Origin: Branchiostoma floridae
Lineage: Eukaryota > Chordata > Leptocardii > Amphioxiformes > Branchiostomatidae
NCBI RefSeq assembly: GCF_000003815.2
Contig: NC_049997.1
Location: forward strand, 16,169,189 to 16,233,188
Direction of reading: 5' to 3'
DNA length: 64,000 nt
The notes beneath the pieces are model-generated. The model was not told the origin of the DNA. It ran no database searches and saw only the letters and a program-made list of their open reading frames with translations. Shown here piece after piece: positions 1 through 64,000 of this stretch. Positions within the stretch are counted from its first letter, which is position 1. Each line of letters begins with the position of its first letter. The translations under genes and the position numbers were made by a program.

Positions 1-3
1 TCT

Positions 4-945
4 TTAATTTGATGCTGCATTTGGTGACATTACTAATTGATTCAAGAGGCCTTCATTCCTGTTCTCTGGCATAGCACTTGGATGTTTGCTTGTGGTGCAT
101 GGCACAATGTTTTTCCCAGTACTTTGGTTACAATGTGGTGCAAATGGAAATGCTGTGTTTGGTTGTTGTAGGTTCTCTTTCGTAGATACAAACTCTGGTT
201 TAACCAAGGTGTATGTGTGTTGTTGTTGAACTTGAAAGCAGTTTTCTGACTCAATCATAGAAGAAACATTGCTAGTCAGATTGATAATGTGTATACCAGT
301 AGGTTCAACTGATAAGAAAACATTTTCTGCTTGTACTGGGACAACCTCAAAATTGCATGTTGTGTTCCAGTTAAGTTGTTGCAAGAATGAAACTAGATTG
401 CTGTTTGAACTGTGCATGCTTAAAGTAGAAGTGCCATGGCTATCTGGCAATGCTGTTATGGGACTTCTGGCATGTGAGTCATAAACAAAATACTTGTTAT
501 CAGCGTGCAACAATGCTACTGTTGAACCAGTTATTCCATGTGCTGTTATGAAAAGACAAGTGTTGGATTCAGCAAATGCTGCTTCTAGGGCTTTCTTTAA
601 GGTGTAATAAGGATAGACTGCTTCTGTGGCAAATATGTCTCCAGTGTAAGACTCTTTTATTGATACACGTACAGTATTGTTGTAAAGTTGCAAATAGTCT
701 GGAATATCATCAACGGAGAGGAACTCCACACCAGATCTTAGTGATGGTTTTATGTAGGTGTATAGTGCATCTCCTTGAAAAAGTACACCATCAAGGTCTG
801 TACTTGTCCAGGTAATTGCTTGTCTGCAAGTACTGTGGTTAACAACTGCCATTAAAGCATTTGCAGTGCATTGTTTGCCTCTATTATCTCCACTGAAAAT
901 GATGTCACCTTGGTGGTATTTTCCCGATAAAATAGATTCACACAT
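4..945 (-). CDS. Mobile-element-type cysteine protease-like protein (313 aa)
   Basis: This is an uninterrupted 313-codon ORF. Near the N-terminus (about residues 20-36) it has a nucleophile-type motif, GKQCTANALM, after a YHQGD segment. A DLDGVLFQGDALY stretch follows, and YFVYDSHARS near residue 155 supplies an Asp and His. The order Cys, then Asp-x-His, is that of papain-fold deubiquitinase-like domains (OTU or peptidase C76-like), which recur inside large transposon proteins of marine invertebrates. I infer that family from motif spacing only. The C-terminal third is low-complexity and Asn/Ser-rich. The stop lies 3 nt from the window edge, so it could be a fragment or one exon of a larger element protein. 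The ATG at 945 is the first in frame; no splice site was chosen. It could also be a decayed transposon remnant that happens to stay open. Confidence 0.5.
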   Translation of the reverse strand: MCESILSGKYHQGDIIFSGDNRGKQCTANALMAVVNHSTCRQAITWTSTDLDGVLFQGDALYTYIKPSLRSGVEFLSVDDIPDYLQLYNNTVRVSIKESYTGDIFATEAVYPYYTLKKALEAAFAESNTCLFITAHGITGSTVALLHADNKYFVYDSHARSPITALPDSHGTSTLSMHSSNSNLVSFLQQLNWNTTCNFEVVPVQAENVFLSVEPTGIHIINLTSNVSSMIESENCFQVQQQHTYTLVKPEFVSTKENLQQPNTAFPFAPHCNQSTGKNIVPCTTSKHPSAMPENRNEGLLNQLVMSPNAASN

Positions 946-981
946 TGTTCACAATATATGTGTTCTTTGCTTGACTTTATT

Positions 982-1300
982 TGCACAATGCACAGTGCTC
1001 AGTGGCACGATTGAGTCTGGTGTGTGCAAAATGCACAGTGCTCAATGGCACGATTGGTCTGGTGTGTGCAAAATGCACAGTGCTCAATGGCACGATTGGT
1101 CTGGTGTGTGCAAAATGCACAGTGCTCAATGGCACGATAGGTCTGGTGTGTGCAAAATGCACAGTGCTCAATGGCACGATAGGTCTGGTGTGTGCAAAAT
1201 GCACAGTGCTCAGTGGCACAATTGGTCTGGTGTGTGCAAAATGCAGTGCTCAGTGGCACGATTGAGTCTGGTATGTGCAAAATGCACAGTGATCAATGAT
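982..1300. repeat. 42-bp minisatellite, about 7 copies
   Basis: The unit contains GTGCAAAATGCACAGTGCTC and a variable GATTGGTCTGG segment. It recurs every 42 bases from about 985 to 1290 with few substitutions. Because 42 is a multiple of 3, several frames on both strands stay open (a 14-residue peptide repeat); I regard these ORFs as by-products. The end copies are more diverged (GAGTCTGG) than the middle ones, as expected for unequal crossing-over. Confidence 0.9.
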
Positions 1301-2181
1301 CTGTTAATAGGTCTCAAGGTCTAATTTGGTTGGATCAAGGACTCTCTTTCAAACCTCTTTGGTTGGATGCAAAATGTAATGCGTAGATTTCAGCAGAAGA
1401 AGTATAAATGTGTACTGTGTAAAATCTTATTGAGTACAGACTTTTGCTAGCTGTAAGTTTCTGTATATTACTGTGTCACTTGTATATATAGCAGAGAACA
1501 GTCTAAGGCGTCACTGAAACAGAAAGAAAATATTGTCTTGATCACATAACATCTTACTAGTACCAACAAAAAGCAAAAATCTACAAAAGTTCAGGTGTGA
1601 CATCTTGCCAACTGCTTTGCTGATTGTTTAACAGTTAGCTACAATCCGTTGTTTTCTACTATTCTTTGGAAATGTATGTTTTAATGTATTAGAATCCGAT
1701 CCATCTTTTCAACTTGTACGATATTTTTACAATCAAAAATGCCCTGCATAATGCCTCGCATCGGCTCAAGCACAGTGCACCATTAAACTATCTAAATTCT
1801 CGTCAATCCCCACACACTGGTTTTACTAAAAAAACTATATACCGTTCCTTGGAAATATGTTTCAATGTGTCCGAATTCATGATCACTATCTTTTCAAATT
1901 GTACGTTACTCTTACGATCGAAAATGTCCTGCAGGACCTCCTGCAGCTGCATATATAGACGCACGCCCCCCTCCCACCCGCACGTAAACTGTTCCAATCG
2001 TTGCACAATAAACTTGACTGTATACCCTCCACAAAATCTTTCGTCAAATGTCGTGCTCATTTTACTCACATGACACTACGCCTTAGAATGTAATGTTATA
2101 TTTTAATACATCCGAATTCCAGAAAGATAACTTTACAAACTGTACCAATTTCTGTACGATAAAAATCTCACCTCCTCCGCA
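1301..2181. repeat. Intergenic stretch with a diverged tandem duplication
   Basis: No gene is visible. Three loosely similar segments begin near 1655, 1845 and 2085. Each has TTGGAAAT or similar, then a CCGAATTC-like or AATCCGAT word, then CTTTACAA or CTTTTCAA, then a TGTACG word and an AAAATG/AAAATC word. The spacing of about 190-240 bases suggests an old tandem duplication. Nothing else was recognised. Confidence 0.4.
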
Positions 2182-2191
2182 CCGTCAACGC

Positions 2192-2416
2192 CCGTGAGGG
2201 TATTTACCGGAATAACCCGAAATGACCCGGAATAACCCGGAATAACCGTAATATTTCTTGTTCCCATGGCCATATATACATTATTTTATGCCAAAATATT
2301 GCATTCTGCGATCTTAACTTATCAAAGCACACTGTATTTCGGTAGCTTTCATCCTTTATTAAGGTTATTCCGGGTTATTCCGGGTTATTCCGGGTTATTC
2401 CGCTAAATACCCGGAC
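2192..2416. mobile_element. 225-bp non-autonomous TIR element with 10-bp target duplication
   Basis: The left end carries GGGTATTTACCGGAATAACC and short tandem GGAATAACCC units. The right end is the inverted counterpart, with repeated GGTTATTCC units and then GCTAAATACCC. CCGTCAACGC occurs directly at both sides (2182-2191 and 2417-2426), consistent with a 9-10-bp target-site duplication as in Mutator-like elements. The superfamily is inferred from duplication length only. Confidence 0.75.
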
Positions 2417-2588
2417 CCGTCAACGCTATCGCAAAATGAACCGTGCGATTTAACGACAACTCCTCAAATGTTACATGACCAGTGTTTTACTGCAAATCAA
2501 GAAACATTTTCCTTTCCTAGACTTTGCTAATGAGCGCTGCAATGTTTTCTGTACGAGTAGAGGTCATGGATAAACAGTATTCTTACAA

Positions 2589-2704
2589 CGTTTATTTGAA
2601 GGGCTAAGAAGGGCTGAGAATTGTCGTAAAAACGCACGGTACATTGCGTTTATTTGAAGGGCTGAGAAGGGCTGAGAATTGTCGTAAAAACGCACGGTAC
2701 ATTT
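2589..2704. repeat. 58-bp tandem duplication
   Basis: Two adjacent copies of a 58-base unit start at 2589 and 2647 (CGTTTATTTGAAGGGCT... ACGCACGGTACATT). They differ at very few positions. No coding potential is assigned. Confidence 0.8.
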
Positions 2705-2790
2705 TGCGACCATAGCAGACCCATCCAAGGACGAACCATTAAACCGGGCACAAAGCCGGGCGCCTTCGGCGCCCCGGCAAAAATTTGTAT

Positions 2791-3005
2791 TACTGTAAAT
2801 GCAGAAATGTTCGCTGCAGTGGATTAATGGTCGCGGTTTTCGCGGCGACCACTTTACCACGAAATTAAATCCACCTCAAACATTTTTCTATTAAGGTATT
2901 AGACTGCAGTAGATGGTGTTACCGCGAAATTAAATCCACCGCGAAAAGTCATTTTTCCCGCTAACGCGAAATTAAATCCCCGCGAACTTAAATGCACTTA
3001 CAGTA
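2791..3005. mobile_element. 215-bp MITE with TACTGTAA ends
   Basis: The left end reads TACTGTAAATGCAGAAATG. The right end reads in reverse complement TACTGTAAGTGCATTTAAG. Inside, the words CGCGAAATTAAATCC and CACGAAATTAAATCC recur. The outer TA fits a Tc1/mariner-type TA duplication. It is non-coding. Confidence 0.7.
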
Positions 3006-4371
3006 TTTGCAACATAATTTTTCATTTAGTATAGAGTTCATGGCAAAAGTGCGTACATTAAACCACTACTACAAATGTTTCAATACCTTCAGTTATGAAA
3101 AGGAAAGTGCCAATATGAACATTTTTGAAGAAAGAACTATCAATCTTTAAAAATCTCTTTGACTTGAAAATAATGATGTTGTATTGACCCTATTATGGAA
3201 AGAACGTATCAATAATTTCAGAACATATGTATACAATTGTGATACACAATATGCTTGTACTAAACATATTAGAGTTGAGACTTTTGTCCTGATGTACCTG
3301 CGCTGTAATCTTTCTATGTGCAAACTGCCTACTCTATTTTGTACTTTCAATGGCTACTGTTTCCATACTGGCTAAAAAATATACATTAAAGTATAGGTAT
3401 TAAGTATTCGAGTTGGTTTCTAGCTGATTCATTTTTTAACATCAATGTCCAAAACATAATTAATTGTATGATACATAAAACATTGTAGCCCTCAATTAGC
3501 AGTGCTGGTATGAAAACATTGAAAAAAAAAAAAGCAAAGCCTGCTTGTATAAAAAATCAAATGTCAGCCAGAATTTCCGCTGTAGCACCATAACAAATAG
3601 CTAGGGGTCTCACAATCTAATCATTTCAAGGTCTCATCAAGACCTGCCCACATACGAAATTCAAACCATTGCCTTCTTGGCGAAAGTTAAAGGTTTAAAG
3701 AAAAAAGAAATTGAAAGTACTAGTGCATTTTAACACTTTGTGACACGTTCATACTGTTCACGCCTTTTAAGCATATCTACTTGACGCCTGTGTATAGTTG
3801 CCATTTTCTATGCATGTGAAATTGTGGGTACACAGAAAAATTAAGATGTGTGTTTCTGCATATATTAACACTTATGTGGAAAGTAATGAGCTCACAGACC
3901 CATACGTATTTCCTCTTCGTAAAGCCACCGTAACGTTTAGTTGTGTTTATGTGTGCCTTATTGCACTATCTTAAACTTAAAAATACTATATAGAGACTTT
4001 TGTTCTCTTATAAGGACAACCTTACGGTACTTTACTTGAAATCACCCTTATGAAATTAAGCAAACGAGCAAAAGAACAAATTGAATGCCGCCAATAGCGA
4101 GACGCCCTCTGTAGAACACCTGTTTGTTTACCTTCTTAAGGTTGTGAACTTTGAACTTCCGCATTCTGCGTGTCCGCCATCTTGAAAAGTGCAGCGAAAG
4201 TAAAGGTAACATCGCGCAAATTGCTTAGATTAAGGTCATACTATTCTAATCAAAACAAGCATTTTTACCGAGTGTAGACAATTATTATTGAATATTTCGT
4301 CAACCAAATTTCATAATGTCTCTTTAAACTGGCGTTTTAGAGGGCGGTATAGTTTCTATATCTATAACGCA
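3006..4371. other. Gene-free upstream region of the CARD-kinase gene
   Basis: The sequence is AT-rich with no supported exon or repeat. The last 250 bases hold the probable 5' region of the gene that starts at 4372, including CCGCCATCTTG near 4175 (a YY1-like word). No convincing TATA box was chosen. Confidence 0.4.
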
Positions 4372-4654
4372 ATGGATCCGCAGTATAGAAATTTGCTCAC
4401 GCAGTTTCGGGTCGAACTGGTCAACACTATAGTCAATGTGGCCGGAGTCCTTGACCAACTGGTCACGGAGAGAGTCCTTTTAGCAGAAGAAGAGGATGAT
4501 GTTCGGACCAGGAGGATGCAAACTGACCAGATACGGACACTACTGACCATACTACCCACGAAGGGGAACCGGGCCTTCTTGGCTTTCTGTAAAGCGTTGG
4601 ACAACACAGGAAATACTCATCTTAGTAACTTGCTAATGAACCAAAGGCCCACAG
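4372..4654 (+). CDS. Exon 1: CARD domain
   Basis: The start is the ATG of MDPQYRNLLTQF; an upstream in-frame ATG at 4288 lacks any conserved sequence after it. The CARD hallmark at the end is LLTILPTKGNRAFLAFCKAL followed by HLSNLL, the helix 4-6 pattern of CARDs. The exon is 283 nt and ends ACA G|GTCAGT in phase 1. Confidence 0.85.
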
Positions 4655-7600
4655 GTCAGTACTACTGCTTTTAAATTAACGATATGTTTACAAGATCAAC
4701 GTTTTCATGTAGTCTGTTTAAAACGTAACGTTTTGAATTATATTCTTAAGTTTATCATTTCCAATTTTCCCATATGAGAGCAAAGTGCACAGGGCTTATT
4801 TGCCAGGCTGTGTTGTATATAGTGACTGTGTTGACTTGAATTGTAATTATACTACGAGACACCAGAACTTCAAGGAGCTCCTTACATTGTAAATGGTGTA
4901 ACGCTAGTTCACCTTTATCCGATGGGGTAAACTATATCCGTTATATTCAAAACAGGCCTAGGGTATTTAGGGTTGGAGATCAAGTTGACGGACGGTGGTT
5001 TCAAATTTCAATATTTTTAAAATGGTGCATTTGAAAACCACAGTATCCCTAACTACTCTGTTTTTCAATACAGTAGATATAGGTTATCCCGCGGATAAAA
5101 GTGAAGTAGCGTTAACGTTGATGCTGTGCCACCTTATCACTGATTATAATGATGATTTTGAAAATGAAAGTCCTTTATTATGCATATCATTAGTGCGAGT
5201 TTGATAAATAAGTGACATTTTTAACAAAGGTTATTAATTTGATCCAAATAATTGAAATGCCGAGTTTCAGATGTTGACATTAAATAATGTTTTTGTCTAT
5301 ATTCTCCCCGATCCTGGTAGATATATCAATTATCGATAGTGGTAATGGCCATTTATGCATAGCCGGGGCTATAATTGCAGTTATTTTCCTTTTCTAGTTT
5401 TCTGTATTTATGGCATGTTGTAATTACCCCCCTATCAAAGCTATAGACATATTTTTAAAGTGAGAAAATTCACATGAAGTGCTTTTCCAATTGCAAATGC
5501 CACCGATATAACTTCCGGGTACTTTAGTCGTCAAGAAACGCCACCTGTTAAATTAAATGTGTATTACAACACTAAAAAATCACGTTGCAGGCCTTCATTG
5601 AACTTTTTGAAAGGCAAAATCGTACACTGTGCGTTTCCAATGTAAAACGATGCAACATCTACTAGTAAATTAGTCATGAGACGTCTCCTATTGACACCTA
5701 TGCGTATAACAGCACTGAAAACGTTTTATTACTTCATTCAAAGGCATTGCAAGATACTTTGACATCGTAGTGGAAAACGCTTGCAATGAGTAGAAAGGGG
5801 TCGCCCGTACACATTTGCGTTTACAATGCTAGCGAATGCAATTTCACTAGTCCTTTAGGCCTGAGACGCCCCCTGCTGACTTACATGTGTATTACACCAC
5901 TAAAACTTTTTACGTCTTCATTCAAATCATTGCAAGATACTTTGACATCGTGGTGGAAAGCGCATGCCACGCACGAGTGGAACTGATAAATCGCCCATAA
6001 ACACACGCGTTTTCAATGTAAACTGATGCAGTGTCACTAGTACTTTGGTCACGAGACGCTCCTTATTGACCTACAGTGTATTACACCACTAAATACATAT
6101 ACGTTTCCATCCAAAGCCATTGAAAGATACTTTGACATCGTGGTAGAAACCGCTTGCCACCAGTGGAAAGAAATCGCCCAAAGACATGTGTACTTTCGAT
6201 CATAATGGGTGCAATCTAACTAACGTTAGTAATTTGGTCATTAGACGTCCCTTACGTGTATCACACGGTTTACACCACTTAAAATTTTTCATGTCTTCAT
6301 TCAAAGGCATTGAAAGATACTTTGACATCGTCGTGGAAAATGCCTGCCACGAATGGAAGGAGATCGCCCGTAGACTGGGTCTGACTGAGCCCGCCATCGC
6401 CTCCATAGACGACACCTATCGAGGAAGATCGCGGGAATGCTGCATCCGGGCACTCAACGTGTGGCTAGGGGATCATGGGAGAAACGCAACGGTCGACATG
6501 TTAAAGGAAGCGCTCATTTCGGCTCGTTTCAGAAGCGTGGCAGAACTTATAGGTAATTTCTCTCTGTCTCTCTTTCTTTGTTCTTCCGTCGATGATTGAT
6601 ATTTCAAAGTGCATCTATTCACAACTGCCCAAAAAGTCCAATCGGGACCGATGATAGGTCATGAAGTCTGGTCACAAAAACAGTGCTCACAATGTCCAGG
6701 TGGTTCTGTGTTGAGGCGGTCAGTTGTTTCCTTTGAATGAAATTCTACCAAAGTAAAAGTTATTTCTGAATTCTAATAAATTCAAAGATATCGTTTCTGT
6801 TCTGCGAACGCTGCAAAATCTTTCAATTTGTCTATCAAACGGATGGCGACAGAAAAGAAAATGAATTTCTATATTAAATTCAGGTCATATAAGGGAGGGC
6901 CTTCGGGTCAGAGAGTCATCAAGGAAAGTCGATAGAACAATAAACCAGGAACACTAAATATTTAACAAACTGTTTGGAAACTTATCACATACTATACATG
7001 TTCATACTAGCTCGCCAACATGGATGACACTAGCACGTCACCGGAACGTACTGCGCCTGCGCGAAAAGTATAGACATGCTAAACCTTGCTAAACCCCGGG
7101 TTTACTAAAGGGCCGCATTTAAGAAAGTACGCGCGCATATAAGGGTAAAATTCCGTATACGTTTTACATGAAACCATGTCTCTAACATATACTGTGCAAC
7201 AAGTTGACCAAACCAAGCCCCAAACCACCAGGGTTCGCGCAGGCGCAGTACGTTCCGGTGACGTGCTGATGACACTTAATTACCACAGAAACACGTGACT
7301 GCAATTACCCGATCATGTTTCTCTCAGAATCCGCCCAGGTAGCTGAAGGTGAGTTACAACCAGCAACCGCTCCTGCTCAGGCGCCAAGACCACCGCCGGC
7401 TGCCCCTGTCCAACATGCTCGGGCCCGTCCTACACCCTACCAACGTCCAGCCTCAGCAGGTAATTGATTGTTTACTTCTTTAATTTTTAGGCCACAGCAA
7501 GTAAATTTTATGGATGACATCAGCGCGCGCATTAATTTTGGCCTGATTTCAGAAAAAAAAACAAGAATTTTTTTCTTCTGCGGGGATGGTCAACATGACG

Positions 7601-10342
7601 ATAAAGTACCAAAATGAGCAAATTTATTGTGTTGTAGCCTACTAATTGTGAAGTGACACTTGCGAGATACCCAGGACTGTAGTTGTAGAAATGAAACTTA
7701 TTTGATAGTTGTAAAAGTGACACCAATATGGAAGCTATGGTTGTTGGTTATGCCAGTCTACCACACTTTTGTCACTTTTACCGCACCATTACATGTCTTG
7801 ACTACGGAAATGAATGCCTTGTTGGCTCTGATACCATGTTTTGTCCCTTTAATTCGTTTTACAACAGTCATCACAACTTTATGGTGCCTGTTTTTAAAAA
7901 TGTATCCATCTTGGTTTTTTTCACCCATCTTGTTTTTTTCGCCCCATCGCACTATGTTTGCAGTCCGCAGAGGATGTCATCCATAAAATTTACTTGCTGT
8001 GGCCTTACTACCATCTTAAGAGATTTACAATATATATACACATATACGAGTAACATACATGTATAGATATATAAAGCATTTTTTTTCTATCATCGTAGAA
8101 CAAGTTCGTGGTAGTACAAGACCTAGCGCTGGTAAGTTTCGTTTTAATTATTTTCTACATAACCAAAATACTACTAGAAACAACATGCGAGAAAGACCAA
8201 TGTTTACATGACAAGAAACTACTAGTAAGTACTTCCATCACCAAATCCCATGCTTAACAGTTTATGCAAATGTTTTTCTTGTTTAAAGCAAAAGCGATGG
8301 AAAGCAATTTTTGGCAATGTTTGGAATCTCGCATTGATGATTGGCAGATATCAAGAATGCTAGTTGCCATCTATATGTGTTAGAAATATGATTATTGATA
8401 TTGATCTGATTCAAGTTCATAATTTTTTATGTACCATACAGTCGTACACAAGGATCCATTGTACGTCATCAAAGAGAACGTTGGGCTGGCTTGGAAGGAT
8501 CTCGCCCGTAAGCTGGGGTTCAAAGAGGTGGACATCGAAGTCATCGAAGACAAGCATCGTGACAAGCGGGAGTGCTGCATGGAAGTCCTGACGACATGGC
8601 GGCAGAAGCACGGGTACGACGCGACGGTCGGCCGGCTGTGGACTGCGCTGCAAGCCGCGGAGCTGACCGGAGTGGACGGAGAGGATGGATCCGGGCAGTT
8701 CGAAGGTAAGGGCAAGTTCTAAATGGTTTTCCCAAGGAGGTCTTTTCCAATCTCTTTGGTTTTCCTAACACAAAACTATACAGGTAAGACGCGACAGTCG
8801 GCCGGCTGTGGACGGCGCTGCAAGCCGCGGAACTTACCGGGGTGGACGGAGAGGATGGACCGGGACAGTTCGAAGGTAAGGGCAAGTTCTGAATTGTTTT
8901 CCCAAGGGGATCTTTTTTATTGGTTTTTCTAACACAAAACTATACGGGTAAGACGCGACAGTCAGCCGGCTGTGGACGGCGCTGCAAGCCGCGGAACTGA
9001 CTAGGATGGACGGAGAGGATGGGTCAGGACAGTTTGAAGGTAAGGGCAAGTTTTAAATGGATTTTCTAACACAAAACAACGGGTACGATGCGACAGTCGG
9101 CCGGCTGTGGACAGCGCTGCAAGCCGCGGAGCTGACCGGGGTGGACGGAGAGGATGGATCAGGACAGTTCGAAGGTAAGGGCAAGTTCTTAATGGTTTTC
9201 CTAACACAACACTACGGGTACGACGCGACGGTCAACCGGCTGTGGACTGCACTGCAAGCCGGTGATCTGACCGGGGTGGACGGAGAGGATGGATCAGGAC
9301 AGTTCGAAGGTAAGGGCAAGTTCTGAATTGTTTTCCCAAGGGGATCTTTTTTATTGGTTTTTCTAACACAAAACTATACGGGTAAGACGCGACAGTCAGC
9401 CGGCTGTGGACGGCGCTGCAAGCCGCGGAACTGACTAGGATGGACGGAGAGGATGGGTCAGGACAGTTTGAAGGTAAGGGCAAGTTTTAAATGGATTTTC
9501 TAACACAAAACAACGGGTACGATGCGACAGTCGGCCGGCTGTGGACAGCGCTGCAAGCCGCGGAGCTGACCGGGGTGGACGGAGAGGATGGATCAGGACA
9601 GTTCGAAGGTAAGGGCAAGTTCTTAATGGTTTTCCTAACACAACACTACGGGTACGACGCGACGGTCAACCGGCTGTGGACTGCACTGCAAGCCGGTGAT
9701 CTGACCGGGGTGGACGGAGAGGATGGATCAGGACAGTTCGAAGGTAAGGGAAAGTTCTAAATGGTTTTCCCAATGAGGTCTTTTTTAACTTCCTTGGTTT
9801 TCCTAACACAAAACTATACGGGTAAGACGCGACAGTCAGATTGCGGTGGACCGCTCTGCATGCCGCTGAGGATGGAGAGGATGGGTCAGGACAGTTCGAA
9901 GGTAAGGACAAATCTAAACGCTTGTCCTTACACAGAAGTACGTACTGTGACTTGCTGAAACATACGGCCTTTTTCAAGATTGATGGCCCATCATTTTAAC
10001 CACGTGGCCTTACGAACAGATGACTTTGCTAATGGTTCCTTTATGGCGTGCAGGTTCAAAGACTTGCTGAAAAAAATATTACGATCTACTTCAGGATGAA
10101 TGGCCCATTATAGTCAGGTGACCTTACAGACACGTGACTTTGGATATGGGTCATTCATGACATGCTGATTCGGTCAGAGTACCAACACACAAGAAAATTC
10201 TACTTATTGTCAGTGAAAAATGATCTTCTTTAATACGAATGACCCAGTATATCCGTCATGTGACCCCGTGGACAGTTGATTCTAGCAGTAGTAGCAACAT
10301 TGGAACTATATAATGATCTTAGCAGTATTAGTAGCTGTACAT

Positions 10343-10406
<64 letters not shown>

Positions 10407-13400
10407 CGGTATCGGTAGCAGTAGAAATATTAGTAGTTGTACTACTAGTATAGTAGTAGCAGAAGTAGTAGTTAGTAATTAATAGATTGGAGGCCATTAG
10501 AGGTCTGCAAAAATGTTTCTGTGTTGTGTATGTTTCACATGTACAAATGAATAATAAAAAACAAAAATGATACAGTAGTATCTATATAAATCTAGCTAAA
10601 TATCCTTACTTCAAATTCATTTTTGTTCAAATCGTATCGCTTTATACATATTCAACTATATGTACTTCAAGTGTTTTGTTATTAAAGACTATTGACTCTG
10701 TACTTTGTTGCAGATATGGCGGAATTCTTCCTTATCATTACACAGAGAGCAGGACCGAAGTGGAAGCTCTTGGCCGAACTACTCGGCGTTCCGCCACAGA
10801 AGATCGCCTGGGTGCAGAGAAAACATGCAGACGACAGGGGGCGCTGTGAGCTGGCGCTGAACATGTGGTACTGGGACAGGAAAAGCGACTCTTCGATAGA
10901 AACACTGAAGGTGGCCGTTTTCAACGCTGGTTTGAAGAACGCTGTAGATGCTTTCTATGGTAAGTATTAATCAAGCATCTTGTGATTATAGTATATGTTT
11001 TAGATCTTACTGAAGTTGGGGCACGTTTGCGGCGTCTCCGCGACTGGGCAATTTGACAGAGCGCTAAACAAATTTCATCGAAAAAATCTTTTTACGCTTT
11101 ATGTGTATTATTGTCTCATAAGACATACTTGAATGTTCTGTATGATATTTCCATTAAAACGTCAAGGGCAACGTGCAACACAAACCAATGTAGAACGTAT
11201 ACGTAACGACTTCGCCAACGTATACGTATCACAGTCCATTGATATACATCCTTAATGTAGAATTTACGTCTAAAAATATAATGTAGTAAAATCTAAAACC
11301 AGGGACAAATCAAACAGTATTAGGATGAATTGAAGGCCTCTGCATACATGTGTTCGCTGTGTATAGTATATTGGCAGATGAGCACAACAGAGTGTTGACG
11401 ACATTTCTTGAACTGAATCAGATGTTTCGTTAATTTTCCTTATTAATTCTTCCCCTTTCTTTAATATTCAAGGAGGAGGCGCCGATACTGAAGAACCAAA
11501 CCAAAATGATGGTAAGAATAAGAAACAGTTCATTTTGTACTTGAAGACAAGGTTGCAACAGAATTGAGATCTTTCATCCAGACCTTTCATATAAACTATA
11601 ACAATTTATTCTGTTCTGCTGAAAGGTCTTTTGTGATATTTCTGGAAAAAATGTGAATGGTTAATATTCATAACAGTCTCCGAGTGGTTCTTGGAATTTT
11701 GAATCGCCAAGCTTTTTGAGAGAATAACAAACTTCTAACACAGCAAAATCCGACGTTTCGGTTACCGTCTATGATAGACTGTTTTATCCTACTAGACCAC
11801 GTAGACCTGAGCTCCTCGGCCCGGTTTCCAATACAAGAGGCACCCAAAGACCATACAGGAACAGGTAAATATAACAAATATATGTATGAAAGTATACGAC
11901 ATATGATGATTTTTGAAAGACACATATGTGCAAATAAACATTTCTGTAACGTACAATGAACAAGCCTAATGATATTTGCTTATTAATAAGAAAACTTCTT
12001 CCCATATCACTTTCAGAACCCATGGATTCCAGTACGTCTCGTTCGCCCCAAGAAGAGGTTGGAACAGAGCGTGGTATTTGTTGTTTTTGTTGTTCTTGTT
12101 TACGTCATGTACGTTTCAAAACACGAAAGTGGCAAGTTTGTTAGTCTACGATCTAGACCTACCGTGCATGGAATTCTTTTTAATGTATGATGGAAATGGA
12201 GAGCGATAATTATGTACATTTGTACAATCGGGTTCTTTTTGGTTTCCGATTTGAAGTTTACTCTTGATTTGTTATTGATATATTATAGACCACACAAATT
12301 CCAAGACTTCCCGAAATCCTGAACAAGAAGAAGGTATTCCATAATCATTTCAAAGACGTAATGTCACATTACAATTTTTTTATACGTGGACGTAGTTAAT
12401 TGTGATTTCACTTCAATTTATACTTACATCTGATTTCTATCTATCCGTACAGCTATGGACTGTTCCACAAACCGGGTATATTCACAGGTAAAAATCTCTA
12501 ATGAACATGTTCATTTTAGACGCAAAGTATCTTTCAGACTTCTTGTCAAAAGGCTTTTAATCGTCATATCGACTAAGTAACTTTATTAATTGGCTTCCTT
12601 GTTTTTATTCTATGATAATTAGTGTCTGGCGAAACAGGATGCAGTAAACTTTATTTCAAAGCCAGTTTTTCTATCTTCAACAGATAGACAGTTATTTTGG
12701 TGATGGGCAAAATCAGCCAGCCATCGGCGGGAATGGGTCGGAGTCACGGGAATCCGACGTACCCGGTAAGTACAACTAGCAAAGGTGCTGGTTTTGTAAG
12801 GTTTAAATGATAAGGGTTTCACCAAAAAGCAGTAACTCAAGCAACTGGATATAATTTTGGAAACGGTCAGACGTTTCTGACAGCCTCCGATGACTCTCGT
12901 CAGTGACACTGTCCCATCAGACAGTGTCACTGAAGAGAGACATTGGAGGGTGTTTGATGACACACGCTTCCAAAATTATATCCAGTTGCTTGAGTAAGTG
13001 CTCTTCGACGTATCTAATTACCTGGATGTCTTATCTTCATCGAAATAAGGGTTTCAATTGATGTACAATTTTGCAATCATGTATCATCACCACATTATAT
13101 TTGTATTTTCGCCCTACAGATGCCATGTCCGTTGATCAGTCGCAGAGAGAATGTCTCCATGGATCTCAAATCAACCCCGCTGCAGAGGTTTGTTTGATAA
13201 CTGTTCAGTACACATCATCATTTTCCAAAAGTATGAAGTGAACACAGGGTCAAAGGTAGTGAGGAGTCGGTGCCGGCCCCGTCTCTGGAAGATCAATACC
13301 ACCCTTAAGTACAGACAGTCAAACTCCTCAAGACGACCACCCAGAGCACTCCTAAAATCCAGTCAGTGTCGACAGATGGTCGCTAGCTAAAGACAGGATT

Positions 13401-16400
13401 CTGAATGTTTACGTCAATAGGAAGGTGGACCTTGTGTAGAGGTGGACACCTGTAAAGGTTAGACCGTAGCTTCCTATCATGGTTCTTCTTGATAGTGTAC
13501 AAACATAAATTAATATTCTGCACCTATTTTATTCGTATGTATTGTTGTAAAAGATGTGTTTTGTTACAAACAGGCACTCAGTAACTGTCTGTACGAAAGT
13601 GGAGCGGAACCAGGTGCATCTGCAGATAGAAGACAGCTTCTCTCCGGGACTGGCAGATCAAGTAAGGTCATAGATTGGTTATACAGTAGCACCAGGTTTT
13701 GTCTTAAGATCTTAATGATTTCTAAGGATTTCTAGTGCATATACATTATCAGCATTTCTAGATCTTCTATAGTTCATTACATCCCTAACGTAAACCAGGC
13801 AATCATGCTATATCTATTAACTAAGAATGTGATTCCAATTGCTTCAGGTTTCCAAATTTGATGTATGCAACTCCTTTACGTTCCCAGCAAAATAAAAAAA
13901 AGTATAGCAATTTCAATATTTTTGACTGATACAAAATAGTATATCTTTTGGTTTTGTCGCTATATATGCTTTTTTTAGATTCTGTTACCCTTATGACGTT
14001 GTCATTGATGATATATGTTATGTATTATAATTATTATTACAAAAGTAAAAAAAAAGTGCAAAAGGTATTACATTGTTTTTCCAGGCCTTTGTCTAATTTC
14101 ACGTCTTCAATGTGTTCACAGATAGAGGCATCGAAATCAGTAGGAAAGAATTCACAATTGAGAGAGATGAGAATGGAGATAACAAAAGGCTCGGAAAGGG
14201 GTCTTTCGGTACCGTTTACCTGGCGAAGTGGCAGGGAGCACTCGTGGCAGTCAAGGAGTTCGACGACGAAGACCAGACCTACGAGAGCTTCTTCAGAGAG
14301 ATGGAACACTTAAGGTAAATTAAGATTATGTAATAAAATACACGTATTATGAATATGTAAAATACTTTTACGGAAACGTTTAACTAATCAACAACTTCCA
14401 TCATAAAGAGTCGACTCAATCTTGTGACTGTGCGTTAGCATGACGTAAGCAGTGAGTAAAAGGTGGGTGTAAGACGACATCGGCCCCCTTCCTTTTTGGC
14501 AAACTTTCAAGCTCGCCTTATCATTACTAATCCCTGAGTAGATCCTCCTCACGGTGTCTGGCCCCATCAAAGATTTACTTGGAGAAAAGCAAGTAACACT
14601 CGCTTGTGGCACTTCAAACAGCCCGAGTTACATGTTATTGATGTTTTTTTTTTTTTTTTTTTTTTTGGTTTTTTTACAAAGGGAGTTGCGACACCCCCAC
14701 ATTGTCCAGCTACTTGGTATCTGCTGGCAGCCCAACTCCATGAGCTACCTGCTGATGACGTATGTGGATGGGGTTGACCTGGGTACCATCCTCTTCAAAC
14801 CATCACGATCACCAGTTAAGGTATAAATAGAATATGGATCATATCTAATGATATGGAATGTATCTAGGACTTTATATTGTTAAATTTTGTAGTATGGCCT
14901 CAACATACAACATGTTCTCTGTAAGAAAGCATATGTAGAACGACTGCCATTTTCCAACGTAATACATTGTGTTAGTTTCTTTTGAATGTAAATGTATAGT
15001 GTGAACATCCACCAATGCAGCCATTACCACTCCCAGTTGCCTTAGACCTTTAGTTGTCATTTTTGAGCATTATCATTTCCTCATAACATAAAAGATGATA
15101 GATAATTTGTAACTTGCGTAGCCACAGTTGACAATATGTTTCCTAAAACAAGTAAGATAGATACATAGCAATTTCTACGACCATATGCACCCCACTAGCC
15201 ATGTTTTCAGTGCCATTGTAACTTGACCGTAGTGCTACCATTTACTTACTAATGCTATAATTTATGTGCAAATATATTGATATAGTCCTTTTAGAGTGAG
15301 GATCCTACTTTAGGCTAGATGATAGCAGAACCTACATGTAGTAAAAACGTTTTCTGTAGACAAATCTGTTTTGATGATTCTAACATAGATCTGAATGTAC
15401 ATAGGTACCGAACACGATGTCTGTAAAGGGGAAGATTGCACGAGACCTGTGCAGTGCCGTGTCCTACCTGCACGACAAACACGATCTGGTGCATCAGGAC
15501 ATCAAACCCGGAAATGTCCTGGTGAGTACTAGTCAAGACGTGTAGCAAATAACCAAGACGTTAGGCGTCTATAGTGTCACTATTTGCAGGTTATGAAAGG
15601 CATGACTCAGTACATCAAAGGTAGCAAATAATTTTAAGTGTTTTCCGTCTATACGTCTCTTTCAATCACGGTTGTAGGGCTAACAAAATATTTGGAGGTT
15701 CCTTTAATGGACTTTCCTCTCATTTTGTGTAAAGTCGATTAAAACAGCTTAATCAGTATTTTTATAGAATAGTGTATTTCTGTGTCTCAGTCGTAATGAT
15801 ATGACTGTGCAAATTAGTTTATAATGTTTCATCTTCCTTGTTCATCCTTTATTGGGGTGAAACATGATACGTTTTAGTCTGTGTAGTGCAAATCACTCTC
15901 TCCAGGGCTGTCACTGGTCACCCTGTCGACGCTGGGCGGGTCGCTATAAGCGCGATCTAATCAGACTACATGTGTATTGCCTCCTTTGGTCAATATTGGT
16001 CATCGTAAAATCATAAATGATTTGACTGTATGTAGATGCTTTTCAAGGAGCAAGAAGTGCAATGCTGCTTCGCTAATGCTAACGACCTTAAAGGCAACCT
16101 AAGCAATATTACAGCGTCAAACGGAAATATTCTGAATAAGGCAATCTGCATGATATTGACATCTACTGCACTGTATTCTCACATTTACATCATCATTTCA
16201 TACTTTGAGCGGTTAAAAACGGCCCAGAGACAAGTTGCACGAGGATATTCCTTATTATTGTACCCCCGTAAAATAAGGACTTAATCTGGAATCCTTGTGC
16301 AACTCATTCCCGCCCCGTTTTTAACGGTTCAATTTATGAAATATCTTTCCTGCGCTGTGATTGGCGATGCCTATATTAGGCGAAGACCCAATCCTTTATA

Positions 16401-19400
16401 AGGGTAGGATAGACTATTCACATGCAGTTTGACCGACTCCTCCCCACAGCCGGTTCGTCGACGCCATGGCTACGGAAACACAGAAGATCCACAGAAAGAC
16501 CGCCAGCAGGTTTTCGGGGTGTAGAAGAGAGACCGAGTATTTACCTCGTTTGCGTTTACAGGGAGTATAGAATTCGAAGATTGCCCTTTTAGTGTCATGA
16601 AGATTTCGTATTTTATTTTGCTTTGTGAAACTGCGAGAAGTTGTTGCTGCGTAGGGACGAATGTGAGTTGTCTGCGTTTTTGCACGTGTATCGCTCTTTG
16701 TCATGCTGAGGTCCGTTCTTCTCGCAGACACTGGCGTGCCGGGCATTGTGTATGGGTTATGGAAGAAAGCACGCCTCACTGCGAGAATAGACGCTTATTT
16801 TGGGCGTTTGTTAGACATCACAGGTATATGCAGTACTGTCTGAAAGGACGTCGACGGAGAAGGCAAGTCACACCGCCGGCACGGCCGACCCCAGCATGAC
16901 TGACGCAGCAGCCTTGTGAATGAGCCGGACGTTCCATAGCAGAGCACCAGTAACACTGTTTTTGACAGTGAGACTCACCAGGACAAGTCTGCGATATCTA
17001 CAACCTTCTGAGAACGGGTAGGGAAACTTGCCGACAACAGAGAAGATAGAGTAGTTTCCTACGGGCGTAGGATTTACAAGCCAAGCAGGTACGCAAGGTT
17101 TTGAGCTCGCCGCCATTTTTGGCGTCTTGTGGAATTTTCCATTTTTGATTTGTCTTCCTACGTTGGCTGTTTTTCTAGTGGATCCCTCGGCTGTTTTCTT
17201 TCTTGTTCCTTCATGATTTTATTTTCCTGTTTTCCCCTTTTGTATGATTTTGGTGTGCTTTGTTGGTCAGCAACTATTCTGTCGTTCATTTCGTTTAGCG
17301 ACTCAATTTGCATATGTTTGCGCATCGCACATGTTTCGCGTGCGCAGGTGTGAGTGATTATATTTGGTAAAATAGGCTTGGTATAATTAATTTTGTGTTG
17401 TCTCATTTGAGTTAGGTATGTTGATACAGCTGAGCTACCGCTAGGGCTGCCGTTTACCCCGTCTTTTCGCCATAGGAGCCTTTGTGAAGCGGTACAACGT
17501 TGTTCCATTTTCCGCACGCTCGGAGCAGAGCCCGACCTTTTTTATCAAGAAAGAGTCGGAGGCTTCAACTTATCACTGGTAGCTCTATGGGTGAGTTACG
17601 TTCTTTGAAAGGCTTTAGACAGTATTTGGTATAGTTTTTTGTCTGACTATCACGTTTGTTGTTGTTGTTGTGGAAGGAGTCGAACGTATTGCCTTATTTT
17701 ACGTATTTTCCTTTTGTTTTTTTTTCTGTATATGTGCTTTGTTTAATTTTGAAGTTAGGTTCGGCGATTCTGGGCATTGCATTTCGTGGACCAGCCAGCA
17801 TTCAGCAACCCGAAAAGCTGAGGAACCAGGCCTCAAGACGCTCGGACAGCTATCAACCACTGCAGCAGTTTTCTTAAGGTGTGTCCTATATCTCAGCTAG
17901 AGGTTGTTATCTTGTTGCTCGTCAGGTCGGCAGACAGCCTCGAGTTTGTAGCGAGATTTCAGGTGATTTGATTTTTTTTTTTTTTATGAGCCGATTTGCT
18001 TTTTGTTGGGTTTCTTGCTTGACAGGTTCTTGGACAACCCTAGGTAGAAAAAAAAAAGTGTTTGCAGTTTTTTGTCTGGTTGGTGTCATGCAATAGTTTG
18101 TTGGACAATTGAACTGTTGGACAGTTTTTGTGTGCTGTTGTCGTACGGCTTGCTGTAAACAACCCCAGAGAGATAACAAGACTGCTGGAAAGTTTTGTTG
18201 TTGTTGTCATGCGACAGGTTGTTGGACAACCCCAGGTAAGTAACAAGACTGTTGGACAGTTTTGTTTGTAGTTGTCATGCGACAGGTTGTTGGACAACCC
18301 CAGGTAAGTAACAAGACTGTTGGACAGTTTTGTTTGTAGTTGTCATGCGACAGGTTGTTGGACAACCCCAGGTAAGTAACAAGACTATTGGATAGTTTTG
18401 TTTGTGGATGGACGACGGGTTGTGGGATAGCACCAGGCAGGTAACAGGACTGTTGGACAGTTTTGTTTGTTGAGGTACGACAGGTTGTGGGACAACACCA
18501 GGCAAGTAACAAGACTGTTGGACAGTTTGATTTGTTGATGTACGACAGGCTGTGGGACGGCACCAGGCAAGTAACAGGACTGTTGGACAGTTTGGTTTGT
18601 TGATGTATACGATAGGCTGTGGGACAGCACCAGGCAGGTAACAAGACTGTTGGACAGTTTTGTTTGTTGACGTACGACAGGCTGTGGGACAGCACCAGGC
18701 AGGTAACAAGACTGTTGGACAGTTTTGTTTGTTGATGTACGACAGGCTGTGGGACGGCACCAGGCAGGTAACAAGACTGTTGGACAGTTTTGTTTGTTGA
18801 CGTACGACAGGCTGTGGGACAGCACCAGGCAGGTAACAAGACTGTTGGACAGTTTTGTTTGTTGATGTACGACAGGCTGTGGGACGGCACCAGGCAAGTA
18901 ACAGGACTGTCGGACAGTTTGTTGATGTACGACAGGTTGTGGGACAACACCAGGCAAGTAACAGGACTGTTGGGCAGTTTGGTTCGTTGATGTACGACAA
19001 GCTGTGGGACAGCACCAGGCAAGTAACAGGACTGTTGGACAGTTTGGTTCGTTGATGTACGACAGGCTGTGGGACAGCACCAGCCAGGTAACAAGACTGT
19101 TGGACAGTTTGGTTTGTTGATGTACGGCGGGTTGTGGGACAGCACCAGCCAGGTAACAAGACTGTTGGACAGTTTGGTTGGTTGATGTACGACAGGCTGT
19201 GGGACAGCACCAGGCAAGTAACAAGACTGTTGGACAGTTTGGTTTGTTGTCGTGCGACAGGCTGTGGGACAGCACCAGGCAGGTAACAGGACTGTTGGAC
19301 AGTTTGGTTTGTTGTCGTGCGACAGGCAGTGAGACAACGCCAGGTAGAGTAACAACAGTGTACGACAGTTTTTTGTTTGCTGTTGTCGTATGACAGGTTG

Positions 19401-22400
19401 TTGGACAACCCCGGGTAGGTAACAAGACTGTTGGACAGTTTTGTTTGTTGTTGTCGTGCGACAGGTTGGTTAGACAACCCCAGAGAAGTAAAAAGGCTGC
19501 TCGACAGTTTTGTGGGTTGTCGTACGATAGATTGTTTAGCAACCCCAGGTAAGCAGCAAAACTGTTGGACATTTTTGTTTGTTGTTGTCGTGTGACAGGT
19601 TGTTAGACAACCTCAGAGAATTAAAAAGGCTGTTAGATAGTTTTGTGTGTTGTTGTACGACAGATTGTTGAGTAACCCCAGGTAAGCAGCAAGACTGTTG
19701 GAAAGTTTTTGGACTAGAGAAGTAAAGAGACTGTTAGACAGTTTTCTGTTATCGCACGATACGTTGTTACAAATTTGTTACCCAGGTGTTAGTGGTTGGT
19801 CGCACGACAGGTTGTTTAGACAAGCCTAGGTAGGTAACATGGCTGGCGGACAGTTTTTTATTTTTTTTTGTTTGTTATGCGACAAGTTGTGAGACAACCA
19901 CAGGTGGAGTTTAAGACTGAAGGACAATTTTTGTGTGATATGGAGCCGTACTATTAGTTATTGGACAGCTTCAGGCTGATAACAGGACTTGGTTTTCGTT
20001 CGGTTTGTTACTTGACAAGTCGAGGGACAACTCTAGGCTGATATAGTTGGTCGTGCGACAGGGCAGCCACATGTAGGAAATGAGAATAGTACAGTTTGGC
20101 TGGCTGACTACGACAGGTTTTGGTTAACTTCGTGATGGTACATACCGAGACTGTCCGATACTTTGGTGAGATTTGTGGCATTACAGATTGTTGATGGACC
20201 CCGTGTAGATAACGAGAACGGCAAGCAGTTTTTAACGCGATTGAGAAAATATCTACAGAAGCACTGAAGTCGAGGCCGACAATTGTGAAGATTACGGTGT
20301 GCAATGTAGAGAATAGTACGTCGTGGATAGTTTTAGGACGGACAGCACAAGATTAAAAGTTGGCACTTATATACGTATAACTGCAAGGAGTTTGAACTAA
20401 TTACGAGTATCATTCGTTCGTTTTTCAACACGCTATTGTATCGCTATGATTCTTGGTACACGTACGTTTTCTTTGAAGTACAAGACACAGAGCAACATTG
20501 TCGCAGAACATTCGTAACCAACGACGTATTCGTTAGGTGGTACAGGTTTTCAAGAGAAAGGATAGCTTCATCCCGAAGGACATGCAATATGATAAATATG
20601 TTACAGGAAGCATTCAGTACAACGCGCGTGGGTGTGATGCGAGGACGTCTGAAAATACCACCTCAAGTTCAGCAACTTAGACCCACCAGCCAGCTGAGAA
20701 GTACACGCAGCAAACCATATGGGAGGACGGCGTACAGGCAGGGATGGTGGCCAAGCAAAGGGATCAAGAAGTTTAAAACTAGACTTAAAATTCAGAAACA
20801 GAGAGACAACAGCCCCAGAATTTTTTACTCTCTCGTACGTTCGAATTGTGACCTGAAGTTCCATTTTGCCTTAAAGTAACAGAAGATGTTAGAGGGCGTC
20901 TGTTAAACGCTTTCTTCGTAAAAAAAAAAAAAGAACATCTATACTGTCTTAAAGTTCACTGTAGGGATGACCACTGTATTTGCTTGTTTTTAATTAGAAC
21001 ACATCAACGTCAGAAGTTGTCCAGGAAGTGACATGTTTTTCGTTGTAATGTTGAGAAACAACTAGTTATTAAATCGGTTTGCTGTTTTCGTCTGTCTCCA
21101 TTTTCTTTACTTGGTAGTACGTTCCAGCGCTTATGGTTTATAAGTAATTTGAAAAGGAGTATGTTTAATATAAAGTGCCATGGATAAATAAAGGTTAGTG
21201 TATCTTGGGTAGTAATTTGTTGATAACTTGACGAGGCACGAAAGTTAAAAGGCAGCAGTTATTTTGTCGTTTTATCGAAACATTTAGGCCAAAGTCTAAT
21301 TTTGCTTCGTAGGTAGATCTGACATGTTTAGCTGTAATGAGTCCAAAGATGACGCTATAAAAGTTTCAGGTTAATATAGCCAGTATTAAAAGGTCACTGC
21401 TTACTTTCTAACTGTCAGCCTTTTTTGGCACACACAGGGTTAAGGCTTATTTATAGAAGACATTAAGGTTTTGCTGCACATAAAATAAAATGTCTTCAAT
21501 TTATCACATATGCTTTCCAAGCTAGACCTAGTAATATAGGGTTGGCTACCCAGCGCAAAACGGCATTGGCCAAAACTGGTTTCGTCAAGTATGTATCAAT
21601 TCAAGGGTTAGTGGATTTTCCAGAGAGGTTGTTATCAGTGAAAAGATAGAACAGTAGTGAGGAGGACTCTAACACTTCAATACAGATTTCTTGTTTAGAT
21701 ACAATTATCCCAATGTATGTGACGTAGCTTGGTTTGCTAAACGGCAGTTGAAACAAATATTTGAAACCGAATGTCGACATTTTTTTTGTTTATACCCGAG
21801 TTCTGATAGGGACAAATGGGATTATATCATTATATTGGGTATTTATTCTTGCAATATGTCTGGGCCATTTGTGTACGTCGAATTTGGAGAGATCCGTTAT
21901 ACGAAAGTTACATCTGCTGCGATAATAGACCATGGTTACATACCGTGTCTATTCTTTTTATGGGGTTGGAAGTATGTTTGGAGTTTGCAACATCTGACAG
22001 AGGACATTTCTAGTAGTTTTTAGAAGAGGACCGCCGGCGATGCAAGAAATAAAAAGTATTAGACTGCACATTAGTTTTATTGTAGTTGATTCACTTCTGA
22101 TAAGCAGGACACGAATAAAAGAATAATGAATGGAGGTTGGGGTAGAAAGGAATAGAGAATGATGGTGTGAAGAACTTGGCGGATGAGAGTGGGAGAAGAA
22201 AGGATGAGAGTGGGAGAGAACGATAGAGTCAAGGAAGGTTAAGATGAGATTGGGGATAGTAGGAGGTATGGATATTTAAGAACGATGGAGTGAAGGAAAG
22301 TTAGGATGAGATTAGGAATAGTAGGAGGTATGCATATGTAAGAAGGAAGAATAGTAGCGCCAATATTGTATAGTGATTGTTATGGTAGGTCTGGACCACC

Positions 22401-23641
22401 ACCCATATAAGTGGTAGAGTCCGCTAGTGGTTACGTCACGCACTGTGTGGTGCTGGTTGTTTACCATCATGGAACGGTTCCATAAGAAGTTGTCAATAGA
22501 CTATGTTGAGTATGTTGACTATGCGTCCACTGTAGTCCTTGAGTATACACCGCACGCGTTCCCTATTAGCGTGGAGTCAGCGGTTGGTCTCCTAGAACCC
22601 ACACACGCACCAAGAAGCTTGGATGCCACGCAACTCAGGTAATGATACTAAAAAGAAGAGGCGCGACGGAAGGCACCACCCCATAGCTTCATATGGATGA
22701 GTCAATCACTGCGCAGAAAGAATAGGTAACTATCTTTCCTGCGCTGTGATTGGCGATGCCTATATTAGGCGAAGACCCAATCCTTTATAAGGGTAGGATA
22801 GACTATTCACATGCAGTTTGACCGACTCATCCGCACAGCCTGGAATCCGTCGAAGACGTGAACATGGGATAGAAGGAGTGGGACAAGGGAAAAGAGGTAG
22901 GCACGATGGAGCGCAGTTTTCTTTTTCGCCCGCCCACCCACCCACTCACTTAGTCTGGGGAATGTTATATGTATCACATCTTCGCGCGACTCCAGGCACC
23001 ACCCCATAGCTTCATATGGATGAGTCAATCACTGCGCAGAAAGAATAGGTAACTAATGATGTAAATGTGCTAAAATAGTGCATTAGATGTCAATATTATA
23101 CAGACTGCCTTATTCAGAATATTTCCACTTTTAACAATGTAATATTGCTTAGGTTGCCTTTGAATTTAGAAGCTCTCTAATTCACGCCCAATCTTTTCTC
23201 AAATTGCAGATAGCAAAAGCCACCCTACATACGTACCTGTGTGATCTGGGAGTCGCCAAACTGAAGACAGCCGCCATCAGCTCGACTCTCAGTAGGACCA
23301 CTCGCAGCGTGCCCACCCCCATCAAGTACCTACCGCCCGAATGTGACGACGGTCTAACCGTAGGGAAGTCTTCTGACATCTGGTGTCTGGGCTGCACCCT
23401 AGCGGAGCTCTTCAGTGGTGTAGAGCTGTGGGATCTGCATGGGGTTTCTCAAGTTCATTTTGAGAGGGTTCTTAGAAAGAAAAGGGAGGAGAATCTTCCC
23501 CCTGATGCCCTCTTAGCTATCAGTGATGAGGCTTTCCCGGGGGTTAAAGAGCTTCTGGAAAAGGCGCTTTGTTATGATTATAAGAAACGTGTCAGTGCGG
23601 CTAAAATGTCGGAGGAGTTTGCGACCATGTGTGCGAATTAG
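4372..23641 (+). CDS. CARD-DEATH-DEATH-DEATH-protein kinase, 18 exons, 855 aa (reconstructed)
   Basis: Exons: 4372-4654, 6307-6552, 7328-7459, 8099-8131, 8442-8705, 10714-10959, 11473-11511, 11796-11864, 12017-12073, 12289-12333, 12453-12487, 12684-12765, 13120-13187, 13574-13661, 14122-14314, 14682-14820, 15405-15521, 23210-23641. Every junction is GT/AG and every phase matches; the sum is 2568 nt with one stop at the end. Domains: CARD (1-91), DEATH 1 (95-176), Pro-rich linker (177-231), DEATH 2 (about 232-305), DEATH 3 (320-401), Ser/Glu-rich linker (402-562), kinase (about 583-855). The kinase keeps its G-loop, Lys607, Glu622, HQD 703-705, Asn710, DLG 724-726 and PPE 754-756, so activity is plausible. 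By family knowledge, CARD and DEATH domains recruit partners and an IRAK/RIPK-like kinase signals downstream, probably in cytosolic innate immunity or cell death. It has no transmembrane segment or signal peptide. Individual small exons could be wrong; the domain exons are secure. Confidence 0.8.
4899..5115. mobile_element. Short palindromic TIR element in intron 1
   Basis: The left end, TAACGCTAGTTCACCTTTATCC, is matched in reverse complement by TAACGCTACTTCACTTTTATCC at the right end. Inner segments (ATATCC, TATTCAAAA) also pair. A truncated relative lies at 33718-33830. Confidence 0.65.
5570..6306 (+). pseudogene. Tandem partial copies of the DEATH-1 exon 5' part
   Basis: Three diverged copies of intron plus the first part of exon 2 precede the real exon, with TTTGACATCGT cores near 5758, 5940 and 6131 (the real one at 6321). 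A fourth partial intron segment lies near 5630. The unit is about 180-190 bases. Each copy stops matching after the WKEIAR-equivalent region. The first contains an in-frame stop (AATGAGTAG), so they are decayed exon fragments. Confidence 0.75.
6307..6552 (+). CDS. Exon 2: DEATH domain 1
   Basis: The acceptor is TTCATTCAAAG|GC and the donor is CTTATAG|GTAATT; 246 nt, phase 1 to phase 1. The peptide shows WKEIARRLGLTEPAIASID and, later, ALNVWLGDHGRNATVDMLKEAL, the typical Trp-containing DEATH-fold pattern (helices 2-3 and 5-6). Confidence 0.85.
7032..7267. mobile_element. 236-bp TIR element with 9-bp target duplication
   Basis: The 34-bp inverted ends are identical, starting AGCACGTCACCGGAACGTAC on the left and ending with its reverse complement on the right. 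GATGACACT occurs directly at both flanks (7023-7031 and 7268-7276). It is non-coding and sits in intron 2 of the kinase gene. The 9-bp duplication suggests a Mutator-like or Merlin-like origin. Confidence 0.85.
7328..7459 (+). CDS. Exon 3: Pro/Ala-rich linker
   Basis: The acceptor TTTCTCTCAG and donor CAGCAG|GTAATT enclose 132 nt in phase 1. It encodes a flexible stretch with PAQAPRPPPAAP, as expected between death-fold domains. Confidence 0.65.
7490..8004. mobile_element. 515-bp PIF/Harbinger-like MITE
   Basis: The ends form a perfect 32-bp inverted repeat starting GGCCACAGCAAGTAAATTTT. TTA flanks both sides (7487-7489 and 8005-8007), the TWA-type duplication of PIF/Harbinger elements. ORFs within it (for example near 7660-7986) have no recognisable domain and I do not call them. 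Confidence 0.85.
8099..8131 (+). CDS. Exon 4: 11-residue linker exon
   Basis: Acceptor CATCGTAG|AA and donor GCTG|GTAAGT; 33 nt, phase 1. It encodes EQVRGSTRPSA. It is supported by phase and strong splice sites only. Confidence 0.5.
8442..8705 (+). CDS. Exon 5: DEATH domain 2
   Basis: Acceptor ACCATACAG|TC, donor TTCGAAG|GTAAGG; 264 nt, phase 1. It shows WKDLARKLGFKEVDIEVIED and LTTWRQKHGYDATVGRLWTA. A short acidic tail (GVDGEDGSGQFEG) follows the domain. Confidence 0.85.
8706..9910 (+). repeat. Tandem array of eight 3'-half copies of DEATH-2 exon
   Basis: After the genuine donor at 8706, the last roughly 100 bases of exon 5 plus the start of intron 5 recur with donors at 8876, 9040, 9175, 9310, 9474, 9609, 9744 and 9902. 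A higher-order 434-bp unit is present twice (8881-9314 and 9315-9748, virtually identical). Most copies keep the frame of GYDATVGRLWTAL and the donor GAAG|GTAAGG but lack an AG acceptor at the homologous position. They are therefore probably not used, or are read only as intron. Confidence 0.85.
10342..10407. repeat. (AGT)n microsatellite
   Basis: About 22 uninterrupted GTA/AGT units, with imperfect AGT/ACT units on either side (10276-10480). It lies in intron 5; the poly-Ser ORF through it is an artefact. Confidence 0.95.
10714..10959 (+). CDS. Exon 6: DEATH domain 3
   Basis: Acceptor TTTGTTGCAG|AT and donor TCTATG|GTAAGT; 246 nt, phase 1, the same length as exon 2. The peptide has KWKLLAELLGVPPQKIAWVQRKH and ALNMWYWDRKSDSSIETLKVA in segments typical of DEATH folds. 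It is more diverged than domains 1 and 2. Confidence 0.8.
11473..11511 (+). CDS. Exon 7: linker
   Basis: 39 nt, phase 1; acceptor ATATTCAAG, donor GATG|GTAAGA. Encodes GGGADTEEPNQND (first Gly split). Confidence 0.55.
11796..11864 (+). CDS. Exon 8: linker
   Basis: 69 nt, phase 1; acceptor TATCCTACTAG, donor AACAG|GTAAAT. Encodes DHVDLSSSARFPIQEAPK and a few more residues; no domain. Confidence 0.55.
12017..12073 (+). CDS. Exon 9: linker
   Basis: 57 nt, phase 1; acceptor CACTTTCAG, donor GCGTG|GTATTT. Encodes EPMDSSTSRSPQEEVGTER. Ser/Glu-rich. Confidence 0.5.
12289..12333 (+). CDS. Exon 10: linker
   Basis: 45 nt, phase 1; acceptor ATATTATAG, donor GAAG|GTATTC. Encodes DHTNSKTSRNPEQEE. It resembles exons 8 and 9 in composition, so these small exons may be old duplicates. 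Confidence 0.5.
12453..12487 (+). CDS. Exon 11: linker
   Basis: 35 nt, phase 1 in, phase 0 out; acceptor ATCCGTACAG, donor TCACAG|GTAAAA. Encodes AMDCSTNRVYSQ. Confidence 0.5.
12684..12765 (+). CDS. Exon 12: linker
   Basis: 82 nt, phase 0 in, phase 1 out; acceptor CTTCAACAG, donor ACCCG|GTAAGT. Gly/Ser/Asn-rich (GDGQNQPAIGGNGSESRES). Confidence 0.55.
12835..12995. mobile_element. 161-bp near-palindromic element in intron 12
   Basis: The left end, ACTCAAGCAACTGGATATAA, and the right end are exact inverted copies over 27 bases. The inner halves also pair (CAGTGACACTGTC with GACAGTGTCACTG). A single-stranded copy would fold into one long hairpin. Confidence 0.8.
13120..13187 (+). CDS. Exon 13: linker
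   Basis: 68 nt, phase 1 in, phase 0 out; acceptor GCCCTACAG, donor GCAGAG|GTTTGT. Encodes DAMSVDQSQRECLHGSQI and five more residues. Confidence 0.5.
13574..13661 (+). CDS. Exon 14: linker before kinase
   Basis: 88 nt, phase 0 in, phase 1 out; acceptor GTTACAAACAG, donor ATCAA|GTAAGG. Encodes ALSNCLYESGAEPGASADRR and more; no domain recognised. Confidence 0.55.
14122..14314 (+). CDS. Exon 15: kinase N-lobe, G-loop and Lys
   Basis: Acceptor TGTTCACAG, donor CTTAAG|GTAAAT; 193 nt, phase 1 to 2. It shows LGKGSFGTVYLAKW, the VAVK lysine (Lys607) and the alpha-C glutamate in FFREMEHL (Glu622), kinase subdomains I-III. Confidence 0.9.
14682..14820 (+). CDS. Exon 16: kinase N-lobe and hinge
   Basis: A long T-tract (14644-14675) precedes the acceptor TTACAAAG. 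139 nt, phase 2 to 0. It encodes LRHPHIVQLLGICWQ and the hinge YLLMTYVDGVDL (subdomains IV-V). Confidence 0.85.
15405..15521 (+). CDS. Exon 17: kinase catalytic loop
   Basis: Acceptor GTACATAG, donor CCTG|GTGAGT; 117 nt, phase 0. It contains SYLHDKHDLVHQDIKPGNVL: the HRD motif is HQD (residues 703-705), with Lys707 and Asn710 kept. The Arg-to-Gln change would remove the arginine that contacts the activation-loop phosphate, so loop phosphorylation may not be needed. Confidence 0.9.
16207..16330. repeat. Nested hairpin repeat
   Basis: GAGCGGTTAAAAACGG on the left pairs with CCGTTTTTAACGGTTC on the right, and inner AGTTGCACGAGGAT pairs with ATCCTTGTGCAACT. It is absent from the other inverted end, so it is a secondary insertion or local inversion. 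Confidence 0.7.
16341..16450 (+). promoter_or_regulatory. Promoter-like direct repeat, left copy
   Basis: The stretch with GATTGGCGATGCC (contains an inverted CCAAT, ATTGG), CTTTATAAG (TATA-like) and ATGCAGTTTGACCGACTC is repeated almost exactly at 22730-22842. An ATG in good context (GACGCCATGG, 16466) follows the left copy only. It opens a 36-codon frame without known domain. Promoter function is inferred. Confidence 0.5.
18090..19760. repeat. 65-68-bp satellite array, about 24 copies
   Basis: Each unit contains CGACAGG, TGTTGGACAA or TGTGGGACAGC, CAGGTAAGTAAC or CAGGCAAGTAAC, and GACTGTTGGACAGTTT. The first copies are spaced 68 bp, later ones 65 bp. Because the period is not a multiple of 3 and stop codons are absent from one strand, all three minus frames stay open for over 1.1 kb with the same cycling peptide. 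I treat those ORFs as by-products. Confidence 0.9.
19761..22120. other. Inner part of the large insertion without recognised genes
   Basis: Decayed satellite-like words (CGACAGGTTG) continue to about 20120. Plus-strand ORFs at 20436-20879 (147 aa, basic C-terminus) and 21691-22023 (110 aa) have no domain that I recognise. Either could be a remnant of an element protein, but nothing in the sequence demonstrates it. Confidence 0.3.
22120..22350. repeat. Purine-rich imperfect tandem repeat
   Basis: Words GGATGAGAGTGGGAGA (twice) and GATGAGATT-GG-GATAGTAGGAGGTATG (twice) recur in a strand with almost only purines. Two to three units; non-coding. Confidence 0.65.
22469..22638 (+). CDS. Possible exon inside the large insertion
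   Basis: An ATG (MERFHKKLSIDYVEYVDYAS...) runs for 56 codons plus 2 nt to a good donor CTCAG|GTAATG. No domain and no partner exon is recognised. It could be chance. Confidence 0.25.
22664..23053. repeat. Direct repeat flanking the right promoter-like copy
   Basis: A roughly 60-base sequence (CACCACCCCATAGCTTC... GCAGAAAGAATAGGTAACT) occurs at 22665-22725 and 22995-23054. It brackets the right copy of the promoter-like repeat (22730-22842). The right inverted end was therefore internally duplicated or was itself invaded. Confidence 0.75.
23210..23641 (+). CDS. Exon 18: kinase DLG, activation loop, C-lobe and stop
   Basis: Acceptor CTCAAATTGCAG; 432 nt, phase 0, ending in TAG. It has YLCDLGVAKLK (DLG in place of DFG, Asp724), the P+1 motif KYLPPE (PPE 754-756), SSDIWCLGCTLAELFSG (Asp768) and a terminal KKRVSAAKM (the conserved Arg of subdomain XI). 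It joins directly to exon 17 to give NVL-IAKATLHTYLCDLG, the normal spacing between catalytic loop and DFG site. Confidence 0.9.
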   Translation: MAKATLHTYLCDLGVAKLKTAAISSTLSRTTRSVPTPIKYLPPECDDGLTVGKSSDIWCLGCTLAELFSGVELWDLHGVSQVHFERVLRKKREENLPPDALLAISDEAFPGVKELLEKALCYDYKKRVSAAKMSEEFATMCAN

Positions 23642-23704
23642 TAACTGAATGATTTGCTTTCCTCTCCCCGGCTTGGATACTTTTATTAGATTGGTAACTC
23701 TCCG

Positions 23705-23710
23705 AATAAA
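23705..23710 (+). terminator. Polyadenylation signal AATAAA of the kinase gene
   Basis: A consensus hexamer lies 64 nt after the TAG, followed by a T-rich segment (CTATTTTGC). This implies a very short 3' UTR. Confidence 0.6.
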
Positions 23711-24147
23711 GAGACTATTTTGCACAACCATTGCTTTATTTCCACCGACATGTCGGTGACAAAAAAGCAGGAGTACCGTTGAATCACAGGAAGTTAAGAA
23801 GACAAACTTAGTTCTGTTGTACATACAATAACCAAGTAATGTAGACACATAATAAGTGGAGGGAGTAGTGTTGCGGCAGAAAAAAGAGGGTCCAAAACCT
23901 GACCTCTCAAAATGATACAAAAGAATAATAGAGTGATTACTTAGTGATATAAATACACTATTTGATTTGCATAATGTATATACAGTATAAAATCTTAATG
24001 CTGTGTACATACTGTAAATGCTACATTCATATTGTTTAATATCTGCAAATTACTACATTCAGCTATAAGGTTTATAAGATATAATGATGTAACATAGGAT
24101 AAATAGTATTTGCTGCGAAGTGACCAACAGCTAGTATAATGCAGCAG

Positions 24148-25116
24148 TTAACCCTATTCAGACCGGGCTTTTTTGGTCATCCCTGGACCGGGGGGGGGGG
24201 GGGGCTTTTGAGGCCCTCCACTTCTAAGTCCTCTAACTCTTGAACAACGTGCCGTAGGGCCACCAAATTTTCAGGACATGATATCGACATAATATCTGAC
24301 AAGTATGTGACGTTTGACGTTACTTTGACGTAAGATGACGTAATTATGACGTCATCAATTTGATTATATTGGCCGGACCCATGAAAAAAGGGTATTCTCA
24401 GACAACTTCAAGTTATAGTAACTTATACTACAAAAATGTAACAACAAGTGCAGATAACAGAATAATAATGTTTATTACGACTTGTATTGCCAATAGCAAC
24501 ATCGATGACGTCATAATGACGTCATAAAATGACGTCATGCACATCTAAGATACGAGTTAGGCTCCGCCATATTATATCCACTACCTTGAATTTTTAAAAC
24601 TACTTTTTTTGCAACAAATAATAACAAAGGGCAATGGAAATAGACTAAATTCATTCATTTAGATGGTTTTTGATGAAAAAATACCAGGTAGTTACAAATT
24701 TTACGGTATAATTAGCTTGTTATTCTTGATCTGGCCATACGGTCCGCCATCTTGGATTTTGGGCTGATGACGTCATCAAATTAGCATAATTTATGCATAT
24801 ATAATTATGAAAGATATGCTAAATAATATAAGATTTTATTTATGTAACAAAATAGCAGTAATATAGCAAATAAATGTGAAAAATACATTGTTAGAACCAA
24901 AAATAGTGATTTTTGGCAAAACTGCCTGTCAGCAAACGGTTGCCATGGCAACACGAAAAAATGGAAAATTTGTCAAACTTCGTAAAATTGTTGCCAACAA
25001 TATTTTAGGAAAACTCACCAAATTTGGTGGCTTTAGCGTAAGGCGTTCTGGCGTTATAGGACATCGAAGTTGGCGCGGGCCTCAAAAGCCCCCCCCCCCG
25101 GTCTGAATAGGGTTAA
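24148..25116. mobile_element. 969-bp TTAA-flanked non-autonomous element
   Basis: The ends are TTAACCCTATTCAGACCGGG and its inverted copy CCGGTCTGAATAGGGTTAA. TTAA at both borders is the piggyBac-type duplication. Just inside each end is a long G- or C-run with CTCAAAAGCCCC/GGGGCTTTTGAGG, extending the pairing. The interior has several TGACGTCAT words and CCGCCATCTTGG, and no gene. Confidence 0.75.
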
Positions 25117-25669
25117 CGAGTTTTGTGATTATATAGTTTTTCATTTGTAACTATAATTTCGCCATTCGGAAGGAACTGCGACTGTTTAAAAATTTGATTG
25201 ATGTAAGCCAATTCTTCTATCAACAACTCTTTAAAAACATCTTAGATATTTGCTTGTAGTTTCTTTGTGTCACACAGCACTTAGTGTATATGACTTACAA
25301 CATAAAGCAATTGTTCTACAACAATCAACATAAAAACATACCTGGACCATTTGTGTGACGCAAGTGCCGTTTTTGATATTTCATAAAATTAAAATATTCG
25401 TTGCAATCAGTGTTTGAATTAGCATAGACTTCGAAAGTATGCTGTGCCCTGAAGAACGGAATAACGAGGACAGGGCCGAGCACTGCGTCATTCGCTCTAA
25501 TGCTGCGTAGTCGGTAAACAGTGGAATCTGACGCGACAGGGTTCTCCCGTGTAACCACGCCTACTCAGATGATTGACAGCTAACTTCTTGCTCAGGTTAC
25601 ATTTGGCTCACGTCCAACAGGTCCAATCTGGAGCATTTTTCGGCGCTGACTATCGCACCCTACAGTCGT
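25117..25669. other. Gene-free spacer
   Basis: AT-rich; no exon, repeat or RNA gene recognised. A minus ORF near 25325-25558 has no domain. Confidence 0.3.
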
Positions 25670-26015
25670 GTTTACAGGGGTAATTGTTTTCCATGATATC
25701 GAATATCCATGTGAGAAATGAAACGTATACAGACAGACACAAGCATAGTTAAGTAAAATACGTCACTGTCCTGTTGTGTTTGAACGTGGTGTGCTTTACA
25801 AACTTTGTAAACAACCAATTTGTGAGAAACATTCTTTTCTAATAATGGTATCGGCTACCTCTCTCTGTTTTCAAATGGTACCTCCCAATTGCAATTTGTG
25901 GATTGTGTTGCACCTTTGGTGTACAAACTCAGGCACAGGTTATCTGCACAGCTATCACACATAACGATCGGAGACTACAGAACGTTACTATTTAAAGCTG
26001 TTTTTCGCCAGAAAT
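25670..26015 (+). promoter_or_regulatory. 5' flank of alternative first exon a
   Basis: The segment 25670-25815 (GTGTTTACAGGG, TGATATCGAATATCCATGTGAGAAAT, CCTGTTGTGTTTGAACGTGGTGTG) is clearly related to 37888-38050, upstream of first exon e (ATGTTTACAGGG, GGATATCGATGTGAGAAATTAAAC, CCTGTTGTTGTTAACAAACGTGTTGTG). Promoter role is inferred from duplication together with the exon. Confidence 0.5.
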
Positions 26016-26043
26016 ATGGAGATGAATCAACGTTCCGTGCAAG
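26016..26043 (+). CDS. Alternative first exon a (MEMNQRSVQ|G)
   Basis: ATG plus 9 codons and one extra base, ending GTGCAAG|GTAAGA in phase 1. It has the same ending pattern (-Q, then G split over the junction) as six other mini-exons in the region. Spliced to a DEATH exon it gives ...VQ-GFS or ...VQ-GSN in frame. It lies upstream of DEATH unit A. Confidence 0.5.
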
Positions 26044-26579
26044 GTAAGACAATAATTCATCATCCGAATCTTGATTAATGTTTTTTCAGGAATGTGACTG
26101 TCTTGAGCAACAGAGATTCTCTCAAATTTTGGCTGTAGCATGTAGCTTCATTGGCTGTTCGTGTCAGGCCATGAAAATTTCAGGTTTTGAAATATCGCAT
26201 GGTACTAACGTTCAACCTTATATAACAACTTAAGTTTGATGATTTTTTTTGTTTGTTTTCTTGTTCATCACTGTAAATGATTTCTCTTGTAGTGATAATA
26301 CGTATAATTTAACATACATGTCTGTGTGCATGGGTTTCAATTCTATTTGGCAAGGAAACAAAGAGAGGCTTAATTGGGTAAATAGTATTTTTGTCCCTTA
26401 CTATATGTCATGCATGGTTAGAGCTATTTAAAATGCTTTCATTTATAATAGCCTCAGTGTCATGTAAAAAGCTCCGTGACGTGAGTCGGTTTCTTTCGTC
26501 CTGTGCAGTTCTGACGGCATAGATCTAATTGCGCTGCGTTCGCCTTTAAGTTGTGTGCAGCAAGTTGTGCGTGCGTGAC

Positions 26580-26667
26580 ATGCAAATTTTTGGTGACGTC
26601 ATCAAAGTGGTCCTCATGCTACCAAAGTGTGCGTTACCAAACGTGATTGACATGAAGGGGAATCCCC
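26580..26667. promoter_or_regulatory. Octamer and kappa-B-like words
   Basis: ATGCAAAT (26580-26587) and GGGGAATCCCC (26657-26667) match the Oct and NF-kappa-B consensus words. They lie 0.6 kb after first exon a and 2.7 kb before first exon b. Function is inferred. Confidence 0.4.
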
Positions 26668-26734
26668 AGGTTATTCCCCTCAGTCGGGTCATAGGTCGCA
26701 TGGTCGGATGCTCTTTCCGGTGTCCGTCTTAAAC

Positions 26735-27201
26735 TACAGTCAAACCTGCCCAAGCGACTACCTCTTCTTAGCGACCACCTGGCCATTATGACCGTTTTTT
26801 CTCGGTCCCGAAAATTTCCCCATTGACGTAAGCATTAAGCGACCTCTTCACAACAGCCACCTAGCCAACGCGACCACGACCGCCAAAATAGGGACCACAT
26901 CCCTGCCCATAATGACCGCGTCATTTTCAAATCTTGAGGTGTCATTTATTTCTAATGATAACTAGCGCGATTTTGTGCCGAATTCGGCCAGTTCGACTAC
27001 CATTACGAAAATTGTTATGTTCGAACAAAGATGGCGGCGGATGCGCGTGCGTGTGCTTGATTTGATATTAAACACAACGGAAACCATTTATACTATGCAT
27101 CGGGCATGTTGTGAGTCGGTACTCTTCTATCCGACCACCTGACCGAATCAACCACTTTTGCCCGGTCCGCCGGCTGGTCGTCTTGGGCAGGTTTGACTGT
27201 A
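26735..27201. mobile_element. 467-bp TA-flanked MITE
   Basis: The ends are inverted copies, TACAGTCAAACCTGCCCAAG and CTTGGGCAGGTTTGACTGTA. The interior has repeated GCGACCACCT-like words. TA at both borders suggests a Tc1/mariner-related origin. The ATGGCGGCGG inside is not called as a start. Confidence 0.8.
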
Positions 27202-27323
27202 CTTTGAGGCGACGTGCAGTCATAGATCGATCCCGAATATAGTAGTATTTATCATTATTAACCATTAAGAGAGTGTCTTCATTTCCGCCTAATATTTGAA
27301 AACTGTAAAAAATAACCCATCGC

Positions 27324-27596
27324 TAACCTGGAATCCAGTCTCCTTGTGGCACGGCCTATCGTAGTTAGTGTAGGCTGTCTACGGGGCCAGTGTAGCTCTC
27401 AGCCGCCGGGTCAATCGTTCACACCCGGTAGGATTTTCACGCGGTTAGACTTTGCCCAGTTGGAGTTATTACCCTACCACGTGAAAATCCTACCGGGTGT
27501 GGCCGATTACCCCGGCGGCTGAGAGCTACACTGGCCCCGTACAAAGCCTGCACTAACTACGGTAGGTCGAACCACAGGAGACTGGATTCCAGGTTA
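27324..27596. mobile_element. 273-bp palindromic TIR element with 9-bp target duplication
   Basis: The two halves pair over about 110 bases each (TAACCTGGAATCCAGTCTCC on the left with its inverse at the right end; CACACCCGGTAGGATTTTCACG with its inverse nearer the centre). ACCCATCGC flanks both sides (27315-27323 and 27597-27605). A left half recurs at 30363-30529 and weaker relatives near 29718 and 37223. Confidence 0.85.
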
Positions 27597-27790
27597 ACCC
27601 ATCGCATGCAGCGCTGAAAAAAAAGCCAGAGAAGCGCGGACAAAAGCACAACAAGCTTCGCAGCCCATGCCTTCTCACATTCTCACAGAACGACCACTTT
27701 TAAAAACCCGGTCACTAGGGTAGGAACAGTGGCGCGGACCAGTAGTAATCATTTATTGGTCAACATACGGAGGAAATCCTTATCAAACAT
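27597..27790. repeat. Duplicated intergenic module, copy 1
   Basis: CCCATCGCATGC-AGCGCTG, GCCAGAGAA-CGCGGAC, CAAAGCACA or CAAAAGCACA, CAGTAGTAATCA and TTTATTGGTCAACA occur in the same order at 46846-47050. The two segments are diverged but collinear, so the neighbourhood was duplicated. Confidence 0.65.
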
Positions 27791-27799
27791 TTTGACAAT

Positions 27800-29040
27800 G
27801 TTTTTGTAGATTTCATGGTATGAAGAACACAACCCACACATGTCTGACCACACTTCACCTTGTTTTTCTCGCCACAAACCTACTGATTTTCAACAGAACG
27901 TCGACTGGGAAACAAGGACAATTATTTAAAATTTGGTCGAAATTGATGAAAGACTCGGCACTATATATCTAATCAGACATGTTTAAATCCTTTTTCAGGA
28001 CGTTGTATTTTCCATTAGAACAATGTAATTGCCTGTTGATTTTATATTATCTGGAATTGACGGCAGGTAAGCTCAACAAACCTCAACGTACGAAGACTAC
28101 GTTTGTAATTATAACCACGTGAATGATTAGACCTTTATTGTACATTTCTGCTATCACAAGGTAAGTACAAGTCATAATGATGTACGACCGCCGCCAAGTT
28201 AGCGATGACTTGATTATCCAAACGCAAATATAGGACATCCGCCCAGCGATCCGGCATGTAGTTCCGGGTCTAAAACTTGAAGATTTATTTCTTGGAAAAA
28301 TGGGTAGAAATTTTGCCAGTTTTGAGGTCAACATGACTGGGGAAGGTTTCTACTTTCTGATTATGGCCAAAAAGCTGAGTTTTTGTGGTTATCAGGGGAT
28401 GTAAAGTGGGCCCCTTCCCTTGGCGGTTATGCGTTTGAGGGGGTGGGAGGGTTTTGTGGTACATGTATTTTTCTGCAAATTCTGCCGTAAGATTTCTAAT
28501 GACAGTTGAGATGATGGGCTTTCATATGAGAGTAAGATTGTACGCCAGTAACGTCAGAAAGGTGAGTTATTGGCCCTGTCTTTCTGTGCCTTTTTGTGTA
28601 CATTTCAATATACCAGGCATCGACTTGCGGATCCCCTATATTTGTGCCTGAGGTTATAGTGAACAATACAATCCATGACCTTCGCCAAGGTAGCGACAAA
28701 TATACTGTAAACAAACACTGTACGTCACGTATGATGAAGTAGAGCTGAAATAACACCTGGGAGAGTCGATCACTCGATCACAAACACTGTACGTCACCTA
28801 TGATGACGTAAGAGCTGAAATAACACTTGGGAGACTAGTCGATCACTCGATCAAAATCGGTCTAAAAGTTATGACATGCACGGGGGTACATTGTTAGTCT
28901 GAATAGCATATTACTATCTTCCAATGGGATCTGACGGTCATCAAAACAACAAAACAAAAAACCAAAAGAGGAGACTCAAAAGGTTTGCCGCCGTAACTGA
29001 CCGAATATTTATCTTGCAGCATGATTTAGTTCAAGCAATA
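27800..29040. repeat. Spacer with a 69-bp tandem duplication
   Basis: From 28711 to 28853 a 69-base unit (ACAAACACTGTACGTCAC ... GGGAGA ... CGATCACTCGATCA) occurs twice with few changes. The rest of the spacer has no recognised gene. Confidence 0.6.
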
Positions 29041-29071
29041 TAGTACTGTGACCAATCACATGACCTCCACA

Positions 29072-29081
29072 CCTTATTTGG
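29072..29081 (+). promoter_or_regulatory. CArG box CCTTATTTGG upstream of first exon b
   Basis: A perfect CC(A/T)6GG word 290 bases before the ATG of exon b. It sits in a segment (CACACCTTATTTGGGC ... GGCTTCCCCA) also found before exon e (38171-38180). SRF binding is inferred. Confidence 0.45.
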
Positions 29082-29361
29082 GCTTGGCTATTTTTAAATA
29101 TGACGTCACTGACGTTATAGAGTACTCGCTGTATATCTTACATGTGCAAGGCTTCCCCATTCGTCAATTCAACCAATTGGCTTGCAGAGAACACATCGTT
29201 GACATGTACAACACATTCTTCTACTTGTGCAAAACACCTACTGGAGTGTCGGAGTACTTGAGGGGTCATTTAGCGGCAAGTGTGTTGGTCTGGAACTTTG
29301 GAAGCAAAAAGTGTGCCCCAGACAGGTCGGCTGAGCTGACCTGTGATTCTCTAACCTACAT

Positions 29362-29401
29362 ATGTCTGACCAAGAACTGAACCCCCGACGTGCTGTACAA
29401 G
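29362..29401 (+). CDS. Alternative first exon b (MSDQELNPRRAVQ|G)
   Basis: ATG plus 13 codons and one base, ending GTACAAG|GTAATA, phase 1. It is the last first exon before DEATH unit A (31026) on the plus strand, so it is the most likely partner of that unit. The bases after the donor (TACGATATAAA) match those after exons d and e. Confidence 0.55.
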
Positions 29402-30151
29402 GTAATACGATATAAATGTGTTTTTTTTAAATTTGTTTTTCAGAATGTCAGCGTCAGTAGAGAAATTCAGTTCGTACGGTTGGACAATGATAATGTGTGT
29501 GCAAACTGTAAAGATCGAATTAACATTGCATTTCTATACATTTCTGTGGAGTTCTATTGTCAAACACTGAGGGACTAGGGCACGCAGGTTATGGTGGGCA
29601 TTCTGTCATGTCCTCGGGCCGACTAATTTACCACCTACCCACCCACCAAATATCATCAGCATCATGGACCATGGCCGGACCATGTGTCTGGTATATAAAT
29701 TTACAGTTGTGTAACTTGGCTAACCTGGTATCTAGCCAATCGTGGACTGGGTGGGCTCTCTTCGGGACTGTAGAAGATTTCCGCCGCGGAGGTCACCTGT
29801 GGCACTAGGTAGTAGTTTTACGTGGTTGGAGGTAATCATATGCCTGAAACTAAAGTTCTAAAGCCAAAATCCTGTGACTAGTGACATCTTACCATTACAT
29901 GTATGGGGAGTTCACCGTTATCTTTAAGGTACTGAGAGTGAGAGAGCATTAGTGACAGTTCATTAGCATTTTTATTGGGTTAGAAGCGCTCTTAGAATGC
30001 CAGTTAAAAAGCCGGACAGGCTACGATGCTTCGCAGACTGGGCCCTGTGAAACAACACTAAACCGACCAGCGGCGAATGGTGACTAGGATACACCGTCTG
30101 TATATTCCTGTGAAATTCTATCGACAAGCACTGAATCACCAGCCCAGTACA

Positions 30152-30352
30152 GCCTATCGTAAGCCTCTTCGGACTTCTTCGGTGCGCGGGCGGCGTGTTG
30201 CCCGCCCGTCCAGGTCACTTAGTGCGCTGTGGGATATTTTACTCTCCAAACAGAGCTTGGTGGGGAAAATCGTGACCTTTTCCTTTCGTATTTTTTTTTT
30301 CGACCGGCCTTCCCGCCCGTCCAGGTCACTAGGTGCGCTGTGGGATATTTTC
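30152..30352. repeat. Duplicated CG-rich module
   Basis: TTGCCCGCCCGTCCAGGTCA and GTGCGCTGTGGGATATTTT occur twice here (about 30198 and 30311). Similar words recur near 46711 and 50437, upstream of other exons of the family. Confidence 0.55.
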
Positions 30353-30362
30353 CAGTGCTTAG

Positions 30363-30529
30363 GTAACCTGGAATCCTGTCTACTTGTGGCACGGCCTACC
30401 GTAGTAAGTGCAGGCTCTCTACGGGGCCAAAGTAGGTCTCCGCCGCCGGGATAATCATTCACACCCGGTAGGATTTTCACGCGGTTAGACTTTAGCCCAG
30501 TGAGGGTTAATTGCCGGCCACCATGTACT
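30363..30529. mobile_element. Left half of the palindromic TIR element, cut by the gap
   Basis: The sequence from TAACCTGGAATCCTGTC to ACGCGGTTAGACTTTAGCCC matches 27324-27450. It runs into the run of N. Confidence 0.7.
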
Positions 30530-30856
30530 NNNNNNNNNNNNNNNNNNNNNNNNNNNNNNNNNNNNNNNNNNNNNNNNNNNNNNNNNNNNNNNNNNNNNNN
30601 NNNNNNNNNNNNNNNNNNNNNNNNNNNNNNNNNNNNNNNNNNNNNNNNNNNNNNNNNNNNNNNNNNNNNNNNNNNNNNNNNNNNNNNNNNNNNNNNNNNN
30701 NNNNNNNNNNNNNNNNNNNNNNNNNNNNNNNNNNNNNNNNNNNNNNNNNNNNNNNNNNNNNNNNNNNNNNNNNNNNNNNNNNNNNNNNNNNNNNNNNNNN
30801 NNNNNNNNNNNNNNNNNNNNNNNNNNNNNNNNNNNNNNNNNNNNNNNNNNNNNNNN
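30530..30856. other. Assembly gap (327 N)
   Basis: Unknown bases; may hide the rest of the TIR element or another first exon. Confidence 1.
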
Positions 30857-31025
30857 AAACGTCCCAGTGACGCAAGTTTAGTACTAGTGAGATACCATTC
30901 TAAGCCATTTCATGTCTGCCAACTATACAGGTAAAACAAACTTCACATATAACTACACTTATGTACATTGATGTTAATTGAGCATATACAGTATGATATT
31001 GACAAAACCCCACATGTCATTCCAG

Positions 31026-31138
31026 GCTTCAGTATAACCCAGGTCCTAAACAGACTGGCCGGGGAGGTCGGGTCTCGGCAGTGGAAGAAAATCGCCAGAG
31101 AGATCGGACTGACGGATCCGGAGATTGACGCTATTGAG
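31026..31138 (+). CDS. DEATH unit A, exon with N-terminal half of DEATH domain
   Basis: Acceptor TCATTCCAG|GC, donor ATTGAG|GTATCG; 113 nt, phase 1 to 0. The peptide GFSITQVLNRLAGEVGSRQW continues KKIAREIGLTDPEIDAIE, the helix 1-3 pattern of a FADD-type DEATH domain. Phase 1 entry fits every mini first exon upstream. FADD normally has a death-effector domain before it; none is seen here. Confidence 0.8.
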
Positions 31139-31145
31139 GTATCGT

Positions 31146-31164
31146 TTTCTCTCTCTCTCTAAAC

Positions 31165-31210
<46 letters not shown>

Positions 31211-31595
31211 CCTCATTTTGTCTCATTCTTTCTCTCTTCTGTTTCTCTCTCTCTTTCTCTCTTTCTCCCTCATTCTCTCCCTCTCATATTTCTCTACCCT
31301 ACCCCTATTTCTCTCTCCCACAATTTCATTCCTTTTTTAATCTTTTCCTTTTTAAAAAAAAATTCACACTCTTCTCTATCACACCCCTTCTCTCTCTCTT
31401 CCTTAAACCAAGGAGGTTATATCACATGTGATATAACCTCCTTGCTTAATCGTCGTTGCATGCGTTTGTTTCTGTGTCGTTTACTCGCTTTTAGTATGTG
31501 TGTATGCTTGTATGTATGCGTGAGTCTATTAGATTAATGTGTTTGTGTGTGTGTGTGTTTGTGTGTGTGTGTTTGTGTGTGTGTTTGTACGTATG
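31146..31595. repeat. (CT)n then (GT)n microsatellites and a 36-bp perfect palindrome
   Basis: A CT-rich tract (about 31146-31400) begins a few bases after the donor of DEATH unit A. A perfect palindrome (31409-31444, centre ACATGT) and a GT-rich tract (31540-31590) follow. The homologous intron of unit B has CT-rich then GT-rich tracts in the same order (51000-51215). Confidence 0.85.
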
Positions 31596-31813
31596 TGCGT
31601 TTGTTTTTATTGAGATTGCGCTATGTACACAAGATACTGTTGTTATAAATCGTCGATGCTATTTTTGAGGCACCTCAGTACTAGTATTAACGTAGAAAAG
31701 CAACATCGGTAAGGGATGATGTTCGAAGTCCGTCATTTTTGATTGTGATGTTTACATATAACTGTCATTCTCCTTTGCTTACAAAACATTCTATATTTTA
31801 ATGCTTTCAGACT

Positions 31814-32001
31814 TAGGTCACATTTCCAACCCGGGCCCGACCGGGAAGTTTTAAGAAACGAAAAATTAAAATGTATACCTAGAAATATATACAAATCATG
31901 CTCATGATTCTAATTTTTACATTTTGTGTATTTTGATTTCTATCATTCTTTATGTTCCCAAAAGCTGCCCGGCCGGGCCCCGGTTTGGAAATGTGACCTT
32001 A
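31814..32001. mobile_element. 188-bp TIR element in the DEATH unit A intron
   Basis: The left end TAGGTCACATTTCCAACCCG pairs with CGGTTTGGAAATGTGACCTTA at the right. CCGGGC-type GC words lie just inside both ends. It is absent from the homologous intron of unit B. Confidence 0.7.
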
Positions 32002-32117
32002 GCCTTACTCAGGATTGTAAGCATATGAATCTCCATGAAAAAGTGCGTCTTCAGTGTTTTTGGCGACGCCTCATGAACGGGTGCTTTGTCTTACAGTTTT
32101 AAATTTTTGGTTCCCAG

Positions 32118-32281
32118 GACTGCGAACGCACGAACCTACACGAGAAGGTGTACCAGACATTCCGCCGGTGGAGGATGAAGAACGGCCGGCGGGCCACTCT
32201 GGACGTCCTGGCTGGACATCTGCGGGCCATAAAAATGACAGCCCTGGCCGAAAAGCTGGAGGACATTCAGAACCAAAATGG
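32118..32281 (+). CDS. DEATH unit A, exon with C-terminal half of DEATH domain
   Basis: Acceptor TGGTTCCCAG, donor AATGG|GTAATC; 164 nt, phase 0 to 2. It encodes EKVYQTFRRWRMKNGRRATL, then DVLAGHL and ALAEKLEDI, the helix 4-6 pattern. If the donor is not used the frame stops at once (GGG TAA), so both outcomes give a DEATH-only protein of about 100 residues. Confidence 0.8.
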
Positions 32282-32632
32282 GTAATCATTTTCGTAAGAA
32301 AAAAACTCGTTTGCGTTATTGCGGAGCTGGGAAATACTGCAAGAAACCTTAGACTGCATAGTAACAATTGGATGCAGCAAAATCAACAGTTAATCATTTT
32401 ATTTCATGGTTTGGCTAAGACACGAACATTATTCGTCCCCATTTTGCTGCTGCATTGGTAATTCTTCTATAGTCTGATGTATTTATACATGATTACGGGG
32501 GGGAAATGAGATTTTCAGAATGAAATAATTTTGTGAATCCGTATCATCCTTTTTCAATATCACTTGATGTTATTCTTTTCACACACTCGTTTTTATTCCT
32601 TAAGTGATATTTTCTATTCTTTTTCATTTCAG

Positions 32633-32642
32633 ATTTTCGTGA
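32633..32642 (+). CDS. DEATH unit A, last coding bases
   Basis: Acceptor TTCATTTCAG; joining to the previous exon gives Gly-Phe-Ser-stop. With a 25-nt first exon the CDS is 312 nt (103 aa). The homologous acceptor in unit B (TTCATTTCAG at 52241-52250) follows a stop codon, so there it is only 3' UTR. Confidence 0.5.
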
Positions 32643-32880
32643 GCTTGCTGAAATCAACCGGGACAGGCGTATAGACCGTGTATCGTACCTGATACTGTAA
32701 CATTTTGCTGGTTTAGGTTTGAGTTTGATGAACTGTAGATATTACTATGGACAACACATAGAAAAATTATTCTGTCGGACCTAATTGAATGCTCTACTTT
32801 GCTTGTTGTTAAGTGGCGATTACTGACGGAGTATTACGGTTCTGTGTGTGCTGCTGTAAATGACTCGCGGTTTTGACTTA

Positions 32881-32886
32881 AATAAA
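32881..32886 (+). terminator. Polyadenylation signal AATAAA, DEATH unit A
   Basis: The hexamer lies about 240 nt after the stop. Homology to unit B continues beyond it to about 33260, so a later poly(A) site is possible. Confidence 0.4.
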
Positions 32887-34674
32887 TCTATGCAATTAGC
32901 GTTAATGATGCCATAGAACAAGTTTAATGGTGTGCCTTCCAGGCAGTATGTACCCATATAGGGAGGGCAAAGGTTACCATGTGGCCATTAGGAGAAAATG
33001 ATAGTGTGTAATGTTCTCTGTTCTTGCATGTATATCTCGCATTTCAGGGAAGGGGTTGGTGGATAGTTATGGTTACAAGTTGTATATATTTTTCTACCTA
33101 ACTGTGAAACAGTTAATCGTAATCCATAGGTTATCTATTAACGACTTAATGACAATCTTTTAAAGAAATTTTTCTAATGCCTTTCTCAGGTAGTGTGTAC
33201 GGATTACAACATTGTGTTGTTCTGTGCTGAATATATGCTTATCAACATCTTGTGACGTCATTGTCATTTGGTTTTATTTCAAATAGAATATTTCGTCGTA
33301 CTTAACTCTAAAACTAGCATAGAGAATATTTATACATATTGACGATAAGGTAAATAAAAACAGAAAAACCAAAGATGATAGACTTAATCTCACTCCGAAT
33401 CTATGCGGGGGCAGATATACGAGTATGTGACATTGCGGAATTATGTCAGTACGTGTTATCTATGAAGAAAGGCAGACCCATCGTTTTGTCTCCTGAGTAG
33501 CTGTATTGCGTGATCTGATCCCCGGTCCTCAAACCTAACATGTAACACCAACGTGCACGCTTATACATGTATTTTTCTGTCAAGGTCTACCATTGGTTGG
33601 CACATAGAAGCGAGAAAACCTTTGTGTACATAAATTATGCACATGTGCTTCGGAAAAAAAAAACACTTGCATCGCTACATGTACACACTACCTCTCGATC
33701 TCACAGCAGTCTTCCCAACGCTAGTTCATCTTTATCCTCGGGATAACAGATATCCGCTATATTCAAAAACAGTTTAAGGTTATACACAGTGGTCTTACAT
33801 TGCAATAAATTCAAAATACTACAGTTTGAAACCACCCTTTTTCAAATTAATATGTACTAAATACTTTCTTTCTAAAATAACGAATCATTTGTTACAGTCA
33901 AATAAAGCTTGGGAATGGGAGCGTTCTCTAGTCTGTCACCTTCACGGCCACACTCCCTTGGGAGTACAATGGTGGCAATGTTTATGTCGCTTCCTTTTGG
34001 TTGCTTTTCTACTCAACAAACATTTGAAGACCCATATTCATAGTGTTTTATGGAGCTTTATTTATGTGTATCATGGCAGTTGTGTGACTGCTTGAAAGAG
34101 TTCGTATAGTTAGCGACACGAGCCGCCAATACGCAGAGGCCGGTGACCGCAGTGATTCAGCACTGTCAACATTACTGTTAGAATTCTGTTTTTAAAAAAA
34201 ACATGAAGTAAATATATGTTAAAGTATATTTGGAATTCAAATTAAAACTGTGTGGATGGACTTGGTTTATTTACCTTTGTAATCAGCATAGTCAGTGGTA
34301 ACAAATACGGTGTACTTATGGATAATAAGATCAGTAAAAAATCCGTGCCATCTTACGACGGGAACCGTCTTAGGGCGGCCCCCGTTAGTTACTTAGTAAC
34401 AAGCATAAAGTCTTTCAAGGCTCGAATCTGAAGAATTCTGGTTGGAGCTGTAATGTATTTCGGAAGGGATGTAAAATGGGGGCCCAGTGTTCGAGGATTT
34501 GCCTCGAGCACGTTACAGCAGCCTATAATTGCTCGAATTGCACCTGTGCATTTTACTGTAATAGTATAGCAAGGTCAATGATATCCACTCGCTCAACTGC
34601 CCTTACTGCGTCACCCTTCATTGTTTTTGACGACGCCTCAGGGGAGTCGTCAAGTGATATATATTAGGTACAGT
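32887..34674. other. Spacer; 3' homology to unit B, then nothing recognised
   Basis: Up to about 33260 the sequence is collinear with 52550-52880 (GCCATAGAACAAGT, AATGCCTTTCT, TCAACATCTTG). At 33718-33830 lies a truncated copy of the element at 4899 (AACGCTAGTTCA ... ATATTCAAAAACAG). ORFs here have no domain. Confidence 0.5.
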
Positions 34675-35365
34675 CTGCAAAAATTCTAGGAATTGCATAG
34701 GCATTTTTCCACAGGAATGCTAGTAGTCCGCAGTATGCTGGGTATGCAATCCCCCCTCCCCACCCAAATCTATACCAGATGTAGGCATGTTAAATGGAAT
34801 TTGGGTCATGTCCTGGCATGTGTCCACAGGCATGTTTGGAATACGGCCGTGGGTCAGAGACCATGGTTGGTAATCTTGGTCCGAATCACGGCAGGCTTAT
34901 TTTGTACTGCCAGCTGTAAGCGCCTTCGATGTCCACTGGATCCCTTCAATTTCCAGAGTATATTTAGGATTTAGAGTCACAGAAAAAATATTCTGTGTTC
35001 AATGCAAAATAAATTCAACAGATGCAAGGTCATGTGTGGTGCGTCGTGAAGCCTGAGCCATTGCTATTATCTTAGCCTATTGATATAGGATATAATCCAG
35101 TATAGTACTGAGAAATCTTTCAAATTCTGCTGTGTTTTACTTGTCAGGACACAGCCTTACAATCTTGCATTCCAGGGACATCGGCTTTGTGTAGAGTGTT
35201 CAGTGTAGAGCCAAATGGCAGTTCAATTTGCAAAAATTGTAGGAATTGTACAGGCATGTTTCCACAGGCATGCTAGTTCACAGACATGTTTGGAATGGAA
35301 GCCTCGAGGTATGTTAAATGGAATGTGGGTTATGTCCTAGAATGCCTAGAATCAGGGGACGGCTG
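34675..35365. repeat. Diverged tandem duplication, unit about 540 bp
   Basis: TGCAAAAATT-TAGGAATTG, CAGGCAT or TAGGCAT, TCCACAGG-ATGCTAG, and CATGTTAAATGGAAT or TATGTTAAATGGAAT with GTCATGTCCT or GTTATGTCCT, occur at 34676-34820 and again at 35222-35345. Confidence 0.6.
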
Positions 35366-35929
35366 GTTCAGAGAGCATGGTATGTAATTTTCTTGGTCCC
35401 AATCACATTTGTTAGTGTGGAGCTCAGGTCAACAGGCGTTGTTTTGTGTTGTGTATCAAGGTCAGTGATTTGCTGATGGGGTCTACTCTGACTTACGAAT
35501 CAGAGGTTTACTAGCCTGGAGCACACCTGTTTTTTTCTCTTGCAGAACATAGGTCTTGCAGTTTGTCAGGGTAAATTCACTATACTGGGCAATAGGAAAG
35601 GAGATGGGAGGTACATTGTACAATCATGAAACTCTTCTTGTGGGAGGTGTTGCATGCTTGTTTAGATTACAACTGTATTACATCCCTGTTATGTCAATAA
35701 TGCATAGTTATTTGTATGTGCAAGAGCTTCATACTCATGTCATAGGAAGCTTAGGTGAAGGTAAAAATAATAATGCGCTAATCCTATTCATTACAACAGA
35801 ATTGTGTCAGGGTCAGGGATAGTGCGACAGGGAAGTTCCAGTCTATTTCTGAGTTGAGCTGTATTGTTGTACCCTCAATCGTCGTCATGGCAATAATACA
35901 TTTTTATTGCCAGTCTTGTTTTTTTTTTT

Positions 35930-36145
35930 CTATTTGCTTTTTGGACAGACGAGGACGATGTGGCACTGCACTCAAGTTTTTTGTAACTTATATTAACAAT
36001 GCCACATACACGGTACAGACAGAAGGAAAGTCGCGTAAAGTGCCTTTCCCAAGGGCACAACGTCGGGGGCACGGTGGGAATCGAACTCAGGACCCATAGC
36101 CGAGCCGAACGCTCTACCAGTTACGCCACGCCCGACGCCACGCCT
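35930..36145 (-). mobile_element. tRNA-headed V-SINE-like element
   Basis: On the minus strand the head has an A-box region (TGGCGTAACTGGTAGAGCG, 36110-36128) and a B box (GAGTTCGATTCCCA, 36075-36089). GTGCCCTTGGGAAAGGCAC (36040-36059), the conserved central V-domain word of V-SINEs, follows. The tail reaches into the T-rich tract near 35920. It is not a tRNA gene: the stems do not pair properly and the SINE body follows. A tail-only relative lies near 36390-36510. Confidence 0.75.
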
Positions 36146-36350
36146 TCATTGTTTGTCTTGGTCAGGCGACGTTTGGTACTTTTCGTTGTGTTCACCTTAG
36201 TTTCAAACTTTACCAGTCCAGCATATTCACCCCAGCCCTATTTGCAGCTTTGCAACTTAGCTAAAACTGTGCCCTCGTAGTTAATCGTATCGTACTAAAC
36301 GCAAAACTCCCATGTTGTACGTAGTCGATCTTTCTCTGCGAGATATAGAA

Positions 36351-36375
36351 ATGCACGTTCGAAGTGCTGCGCAAG
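36351..36375 (+). CDS. Alternative first exon c (MHVRSAAQ|G)
   Basis: It is preceded by GAGATATAGAA like exons d, e and f, and ends GCGCAAG|GTAAGG, 25 nt, phase 1. A longer in-frame start exists at 36312; I prefer 36351 because it aligns with the other members. It lies downstream of unit A and upstream of unit B, so it can only serve unit B on this map. Confidence 0.6.
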
Positions 36376-36666
36376 GTAAGGCTATTAAAGGTAAAGTGTT
36401 TTGTTTATTTCGTTATCTATTCAGACAAGGACAATATGGCACTACAGTCAAGTTAATAACGTATTTTAACTGTGCGATATACAAAGAACAGACAAAAAGT
36501 AAAGGATCCATTATATTTTTAGACCGTTGCTTTAATTGGGGCAGTGATTTGCTATTCATTGTGTCAAGGTCGCCGTGCCCGACAAACATGACTGACCTTA
36601 CTATTTAAGCGACAGGCTACGTGGGCTCGGGCTACAACTTACAAGTCAGCAATATAGACGTCACAG

Positions 36667-36677
36667 GGGATTCCCCT
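36667..36677. promoter_or_regulatory. Kappa-B-like site GGGGATTCCCC
   Basis: A perfect palindromic-type NF-kappa-B consensus word 399 bases before the ATG of exon d, just after AGACGTCACA (CRE-like). The same 11-mer occurs before exon g. Confidence 0.45.
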
Positions 36678-37065
36678 ACGGCATCACGGAGGTGGTAAGA
36701 ATGGGTCATGCAATTGCATTTTAGGGGTGATACTGATAGTCAATTTTAACTTCTCGTATCTAGCCATGCTTTGATACCTACCTTTGTCATTTTAGCAGGG
36801 TGGTGTTTTATAGCATTATGGCCTTCCCCATACACCAGTCATGGTTCACAGGTCAAGCACTTTCTTCCTGCTTCTTCTCTCTATGCGCCCCCCCCCCCCC
36901 GCCCACTGTTTATGTTTGGATGGTACTGTCTGAAATAGGGCAATGTGTATTGTATCCAATTCCAAACAAAAACTGTGGAGCCTCGAACAAGTCGGTCGCG
37001 CTTGACAGCGCAAATTTAAACTTTCCGGATATATTCTACTCCGTATTTCTGTGCAAGATATAGAA

Positions 37066-37090
37066 ATGGACCTCCCAAGTGCTGCACAAG
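37066..37090 (+). CDS. Alternative first exon d (MDLPSAAQ|G)
   Basis: 25 nt, phase 1, ending GCACAAG|GTATGA, preceded by AAGATATAGAA. The 5' UTR (CTCGAACAAGTC ... CGCGCTTGACAGCGCAAA ... ATATTCTACTC) aligns with that of exon f (CTCGAACAAATC ... CGCGCTCAACGCAAA ... CTATTCTACTC). Confidence 0.65.
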
Positions 37091-37199
37091 GTATGACGAT
37101 ATAAAGATTATTGTTAATAACTTTGCTTATATATACATTTAGAGAACTTTTTAACCTTCGTAGTTGACTTCATATGGGGACGGTCAGTGTGTTATATCC

Positions 37200-37887
37200 G
37201 TGATTCCGTCGCTATAAAACTTAGCTAACCTGGTACCCAGCCTATTGCGGATTGGGCGGGCTCCCTTCGGGGCCATATGAGCTCTCCGTCGCCAAAGTCA
37301 AAGATAACACTCGTTAAAAATTACGCGGTTGAAGTTAATTCGCTCTGCACGTGGATCGTAATAGTATTCAGTTCGACCCCATAGCACACTGGTATGGCTA
37401 TACATGTATGTGTACATAAAGGTGGATCTTTAATTTAAAAGAAATTTTTGCAAGTGAAGCATGTAATCATATGGGGAAAGTCGGGCAAAAGAAGGTGTCT
37501 TTATTAAAACTTCCCCTGAGATGCTTACCCTTTTTTTAAACTGTCAAATACAATTCTGAAGAACTCTATACAGCTAGTCCACAAATGCCCTACAATCAGA
37601 GTCCTTGGATTGGTCTTGTACGTTCAAAACAGCTAATCACGATTAATACACTATATGTAATAGTGGCCGGTGCGAAAAAACTCCAAGATGGAGAAAAGTC
37701 ATTTTTCTATCTATGTACTAGCTAACAGGTCACCAGAAACACACCTACACTGCGCCACCAGATACCCCCCATTGTTTGCCTTGCTCGGGTTACTAGCTTA
37801 GCACTATTCCATCATGGTATCAATCATTGGATTGGTTCCATGACTCCAGGAGGCGGGACATGAGTCATTCGGGTTGTCACACACACG
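37200..37887. other. Spacer with a relative of the palindromic TIR family
   Basis: TTAGCTAACCTGGTACCCAG near 37220 resembles TTGGCTAACCTGGTATCTAG near 29715. Both are followed by GGGCGGGCTC or GGTGGGCTC and CTTCGGG. No gene seen. Confidence 0.4.
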
Positions 37888-38170
37888 GTCATGTTTACAG
37901 GGTTGTTTGTTTTTTATGAACACGGATATCGATGTGAGAAATTAAACATCTATAAAGAAATGCAATCGTTTTGTTACCATCTAATAAAATATTTGACTTT
38001 CCTGTTGTTGTTAACAAACGTGTTGTGGTTTACAGACTGATTTGTATGTTACTTGTTTGCTGCCCTTCCCTGTTCGATCGAATGGTGACTTCCATTTTTC
38101 TTGGCGGCGGGTTGGAGCTACGACCGCCAATGACCGCCAAAGTTACGTCATCACACGTGACCACACCACA

Positions 38171-38180
38171 CCTTATTTGG
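38171..38180 (+). promoter_or_regulatory. CArG box CCTTATTTGG upstream of first exon e
   Basis: Identical to the word before exon b; 253 bases upstream of the ATG. It is followed by a TATA-like ACTTATAACTT (38190-38200). Confidence 0.45.
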
Positions 38181-38423
38181 GCAAGGGTACTTATAACTTA
38201 CTAGTATATACATGGCTTCCCCACTGCCTACGAACCGTCGGCTCTACTACAGTATCATCTGTACTACTGGTATGATCGTGCCCAATCATCTACCGTCGCG
38301 GGGGAGTACTGCATGTGTTATATAGTGGATTGGGTGTCTGGAAACTAAACGGCACATTTGACGATGGCTCAACGCAAACTTTCTTGTGACACTCTAAACT
38401 TTATTTCTGTTCAAGATATAGAA

Positions 38424-38448
38424 ATGGATCTCCAACGTACTGCACAAG
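38424..38448 (+). CDS. Alternative first exon e (MDLQRTAQ|G)
   Basis: 25 nt, phase 1, ending GCACAAG|GTAATA and preceded by CAAGATATAGAA. Its far-upstream flank matches that of exon a and its proximal flank matches that of exon b. Confidence 0.65.
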
Positions 38449-38895
38449 GTAATACGACATGATTTTATTTTATTAAACGATGTCAGCGCCATATAGAAAT
38501 GCGTAGTTGGCTGTGCTTGTGTAACAGGCGAATGTGTCAGGTGAGTTTTCTAATAATTCATGCATTCTAAATCTACGTTGATTTGATTTACTCGGCTGTA
38601 AGAAATACAACTAGGGCTACCCAACATTAGCACCCTCTGTCAACTTGGCACTGTGGTATTAAGTACGATTTGGGGGCTTTGGGCCTTTTTGTAACCATGT
38701 TTTATAACAATTCATACGTTGAGTTTAGTGTTGCTATATATGATGCTAGGTGAATTGTAACAGAGTAATTCAGTTCTACCCTACAACATTGTTTATACAA
38801 TGATATAATGTGCGTGAAGGTGAATTGATATTCTTTTGCAAAATCTGAGAGACTAGCCCCTTACGATTCTCGGCAGGTTCTCGTGAGCATTCCAG

Positions 38896-39595
38896 GATGT
38901 CCTTTGGGGCGCGCTCCGAATGTACCCCGCCCGCCCAGCTCAATCACTGCGATACCGGCCCTGTTGGTCAGGGAAGTCCTCGGGGCGCGCTCCGAATGTA
39001 CCCCGCCCGCCCAGCTCAATCACTGCGATACCGGCCCTTGGTCAGGGAAGTCCTCGGAGCGCACTCCGAATGTCCCCCGCCCGCCCAGCTCAATCACTGC
39101 GATACCGGCCCTTGGTCAGGGAAGTCCTCGGAGCGCACTCCGAATGTCCCCCGCCCGCCCAGCTCAATCACTGCGATACCGGCCCTTGGTCAGGGAAGTC
39201 CTCGGAGCGCGCTCCGAATGTCACCCGCCCGCCCAGCTCAATCACTGCGATACCGGCCCTTGGTCAGGGAAGACCTCGGGGCGCGCTCCGAATGTCACCC
39301 GCCCGCCCAGCTCAATCACCGCGATACCGGCCCTTGGTCAGGGAAGTCCTCGGAGCGCACTCCGAATGTCACCCGCCCGCCCGTTCAATCACTGCGATAC
39401 CGGCCCTTGGGCAGGGATGTCCCCGGGGCGCAATCCTAATGTCACCCACCCGCCCGGTATGCACAATCACTGCGATACCGCCCTTGGTCAGGGATCATGT
39501 CGGTCCTCGGGGCGCGCTCCGAATGTCAACCACCCACCCGCCCGCCCTGTGGAATCACTGCGATACCGGCCCTCGGTCAGGTATGTCATCAGCAC
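38896..39595. repeat. 74-77-bp GC-rich minisatellite, about 9 copies
   Basis: Each unit has GCGCGCTCCGAATGT, CCCGCCCGCCCAGCTCAATC and CTGCGATACCGGCCCTTGG. Spacing is 77 for the first pair, then 74; the last copies are degenerate. All three plus frames stay open through it, an artefact of a stop-free unit whose length is not a multiple of 3. A stray piece of the unit occurs at 46517-46553. Confidence 0.9.
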
Positions 39596-39599
39596 GCGC

Positions 39600-39670
39600 G
39601 GATCCAGGGGGAGGCGCGCAGGGCGCGCGCCTCCCCCTTCAGCTGGCAAAAAAAAAAAAATGGCAAGATA
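39600..39670. repeat. GC-rich hairpin and A-run
   Basis: GGGGGAGGCGCGC pairs with GCGCGCCTCCCCC around a short loop. A run of 13 A follows at about 39649. A similar but longer C/G-rich block lies at 46370-46495. Probably the edge of an old retroelement or repeat. Confidence 0.5.
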
Positions 39671-40159
39671 AATATAACCTCCTTGGATAAACCAAGGCTA
39701 CTAGAGGTCTTCGGAAGTTACGTCAAGAATATTGACAACGTTATAAAACTAATTCGCTTATTTGAAAGGAGATTTTCTGGTACTTATTTAGAGAAACTTG
39801 CAGTTTGCAATTACTTAAGTGGGTCTTTCGAGTCACGTAAACTTACGGTAAAGGCCCGGGGACGGAGCGCGGCCGCATCAATTTCTCCCCAAGAAACTGG
39901 TGGGTCGCTGTAAGCCAAAATCGGCGCTCAAAAATATAGAAAGAGCGTGGAAATTTTGTAAGATCTCCAGAAAATCAGCGGAAGTTAATTATTTTTGATG
40001 AACTGATGATTTCTATCGTCCGTCATCGGCTTAGAGAGACGCAACCCGCCTTGGGAAAATCGGCGTCGTGCGCCGACACCCCCCTCCCAATCCAGTTCTG
40101 ACATAGTGAGAAGTACACTGGTGGGGAAGCGCAATGCTTTATGGTTAACTAGGCTTGTT

Positions 40160-40190
40160 ACAAGATGGCCGCCATCCAAGATGGCGGCTC
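40160..40190. promoter_or_regulatory. Paired inverted YY1-like words
   Basis: CAAGATGGCCGCC and CCAAGATGGCGGC lie side by side, the second overlapping the ATG at 40181. AAGATGGCGGC at a start codon is a known core-promoter/translation-initiator element of short-5'UTR housekeeping genes in animals. Confidence 0.5.
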
Positions 40191-40265
40191 TTGGTGGAAA
40201 CCCGAAGTGGGTGCAAGAAAACAGACCACTGCTCACCGGGATGGTCATGGATGACTACGCACAAG
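40181..40265 (+). CDS. First exon of a possible micro-gene, or first exon h
   Basis: The ATG has ideal context (AAG ATG G). The frame MAALGGNPKWVQENRPLL... runs 28 codons plus one base to the donor ACAAG|GTACGT, phase 1. The last residues (MDDYAQ|G) resemble the mini first exons, so it could be an eighth member feeding DEATH unit B. Alternatively it joins the acceptor at 42550 to make a 38-residue protein. I do not recognise the peptide. Confidence 0.4.
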
Positions 40266-40569
40266 GTACGTATAGGCGGGAGATACGTGTGTCCTTTATC
40301 TTTCATGACATTGATACTTCTATGAGGAGCCGATTGCCCAATTTCTACCGAATATACCCTATGAGACATAAGGTTGGAGCCTCTGGCGACATCAATCTCG
40401 ACTTGAGAAAGTACGTTACCTCCAAATCGCATTTAAACTCGTTTTGTCAATACTACTACATGGACCCCTAGCACACGAAAAATTTGAGAGTAATCGATGC
40501 AGCAGATCTCGAAAAATTCAATGCACAATGTATTTGCCCCCCTCCCACCCTCTGCAGCCAAGGAGACAA

Positions 40570-41900
40570 AGTGTGTCAACTTCAAGGACTGGGAGAAATT
40601 CAAAAAAATCAATCAATTTTCTGGAACGTAATTTAGATCATGACTACATAAATCACACCAACATACTTCAATATATCAGAGAGATCCATTCATTTGATCC
40701 TGAAATACAGACTGCCAAAGTTGCTTGGATTTTGCCCAGCAATATTGTTTACACTGTGTCATCTTCATGGACTGGGAGAAATTCAAAAAAATCCATTTAT
40801 CTTTTTCAAAGTAATTTACATCATGAGTACTTAAATCACTCTAACATATTCTAGAATATTGAAGAGATCCATTCATTTGATCCTGAAATACAGACTGCCA
40901 AAGTTGCATGAATTTTGCTTAGCAATATTGTTTACATTGTGTGAACTTCAAGGACTGGGATAAATTCAAAGAAATCAATTAATCCTCTTCAAAATATTTG
41001 AGATCATGCCTATATAAACTACTCTAACATATTCTGGAACATTGGAGAGATTTGATTATTTGATCATGAAATACAGACTGCCAAAGTTGCATGAATTTTG
41101 CTTAGCAATATTGTTTACACTGTGTGACCTTCAAGGACTGGGAGAAATTAAAAAAATGCATTGATTTTTAAAAAAAAGTATATTGAAACATGACTACATA
41201 TATCATTCTACCAGACTCCAGGATATTGGAGAGATCCACTCATTTGATCTGTAAATATTGACAGTCAAAGTTTGTAGACTTTTGGTCAGCCATATTGTTA
41301 ATACTAAGTGAAGTTTAATGACTGAGATAACTTCAAAGAAATCAATTAACTATTTTCAAAGTAATTAAAAACATGACTGTATATATCACTTTAATATGCC
41401 CCTGGATATTGGAGACATCCACTCATTTGATTTAGTATTATAGACAGTCAGAGTTTCTTGAATTTTGGTCAGCCATATTGTTTACACTGTATACAGTTTA
41501 AGGACTGGGATAAATTCAATGAAATCAATTGATTCTTTTCAAAGTAATTGAAAACATAACTGCATATGTCACTCTAAAATATGCCTACATATTGGAGAGA
41601 TCCACTCATTTGATTTGATATCATAGACAGTCAAAGTTTCCTGAATTGTGGTCAGCCATATTGTTTACACTATATGCAGTCTAACTGTAATGACTGGGAT
41701 AGATTCAAAGAAATCAATTGATTTGTTTCGAAGTTATTTAAAACATAACTTCACATATTACTCTAACATATGCCTGTATATTGGAGAGATCCACTCATTT
41801 GTTTTAGTATTTTATAGACAGTCAAACCTTCCTGAATTTGGGCCAGCAGCCATATTGTTTGCACTTTGTGAAGTACACTGTGTGTAGGATGAATTAAAAA
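40570..41900. repeat. Diverged tandem array, about 183-bp unit, at least 7 copies
   Basis: GACTGGGAGAAATTCAAA-like words recur near 40589, 40769, 40953, 41136, 41321, 41504 and 41693. Each is followed by AATCAATTGATT-like, CATGACTACATA-like, GGAGAGATCCA, CAGACTGCCAAAGTT-like and GCCATATTGTTTACAC words. Copies are 70-85% alike by eye, so the array is old. It sits in the intron between 40265 and 42550. Confidence 0.8.
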
Positions 41901-42549
41901 AAAAGTAAGCTGTGTAATTTAAGTGAATGAAAACAAGAATGCATACTAGTATATGTTACATCAACATATCCTGAAAAGTACAGAGATGCTGAATTTTGAT
42001 CCAGAAATGAAATATTGACTTGCTTGTCTTTAGTTTTGTTTTCTTCAGTTGTATTGTTCAAAGTGTCTTAACTTCAAGCACTGGGATAAGCTTAACATGT
42101 TCATAATGTTACCTATATCTGCATCAAACTTTGATAAGTGTAAGATACTTAGATTACAGTTCTTACAGCAGTATATATATATATATGTGTACAATGCTTT
42201 ATCATGCCAAACCCCCCTCCCCCATTTTCCAAGAATGGTAAAGAAATGTTTCTAATCCATGGCTGTTTGGATCTTGTAAACATGTTTCACCTCATAATAG
42301 AGCTTCATTGCTCCTAATAACTATGACTCAGGATTCAAATTTTTGAATATGAACATAACAAAAACAACAAATGTATACAAATCATTCAAGGGTATGCACA
42401 GAAATGTTATTGTCCATGTTAGTTTGATGTTATGCAATCAGATTTTTTTTTTACATTATTTGAGTAGTATAGATAACTTTGTTGAAAGACAATGAACAGA
42501 AAGAAAAGAAGCACTTACAATCACAATCCTCTCTCTCTTTATTTTCCAG

Positions 42550-42581
42550 TTGAAGGACAGAAAATTATTGGTTTGCTCTGA
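42550..42581 (+). CDS. Possible last coding exon of the micro-gene
   Basis: A strong acceptor (CTCTCTCTTTATTTTCCAG) precedes TT GAA GGA CAG, which joins exon 40181-40265 in frame to give VEGQKIIGLL-stop. AATAAA hexamers at 43473 and 43546 could end a roughly 0.9-kb 3' UTR. It is supported only by splice signals and phase. Confidence 0.3.
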
Positions 42582-43783
42582 ACCAGGACTGTGGAGTTCA
42601 ATACAGCCTTACATCAGATTTTCTCACCAACCCTGTTATGATTCACAGACCTGGAATACTCACTGAATGAAAACATCAATACATACATATTTTATAGCTA
42701 CTGTGTATTTAAGTTGTGTGTTTACTATTTGCATTGGTGATGATTTGTAATTTATTTCTATGATTTGTTATACCTCTTTTCCAACTTTACCCTACTGTCT
42801 TTGATTGAAAGGAGGCTGGATAAAGACAGTGTATTGTTGTGCATTGTAATGCTCAATGTTATGAACCAATGATGTCTTACCTGAAAGTGTAACTTGAAAA
42901 ATATATATAGTATATCTGTATTAGCTTGAAATAGTAGAATTGACATTAGTATAGGACTGAAACAAATGTACTTTATCTATTGTGTGTCCATTGTTTTCTT
43001 TTCCATTGGCATGGAGGAATATCCTAGCCTGTGTGCTATCCTAGTTAGATTACCAAGGCTCCTATACCTCTCCCCCATACATAGGGAATTGTAGGGGCCT
43101 TAGCAAACAAGGATTGTGCAGCATATTACCCTGTGGTATCTTTATATCTTAGACAACTTTGTGTAATATCTGATGCATTGTGATCAGTATCACTATAATA
43201 GGAACTACTGGTTTGATATTACATTTCATCACCTTATGTTAGGTCTATTGTATGTTACCACTTTTTGTATATTTCTTTTGACACACATTAAAACATATTT
43301 TCTGATGCACACTAAATGATATTGTTTAAGGCACAAATGGTAAGATGAACCTGGCAAGTCTGTTACCAACTACATGTGTTACATCAAATTCAATATCAGT
43401 AGTACAAATGAATGAATCTACAGTATTCTATAAAGAGATATCTATGAAATATAATATTGGGAAAATAATATGAATAAAAGTTTTAAACATAGAATTTATA
43501 CTTTAAACAAGAAGATACTCTATGCCATGTCACCTTTTTATCATAATAAACTGTATGCAGGCCACACCTGTTTTTCCCTCTTCACTATTTTTCTGATAAA
43601 CCTCTGGCCTTAATGTTACATCAAAATTATTATCATGTGCTTAAAATTTATTGTCTTCATTTGCATTCCATTTTTTTTCATGTACAGTCTTAGAAAAGTT
43701 TGTGCTGAAAATTTTGATGTTTTCGTATGAACGTTATTCATAATACTAGAAAGGCCGACATTTGCTTGGGTGCAAATACAGCA
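42582..43783. other. AT-rich stretch, possible 3' UTR
   Basis: No ORF with a domain. AATAAA at 43473-43478 and 43546-43551. Otherwise nothing recognised. Confidence 0.35.
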
Positions 43784-45576
43784 TATTTCAGCCATACCCA
43801 TTCCCACGCAACATTGGACTGTTCCAAGTCACCCCTGCGCAAAAATGCAATATTTAATGTAAGTTATCCCCAAAAGAGAACTAATATTGTGAATTGATTC
43901 CATGTCAAAACAGAGCTTGCCCAATATGCCCCGGGCCCATATGGAAGAATATAATCTTCCACAGGAGCGCCTATGCATAACTGATTGGTTTTTAGAATCG
44001 CGGCAGCTCCTATTTTTCCGAGAGTGAAAAAAAAAACGCATCTTCCATTCAGAAGATTTTCGTCATGAAATTACATGACGCCATTCAACAATTTCCACTT
44101 CGATAACTAGGTCTAAGTACCGTCATAATCTCCTTGTGATGTGGGTGCATTTATTATTGCAGTGAACTTTTTTTTAAGCAAGTAGGGCATACGTTTTAAT
44201 AATTGTCAGGTGCAGGTACTGTGTAGTAGGAGTGTTGTTGTTTTTTTCAAGCTAAAAACTTCAATCTTCTTCTTGTTTTGTATGAGCCATTACATAAACG
44301 GAGACGTCTCGAAATTTTACAAGAATTTTACCACCCTGTCGCTTCATTTCTTTTCTGAAAAATCCCAGGACGAACAAGTTAACTTGATTTGGCTTTATCT
44401 ATATATTTCATTTTCCTTCGAATTCTTTGTTAAGTATATGCCCCTGCATACCACTGTTAAATTGTTTTACTTTGTATGCAATCAGCCATCGGACGTAATC
44501 TTGTCTGAGTGTTATAATTTCCTGCTCGTAGCGTGCGAGACCTGGAGGATAGGTGTTTCTACTTTGTTCGGGGGGTTCTTTTCGGAGGTCAGTGGTGATA
44601 CTCTGGTATTGAGAGTGTTTTATTGGGCTCAAACTCTGGCAGTTTAAAGTTACTTACAATTTGAATGTACAAAGTTTACGTCAAAAAAGAACAACAACAA
44701 CACTAGAAGTACCTACATTTGTTCGGGGAAAAATACATGCATTCTCGCCACTGTCAAACTTACGTATCAAAACTAAACGCAAGCCGTCCAATTTTCCCTG
44801 TCCAAATCTGCCGAAAATGATTGATAGTGCCATGCGGAATGTTGGTATATTCATCGACACTAACGTTCAATGCACGCGTACCGTCCGCTACCGCTCAAAT
44901 GACCCTGTCTGAACTCCAAATCCTCGCAAACTACAATTTCAAACCCGGCAAAGGGGACCATATGGCCACAGTAAGGCTGTAATATGCATCTGTTTGTGTA
45001 TATACGGGATTGCAAGGCCCCGCTTATGAATATTAACTAGCATTCGCCTTTCTCGTCGCTGATTGGCTGGCGTCCATAAAGTAATTATCTCTCGCTCTCC
45101 CCAGACCGCTGGCACCTGGCACGTGTGGGCTCTGGGGTCACTGGAGTTCACGGCAGGAAGCCGAAAGAAAACCAATTTCCCCTCAGAAAAGCGCTGAAAT
45201 TAAGCATTTTAAAGTAGTTTATGCCCAAAATTTTACTCGGATCATTTTACCAACTATCTAATGCCTATCTACACCAAATTTAAGGTCATTCCATTGTAAT
45301 TCAAGGGAACAGGGGGCCACAATATACCGTTTTGGTCAAAACATGACCTTTAAACTTCAATAAAATCATTTTAGAGGCAGATATGAAAAAAATGAGAAAA
45401 CAGCACCTCGGTATTGACCCACTCTACCCTTGTGCCAAATTTCAGGTCATTCGGTCACGGAACGACGGAGATGAATCGCTTTGAAGATTTGACAGGAGAA
45501 AGAAAGAAAGAAAGAAAGAAAGAAACATTACGAATACAATATATTTCACCATACCATATATGGTATGGCTGAAATA
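43784..45576. mobile_element. About 1.8-kb non-autonomous element with TATTTCAGCCATACC ends
   Basis: TATTTCAGCCATACC at 43784-43798 is inverted at 45562-45576 (GGTATGGCTGAAATA). Near the right end is an (AAAG)n run (45500-45523) and a smaller inverted pair CCATACCATATATGGTATGG. The ORF at 44210-44647 has no known domain. The repeat ends are short, so the boundaries are tentative. Confidence 0.45.
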
Positions 45577-47357
45577 TAATTAACGTTAGATGATTTTCAC
45601 AGTGGAATTATTTCACAGGAAATCTGTTTTTTTCCCATTTACTCCATTGTTTTTCTGGGACGAATTTGGAAAGTGACCTTATCATATTTCGACATTGTTT
45701 GGCTCAATACTGATCAGGAAAGCACCCAACACAATGCCCCTACATTACGATGCGTCAGTATAGAACAAACTGCAGGAAGTAGAAATTTCAATTTTGCCGC
45801 CACAAGTTTGTACCCATCATCCCTTGCGCCTGAAACAAGCCTCGATTTCGTGGATGCCGGCGTTTCCATGGCCTGGTTCTGATCAGTCGCCGCGGTGACC
45901 GTGCTGACGTTTTTGTTGTCATTCCCCCCCCCCCCCGATTTACATAATAATCGTCATCAATTGCCACCGCAGAAGCAAAAAGAGTCCGAAATATATGCAT
46001 TTTCAAATGCGTAAGACACTTTCAAAATCGTCTCCGGCAAGCCACTCAGATCCCACGAGATTTCTATGCGATTTTATAGGAGCGCGAGCCGCTTCACGGA
46101 GAAAGGCAAATCGGCAGCCAGGTACAAATAATTTTGCGATATTGTTTGTGTAGCGTGGCTTCGTTTATGAATATTAAGAAGGAGGAACTAGCCTTCGTTA
46201 GGTTTGTCCTCAGTGGTAGTTACTAAAAATAGTAAAAGATGTCCCTGAAGTGAACTAGACAGCCACAGACATGACAAAAAGTTAGTGTTTATATATATAG
46301 TTTGCTTCTCAAATTTGCTCAGATATGGCTCTAAAATGCACCAAAGAACCTCTAATTCTTATAAATTTTCTGGGGGAGGCCCCCCATACCCCCCCAACGA
46401 GAGGGGGGAACCCCCCTCTCGTGCTCTCCCCCCGCGCAGCTTGCGCTGCGCGGCCGCGGCCTTCGGCCGCGTCATGGTGCGCGCCCCCCCTTAGCAAATT
46501 TCTGGATCCGCCAGTGATCAGGGCGCGCTCCGAATGTCACCCGCTCGCCAGTGGAAATGAGATTCTTTGGAATACATAAATATCCTGTCGTTTATTTCGA
46601 ATTCACACCATTGCCTTTCTATACACTCCTGTGGAGGTCCACTGGCAAACACTAAAGCACTAGCCTGGAACCGGCCTATCGTGGTTGTCCCGACATCTCC
46701 TCGGTGCTGGGAAGTTGCCCGCCCGCCGAGGTCATATAGCACGCCCCGGCACGACATCGATATCGGGTTTGTGAAAGGCTTGCAGTGTCCTGATTATGAC
46801 TTACACTATTCACGCGCGCGCGAACAAACCCGGCTGTAAAGATATCCCATCGCATGCGAGCGCTGGAAAAGGCCAGAGAAACGCGGACCAAAGCACAAGT
46901 TCCGCAGTGCTTGGCCTCTCACGTTCTTACAGATCAATCACTTATTAAACCCAGTGCCGGCCTACGGTATCGGGAGGGGGGAGGAGCAGTAACACGGGTC
47001 GCATTACAGTAGTAATCACAAACCCATTGTATTTATTGGTCAACAAACGACTACCTGTTCCTGGTGGGAATCATAACTTTTTTGGCACTTGCGTGCGATT
47101 GGTCGGCGGTCGGGCCAGCGCATTTGCTAAAGGGGGTGAAATTTATGGAGGGACTGTAAGTCACTTGCATTACTTCAGAACTTCTCTGCTTTTATTTCAT
47201 TAAAGGCATTTTGGTCCTAAAGATATTATCACGCTTAGTTAGGCAGTCCCAACTGTTATTGCAACTGGTGGTAGAAATGCTTTTGCTTGTGTCTTTCACG
47301 TTACCTCACCTATCTTGTACAAGTTCGTTCCAAAACGTGTTGGTGACTGCAACGTAG
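45577..47357. repeat. Spacer with duplicated modules and a GC-rich block
   Basis: 46370-46495 is an extremely G/C-run-rich block with inverted GCGCAGC/GCTGCGC and GGCCGCGGCC words. 46517-46553 is a piece of the 38.9-kb minisatellite. 46711-46760 resembles the CG-rich module near 30198. 46846-47050 is copy 2 of the module at 27597. No gene is seen. Confidence 0.55.
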
Positions 47358-47368
47358 TATATAAATAG
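47358..47368 (+). promoter_or_regulatory. TATA box TATATAAATAG upstream of first exon f
   Basis: A consensus TATA word 162 bases before the ATG, followed by GGAAC repeats (GGTAGGAACCAGAGTAGGAAC). It is the clearest core promoter of the first-exon family. Confidence 0.55.
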
Positions 47369-47519
47369 GAACGGTAGGAACCAGAGTAGGAACAGTGCAG
47401 GTGTCAGGTAGTTGGCAGTGCGTTTTGTCCGAAAACGAAAAGTGTGATCTCGAACAAATCACTCGCGCTCAACGCAAACTATTCTACTCTTAGACTATAT
47501 TTCCCTACAAGATATAGAA

Positions 47520-47544
47520 ATGGACCTCCGAAGTGCTGAGCAAG
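47520..47544 (+). CDS. Alternative first exon f (MDLRSAEQ|G)
   Basis: 25 nt, phase 1, ending GAGCAAG|GTAAGA, preceded by CAAGATATAGAA. The 5' UTR aligns with exon d. Best candidate, with g, for initiating DEATH unit B. Confidence 0.65.
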
Positions 47545-49150
47545 GTAAGACGATAAAAGCTAAAGTGTTTTTATCTGTTTCACTACAAGAAGGACTTGGT
47601 ACTTTTTTAAATCATGTTGTTTGTGAGTATTATGATTTCCAGCAGAGCCCATTTTGTTCGGTTGCTGACTAGAAACCGAATAGAATACGCATTGGGTACT
47701 TTATCGATCATATCAAAGAGCTTTCCTCAATGGAAGCTCCTTACTCATACAAGTTACAGTAACAAACCTGGTGTGTTGTGCCACGGAGTGATTGACCGGG
47801 TATACCATGCAATATACTAGTATAGGTATATTAAAAGATGATCCTACAGTAGCTCTTCGCTAATGAAAATTTACTCTGGCACACAAGAAACGAAGATTGC
47901 CCATGTTTCTGCATGAATTTGTGCAAACGAACTGTATTACGGTAAGCGACCGGTGATACTATATGGGTATTTTGACAACTGTTGTAATATTACGTATCGA
48001 TGCCAAAAGACGCTATATTACAGTTTTTTTCTATATCGTAAGGAGGTTTGCTTGTGATTAATCGTCGAATATAGCATGTCAGTATTACGCAATGTTAAGT
48101 TCAAATCTCAAAATGTAAGTCCTAAATAAGGTAGGTCATTTCAGCGTGTATTTGCAAGGATATTCCCCCAGCTGTCAATCAACCAGTGGGACAAAGCCAC
48201 TTTCAGGTTGCTGTTTCCCTATTGGTGGAGTGGAAGTTGACCTTTGTCCTTGTGGTATCATTTACCTGGATTATTTACTTTATTTGTCTTCGTTTCCATT
48301 GTAAGAGTATGATTTGAATAGGCTATGTAAAAAGGTCATATACTTGAAGTTAAACCCCGAATTTTTCATACTTTTGCATCTACAACCATATGAATGACAA
48401 CCCCGCACTGTTTTTACCCTACATTATTATCCTAAGAATGTCATGCTTAGCATTGGGGGAAGTTAAGAAGTCAGTTTGGATGGCTGGCTGGTAAGTCGCC
48501 AAATTCAACCACCGGTGGCCTTGCTCGTCGTGAAGCTTCGCGGAACCTTTCGTGAAACCTCGAGTCACGCGGAAACTTCGTGCAACAATTGTGAAATAAC
48601 TCTTATTGACGGGGGAATCCTTGCTGCATGTCGGCACCAGTCACTCAGTGTTCGTACGTGCGTTGGTGTTTTATGTAGACTTGCATCTTAGCCGTCTGTA
48701 AACAAGCCATGGTAGATTAGGTTTGGTGTTTCCTTTGTGTCCCCAGCCCCGTATGTCTGGGAAAGGAAGTTTTGCCACACTTAGAATCGTGCCCTTAAGT
48801 TCATCCACTAGATATATAATTTTCGAAAGGAATTTTGGCAAGTAATATTATTAAAAATTCTTGTTGAGAAACAGAAGCAAAAGTGGATCAATGAAAATAT
48901 CGTAACATATATTGTAACTTCTTTTATAACCATTCAGCATCAGGCGCTGATTTAACAATATGGCGCAGTGTTTGTCCCCCACAATGTAGTTATTCCATTG
49001 CTTTGTCGGAATCCTTGCATGTGTTTACTGTGTCTATTTCCTATGTTAACCGCATGCGCATTCGCCCCGCCTTGTATATGTTTGATCAATGTATTATGTT
49101 GAAGCTGACGGGATCATGAACACAACTATCGCATGATATAGGATAGATCA
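47545..49150. other. Gene-free spacer
   Basis: No recognised exon, RNA gene or repeat; ORFs up to 72 codons have no domain. Confidence 0.3.
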
Positions 49151-49153
49151 TAG

Positions 49154-49440
49154 TGTGGAGTCTGGTGGTGTAGTGGTTAACAGCTCCACCTGATTGACAA
49201 CAATGTCAAATTATACAAATAGATTTGGGTTCGAATCACCTGAATTTAGATGGACGGTGTGGGCAACCCTTTCTGATAGCGCCCATTGATCGTACAATAG
49301 TTCACTGAAAGTAAGAGCCCCCTATCTTGTAATGCTGTGAAGACGTGTAAACATAACATGCTTTGTAATGTAACGCGTGCAGATGGCGGTAAAATGGACC
49401 GCCCGAGTGTTTGGGCGGACCAAACAAACAAAAAACACAG
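49154..49440 (+). mobile_element. tRNA-headed SINE
   Basis: A-box-like TGGTGGTGTAGTGGTTAAC (49163-49181) and B box GGGTTCGAATCACC (49227-49240) form a tRNA-derived promoter head. A unique body follows, ending with GGTAAAATGGACCGCCCGAG and an A-rich CAAACAAACAAAAAACA tail (about 49422-49439). The family differs from the V-SINE at 36 kb. Confidence 0.7.
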
Positions 49441-49699
49441 CGTCAGATCACCTGATCGACTATAGAAGGCAGCATCTACCATTCAATATCAAGGGGTGGG
49501 AATAATACTACGTAAAATGGTGAGATTAGATGAGATCAAGTTAAACCACGAGAGTAATAAAACATCTAAAAACGCATATAGTAATCATACTCTGATGTTT
49601 GCAATCCACTCGCCACTTTACTGTGTACTTTACAAAATATATGTGGATTCTTGCTGTTCCTCCCTTATGTGTTCGCATGCACCTTATTTGTTCGGCGTT

Positions 49700-49720
49700 A
49701 TTTGCATAAGGGGATTCCCC
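49700..49720 (+). promoter_or_regulatory. Octamer ATTTGCAT next to kappa-B site GGGGATTCCCC
   Basis: ATTTGCAT (49700-49707) and GGGGATTCCCC (49710-49720) are two bases apart, 105 bases before the ATG of exon g. CCTTATTTGTTCGG, a degenerate form of the CArG segment, lies at 49682. Binding is inferred. Confidence 0.5.
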
Positions 49721-49824
49721 TCAAGTTTCAATATTCGGTTACACGTTATTGTAGTTGGTAGCAGCAGTGGCACGAAGCAGCACAAGGTACAGTTTAATGC
49801 TGCATTTCGACACAAATTATGAAA

Positions 49825-49849
49825 ATGGATCACCAAAATCCAATGCAAG
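49825..49849 (+). CDS. Alternative first exon g (MDHQNPMQ|G)
   Basis: 25 nt, phase 1, ending TGCAAG|GTGAGG. It is the nearest first exon upstream of DEATH unit B (about 1 kb). Spliced to 50875 it gives MDHQNPMQ-GSNLTIDRLF. Confidence 0.6.
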
Positions 49850-50874
49850 GTGAGGCATTAAAATGATTGTATGTAAATTATTTTTATATGATCTTTTGAG
49901 GTACTTGTTTGTCTTTGTGCAGCAAGTTGCACCACAGATTTAATTCGTTCGTCGCTAGTAATTTTGGCTCTGCCACACATACCATAATTATTCAAGCAGG
50001 CCTTGCGATTATCAAATTTCAAAATGTCACAGTGGCTCAAAGTTTTAATCCTATATAGTCAACGCTAATGTGTGATAATTTTTGTCGTTCTATACATTAT
50101 GGCGTTTTGCTTGTAAGCGAGAATGTATAGAACATGCATGGCCGTTAATTGTAATTTATTAAGTGAAAACATAGAGTCTTTTATGCCAAAAAGACAATTG
50201 CAGTTGGTAGCCGATAAAAAGGTTGTCTTTGTCAGGCAATGAACTTATTTACCTGGATGGCCACCGCTACCCTAGCGTTAGGTACTAGGTTAGGTTGTGA
50301 AGTTGATTTCTCGCTGGCAACCTGACACCATGACGTGCCTCGTGCACGTGAATCTTCGTGAAACCGAAGCACAGTGACCGTGCTTCGTAAAACCTTGTGA
50401 AACTTCGTGAGAATTCGTGCCTCGTGATGCGACGTGTTGCCCGCCCTTCCAGCTCACTCAGCGCGCTGTGGGCTATTTCGTTCCGAGTGCACGGGATTCA
50501 CTTCCACGTTGTAGACGACGGAATTTTTGGCGTGTCGACCTTTACCTTGTCGGCATTATTTATCTTGCACACCGCCCAATCAGCGCTCGGTATTCTCCGT
50601 CACTGGCCTGTTATTGGCTGACGTCGACGGTACAAGGTTTACTCAGTCATTCAGGGTCACAGTACAAGATGCTACATGTGAGCTCTAGTAACAAGCAGAA
50701 CATTTTGAAAAGTTGTACGGTATTTCAAGAACATTTCTTCGCACATATTGATTCCTTTCGCAATGACAGCTGTGGTCACTGAGGTGTTCTATGGGTGCAA
50801 AATACACACGTTAAATATTGACGTTAATTCAGCAACCTTTAATTTTATTGACGAAACCCCACATGCCGTTCCAG
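49850..50874. other. Intron between first exon g and DEATH unit B
   Basis: It contains a CG-rich module at 50437-50480 (TTGCCCGCCCTTCCAGCTCA, GCGCGCTGTGGGCTATTT) related to 30198. It also has short imperfect repeats of CTTCGTGAAAC/CGTGCCTCGTG (50330-50430). Confidence 0.5.
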
Positions 50875-50993
50875 GCTCGAACCTGACCATTGACCGTCTG
50901 TTCAACAGACTTGCCGGGGAAGTCAGGTCTCGTCAGTGGAAGAAAATAGCCAGGGAGATCGGGCTGACAGAGCCGGAAATAGACGCCATTGAG
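50875..50993 (+). CDS. DEATH unit B, exon with N-terminal half of DEATH domain
   Basis: Acceptor CCGTTCCAG|GC, donor ATTGAG|GTAGAG; 119 nt, phase 1 to 0. The peptide GSNLTIDRLFNRLAGEVRSR continues QWKKIAREIGLTEPEIDAIE. It is two residues longer than unit A and nearly identical after RLAGEV. Confidence 0.85.
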
Positions 50994-50999
50994 GTAGAG

Positions 51000-51300
51000 T
51001 CTCCCCCTCCATCTCCATCTCTTTCTCTTTTCTCTTTTACTACATCTTAGCAACCTATTTTCGTGCCCCCGTCGGTTTGTCTGTCCGTTTTTCTGTCGGT
51101 CGGTCGGCCTTTTAGTTGTGTTTGTTTATGTGATGTGTGTGTGTGCGCGTATTTGTGTATGTGTGTGTCTGTGTCTCTGTGTGTATGTGTGTGCGTTTGT
51201 ATGTGTGTCTGTGTGTGCAAGTGTAACCCTTTTCCTTCGTCTGCCTATCTTCCTTTAGTCCATCTCTCTCACTCTCTCTCTCTCTCTCTCCCTCACTTGA
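51000..51300. repeat. CT-rich, GT-rich and CT-rich microsatellite tracts
   Basis: The order CT (51000-51040), GT (51110-51215), CT (51265-51298) within the intron start mirrors unit A. The ORF through it is an artefact. Confidence 0.85.
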
Positions 51301-51748
51301 GTAGTATCACAACCGCAAAGCGGGCGTAAGGCGTTATCACCTTGTTATCTACATAAAAATAGAGATATTTGTTGGGGTCTGTCTGTGTTCATGTGTGTGT
51401 GCGTCTGTGTGTAGGGCAAAAGTGGGGTGTGTGCCTGAGGGGGTCTGTGTGTTTGTGTTTCCGGATTTTTAAAGTCACCATAACATAAAGTCACCGAGTT
51501 TCGTAGTCCTAGCTCGCGTCGTTCGGCAGTTATATAACGTTAATTTTGGCCCAGACACTTTCAGCCCCACCTCCCCCGTCTATATAGGGTCAAAGGTGTC
51601 ATAGCCACTTACATATTATACAGATGTTAAAGCCATATAAATAATCAGAATATTTCCTGGAGACATGAGGTCTCCGAAGTCTTGTTTAGATATCGATAGT
51701 TATATTTTTAATGACAAGCCATTTGTTACATTTCCTTTACATATCCAG

Positions 51749-51907
51749 GATCGTGACCGTACAAACCTGCATGAGAAGGTGTTCCAGATGTTTTACAAGT
51801 GGAGGATGAAGAACGGCCGGCGGGCCACTCTGGGCGTCCTGGCCGGACATCTGCGGGATATCAACATGGCGGCTCTGGCCGAGAAACTGGAGGACATCCG
51901 GAACTAA
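51749..51907 (+). CDS. DEATH unit B, exon with C-terminal half of DEATH domain and stop
   Basis: Acceptor CATATCCAG; 159 nt from phase 0 to TAA. It encodes EKVFQMFYKWRMKNGRRATL, then GVLAGHL, and ends ALAEKLEDIRN. With a 25-nt first exon the protein is 100 residues, all DEATH domain. Such a single-domain protein could act as an adaptor or as a decoy that blocks larger DEATH proteins; both are inference. Confidence 0.85.
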   Translation, partial: DRDRTNLHEKVFQMFYKWRMKNGRRATLGVLAGHLRDINMAALAEKLEDIRN

Positions 51908-53023
51908 AATGGGTAAAATTTAATATACAAAATTTTCTTGCTGTAGATTGCTATAAAAAGATTGCAAAGTTATTATTTGCCAAAGAAACTTGACAACCCC
52001 ACTTACAACCAGATTTGTCCTGCAGCATATTGCTTTTTTTTACTCTTTATATTCAGAAAATCTTTTTTTTTCATGATTTTGAAAATGTCTCTATGTGTTT
52101 CTTGACAATCACATCTTGTTTATTACTAAGGTTAAATGTGCGATTTTAAAGAAAATATTTGCAAAATCCATAATCTTTAATTTTAAATGGTGTTTTACAA
52201 TAAAATCTAAGTTTATTCATGAAGTGACATCTTCTTTCATTCATTTCAGACTTCCCTGAGCTTGCTGGAAATCCATCCGAATAGAGACATGAACGATTAT
52301 CATATACTTTGTATTTCTCTGGCTAAAGTTTGAGTTGTTAGGTACAAAGTAATCAATTGCAAGTACACAACCTTCCTATGTTTAGTCACTCCATTCTTAG
52401 TTTAGTAGTTGCGCGTTCAAGTCTTTTTTAGCTTAAGTCTATCCGGAAAAAATATATATTCTTTATTTGCTGATATTTAGTGGCGTTTATCAATGAAATA
52501 TTTTAAAGACAAGATATGCTGTAAATATATTGTGGTTGTGACTTCAATGAATCTATGCAAGGAGAGTCACTGTCGCCATAGAACAAGTCTACTGGTATGC
52601 CTTTTAGGTAGTATGTATGGAGGTCGACGGAGCTAGAGGTTACGAAGTGAATACGACGGTGAGAAATGTTATCTGGCATTTCGAATGGGTTAAGGTGACA
52701 AATTGTATATGATACATTGTTCTATCAAACTGTGTAACAGTTATTTGTTGTCCATCGATGAAATTGTGGGAAATTTCTATCTTTTTAAGAAATATTTTTA
52801 ATGCCTTTCTTGGTGTCAAATTGTACGTACGGCTTACAAGTTGTGTTTTTCTGTCCTTAATATATTCTTCTCAACATCTTGCGACGCCTGTGTCTTTTTA
52901 TTCCAACTAGAATTATTTGTAATAGATGATGCTTCAATAAGTATAAAAATATTCAATACGTATTGATATCTAACATAAGTAAAACAAGAAAATCAAAGAT
53001 GACAGTAACTATCGTTATATTAA
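51908..53023. other. 3' region of DEATH unit B, collinear with unit A
   Basis: TTCATTTCAG (52241-52250) and the following CGTGAGCTTGCTG or CCTGAGCTTGCTG sequence match unit A. Homologous blocks continue to about 52880. No clear AATAAA in the first 300 bases. Confidence 0.55.
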
Positions 53024-54025
53024 TTAAAACCCTCAAGCACCCGACCTTTTTTTGCGACTAAAATGACCGAGTGGGGTCGGACCCCAAAATGTTTTGTTCA
53101 TAAAATCTTAATTCCAATTCCTATCGGTGATCATTGTACATACATTGCTTCGTCAATGTAAGAGGAATATATTGAGATGTTAAGGTATGGCTAATTCCAG
53201 CTTATCATCATAATTTATGCAAAAGATCAGAAGGATCAGTTTTGCACTAAACCTAATCTGACCAAAGGGGGGTAATTTAGAGGCCCTCAGCAACTTTTGC
53301 GGAGTATAACTCATGAACGGCTAGAGCTAAAGCTACGAAACTTGGTAATCTATCACAAAATATTGTTAGCAAAAATTTATAGTCAAAAATTTATAGTCAA
53401 TAAAGTAAGTTTAGCATGTTTTGGGGTTGCCATGGCAACGGAATTGTGACAGGCATATTTTTGCCAAAATTTGCTAATTTCGATTTAAACAAGGTTTTCT
53501 TGGTAATTTACACTTGTTTTCTAACAACAATTAAATTCTATGAAATTTAATGTAATTTTCATGATTCAAAATTTATAACCTATGCTAATTTCATGACGTC
53601 ATTGGTCAAAATCCAAGATGGCCGCCCTTATAAGCTAAATGACGTCATAATGTCGTCATATTATATGGTGATGACACAAATGTTTTTGTGTAGATTTACT
53701 TTTACGTGTTCATAAATCTCTGAAAGTTTGGTGATCATACGATAAGTAGTTCAGGAGTTAGTCTCAAAAGTTTGTTTTAAAAACTGCACATTCTGCTGGG
53801 GTCCGTTTGGACCCCAGATGGACTGAACAAAGACTTTCTTTATAGTGTCCACAGTATTGTACCAATCTTCGTAAAAACTTGGGAGAAGGTACAGCAGATA
53901 TTGACTGACAAATTCACGGAAGTAAATTACTTAGTAATTTTTCTTCAGATCAAAAATGTTCAAATGGCACTTCAAAGTTTTCGCCTGGGGTCCAAATGGA
54001 CCCCACTCAGGTGTTTGAGGGTTAA
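53024..54025. mobile_element. About 1-kb TTAA-bordered element
   Basis: The left border TTAAAACCCTCAAGCACC and the right border GGTGTTTGAGGGTTAA are inverted. GGGGTCGGACCCC and GGGTCCAAATGGACCCC lie just inside, near the two ends. The interior has ATGACGTCATAATG and AAGATGGCCGCC words like the element at 24148, suggesting one superfamily with different ends. Confidence 0.65.
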
Positions 54026-54159
54026 TCTTTGAATGAGATTCTAGGGACGAAACTTTGACATTTGCAAAATATACAATATCGAAAGAGGAGATGGTAAAAT
54101 GATAGCTTACAAATATATCATACTAATGAGATTTTGTATTTATCCGCTGATGAACTACC

Positions 54160-54640
54160 TCATATTTGTACAGTTTCTCTCTGGCATCAGTCCATTACCT
54201 AACGTCCTGAACTGTCTGCTACACTCCTCACGTCTATACGGAAACACTCATCACATCTGTACGGCTACACTCATCACATCTGTACGGTTACACTCCTCAC
54301 ATCTGTACGGCTACACTCCTTACATCTGTACGGCTACACTCCTTACATCTGCACGGCTACACTCCTCACATCTGTACGGCTACACTCCTTACATCTGTAC
54401 GGCTACACTCCTCACATCTGTACGGCTACACTCCTTACATCTGTACGGCTACACTCCTCACATCTGTGCGGCTACACTCCTCACATCTGTACGGCTACAC
54501 TCATCACATCTGTACGGCTACACTCCTCACATCTGCACGGCTACGCTCCTCACATCTGTACGGAAACACTCATCACATCAAAAAGTACACATCAAACCTT
54601 CTTTGGGGGCAAGTTGCCTTTATTGTTGGAGATAGTACTA
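54160..54640 (-). repeat. 23-bp minisatellite derived from zinc-finger codons
   Basis: From 54235 to 54570 the unit CACATCTGTACGGCTACACTCCT repeats every 23 bases, about 14 times. On the minus strand the unit is the codons for Tyr-Arg-Cys-Glu-Glu-Cys-Ser of a C2H2 finger. One recognisable finger remnant (54170-54240; minus-strand EECSRQFRTLGN) adjoins it. The period of 23 puts successive units in different frames, so it no longer encodes fingers. Confidence 0.85.
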
Positions 54641-54979
54641 ATATTTGACTATACAATAAAAAATCAAGTAAAATACCGTAAGTGTTGCTAATTCCTAAAA
54701 GTGTCAAAATGCAATGGTGAATACCAGAGATTAGTCAAAAGTGTACAAAATATTTACAAAGAAAATCTCAAAGAATTCAAGTATTACGCTTAGATGAACT
54801 ATAACGTCATGGAATATATATACAGCGAGAGAATTGTTCATTGTACTGTACTGTATCATAATATTTCAGTGTAAAGTTAGAACGGCAGGTAAGTTTTCTA
54901 CAAACTCTCACAAGGAAGAACTTCCCTGACGGAAGCTCCTGATTTTTTACAAGTCAAGACTTATCACCACACAATTCTT

Positions 54980-55410
54980 CAAAGAAGTCAGCTCACTGAA
55001 CTGTCTGCTACACTCCTCACACCTGTACGGTTTGTACACAAGTGTGGGTATCTTCATATCAAGTAGAATACTAATTCAAAACTACCTCACATTTGGTTTG
55101 TCTCTGGTATAAGTCTTTGCGTGGAGCTTCAGATGACCTGGCGCCCTGAGCTGTTTGCTACACTCCTCACATCTGTACAGCATCTACACACGTCTGAATA
55201 TACATATACGTCTTCATATTACCTAGTCTACTGAACTACCTCACATTTGTACAGTTTGTCTCTGGCATGAGTCTTTAAATGGCCTAATGTCCTTAACTGT
55301 CGGCTACACTCCTCACATCTGTACGGCTACACTCCTCACATCAGTACGGTTACACTCATTACATCTGTGGAGCTACACTCCTCACATTTGTACGGCTACA
55401 CTCGATCCTC
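54980..55410 (-). pseudogene. Decayed C2H2 zinc-finger fragments
   Basis: Minus-strand remnants at 54985-55035 (YRCEECSRQFSEL), 55105-55195 (EECSKQLRAPGHLKLHAKTY) and 55245-55325 (EECSRQLRTLGHLKTHARDK) are separated by unrelated bases. They are followed by a few 23-bp units (55300-55400). They are clearly relatives of the intact gene at 61584-63221. Confidence 0.8.
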
Positions 55411-55459
55411 TCATTACCTGCATGTATGCAGGTATGGTTTTGATGCTGGTGGAAACTTT

Positions 55460-56065
55460 TCGGTAGCCGGGGATGTAGGGCGCTGTATCTCGTGAACGGA
55501 TGGTGCGAGCACGACGATTTTTGGTACGTGGGTTGGGGGTGGTAGCCTGACACTCAGGTGTGATTTTGGGCCTCCTGGCGCTTGACCTTGACATTGAAGG
55601 TGGCATTTTTTGTGTTTTTGGGGCACGTTTGGCGCTGTGTGTCCGGAACGATACGCGCCATTGCGACGATTTTTGGTGCATGGGTGGGGGGTTGTTGCCT
55701 GTTGCCTAGGATTGACTTTGGGCCTTGTCGCATTTGAACTTGACCCGGCAGGTCGAATTTTGTGTCCGGGAGGGGTGTTTCCGGAGTTATATCTTCTGAA
55801 CGGCTGGTGCTGGCGCGATGATATTTGGCACATGTGTCGGCGGTGGCTGAATAATGCTCAATTTTGATTTTGGCGCCCTTGGTGCTTGAACTTGACATTT
55901 TAGGTTACCCTTTGTGCGGGCACGGGGCGTGCGCTGTATCTCCGGAACGCAAGGTACCATTATGTTGCTATTTGGTACGTGAGTTGTTTGTGGTGTCCTG
56001 GTGGTTAGGTTTGATTTTGGGCCTCCTAGTGCTTGAACTTGATACTGTATAGGTTGACCCTGTTT
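55460..56065. repeat. About 147-157-bp tandem repeat, 4 copies
   Basis: Each unit has GCGCTGTATCTCGTGAACG-like, GCGACGATTTTTGGTAC-like, TGATTTTGGGCCTCC-like and CTTGAACTTGACA-like words. The GATTTTTGGT word (or a variant) lies at 55515, 55672, 55819 and 55966. Copies are diverged. No product. Confidence 0.75.
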
Positions 56066-56334
56066 TTGTGTGGTTGGGGCATCCTCCCAATATCTGCTTG
56101 GTTTTAAAAACAGATTATGGTTGGGTGTAGAACCATCATCTGGCCTGGGCCACCTTCAATGTATCAGGTTACTTAGTGGCACTGACAGTTTGCCAGATGA
56201 CGGGAGTGTACAAGATTATATATCTGTTGGTCAGGTATAATTGGAGTTTGCTTATTACTCTTTGTGGTGTTTCTAGAGCTGTATAGTACTGAGTTTTAAG
56301 TTCCGGTACAAGTTCCTTTACCCTGTTGGCAATC

Positions 56335-56418
56335 ATGGTTGAACTTGAACTTAAACAGAAGAAGATGCAATTTTCTAATGTGGAGGAGAACTGTATAGAG
56401 TGTGGGCATAAGAGAAAG
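56335..56418 (+). CDS. Possible 5' coding exon with a C-x2-C pair
   Basis: The ATG frame MVELELKQKKMQFSNVEENC continues IECGHKRK to a good donor AAAG|GTATGT; 84 nt, phase 0. A CxxC pair near its end could begin a zinc-binding motif. No partner exon is found within the window. Confidence 0.3.
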
Positions 56419-57110
56419 GTATGTGTATGATTTGTCCTGTGTTTCTTTTTGTTTCTTTGGTAATGCCATTTCCATACTGTATACAGGTAATTTGTTGTTT
56501 TGGGCTAGTCATATTCGCTTGGTTTTTGGGCCTGCTTAATCTATGGTACAGGCAGGGTTAAGTGGTGGAGGCTTAGCTTTGTTCTGTTTTGAATTCAGTA
56601 TCGTTTGTTGCATTTTGTCGCGGCAAATATATGATGAAATTCCCCTTCTAAGCAACTGCTCATTGGTTTGCGGGGATGTTTGCTGGGTGTTTGCTCTGAC
56701 TACAACAGCTTCTGAACTTTTCAAAGCTTCCATTGCCAGCAGCTTGCCATCTATAAATGGGATTGACAAGGACATTTTTCATAGTAAATTGTGCTGTTAA
56801 ATTTGGCTTAGATACTACAGGAGATTTAGGTTTGGGTTGGATGGATTGAATGAAAATATCATACCACCCTGGGGACTAACTGTTGCTGCTGCATGGGGGC
56901 TACCACTATTCATATTGTCTAATGTCTATGGAACTACAGATAAAAGTATCATTGGTCAAATTATGCAAGTAACATTCCGATGTCAAGTGAATAACACCCC
57001 AGAAATAAATCTTTAATGAATATCATTGGAAGAACACAAACCAAGGAGACTTAGCAGCTGCATTAGGTCAGTACATTGAAATAGGAAGATATCACTGGAA
57101 AAAATGGGTT
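56419..57110. other. Gene-free stretch
   Basis: No repeat or gene recognised; ORFs near 56540-56800 on both strands have no domain. Confidence 0.3.
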
Positions 57111-57114
57111 CAAA

Positions 57115-57700
57115 TGCAGTCAAATCCGGGCCGTTATCTTTCCGTATCCTTGAAGGATACGATCGTTTACGGACAGATGCGAGCGGAATCTGTTACGGAT
57201 CCGAAATTTCGGATTTTCTCGAATCCGGACTAATTAAACACGGAAAAATACGAAATCCGTATTTTTGGCAAATACGGTAGTGGATCCCATTGGTATTTTT
57301 TCGTATCCTTACCGCGGAGAACACGTCGAAACGTCGGTATTTTTCCGTATACTAACCAAATCCCAAACGTATTTGCTACGTATACGTAGATACGAAATTC
57401 GGACTTTCTCGGATTCTAACCAAATCCGAAAGCTGTATCCGCCCGTATTTTGGATACGTTTATGCAGATACGAAATGCGGATTTTCCCGGATCCTAACCA
57501 AATCCGAAAGCTGTATCCCCCGTATTTTGTCTAAGTTTAGATAGTACATACCTACGGAACAATTCAGATTTCGGATTTTCTTGAATGGGATCCAAGAAAA
57601 GTATACGTAGCAAATAAGTGGGGATACAGGTTTCGCATTTGGTTGGATCGGAAATATCCATATACTCTTATATCCAGGTATATAATTTTGCGGCCTTTTA
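57115..57700. repeat. Imperfect repeats of TACGAAAT/ATCCGTAT words
   Basis: A segment of about 90 bases (GATACGAAATTCGGA ... CCAAATCCGAAAGCTGTATCC) occurs at 57389-57440 and 57471-57520 with a further diverged copy before it. The composition resembles the ends of the TIR element at 58600, so this may be a related, rearranged copy. Confidence 0.55.
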
Positions 57701-58148
57701 TTCAAAACTTGTAGTTAACGTCGATGGCATTGGGATCAATCGCAGTGACTGTGCAATTTCAAAATGATTCACGATTCTGTGCTGTGTCCAACCAATTGGT
57801 CCAACTCAGACTCCATTGTCCAGCGACACTCCGGGGCCGGGACCAGGGGTAGTTATTAAAAAGAGCACACGGTTCCAACAGGCTACGGAAGGAGGAATCA
57901 TCCGCTGAGATTTGCGCAGTCCGATCCATATGACTTGTGTTGGATAGGTCGCAAAGTTTGTTCACCTTGCAATCTCGGCTCAAAGTGAATTTACCATTCC
58001 GTGACCTTGCACAAATCTCCAACATAATCCGCCTCATCAACTTTGTACAGAATCCAGGCATCCTAGCGCATATAGCTTGGCGTTCTTTGGGTCGGAGGGG
58101 TCCCAGCTGGAAAGCAAAGTCCCGACCAGAACTTCAGAGGTAAAACAG

Positions 58149-58208
58149 GTCCAAACTTTCTCCATTTCTTCTCCTCTCGTCCAAACTTTCTCCATTTCTT
58201 CTCCTCTC
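58149..58208. repeat. 30-bp tandem duplication
   Basis: GTCCAAACTTTCTCCATTTC plus TTCTCCTCTC occurs twice in a row. Confidence 0.8.
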
Positions 58209-58825
58209 GCAACAGAGGCCCGGAAAATGCTTGCTTCGTCTCGCATAACGGTACATTTGAAATCCCCAGACTTGCCTGTCATTGGGTACTCCCTGTCACA
58301 TGACTCTCATCTGGCCCGAACGGAGACCTGCCCCCGTTGGTGCTGATTGCTTGTTTACCAATTAACACCGAATAAATTTACATTTTAAAAGCACAGTGGC
58401 TGTGACACGCATTTGACCCGGACAAAACACATGAAACGACGCTGAATGGCCGGGAGAAGTGTATTAAACCGTTCGATAGGCGCAGGCAGAATTTCTGTTA
58501 GGACGCCTTTCTAAAGATTCTACTTGTCACTTGTAGCTTTAATACAATTAAACACTCGAATCCTGTGTATTTTGTTATATTTCATTTAGCCATTTATAGC
58601 CTTTCTACAGCGTACGGATGGGTACGGATCCCGGCAGATACCAAGGTATCCGTCAAATCTCTCAAATGTGGATGCGGAAGATTCCGAACAAATACGAACG
58701 AATCCCAGATTCTAAAGGATACGCCAAAGTACCGAACAGATGCGACACTGTATCTGCTGGAATTATAACACACAAGGAATACGCTGTCGCATATACATGG
58801 ATCCCTGGCTGTTAACGAACATGGA

Positions 58826-60390
58826 AATGCTCTTTTTGGGTCAGGAGAGCAAATTAATAGTTTTCAACAAACAAGGTGTATGTCTGATGTCGAGGAACCG
58901 TTCCGCATGCAATAGAGTTGGTTTCGAGGAAATCGGACATTGTTTCGCGAAACCTGAATTTTTTGTGAAAAATGCTCTTTTTGGCTCAGCAGAGGAAATT
59001 ACCATTTGTCGACAAAAAATGTGTATGTCTGATGTCGAGGAACCATTCCGCATGCAATAAAGTTGGTTTCGAGGAAATCGGACATTGTTTCGCGAAACCT
59101 GAATTTTTTGTGAAAAATGCTCTTTTTGGCTCAGCAGAGGAAATTACCATTTGTCGACAAAAAATGTGTATGTCTGATGTCGAGGAACCATTCCGCATGC
59201 AATAAAGTTGGTTTCGAGGAAATCGGACATTGTTTCGCGAAACCTGAATTTTTTGTGAAAAATGCTCTTTTTGGCTCAGCAGAGGAAATTACCATTTGTC
59301 GACAAAAAATGTGTATGTCTGATGTCGAGGAACCATTCCGCATGCAATAAAGTTGGTTTCGAGGAAATCGGACATTGTTTCGCGAAACCTGAATTTTTTG
59401 TGAAAAATGCTCTTTTCGGCTCAGCAGAGGAAATTACCATTTGTCGACAAAAAATGTGTATGTCTGATGTCGAGGAACCATTCCGCATGCAATAAAGTTG
59501 GTTTCGAGGAAATCGGACATTGTTTCGCGAAACCTGAATTTTTTGTGAAAAATGCTCTTTTCGGCTCAGCAGAGGAAATTACCATTTGTCGACAAAAAAT
59601 GTGTATGTCTGATGTCGAGGAACCATTCCGCATGCAATAAAGTTGGTTTCGAGGAAATCGGACATTGTTTCGCGAAACCTGAATTTTTTGTGAAAAATGC
59701 TCTTTTTGGCTCAGCAGAGGAAATTACCAATTGTCGACAAAAAATGTGTATGTCTGATGTCGAGGAACCATTCCGCATGCAATAAAGTTGGTTTCGAGGA
59801 AATCGGACATTGTTTCGCGAAACCTGAATTTTTTGAGAAAAATGCTCTTTTTGGCTCAGTAGAGCAAATTACCATTTTTCGACAAAAAATGTGTATGTCT
59901 GATGTTGAGGAATCGTTCCGCATGCAATGAAGTGGGTTCCGACAAAATCGGACATCGTTTCACAAAACCTGCATTTTTTGTGAAAAATGCTCTTTTTGGC
60001 TCAGGAGAGCAAATTACCATTTTTCGACAAACAAGGTATATGCCTGATGTAGAGGAACCATGCCGCATCCAATAAAGTTGGTTCCGAGGAAATCGGACAT
60101 TGTTTCGCGAAACCTGAATTTTTTGTGAAAAATGCTCTTTTTGGCTCTGGGGAGCAAATTACCATTTTTCGACAAACAAGGTGTATGTCTGATGTCGAGG
60201 AATTTTTCCGCATGCAATAAAGTTGGTTCCGAGGAAATCGGACATTGTTTCGCGAAACCTGTATTTTTTGTGAAAAATGCTCTTTTTGGCTCAAGAGAGC
60301 AAATTACTATTTTTCGACAAACAATGTGTATGTCTGATCGGAAATCGGACTTCTTTTCGCGAAACCTGCACTTTTTGTGAAAAATGAGAG
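58826..60390. repeat. 145-bp satellite array, about 11 copies
   Basis: The unit contains TTTCGAGGAAATCGGACATT, GTTTCGCGAAACCTG, AATGCTCTTTTTGGCTCAG and GTATGTCTGATGTCGAGGAA. Copies from about 58920 to 59790 are almost identical; the outer ones are more diverged, so the centre was homogenised recently. It yields identical 70-77-codon ORFs on both strands that I treat as artefacts. Confidence 0.95.
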
Positions 60391-60930
60391 GTGGGGGTAA
60401 CAAATCCATAAAAAATACGAAATGGTATTTCCTAGGATCCGTCTGCCGTGAGGTGGGGCAACGAATCCATAGAAAATACGGAAAGGGTATTTCCTATGAT
60501 CCGTCTGCTGTGAGGTGGGCAACGAATCCATAGAAAATACGGAAAAGGATTTGCTAGGATCCATCTGCCGTGAGGTGGGGCAACGTATTCGTAGAAAATA
60601 CGGGAAAAGGATTTGCTAGGATCCATAGATTGACCCTGGACATTTCTGTCGCGAAGTGGGCCATCTGAACCATAGAAAATACAGAAAAGAGATTCGTTAG
60701 GATCTGCAGATTATCCTTGATGCCTTTTTGCCGTGAAATGGGCCAGCGGATCCATAGAAATACGGAATAGGGATCTTCTAGTATTTGTGTATTTTCAGAA
60801 CGTACTTTTATCGAAGAGTGGGCCCGCCGATGGATAAAATGTTTTTATGACGCAAAAGGAAACTCAAGACCAGATTGAACATTGCAGATTTCCAAATTGA
60901 AGGATTCGAGCAAATGACATTTTCGTATTT
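60390..60930. repeat. Arm of ATCCATAGAAAATACGG repeats
   Basis: AATCCATAGAAAATACGG ... GGATTTGCTAGGATCC ... TCTGCCGTGAGGTGGG recurs about every 70 bases (60405-60620) and then decays. It lies inside the TIR element. Confidence 0.75.
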
Positions 60931-61140
60931 GTTAACAGTAAGGGATCCAACTGTATACGACATAGTATCTCTTCGTATTTTTCATCCTAGCGGATACAGT
61001 ATCGTATCTGTTCAGTGTTTTGTCGTATCCTATTAGAATCTGTGATTCGTTCGTATTTGTTCGTATTCTTCCGCATCCGCACCTAACGAATACCGCGGTA
61101 TATGCCCGCATCCGTATCCATTTTGTCCAGTGTATTAGTA

Positions 61141-61583
61141 TATCATGTGACAGAGTAACTACATGTGCATGGGCCATCTGAGACAAAAAAAGGTAGCGTC
61201 TCAACAACTTCAAAGTACTGTGGTTGGTTACATACTTAAGAAATCCAAAATAAGTAATGTTCATCCATGCAGGTCCAAACTTACAAATTCAGAAAATGGA
61301 ATTTCAGAGTCAGACTTTTGCATGGTGCACAACCAACACGGTAAAAAGCTCATTTTTCCAACCACGTACCACAGACAAAAAGGCAAAAATACACAATAGG
61401 TCTACAGAAACCCAATACATTTCATGCAGGCCTGAGGTCTACGAACTCTTGTTTGTATTGTTTCTTCACACTAGTTTTCACACTACGTAGCTTACTGATC
61501 AACATCAATTTGTACTGTTTCTCTCCGGCTTGAGTTCTTGTATGGTTCTTCAAATGGCTTGGCGTCATCATTTGCTACACTCC
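61141..61583 (-). pseudogene. 3' remnant of a 20th zinc finger and downstream region
   Basis: Just after the stop of the zinc-finger gene, the minus strand still reads a finger tail in another frame (61515-61575; SHLKNHTRTQAGEKQY). The first half has lost its second half-site: a stop follows EECSK. This is decayed former coding sequence. Beyond 61500 nothing else was recognised. Confidence 0.65.
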
Positions 61584-63221
61584 TCACATCTGTACGGCTT
61601 CTCGCCGGTGTGTCTTCATATGTACCTTTAAATTACCCAGCGTACTGAACTGTTTGTTGCACCCATCGTGATCACACGTATAGGGCTTCTCACCGGTATG
61701 AGTTCGCGTATGTACCTTTAGAGCGCCCGCCTGACTGAACTGTTTACTGCACTGCTCACATCTGTAAGGTTTCTCTCCAGTATGAGTCCTCATATGCTGC
61801 CTCAGAGAACTCATGTCACTGAACTGCCTGCTGCACTCCTCACACTTGTAAGGTTTTTCACCGGTATGAGTCCTTAGATGCTTCTTCAGTGTACTCGGGT
61901 CACCGAACTGTTTGCTGCACTCCTCACAACTGTAAGGTTTCTCTCCAGTATGCGTTCTTATATGGATCTTCATAGAACCCAGAGTGCTAAACTGTTTGCT
62001 GCAATGTTCACATTTGTACGGTTTCTCTCCAGTGTGCGTCCTCGTATGCTTCTTTAGAGAGCACAGTTCGCTGAATTCTTTGCTGCACTCCTCACATCTG
62101 TAAGGTTTTTCTCCAGTATGAGTCCTCATATGGCTCGTCAGAGCACCCAGCTCAACGAACTGTTTGCTGCACTGTTCGCATTCGTACTGCTTTTCACCGG
62201 TGTGATACCGCATATGCCTTTTCAGATAATTCAGCTGACAGAATCGTTTGCTGCACTCCTCACATTTGTAAGGTTTCTCACCGGTGTGAGTCCTCATATG
62301 GCTCTTCAGAGAACCCAGCTCACAGAACTGTTTGCTGCACTCCTCACATCTGTATGGTTTCTCACCGGTGTGAGTTCGCATGTGAATCCTCACAGAGTAA
62401 AGCTCGCTGAATTGCCGGCCGCACTCCTCACACCTGTAAGGTGTCTCACCGGTGTGAGTCTTCATATGGCTCTTCAGATGACCTGGCGTTCTAAACTGTT
62501 TGCTGCACTCCTCACACCTGTAGGGTTTCTCACCGGTGTGTGTCCTCATATGAATCTTCAGATAACCCAACCGACTGAAATGTTTGTTGCATTTGTCACA
62601 ACTGTAAGGTTTTTCTCCAGTATGAGTCCTCATATGCATTTTCAGAGAACCCATCTCACTAAACTGCCTACTGCACTCCTCACAGCGATAAGGTTTCTCT
62701 CCGGTATGGGTCCTGATATGCTTCGTCAGATCACTTGGGTCACTGAACTGCTTGCTACACTTTTCGCAATTGTACGGTTTCTCATCGGTATGAGTACGCA
62801 TGTGTCTGTTCAGATGATCAAGTTGACGGAACTGTTTGTTGCACGTGCCACACGTATAGGGCTTCTCACCGGTATGAGTACGCATGTGTGTCCGTAGAGC
62901 ACCCAACTGACTGAACTGTTTGCTGCACTGCTCGCATTTGTAAGGCTTCTCTCCGGTATGAGTCGTCATATGCCTCTTCAGAGAACCCGACTCACTAAAC
63001 TGCCTGCCGCACTCCTCACATCTGTAAGGTTTTTCTCCAGTATGAGTCCTCATATGCTTCTTCAAAGAACTCAGTTCACTGAACTGTTTGCTACATTCCT
63101 CACATTTGTAAGGTTTCTCACCCGTATGTGTCCTCATATGTCTCTTTAGATTATCCAGCTGACTGAACTGTTTGCTGCACTCCTCACACCTATAACTTTT
63201 CTCTCCAGTGTTGGTTGCCAT
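61584..63221 (-). CDS. C2H2 zinc-finger protein, 19 tandem fingers, 545 aa
   Basis: The start is the ATG at 63221 (MATNTGEKSYRCEEC). An AG acceptor (TTATTTCTGCAG) lies 18 bases upstream on the minus strand, so a non-coding or short 5' exon probably precedes; an upstream GTG is not needed. Nineteen 28-residue units follow the pattern YRCEECSKQFSELGSLKRHM with TGEKP linkers. All have two Cys and two His; finger 19 has C-x4-C (CDHDGC) instead of C-x2-C. Residues at the DNA-contacting positions differ between fingers, so a long specific DNA site is likely. There is no KRAB, SCAN or BTB domain. It probably acts in the nucleus as a DNA-binding regulator; the target is unknown. The C-terminus (THRREAVQM) results from a 2-base loss relative to the THTGEKPYRC codons. 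Confidence 0.9.
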   Translation of the reverse strand: MATNTGEKSYRCEECSKQFSQLDNLKRHMRTHTGEKPYKCEECSKQFSELSSLKKHMRTHTGEKPYRCEECGRQFSESGSLKRHMTTHTGEKPYKCEQCSKQFSQLGALRTHMRTHTGEKPYTCGTCNKQFRQLDHLNRHMRTHTDEKPYNCEKCSKQFSDPSDLTKHIRTHTGEKPYRCEECSRQFSEMGSLKMHMRTHTGEKPYSCDKCNKHFSRLGYLKIHMRTHTGEKPYRCEECSKQFRTPGHLKSHMKTHTGETPYRCEECGRQFSELYSVRIHMRTHTGEKPYRCEECSKQFCELGSLKSHMRTHTGEKPYKCEECSKRFCQLNYLKRHMRYHTGEKQYECEQCSKQFVELGALTSHMRTHTGEKPYRCEECSKEFSELCSLKKHTRTHTGEKPYKCEHCSKQFSTLGSMKIHIRTHTGEKPYSCEECSKQFGDPSTLKKHLRTHTGEKPYKCEECSRQFSDMSSLRQHMRTHTGEKPYRCEQCSKQFSQAGALKVHTRTHTGEKPYTCDHDGCNKQFSTLGNLKVHMKTHRREAVQM

Positions 63222-63239
63222 GTTGATCAAATCTGACAC

Positions 63240-64000
63240 TGCAGAAATAACATTGGAAAAAATGTTTTAGAGATTTTATTAGAAATTAATAGTTGCCAGC
63301 ATGTACGGACATTTTGCATTAGTAAAAATGTGCACGTGGCGACAAAATCCAAGTAAACATTACATGTTATTCTTTAGTACTATCTATGTAGTATCAGCTG
63401 TCAGCTGAAAAGAAAAAGAATTTGGCCAAACAGGGACAAAGTAGTTACGGGTTTTGAGTAAGTCTTTTGCAGTCTAGCCAGTGGCAGAACAGTTAACTCC
63501 TAGGCCAATTAACTCCTACTAGACTACCACTTTTGCTAAATTCCCCTATTACTATTCGGCCAGGCGGGATAGAGACTAATGTTTACAATGGTTTATGACC
63601 GAGACAGCAAATCACGATCACCAAATTTGCAGGGAAGGTTGTGCTCATCGAGTTTTATAATTCCTGCAATTTTTATATGATTATGACGTAATATGACGTA
63701 ATTATGACGTCATTAATTGATATTTTTGGCTAAAACCGGGAATTCCCATAATACCTAAATATCTCACTCAAAAAGTTACCAATAAAGGTTTCTTATTGAT
63801 ATTTAAGTGTTATGAGACTTCTGTTGTCAAAAGTCGACGCAACGACGTCAAAATGACGTCATAGAATGACGTCATCTGTAGTTTAGCTATCCGCCATCTT
63901 GGATTATCAACCTTAAATTTTTCAAGATACATTTTTTTTCAACATGTAACGCTAAAACCCCTTGGAAATGGATTAAAAACGTTCACATGAATGTTTTCCG
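63240..64000. other. Upstream of the zinc-finger gene; partial TGACGTCAT-rich element at the right edge
   Basis: 63240-63540 shows no gene apart from the acceptor of the zinc-finger exon. From about 63640 to the window end the sequence has TGACGTAATTATGACGTCATT, ATGACGTCATAG and CCGCCATCTTGGAT words, as in the TTAA elements at 24148 and 53024. It is cut by the window edge. Confidence 0.5.

Follow-up and report, generated by a model that had tools for sequence, protein, structure and literature searches.

The question raised by this locus is how two small genes, whose first DEATH exons contain no Met, are started, and whether the short ATG-bearing exons lying upstream serve as their interchangeable beginnings. 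All coordinates are positions in the window, i.e., the whole 64,000-nt stretch of Branchiostoma floridae NC_049997.1 that was analyzed (16,169,189 to 16,233,188, forward strand). As shown in Table 1, two tandem DEATH-only genes (gene 1, 31026/32118; gene 2, 50875/51749) each lie 3' of a group of mini-exons. Exon A of each gene starts in phase 1, and both open with G/GC, as a preliminary description of this DNA had claimed. In a Pfam scan of one joined product per gene, Death was the sole domain above the cut-off, with E-values of 8.7e-18 (gene 1) and 6.7e-17 (gene 2) and bit scores of 61.8 and 64.7 against a cut-off of 22.6. FADD carries an N-terminal death effector domain beside its DEATH domain; this architecture was not found in either joined product. 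Of the DEATH domains with solved structures, those of RIPK1 and FADD are the closest in sequence. Exon C of gene 1, which was called from the alignment to gene 2 and an acceptor TTTCAG, contains AATAAA at 32881 and 33353, and exon C of gene 2 is identical to it at 518 of 674 aligned bases. Judged from their sequences, genes 1 and 2 appear to be tandem paralogues, each with a predicted product of about 100-108 residues consisting of the DEATH domain alone.

Table 1. Mini-exons (proposed first exons) and gene-body exons of the two DEATH-only genes (positions in the window).
Feature	Position	Strand	Content
Mini first exon, gene 1, subtype II	26016..26043	+	MEMNQRSVQ+G (phase 1); profile match
Mini first exon, gene 1, subtype I	29362..29401	+	MSDQELNPRRAVQ+G; profile match, alignment
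Gene 1 exon A	31026..31138	+	DEATH domain first half; phase-1 acceptor; without Met
Gene 1 exon B	32118..32281	+	DEATH domain second half; intron inside domain in phase 0
Gene 1 exon C	32633..33381 (end approximate)	+	Last two residues FS, stop, 3' UTR
Mini first exon, gene 2, subtype I	36351..36375	+	MHVRSAAQ+G; core family
Mini first exon, gene 2, subtype I	37066..37090	+	MDLPSAAQ+G; core family
Mini first exon, gene 2, subtype I	38424..38448	+	MDLQRTAQ+G; core family
Mini first exon, gene 2, subtype I	47520..47544	+	MDLRSAEQ+G; core family; TATA-like word
Mini first exon, gene 2, subtype II	49825..49849	+	MDHQNPMQ+G; profile match
Gene 2 exon A	50875..50993	+	DEATH domain first half; phase-1 acceptor; without Met
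Gene 2 exon B	51749..51912	+	DEATH domain second half; TAA stop at 51905-51907
Gene 2 exon C	52250..53005 (end approximate)	+	3' UTR

Two mini-exons stand 5' of gene 1 and five 5' of gene 2, and all seven present an ATG and a compatible phase-1 donor ahead of the constant body. Their coordinates, ATG, CAA G/GT donor and phase were exactly as first described. The eight codons regarded there as usual precede the split Gly in five of the seven, while 26016 has nine and 29362 has 13; the GATATAGAA leader, assigned to five mini-exons, lies directly 5' of the ATG in four, and the CGCAAA-type words, although present, are limited to the same four. A profile built from 36351, 37066, 38424, and 47520 (the core four) recovered 29362 (E 1.8e-9), 26016 (E 2.7e-5, 20.1 bits), and 49825 (E 9.1e-4, 15.2 bits), with no further significant match in the window; the seven spanned 15.2-78 bits, and the next-best match reached 6.7 bits (E 0.42). 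Five of the six pairs within the core four were 79-87% identical over 61-92 bp, and the sixth, 36351-38424, was 77.6% identical over 49 bp. On these alignments, the seven mini-exons are homologous, beyond sharing a common design.

The array proposed to feed two DEATH units was thus borne out in its homologous coding mini-exons, their phase, and the confinement of the core type to this locus, but not in its possible eighth member, 40181, which was missed by the profile and is a dispersed repeat. Counting 40181 itself, its 29-residue peptide was found 18 times in the genome (eight identical), on several contigs, as expected of a mobile element. A block shared by 29713-29795 and 37218-37300 was likewise dropped as proof of a 29362-37066 partnership, since it also matches four other contigs; the flanking similarity at 37218-37300 is a dispersed repeat. 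Separately, similarity was observed between 25662-25804 and 37885-38038.

In the 513-Mb genome, a core-type pattern gave four forward matches and no reverse match, and a core-type DNA search also gave four matches, all at the array in both cases; at this search sensitivity, the core mini-exons gave no support to the idea of a dispersed mobile element. These core-type searches miss the diverged 29362, 26016, and 49825. The mini-exon 49825 used as a query matched itself alone, missing even 26016, and with the core type and 49825 as the genome queries, diverged copies elsewhere are possible. No similar array was found in six 10-kb regions upstream of other DEATH exons, a control set that is small given that 150 DEATH matches were scored out of 588 candidates and that was scanned at a threshold recovering the core four, not 29362, 26016, or 49825; the best profile match in these regions reached 8.8 bits, compared with 15.2-78 bits for the seven. 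Between the mini-exons, no DEATH relic was detected by protein comparison at E <= 1. Whole-gene duplication with loss of the DEATH exons was accordingly rejected, the sole nucleotide match in the array region being 18 bp at 34414 (E 0.40). A Pfam scan of five long ORFs between the mini-exons and the DEATH exons (40010, 44186, 40372, 50411, and 30062), none of them belonging to the 38.8-39.9 kb tandem repeats, gave nothing above the cut-off.

The retention of coding features was compared with neutral expectation. The longest invariant run over all seven mini-exons is CAAGGT, and their donors scored at the 97.1-99.8th percentile, that of 26016 (AAG/GTAAGA) at the 99.5th among all GT, on a rough scale of approximate human frequencies. 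All seven retain an intact phase-1 donor together with a start codon in frame, whereas at most three of seven copies kept both in 20,000 neutral simulations. One retention rule, with 45 nt upstream included, was applied to real and simulated copies, and the simulated maximum stayed at 3/7 when GGT alone was demanded of the donor. The frame also survived change: 29362, with CTG at the site aligned with the core ATG, has an ATG in frame 15 nt upstream instead (in-frame TGA, 18 nt upstream), and 26016 has a 3-nt gap (second in-frame ATG, 26022; in-frame TAA, 54 nt upstream).

We consider it likely that the seven mini-exons serve as alternative first exons that bear promoters. Gene 1 could then be started from either of two (26016 or 29362), and gene 2 from any of five (36351, 37066, 38424, 47520, or 49825); every first exon, with its own promoter, 5' UTR, ATG, and 8-13 codons, would be spliced in phase 1 to the first DEATH exon, skipping any downstream mini-exons, and all would have been born by duplication of the first exon alone. 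Several observations count against this reading: just two of the seven mini-exons have a TATA-like word in the 300 nt before them (in 47520, TATATAAA at -162), three of them would need introns of 12.4-14.5 kb, some have further upstream ATGs within 150 nt, and the untranslated GATATAGAA of the core four is more conserved than their codons. Extra in-frame ATGs lie upstream of 36351 (39 nt, 36312), 38424 (60 nt, 38364), and 49825 (6 nt, 49819), so that peptide length and true start are uncertain in these three. One in-frame intronic ATG could also read into each exon A (30971 in gene 1 and 50763 in gene 2), and 3 of the 5 ATG-to-donor candidates upstream of 31026 and 6 of the 12 upstream of 50875 lie outside the mini-exon family.

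The scarcity of TATA-like words would also suit mini-exons that are mostly fossils, i.e., tandem-duplicated first exons of which one per gene is now used (perhaps the nearest, 29362 and 49825) and the others are relics. Dead copies are readily made by tandem duplication, and the donors of 29362 and 38424 lack G at +5, but the start and donor kept throughout, beyond anything seen in the neutral runs, make this explanation unlikely.

Acceptor-like AGs directly 5' of five of the seven mini-exons (26016 and the core four) bear on another explanation, in which a common untranslated exon further upstream is spliced to some or all of the mini-exons, these being mutually exclusive internal exons rather than exons with separate promoters. 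On the same rough scale, the acceptor-like AG of 26016, at -4, is clean (92nd percentile, no AG nearby), the core four share an AG at -2 inside their most conserved stretch, and the real exon-A acceptors score no higher than these sites. However, each core-four site has another AG within its exclusion zone, and in 29362 and 49825 the best AG within 100 nt is more remote, 57 nt (42nd percentile) and 70 nt (74th percentile) upstream, respectively; we regard internal exons as unlikely. That the mini-exons are not exons at all, but a locus-specific conserved element, regulatory or repeat-like, with a chance ATG and GT, is very improbable: conservation does peak in the untranslated GATATAGAA, and at least one flanking similarity (37218-37300) is a dispersed repeat, but the genome searches found neither the core type nor 49825 dispersed elsewhere, and start, frame, and donor are precisely what all seven keep.

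If the mini-exons are indeed alternative first exons, what differs among them would more plausibly be regulatory than protein-level. The core-four peptides are alike, following an MDLxxxAQG pattern without diversification, and all seven give 8-13 residues from the named starts; this likeness suggests that expression control is the likely purpose, and the choice of mini-exon would alter the time and place of expression more than the protein. Synonymous and non-synonymous counts over eight codons are too few to reveal protein constraint. In DEATH-domain assemblies, the small product would probably compete or serve as an adaptor.

The mini-exons fall into subtype I (29362, 36351, 37066, 38424, and 47520) and subtype II (26016 and 49825). 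In gapped pairwise comparison, 26016 was the best match of 49825 (z 9.0), and 29362 scored z 13-17 against three gene-2 copies; in an ungapped donor-anchored comparison, the 26016-49825 link was absent (25/56, versus 36/56 for 49825-47520). The grouping of subtypes across both genes had a bootstrap of 94%, and a tree by location was worse by 9.3 log units, yet not rejected (AU p 0.11). Since both genes apparently have both subtypes, the gene may already have had several starts before it was duplicated; subtypes older than that duplication are favored, although not proven. A bolder and rather doubtful extension is that an innate-immune DEATH-only gene already had a promoter-choice cluster, with two or more first-exon subtypes, before it was duplicated, and that both daughters kept this cluster, with up to seven starts setting the dose of a decoy or adaptor and gene 1 starts, which are phase-compatible with the gene 2 body, possibly being spliced to it.

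Among known systems, the likeness to protocadherin and UGT1 loci first drawn for this array gives way to multiple first exons of the plectin type as the nearer architectural parallel. The amphioxus caspase family is reportedly expanded, with 45 members. Amphioxus innate-immune networks are described as reshaped by domain shuffling (PMC2575513), and the present array, if used, would be another route to complexity, in which more starts are placed before a minimal DEATH protein. In clustered protocadherins and the 5' arrays of shortened chelicerate Dscam (PMC5775551), the variable region encodes extracellular domains; in the lancelet array, by contrast, the variable part is 8-13 codons long with little diversity, so that its exons do not encode diversified recognition domains, and the "variable residues" once proposed in the protocadherin sense amount to short N-termini that are alike in the core four. 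CARD-only and PYRIN-only proteins (PMC3775265) likewise consist of a single death-fold domain and could in principle act as competitors within signalling assemblies; the lancelet domain is DEATH, and its competitor role is putative. Plectin (PMC8468861) has multiple variable first exons as proposed here but is a giant cytolinker, whereas the lancelet body is one DEATH domain, and the lancelet first exons are recognizably homologous tandem duplicates with near-constant core peptides. The mini-exons look like alternative gene starts, a known device in an unusual setting, and the array, if used, would offer a clean case of first-exon-only duplication, with a constant protein as the reference for regulatory divergence.

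All seven mini-exons of the preliminary description, two before gene 1 (26016 and 29362) and five before gene 2 (36351, 37066, 38424, 47520 and 49825) of the tandem DEATH-only pair, were borne out, each carrying an ATG, CAA and a phase-1 G|GT donor, as was the G|GC start of the DEATH exons at 31026 and 50875. Because CAAG|GT resembles the general donor consensus, this common ending is little proof of kinship; the window holds 13 in-frame ATG...CAAGGT units of 6–14 codons, 12 of them on the plus strand (nested starts counted separately). At the sequence level, the kinship of the seven is instead settled by homology. Among the core four (36351, 37066, 38424 and 47520), five of six pairs displayed 79–87% identity over 61–92 bp (E 4e-10 to 3e-18), the weakest being 36351–38424 (77.6% over 49 bp, E 1e-4). 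A sequence profile made from these four, without the diverged members, and run on both strands of the 64 kb detected 29362 (33.5 bits, E 1.8e-9), 26016 (20.1 bits, E 2.7e-5) and 49825 (15.2 bits, E 9.1e-4), after which scores fell to 6.7 bits for the best remaining match; in six controls of 10 kb each, taken from upstream of other DEATH exons, its maximum was 8.8 bits. A pairwise scan of start-exon candidates recovered on the plus strand the core four and the tandem duplication 9006/9440, with similar pairs in none of the six control stretches and none on the window's minus strand; its threshold misses 29362, 26016 and 49825, so that a diverged array elsewhere would escape it too.

The window occupies positions 16169189-16233188 of its contig. 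In the genome (513,431,437 bases in 431 contigs), a 35-place pattern of the core type with up to 3 mismatches gave four forward and no reverse matches, all inside the array, and its reversed control gave none. DNA search with 47520 returned the same four core places, and that with 49825 only itself. Uniqueness is thus claimed for the core type only, the queries having been the core pattern, 47520 and 49825, none of which reaches the remaining diverged mini-exons. The eighth mini-exon suggested earlier, at 40181, was dropped from the array, its peptide being repeated across the genome as listed in the table; it probably represents a mobile-element exon that came to lie inside the array.

Coding exons of the two DEATH-only genes and the repeat-like exon (window positions)
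Feature	Positions	Remarks
Gene 1, exon A (first half of DEATH domain)	31026-31138	phase-0 intron splits domain
Gene 1, exon B (second half)	32118-32281	
Gene 2, exon A (first half)	50875-50993	phase-0 intron splits domain
Gene 2, exon B (second half)	51749-51912	
Repeat-like exon	40181-40267	peptide MAALGG..., phase-1 donor; 18 genome places including itself, 8 identical

The two genes share 82% of aligned bases in exon A (93/113) as well as in exon B (135/165), and 77% in the 3' exon (518/674). When one joined product per gene was scanned, Pfam Death alone scored above cut-off (E 8.7e-18 for gene 1 and 6.7e-17 for gene 2), and the closest solved domains to the gene 2 product by sequence were those of RIPK1 (8.7e-12), FADD (4.1e-9) and TNFR1 (4.9e-8). 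With 150 of 304 candidates scored, the strong genome matches to the gene 2 domain were genes 1 and 2 only, the next best of 106 matches showing 35% identity. Exon A lacks Met in both genes, its acceptor being preceded by an in-frame stop at a distance of 76 nt in gene 1 and 169 nt in gene 2. A phase-1 first exon fits exons A, yet other starts are conceivable, since the open intron ends before them each hold one in-frame ATG (30971 and 50763) and some ATG-to-donor candidates fall outside the mini-exon family, namely 3 of the 5 preceding 31026 and 6 of the 12 preceding 50875.

DEATH exons are abundant across the window. At 4234-6596, a CARD exon (Pfam E 9.6e-17) is followed on the same strand by a DEATH exon (E 7.4e-11), and the two may constitute a CARD-DEATH gene resembling CRADD, close to the DEATH-only genes; further DEATH exons lie at 8468-8674 (E 3e-17) and 10737-10949 (E 3.2e-6), and the direct duplication at ~9006/9440 (434-bp spacing) contains DEATH fragments. 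The C-terminal part of a protein kinase domain (23153-23641, Pkinase E 7.2e-12) ends 2.4 kb before mini-exon 26016. On the minus strand, an open frame at 7-948, perhaps part of a mobile element, resembles a herpesvirus tegument N-terminal family (PF04843, E 1.8e-7), and a single open frame at 61587-63266 has 19 tandem C2H2 zinc-finger matches.

CAAGGT is the longest invariant run in the seven-copy alignment. At the aligned start site 29362 has CTG, replaced by an in-frame ATG 15 nt upstream, itself preceded by TGA 18 nt further upstream, and a 3-nt gap in 26016 preserves the frame. Each of the seven is preceded by an in-frame stop at a distance of 18-78 nt; in 36351, 38424 and 49825 an extra in-frame ATG intervenes before the named start. 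In-frame start and donor were kept in 7/7 real copies versus at most 3/7 in 20,000 neutral simulations under the same rule, run on the estimated tree (total 3.6 changes per site) and assuming a single ancestral start exon, no indels and a uniform rate across sites; relaxing the donor rule to GGT left the maximum unchanged. Synonymous and non-synonymous counts over 8 codons were too few to bear on the protein. Within the core four, conservation was higher in the 12 nt preceding the ATG (92–100% identity) than in the codons (69–83%).

The facts are best accounted for by candidate alternative first exons, each with a promoter of its own, as the donors of all seven scored at the 97.1-99.8th percentile (a rough scale from approximate human splice-site frequencies) and acceptor-like sites upstream of 29362 and 49825 were poor or remote. 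A less favoured reading takes mini-exons as internal exons, since an acceptor-like AG stands at -4 in 26016, where it is clean, and at -2 in the core four, where it is weaker; the true exon-A acceptors score about equal to or below these sites. No DEATH relics were found between the mini-exons, and the five long ORFs scanned in that region matched no Pfam family at its cut-off, which argues that starts alone, not entire genes, would have been duplicated.

By gapped score, 26016 best matched 49825 (z 9.0), and 29362 three of the four gene-2 type I copies (z 13–17); the tree joined 26016 with 49825 at 94% bootstrap (94/98 under another model). If this grouping is right, both subtypes, I (29362 and the core four) and II (26016 and 49825), would occur in each gene and more than one start would predate the gene duplication. 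An identical pattern would result if individual first exons had been copied from one neighbouring gene to the other. Against pre-duplication subtypes counts the tree joining 26016 with 29362, 9.3 log units worse yet not rejected (p 0.11); the 26016–49825 pair sits on the tree's longest branches, and its link was absent from the ungapped comparison.

The likeness of the core peptides makes regulation the more probable purpose of such alternative first exons. By analogy with CARD-only and PYRIN-only proteins, described as competitors (PMC3775265), a DEATH-only protein could act as a competitor in signalling. Judged by title and abstract opening, none of the open-licence papers retrieved for lancelet alternative first exons or promoters describes this locus. 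The closest design is that of plectin, with a dozen short coding first exons (PMC8468861), while protocadherins and chelicerate sDscam combine tandem 5' units with promoter choice, as proposed here, but their variable part, unlike here, consists of extracellular domains (PMC5775551).
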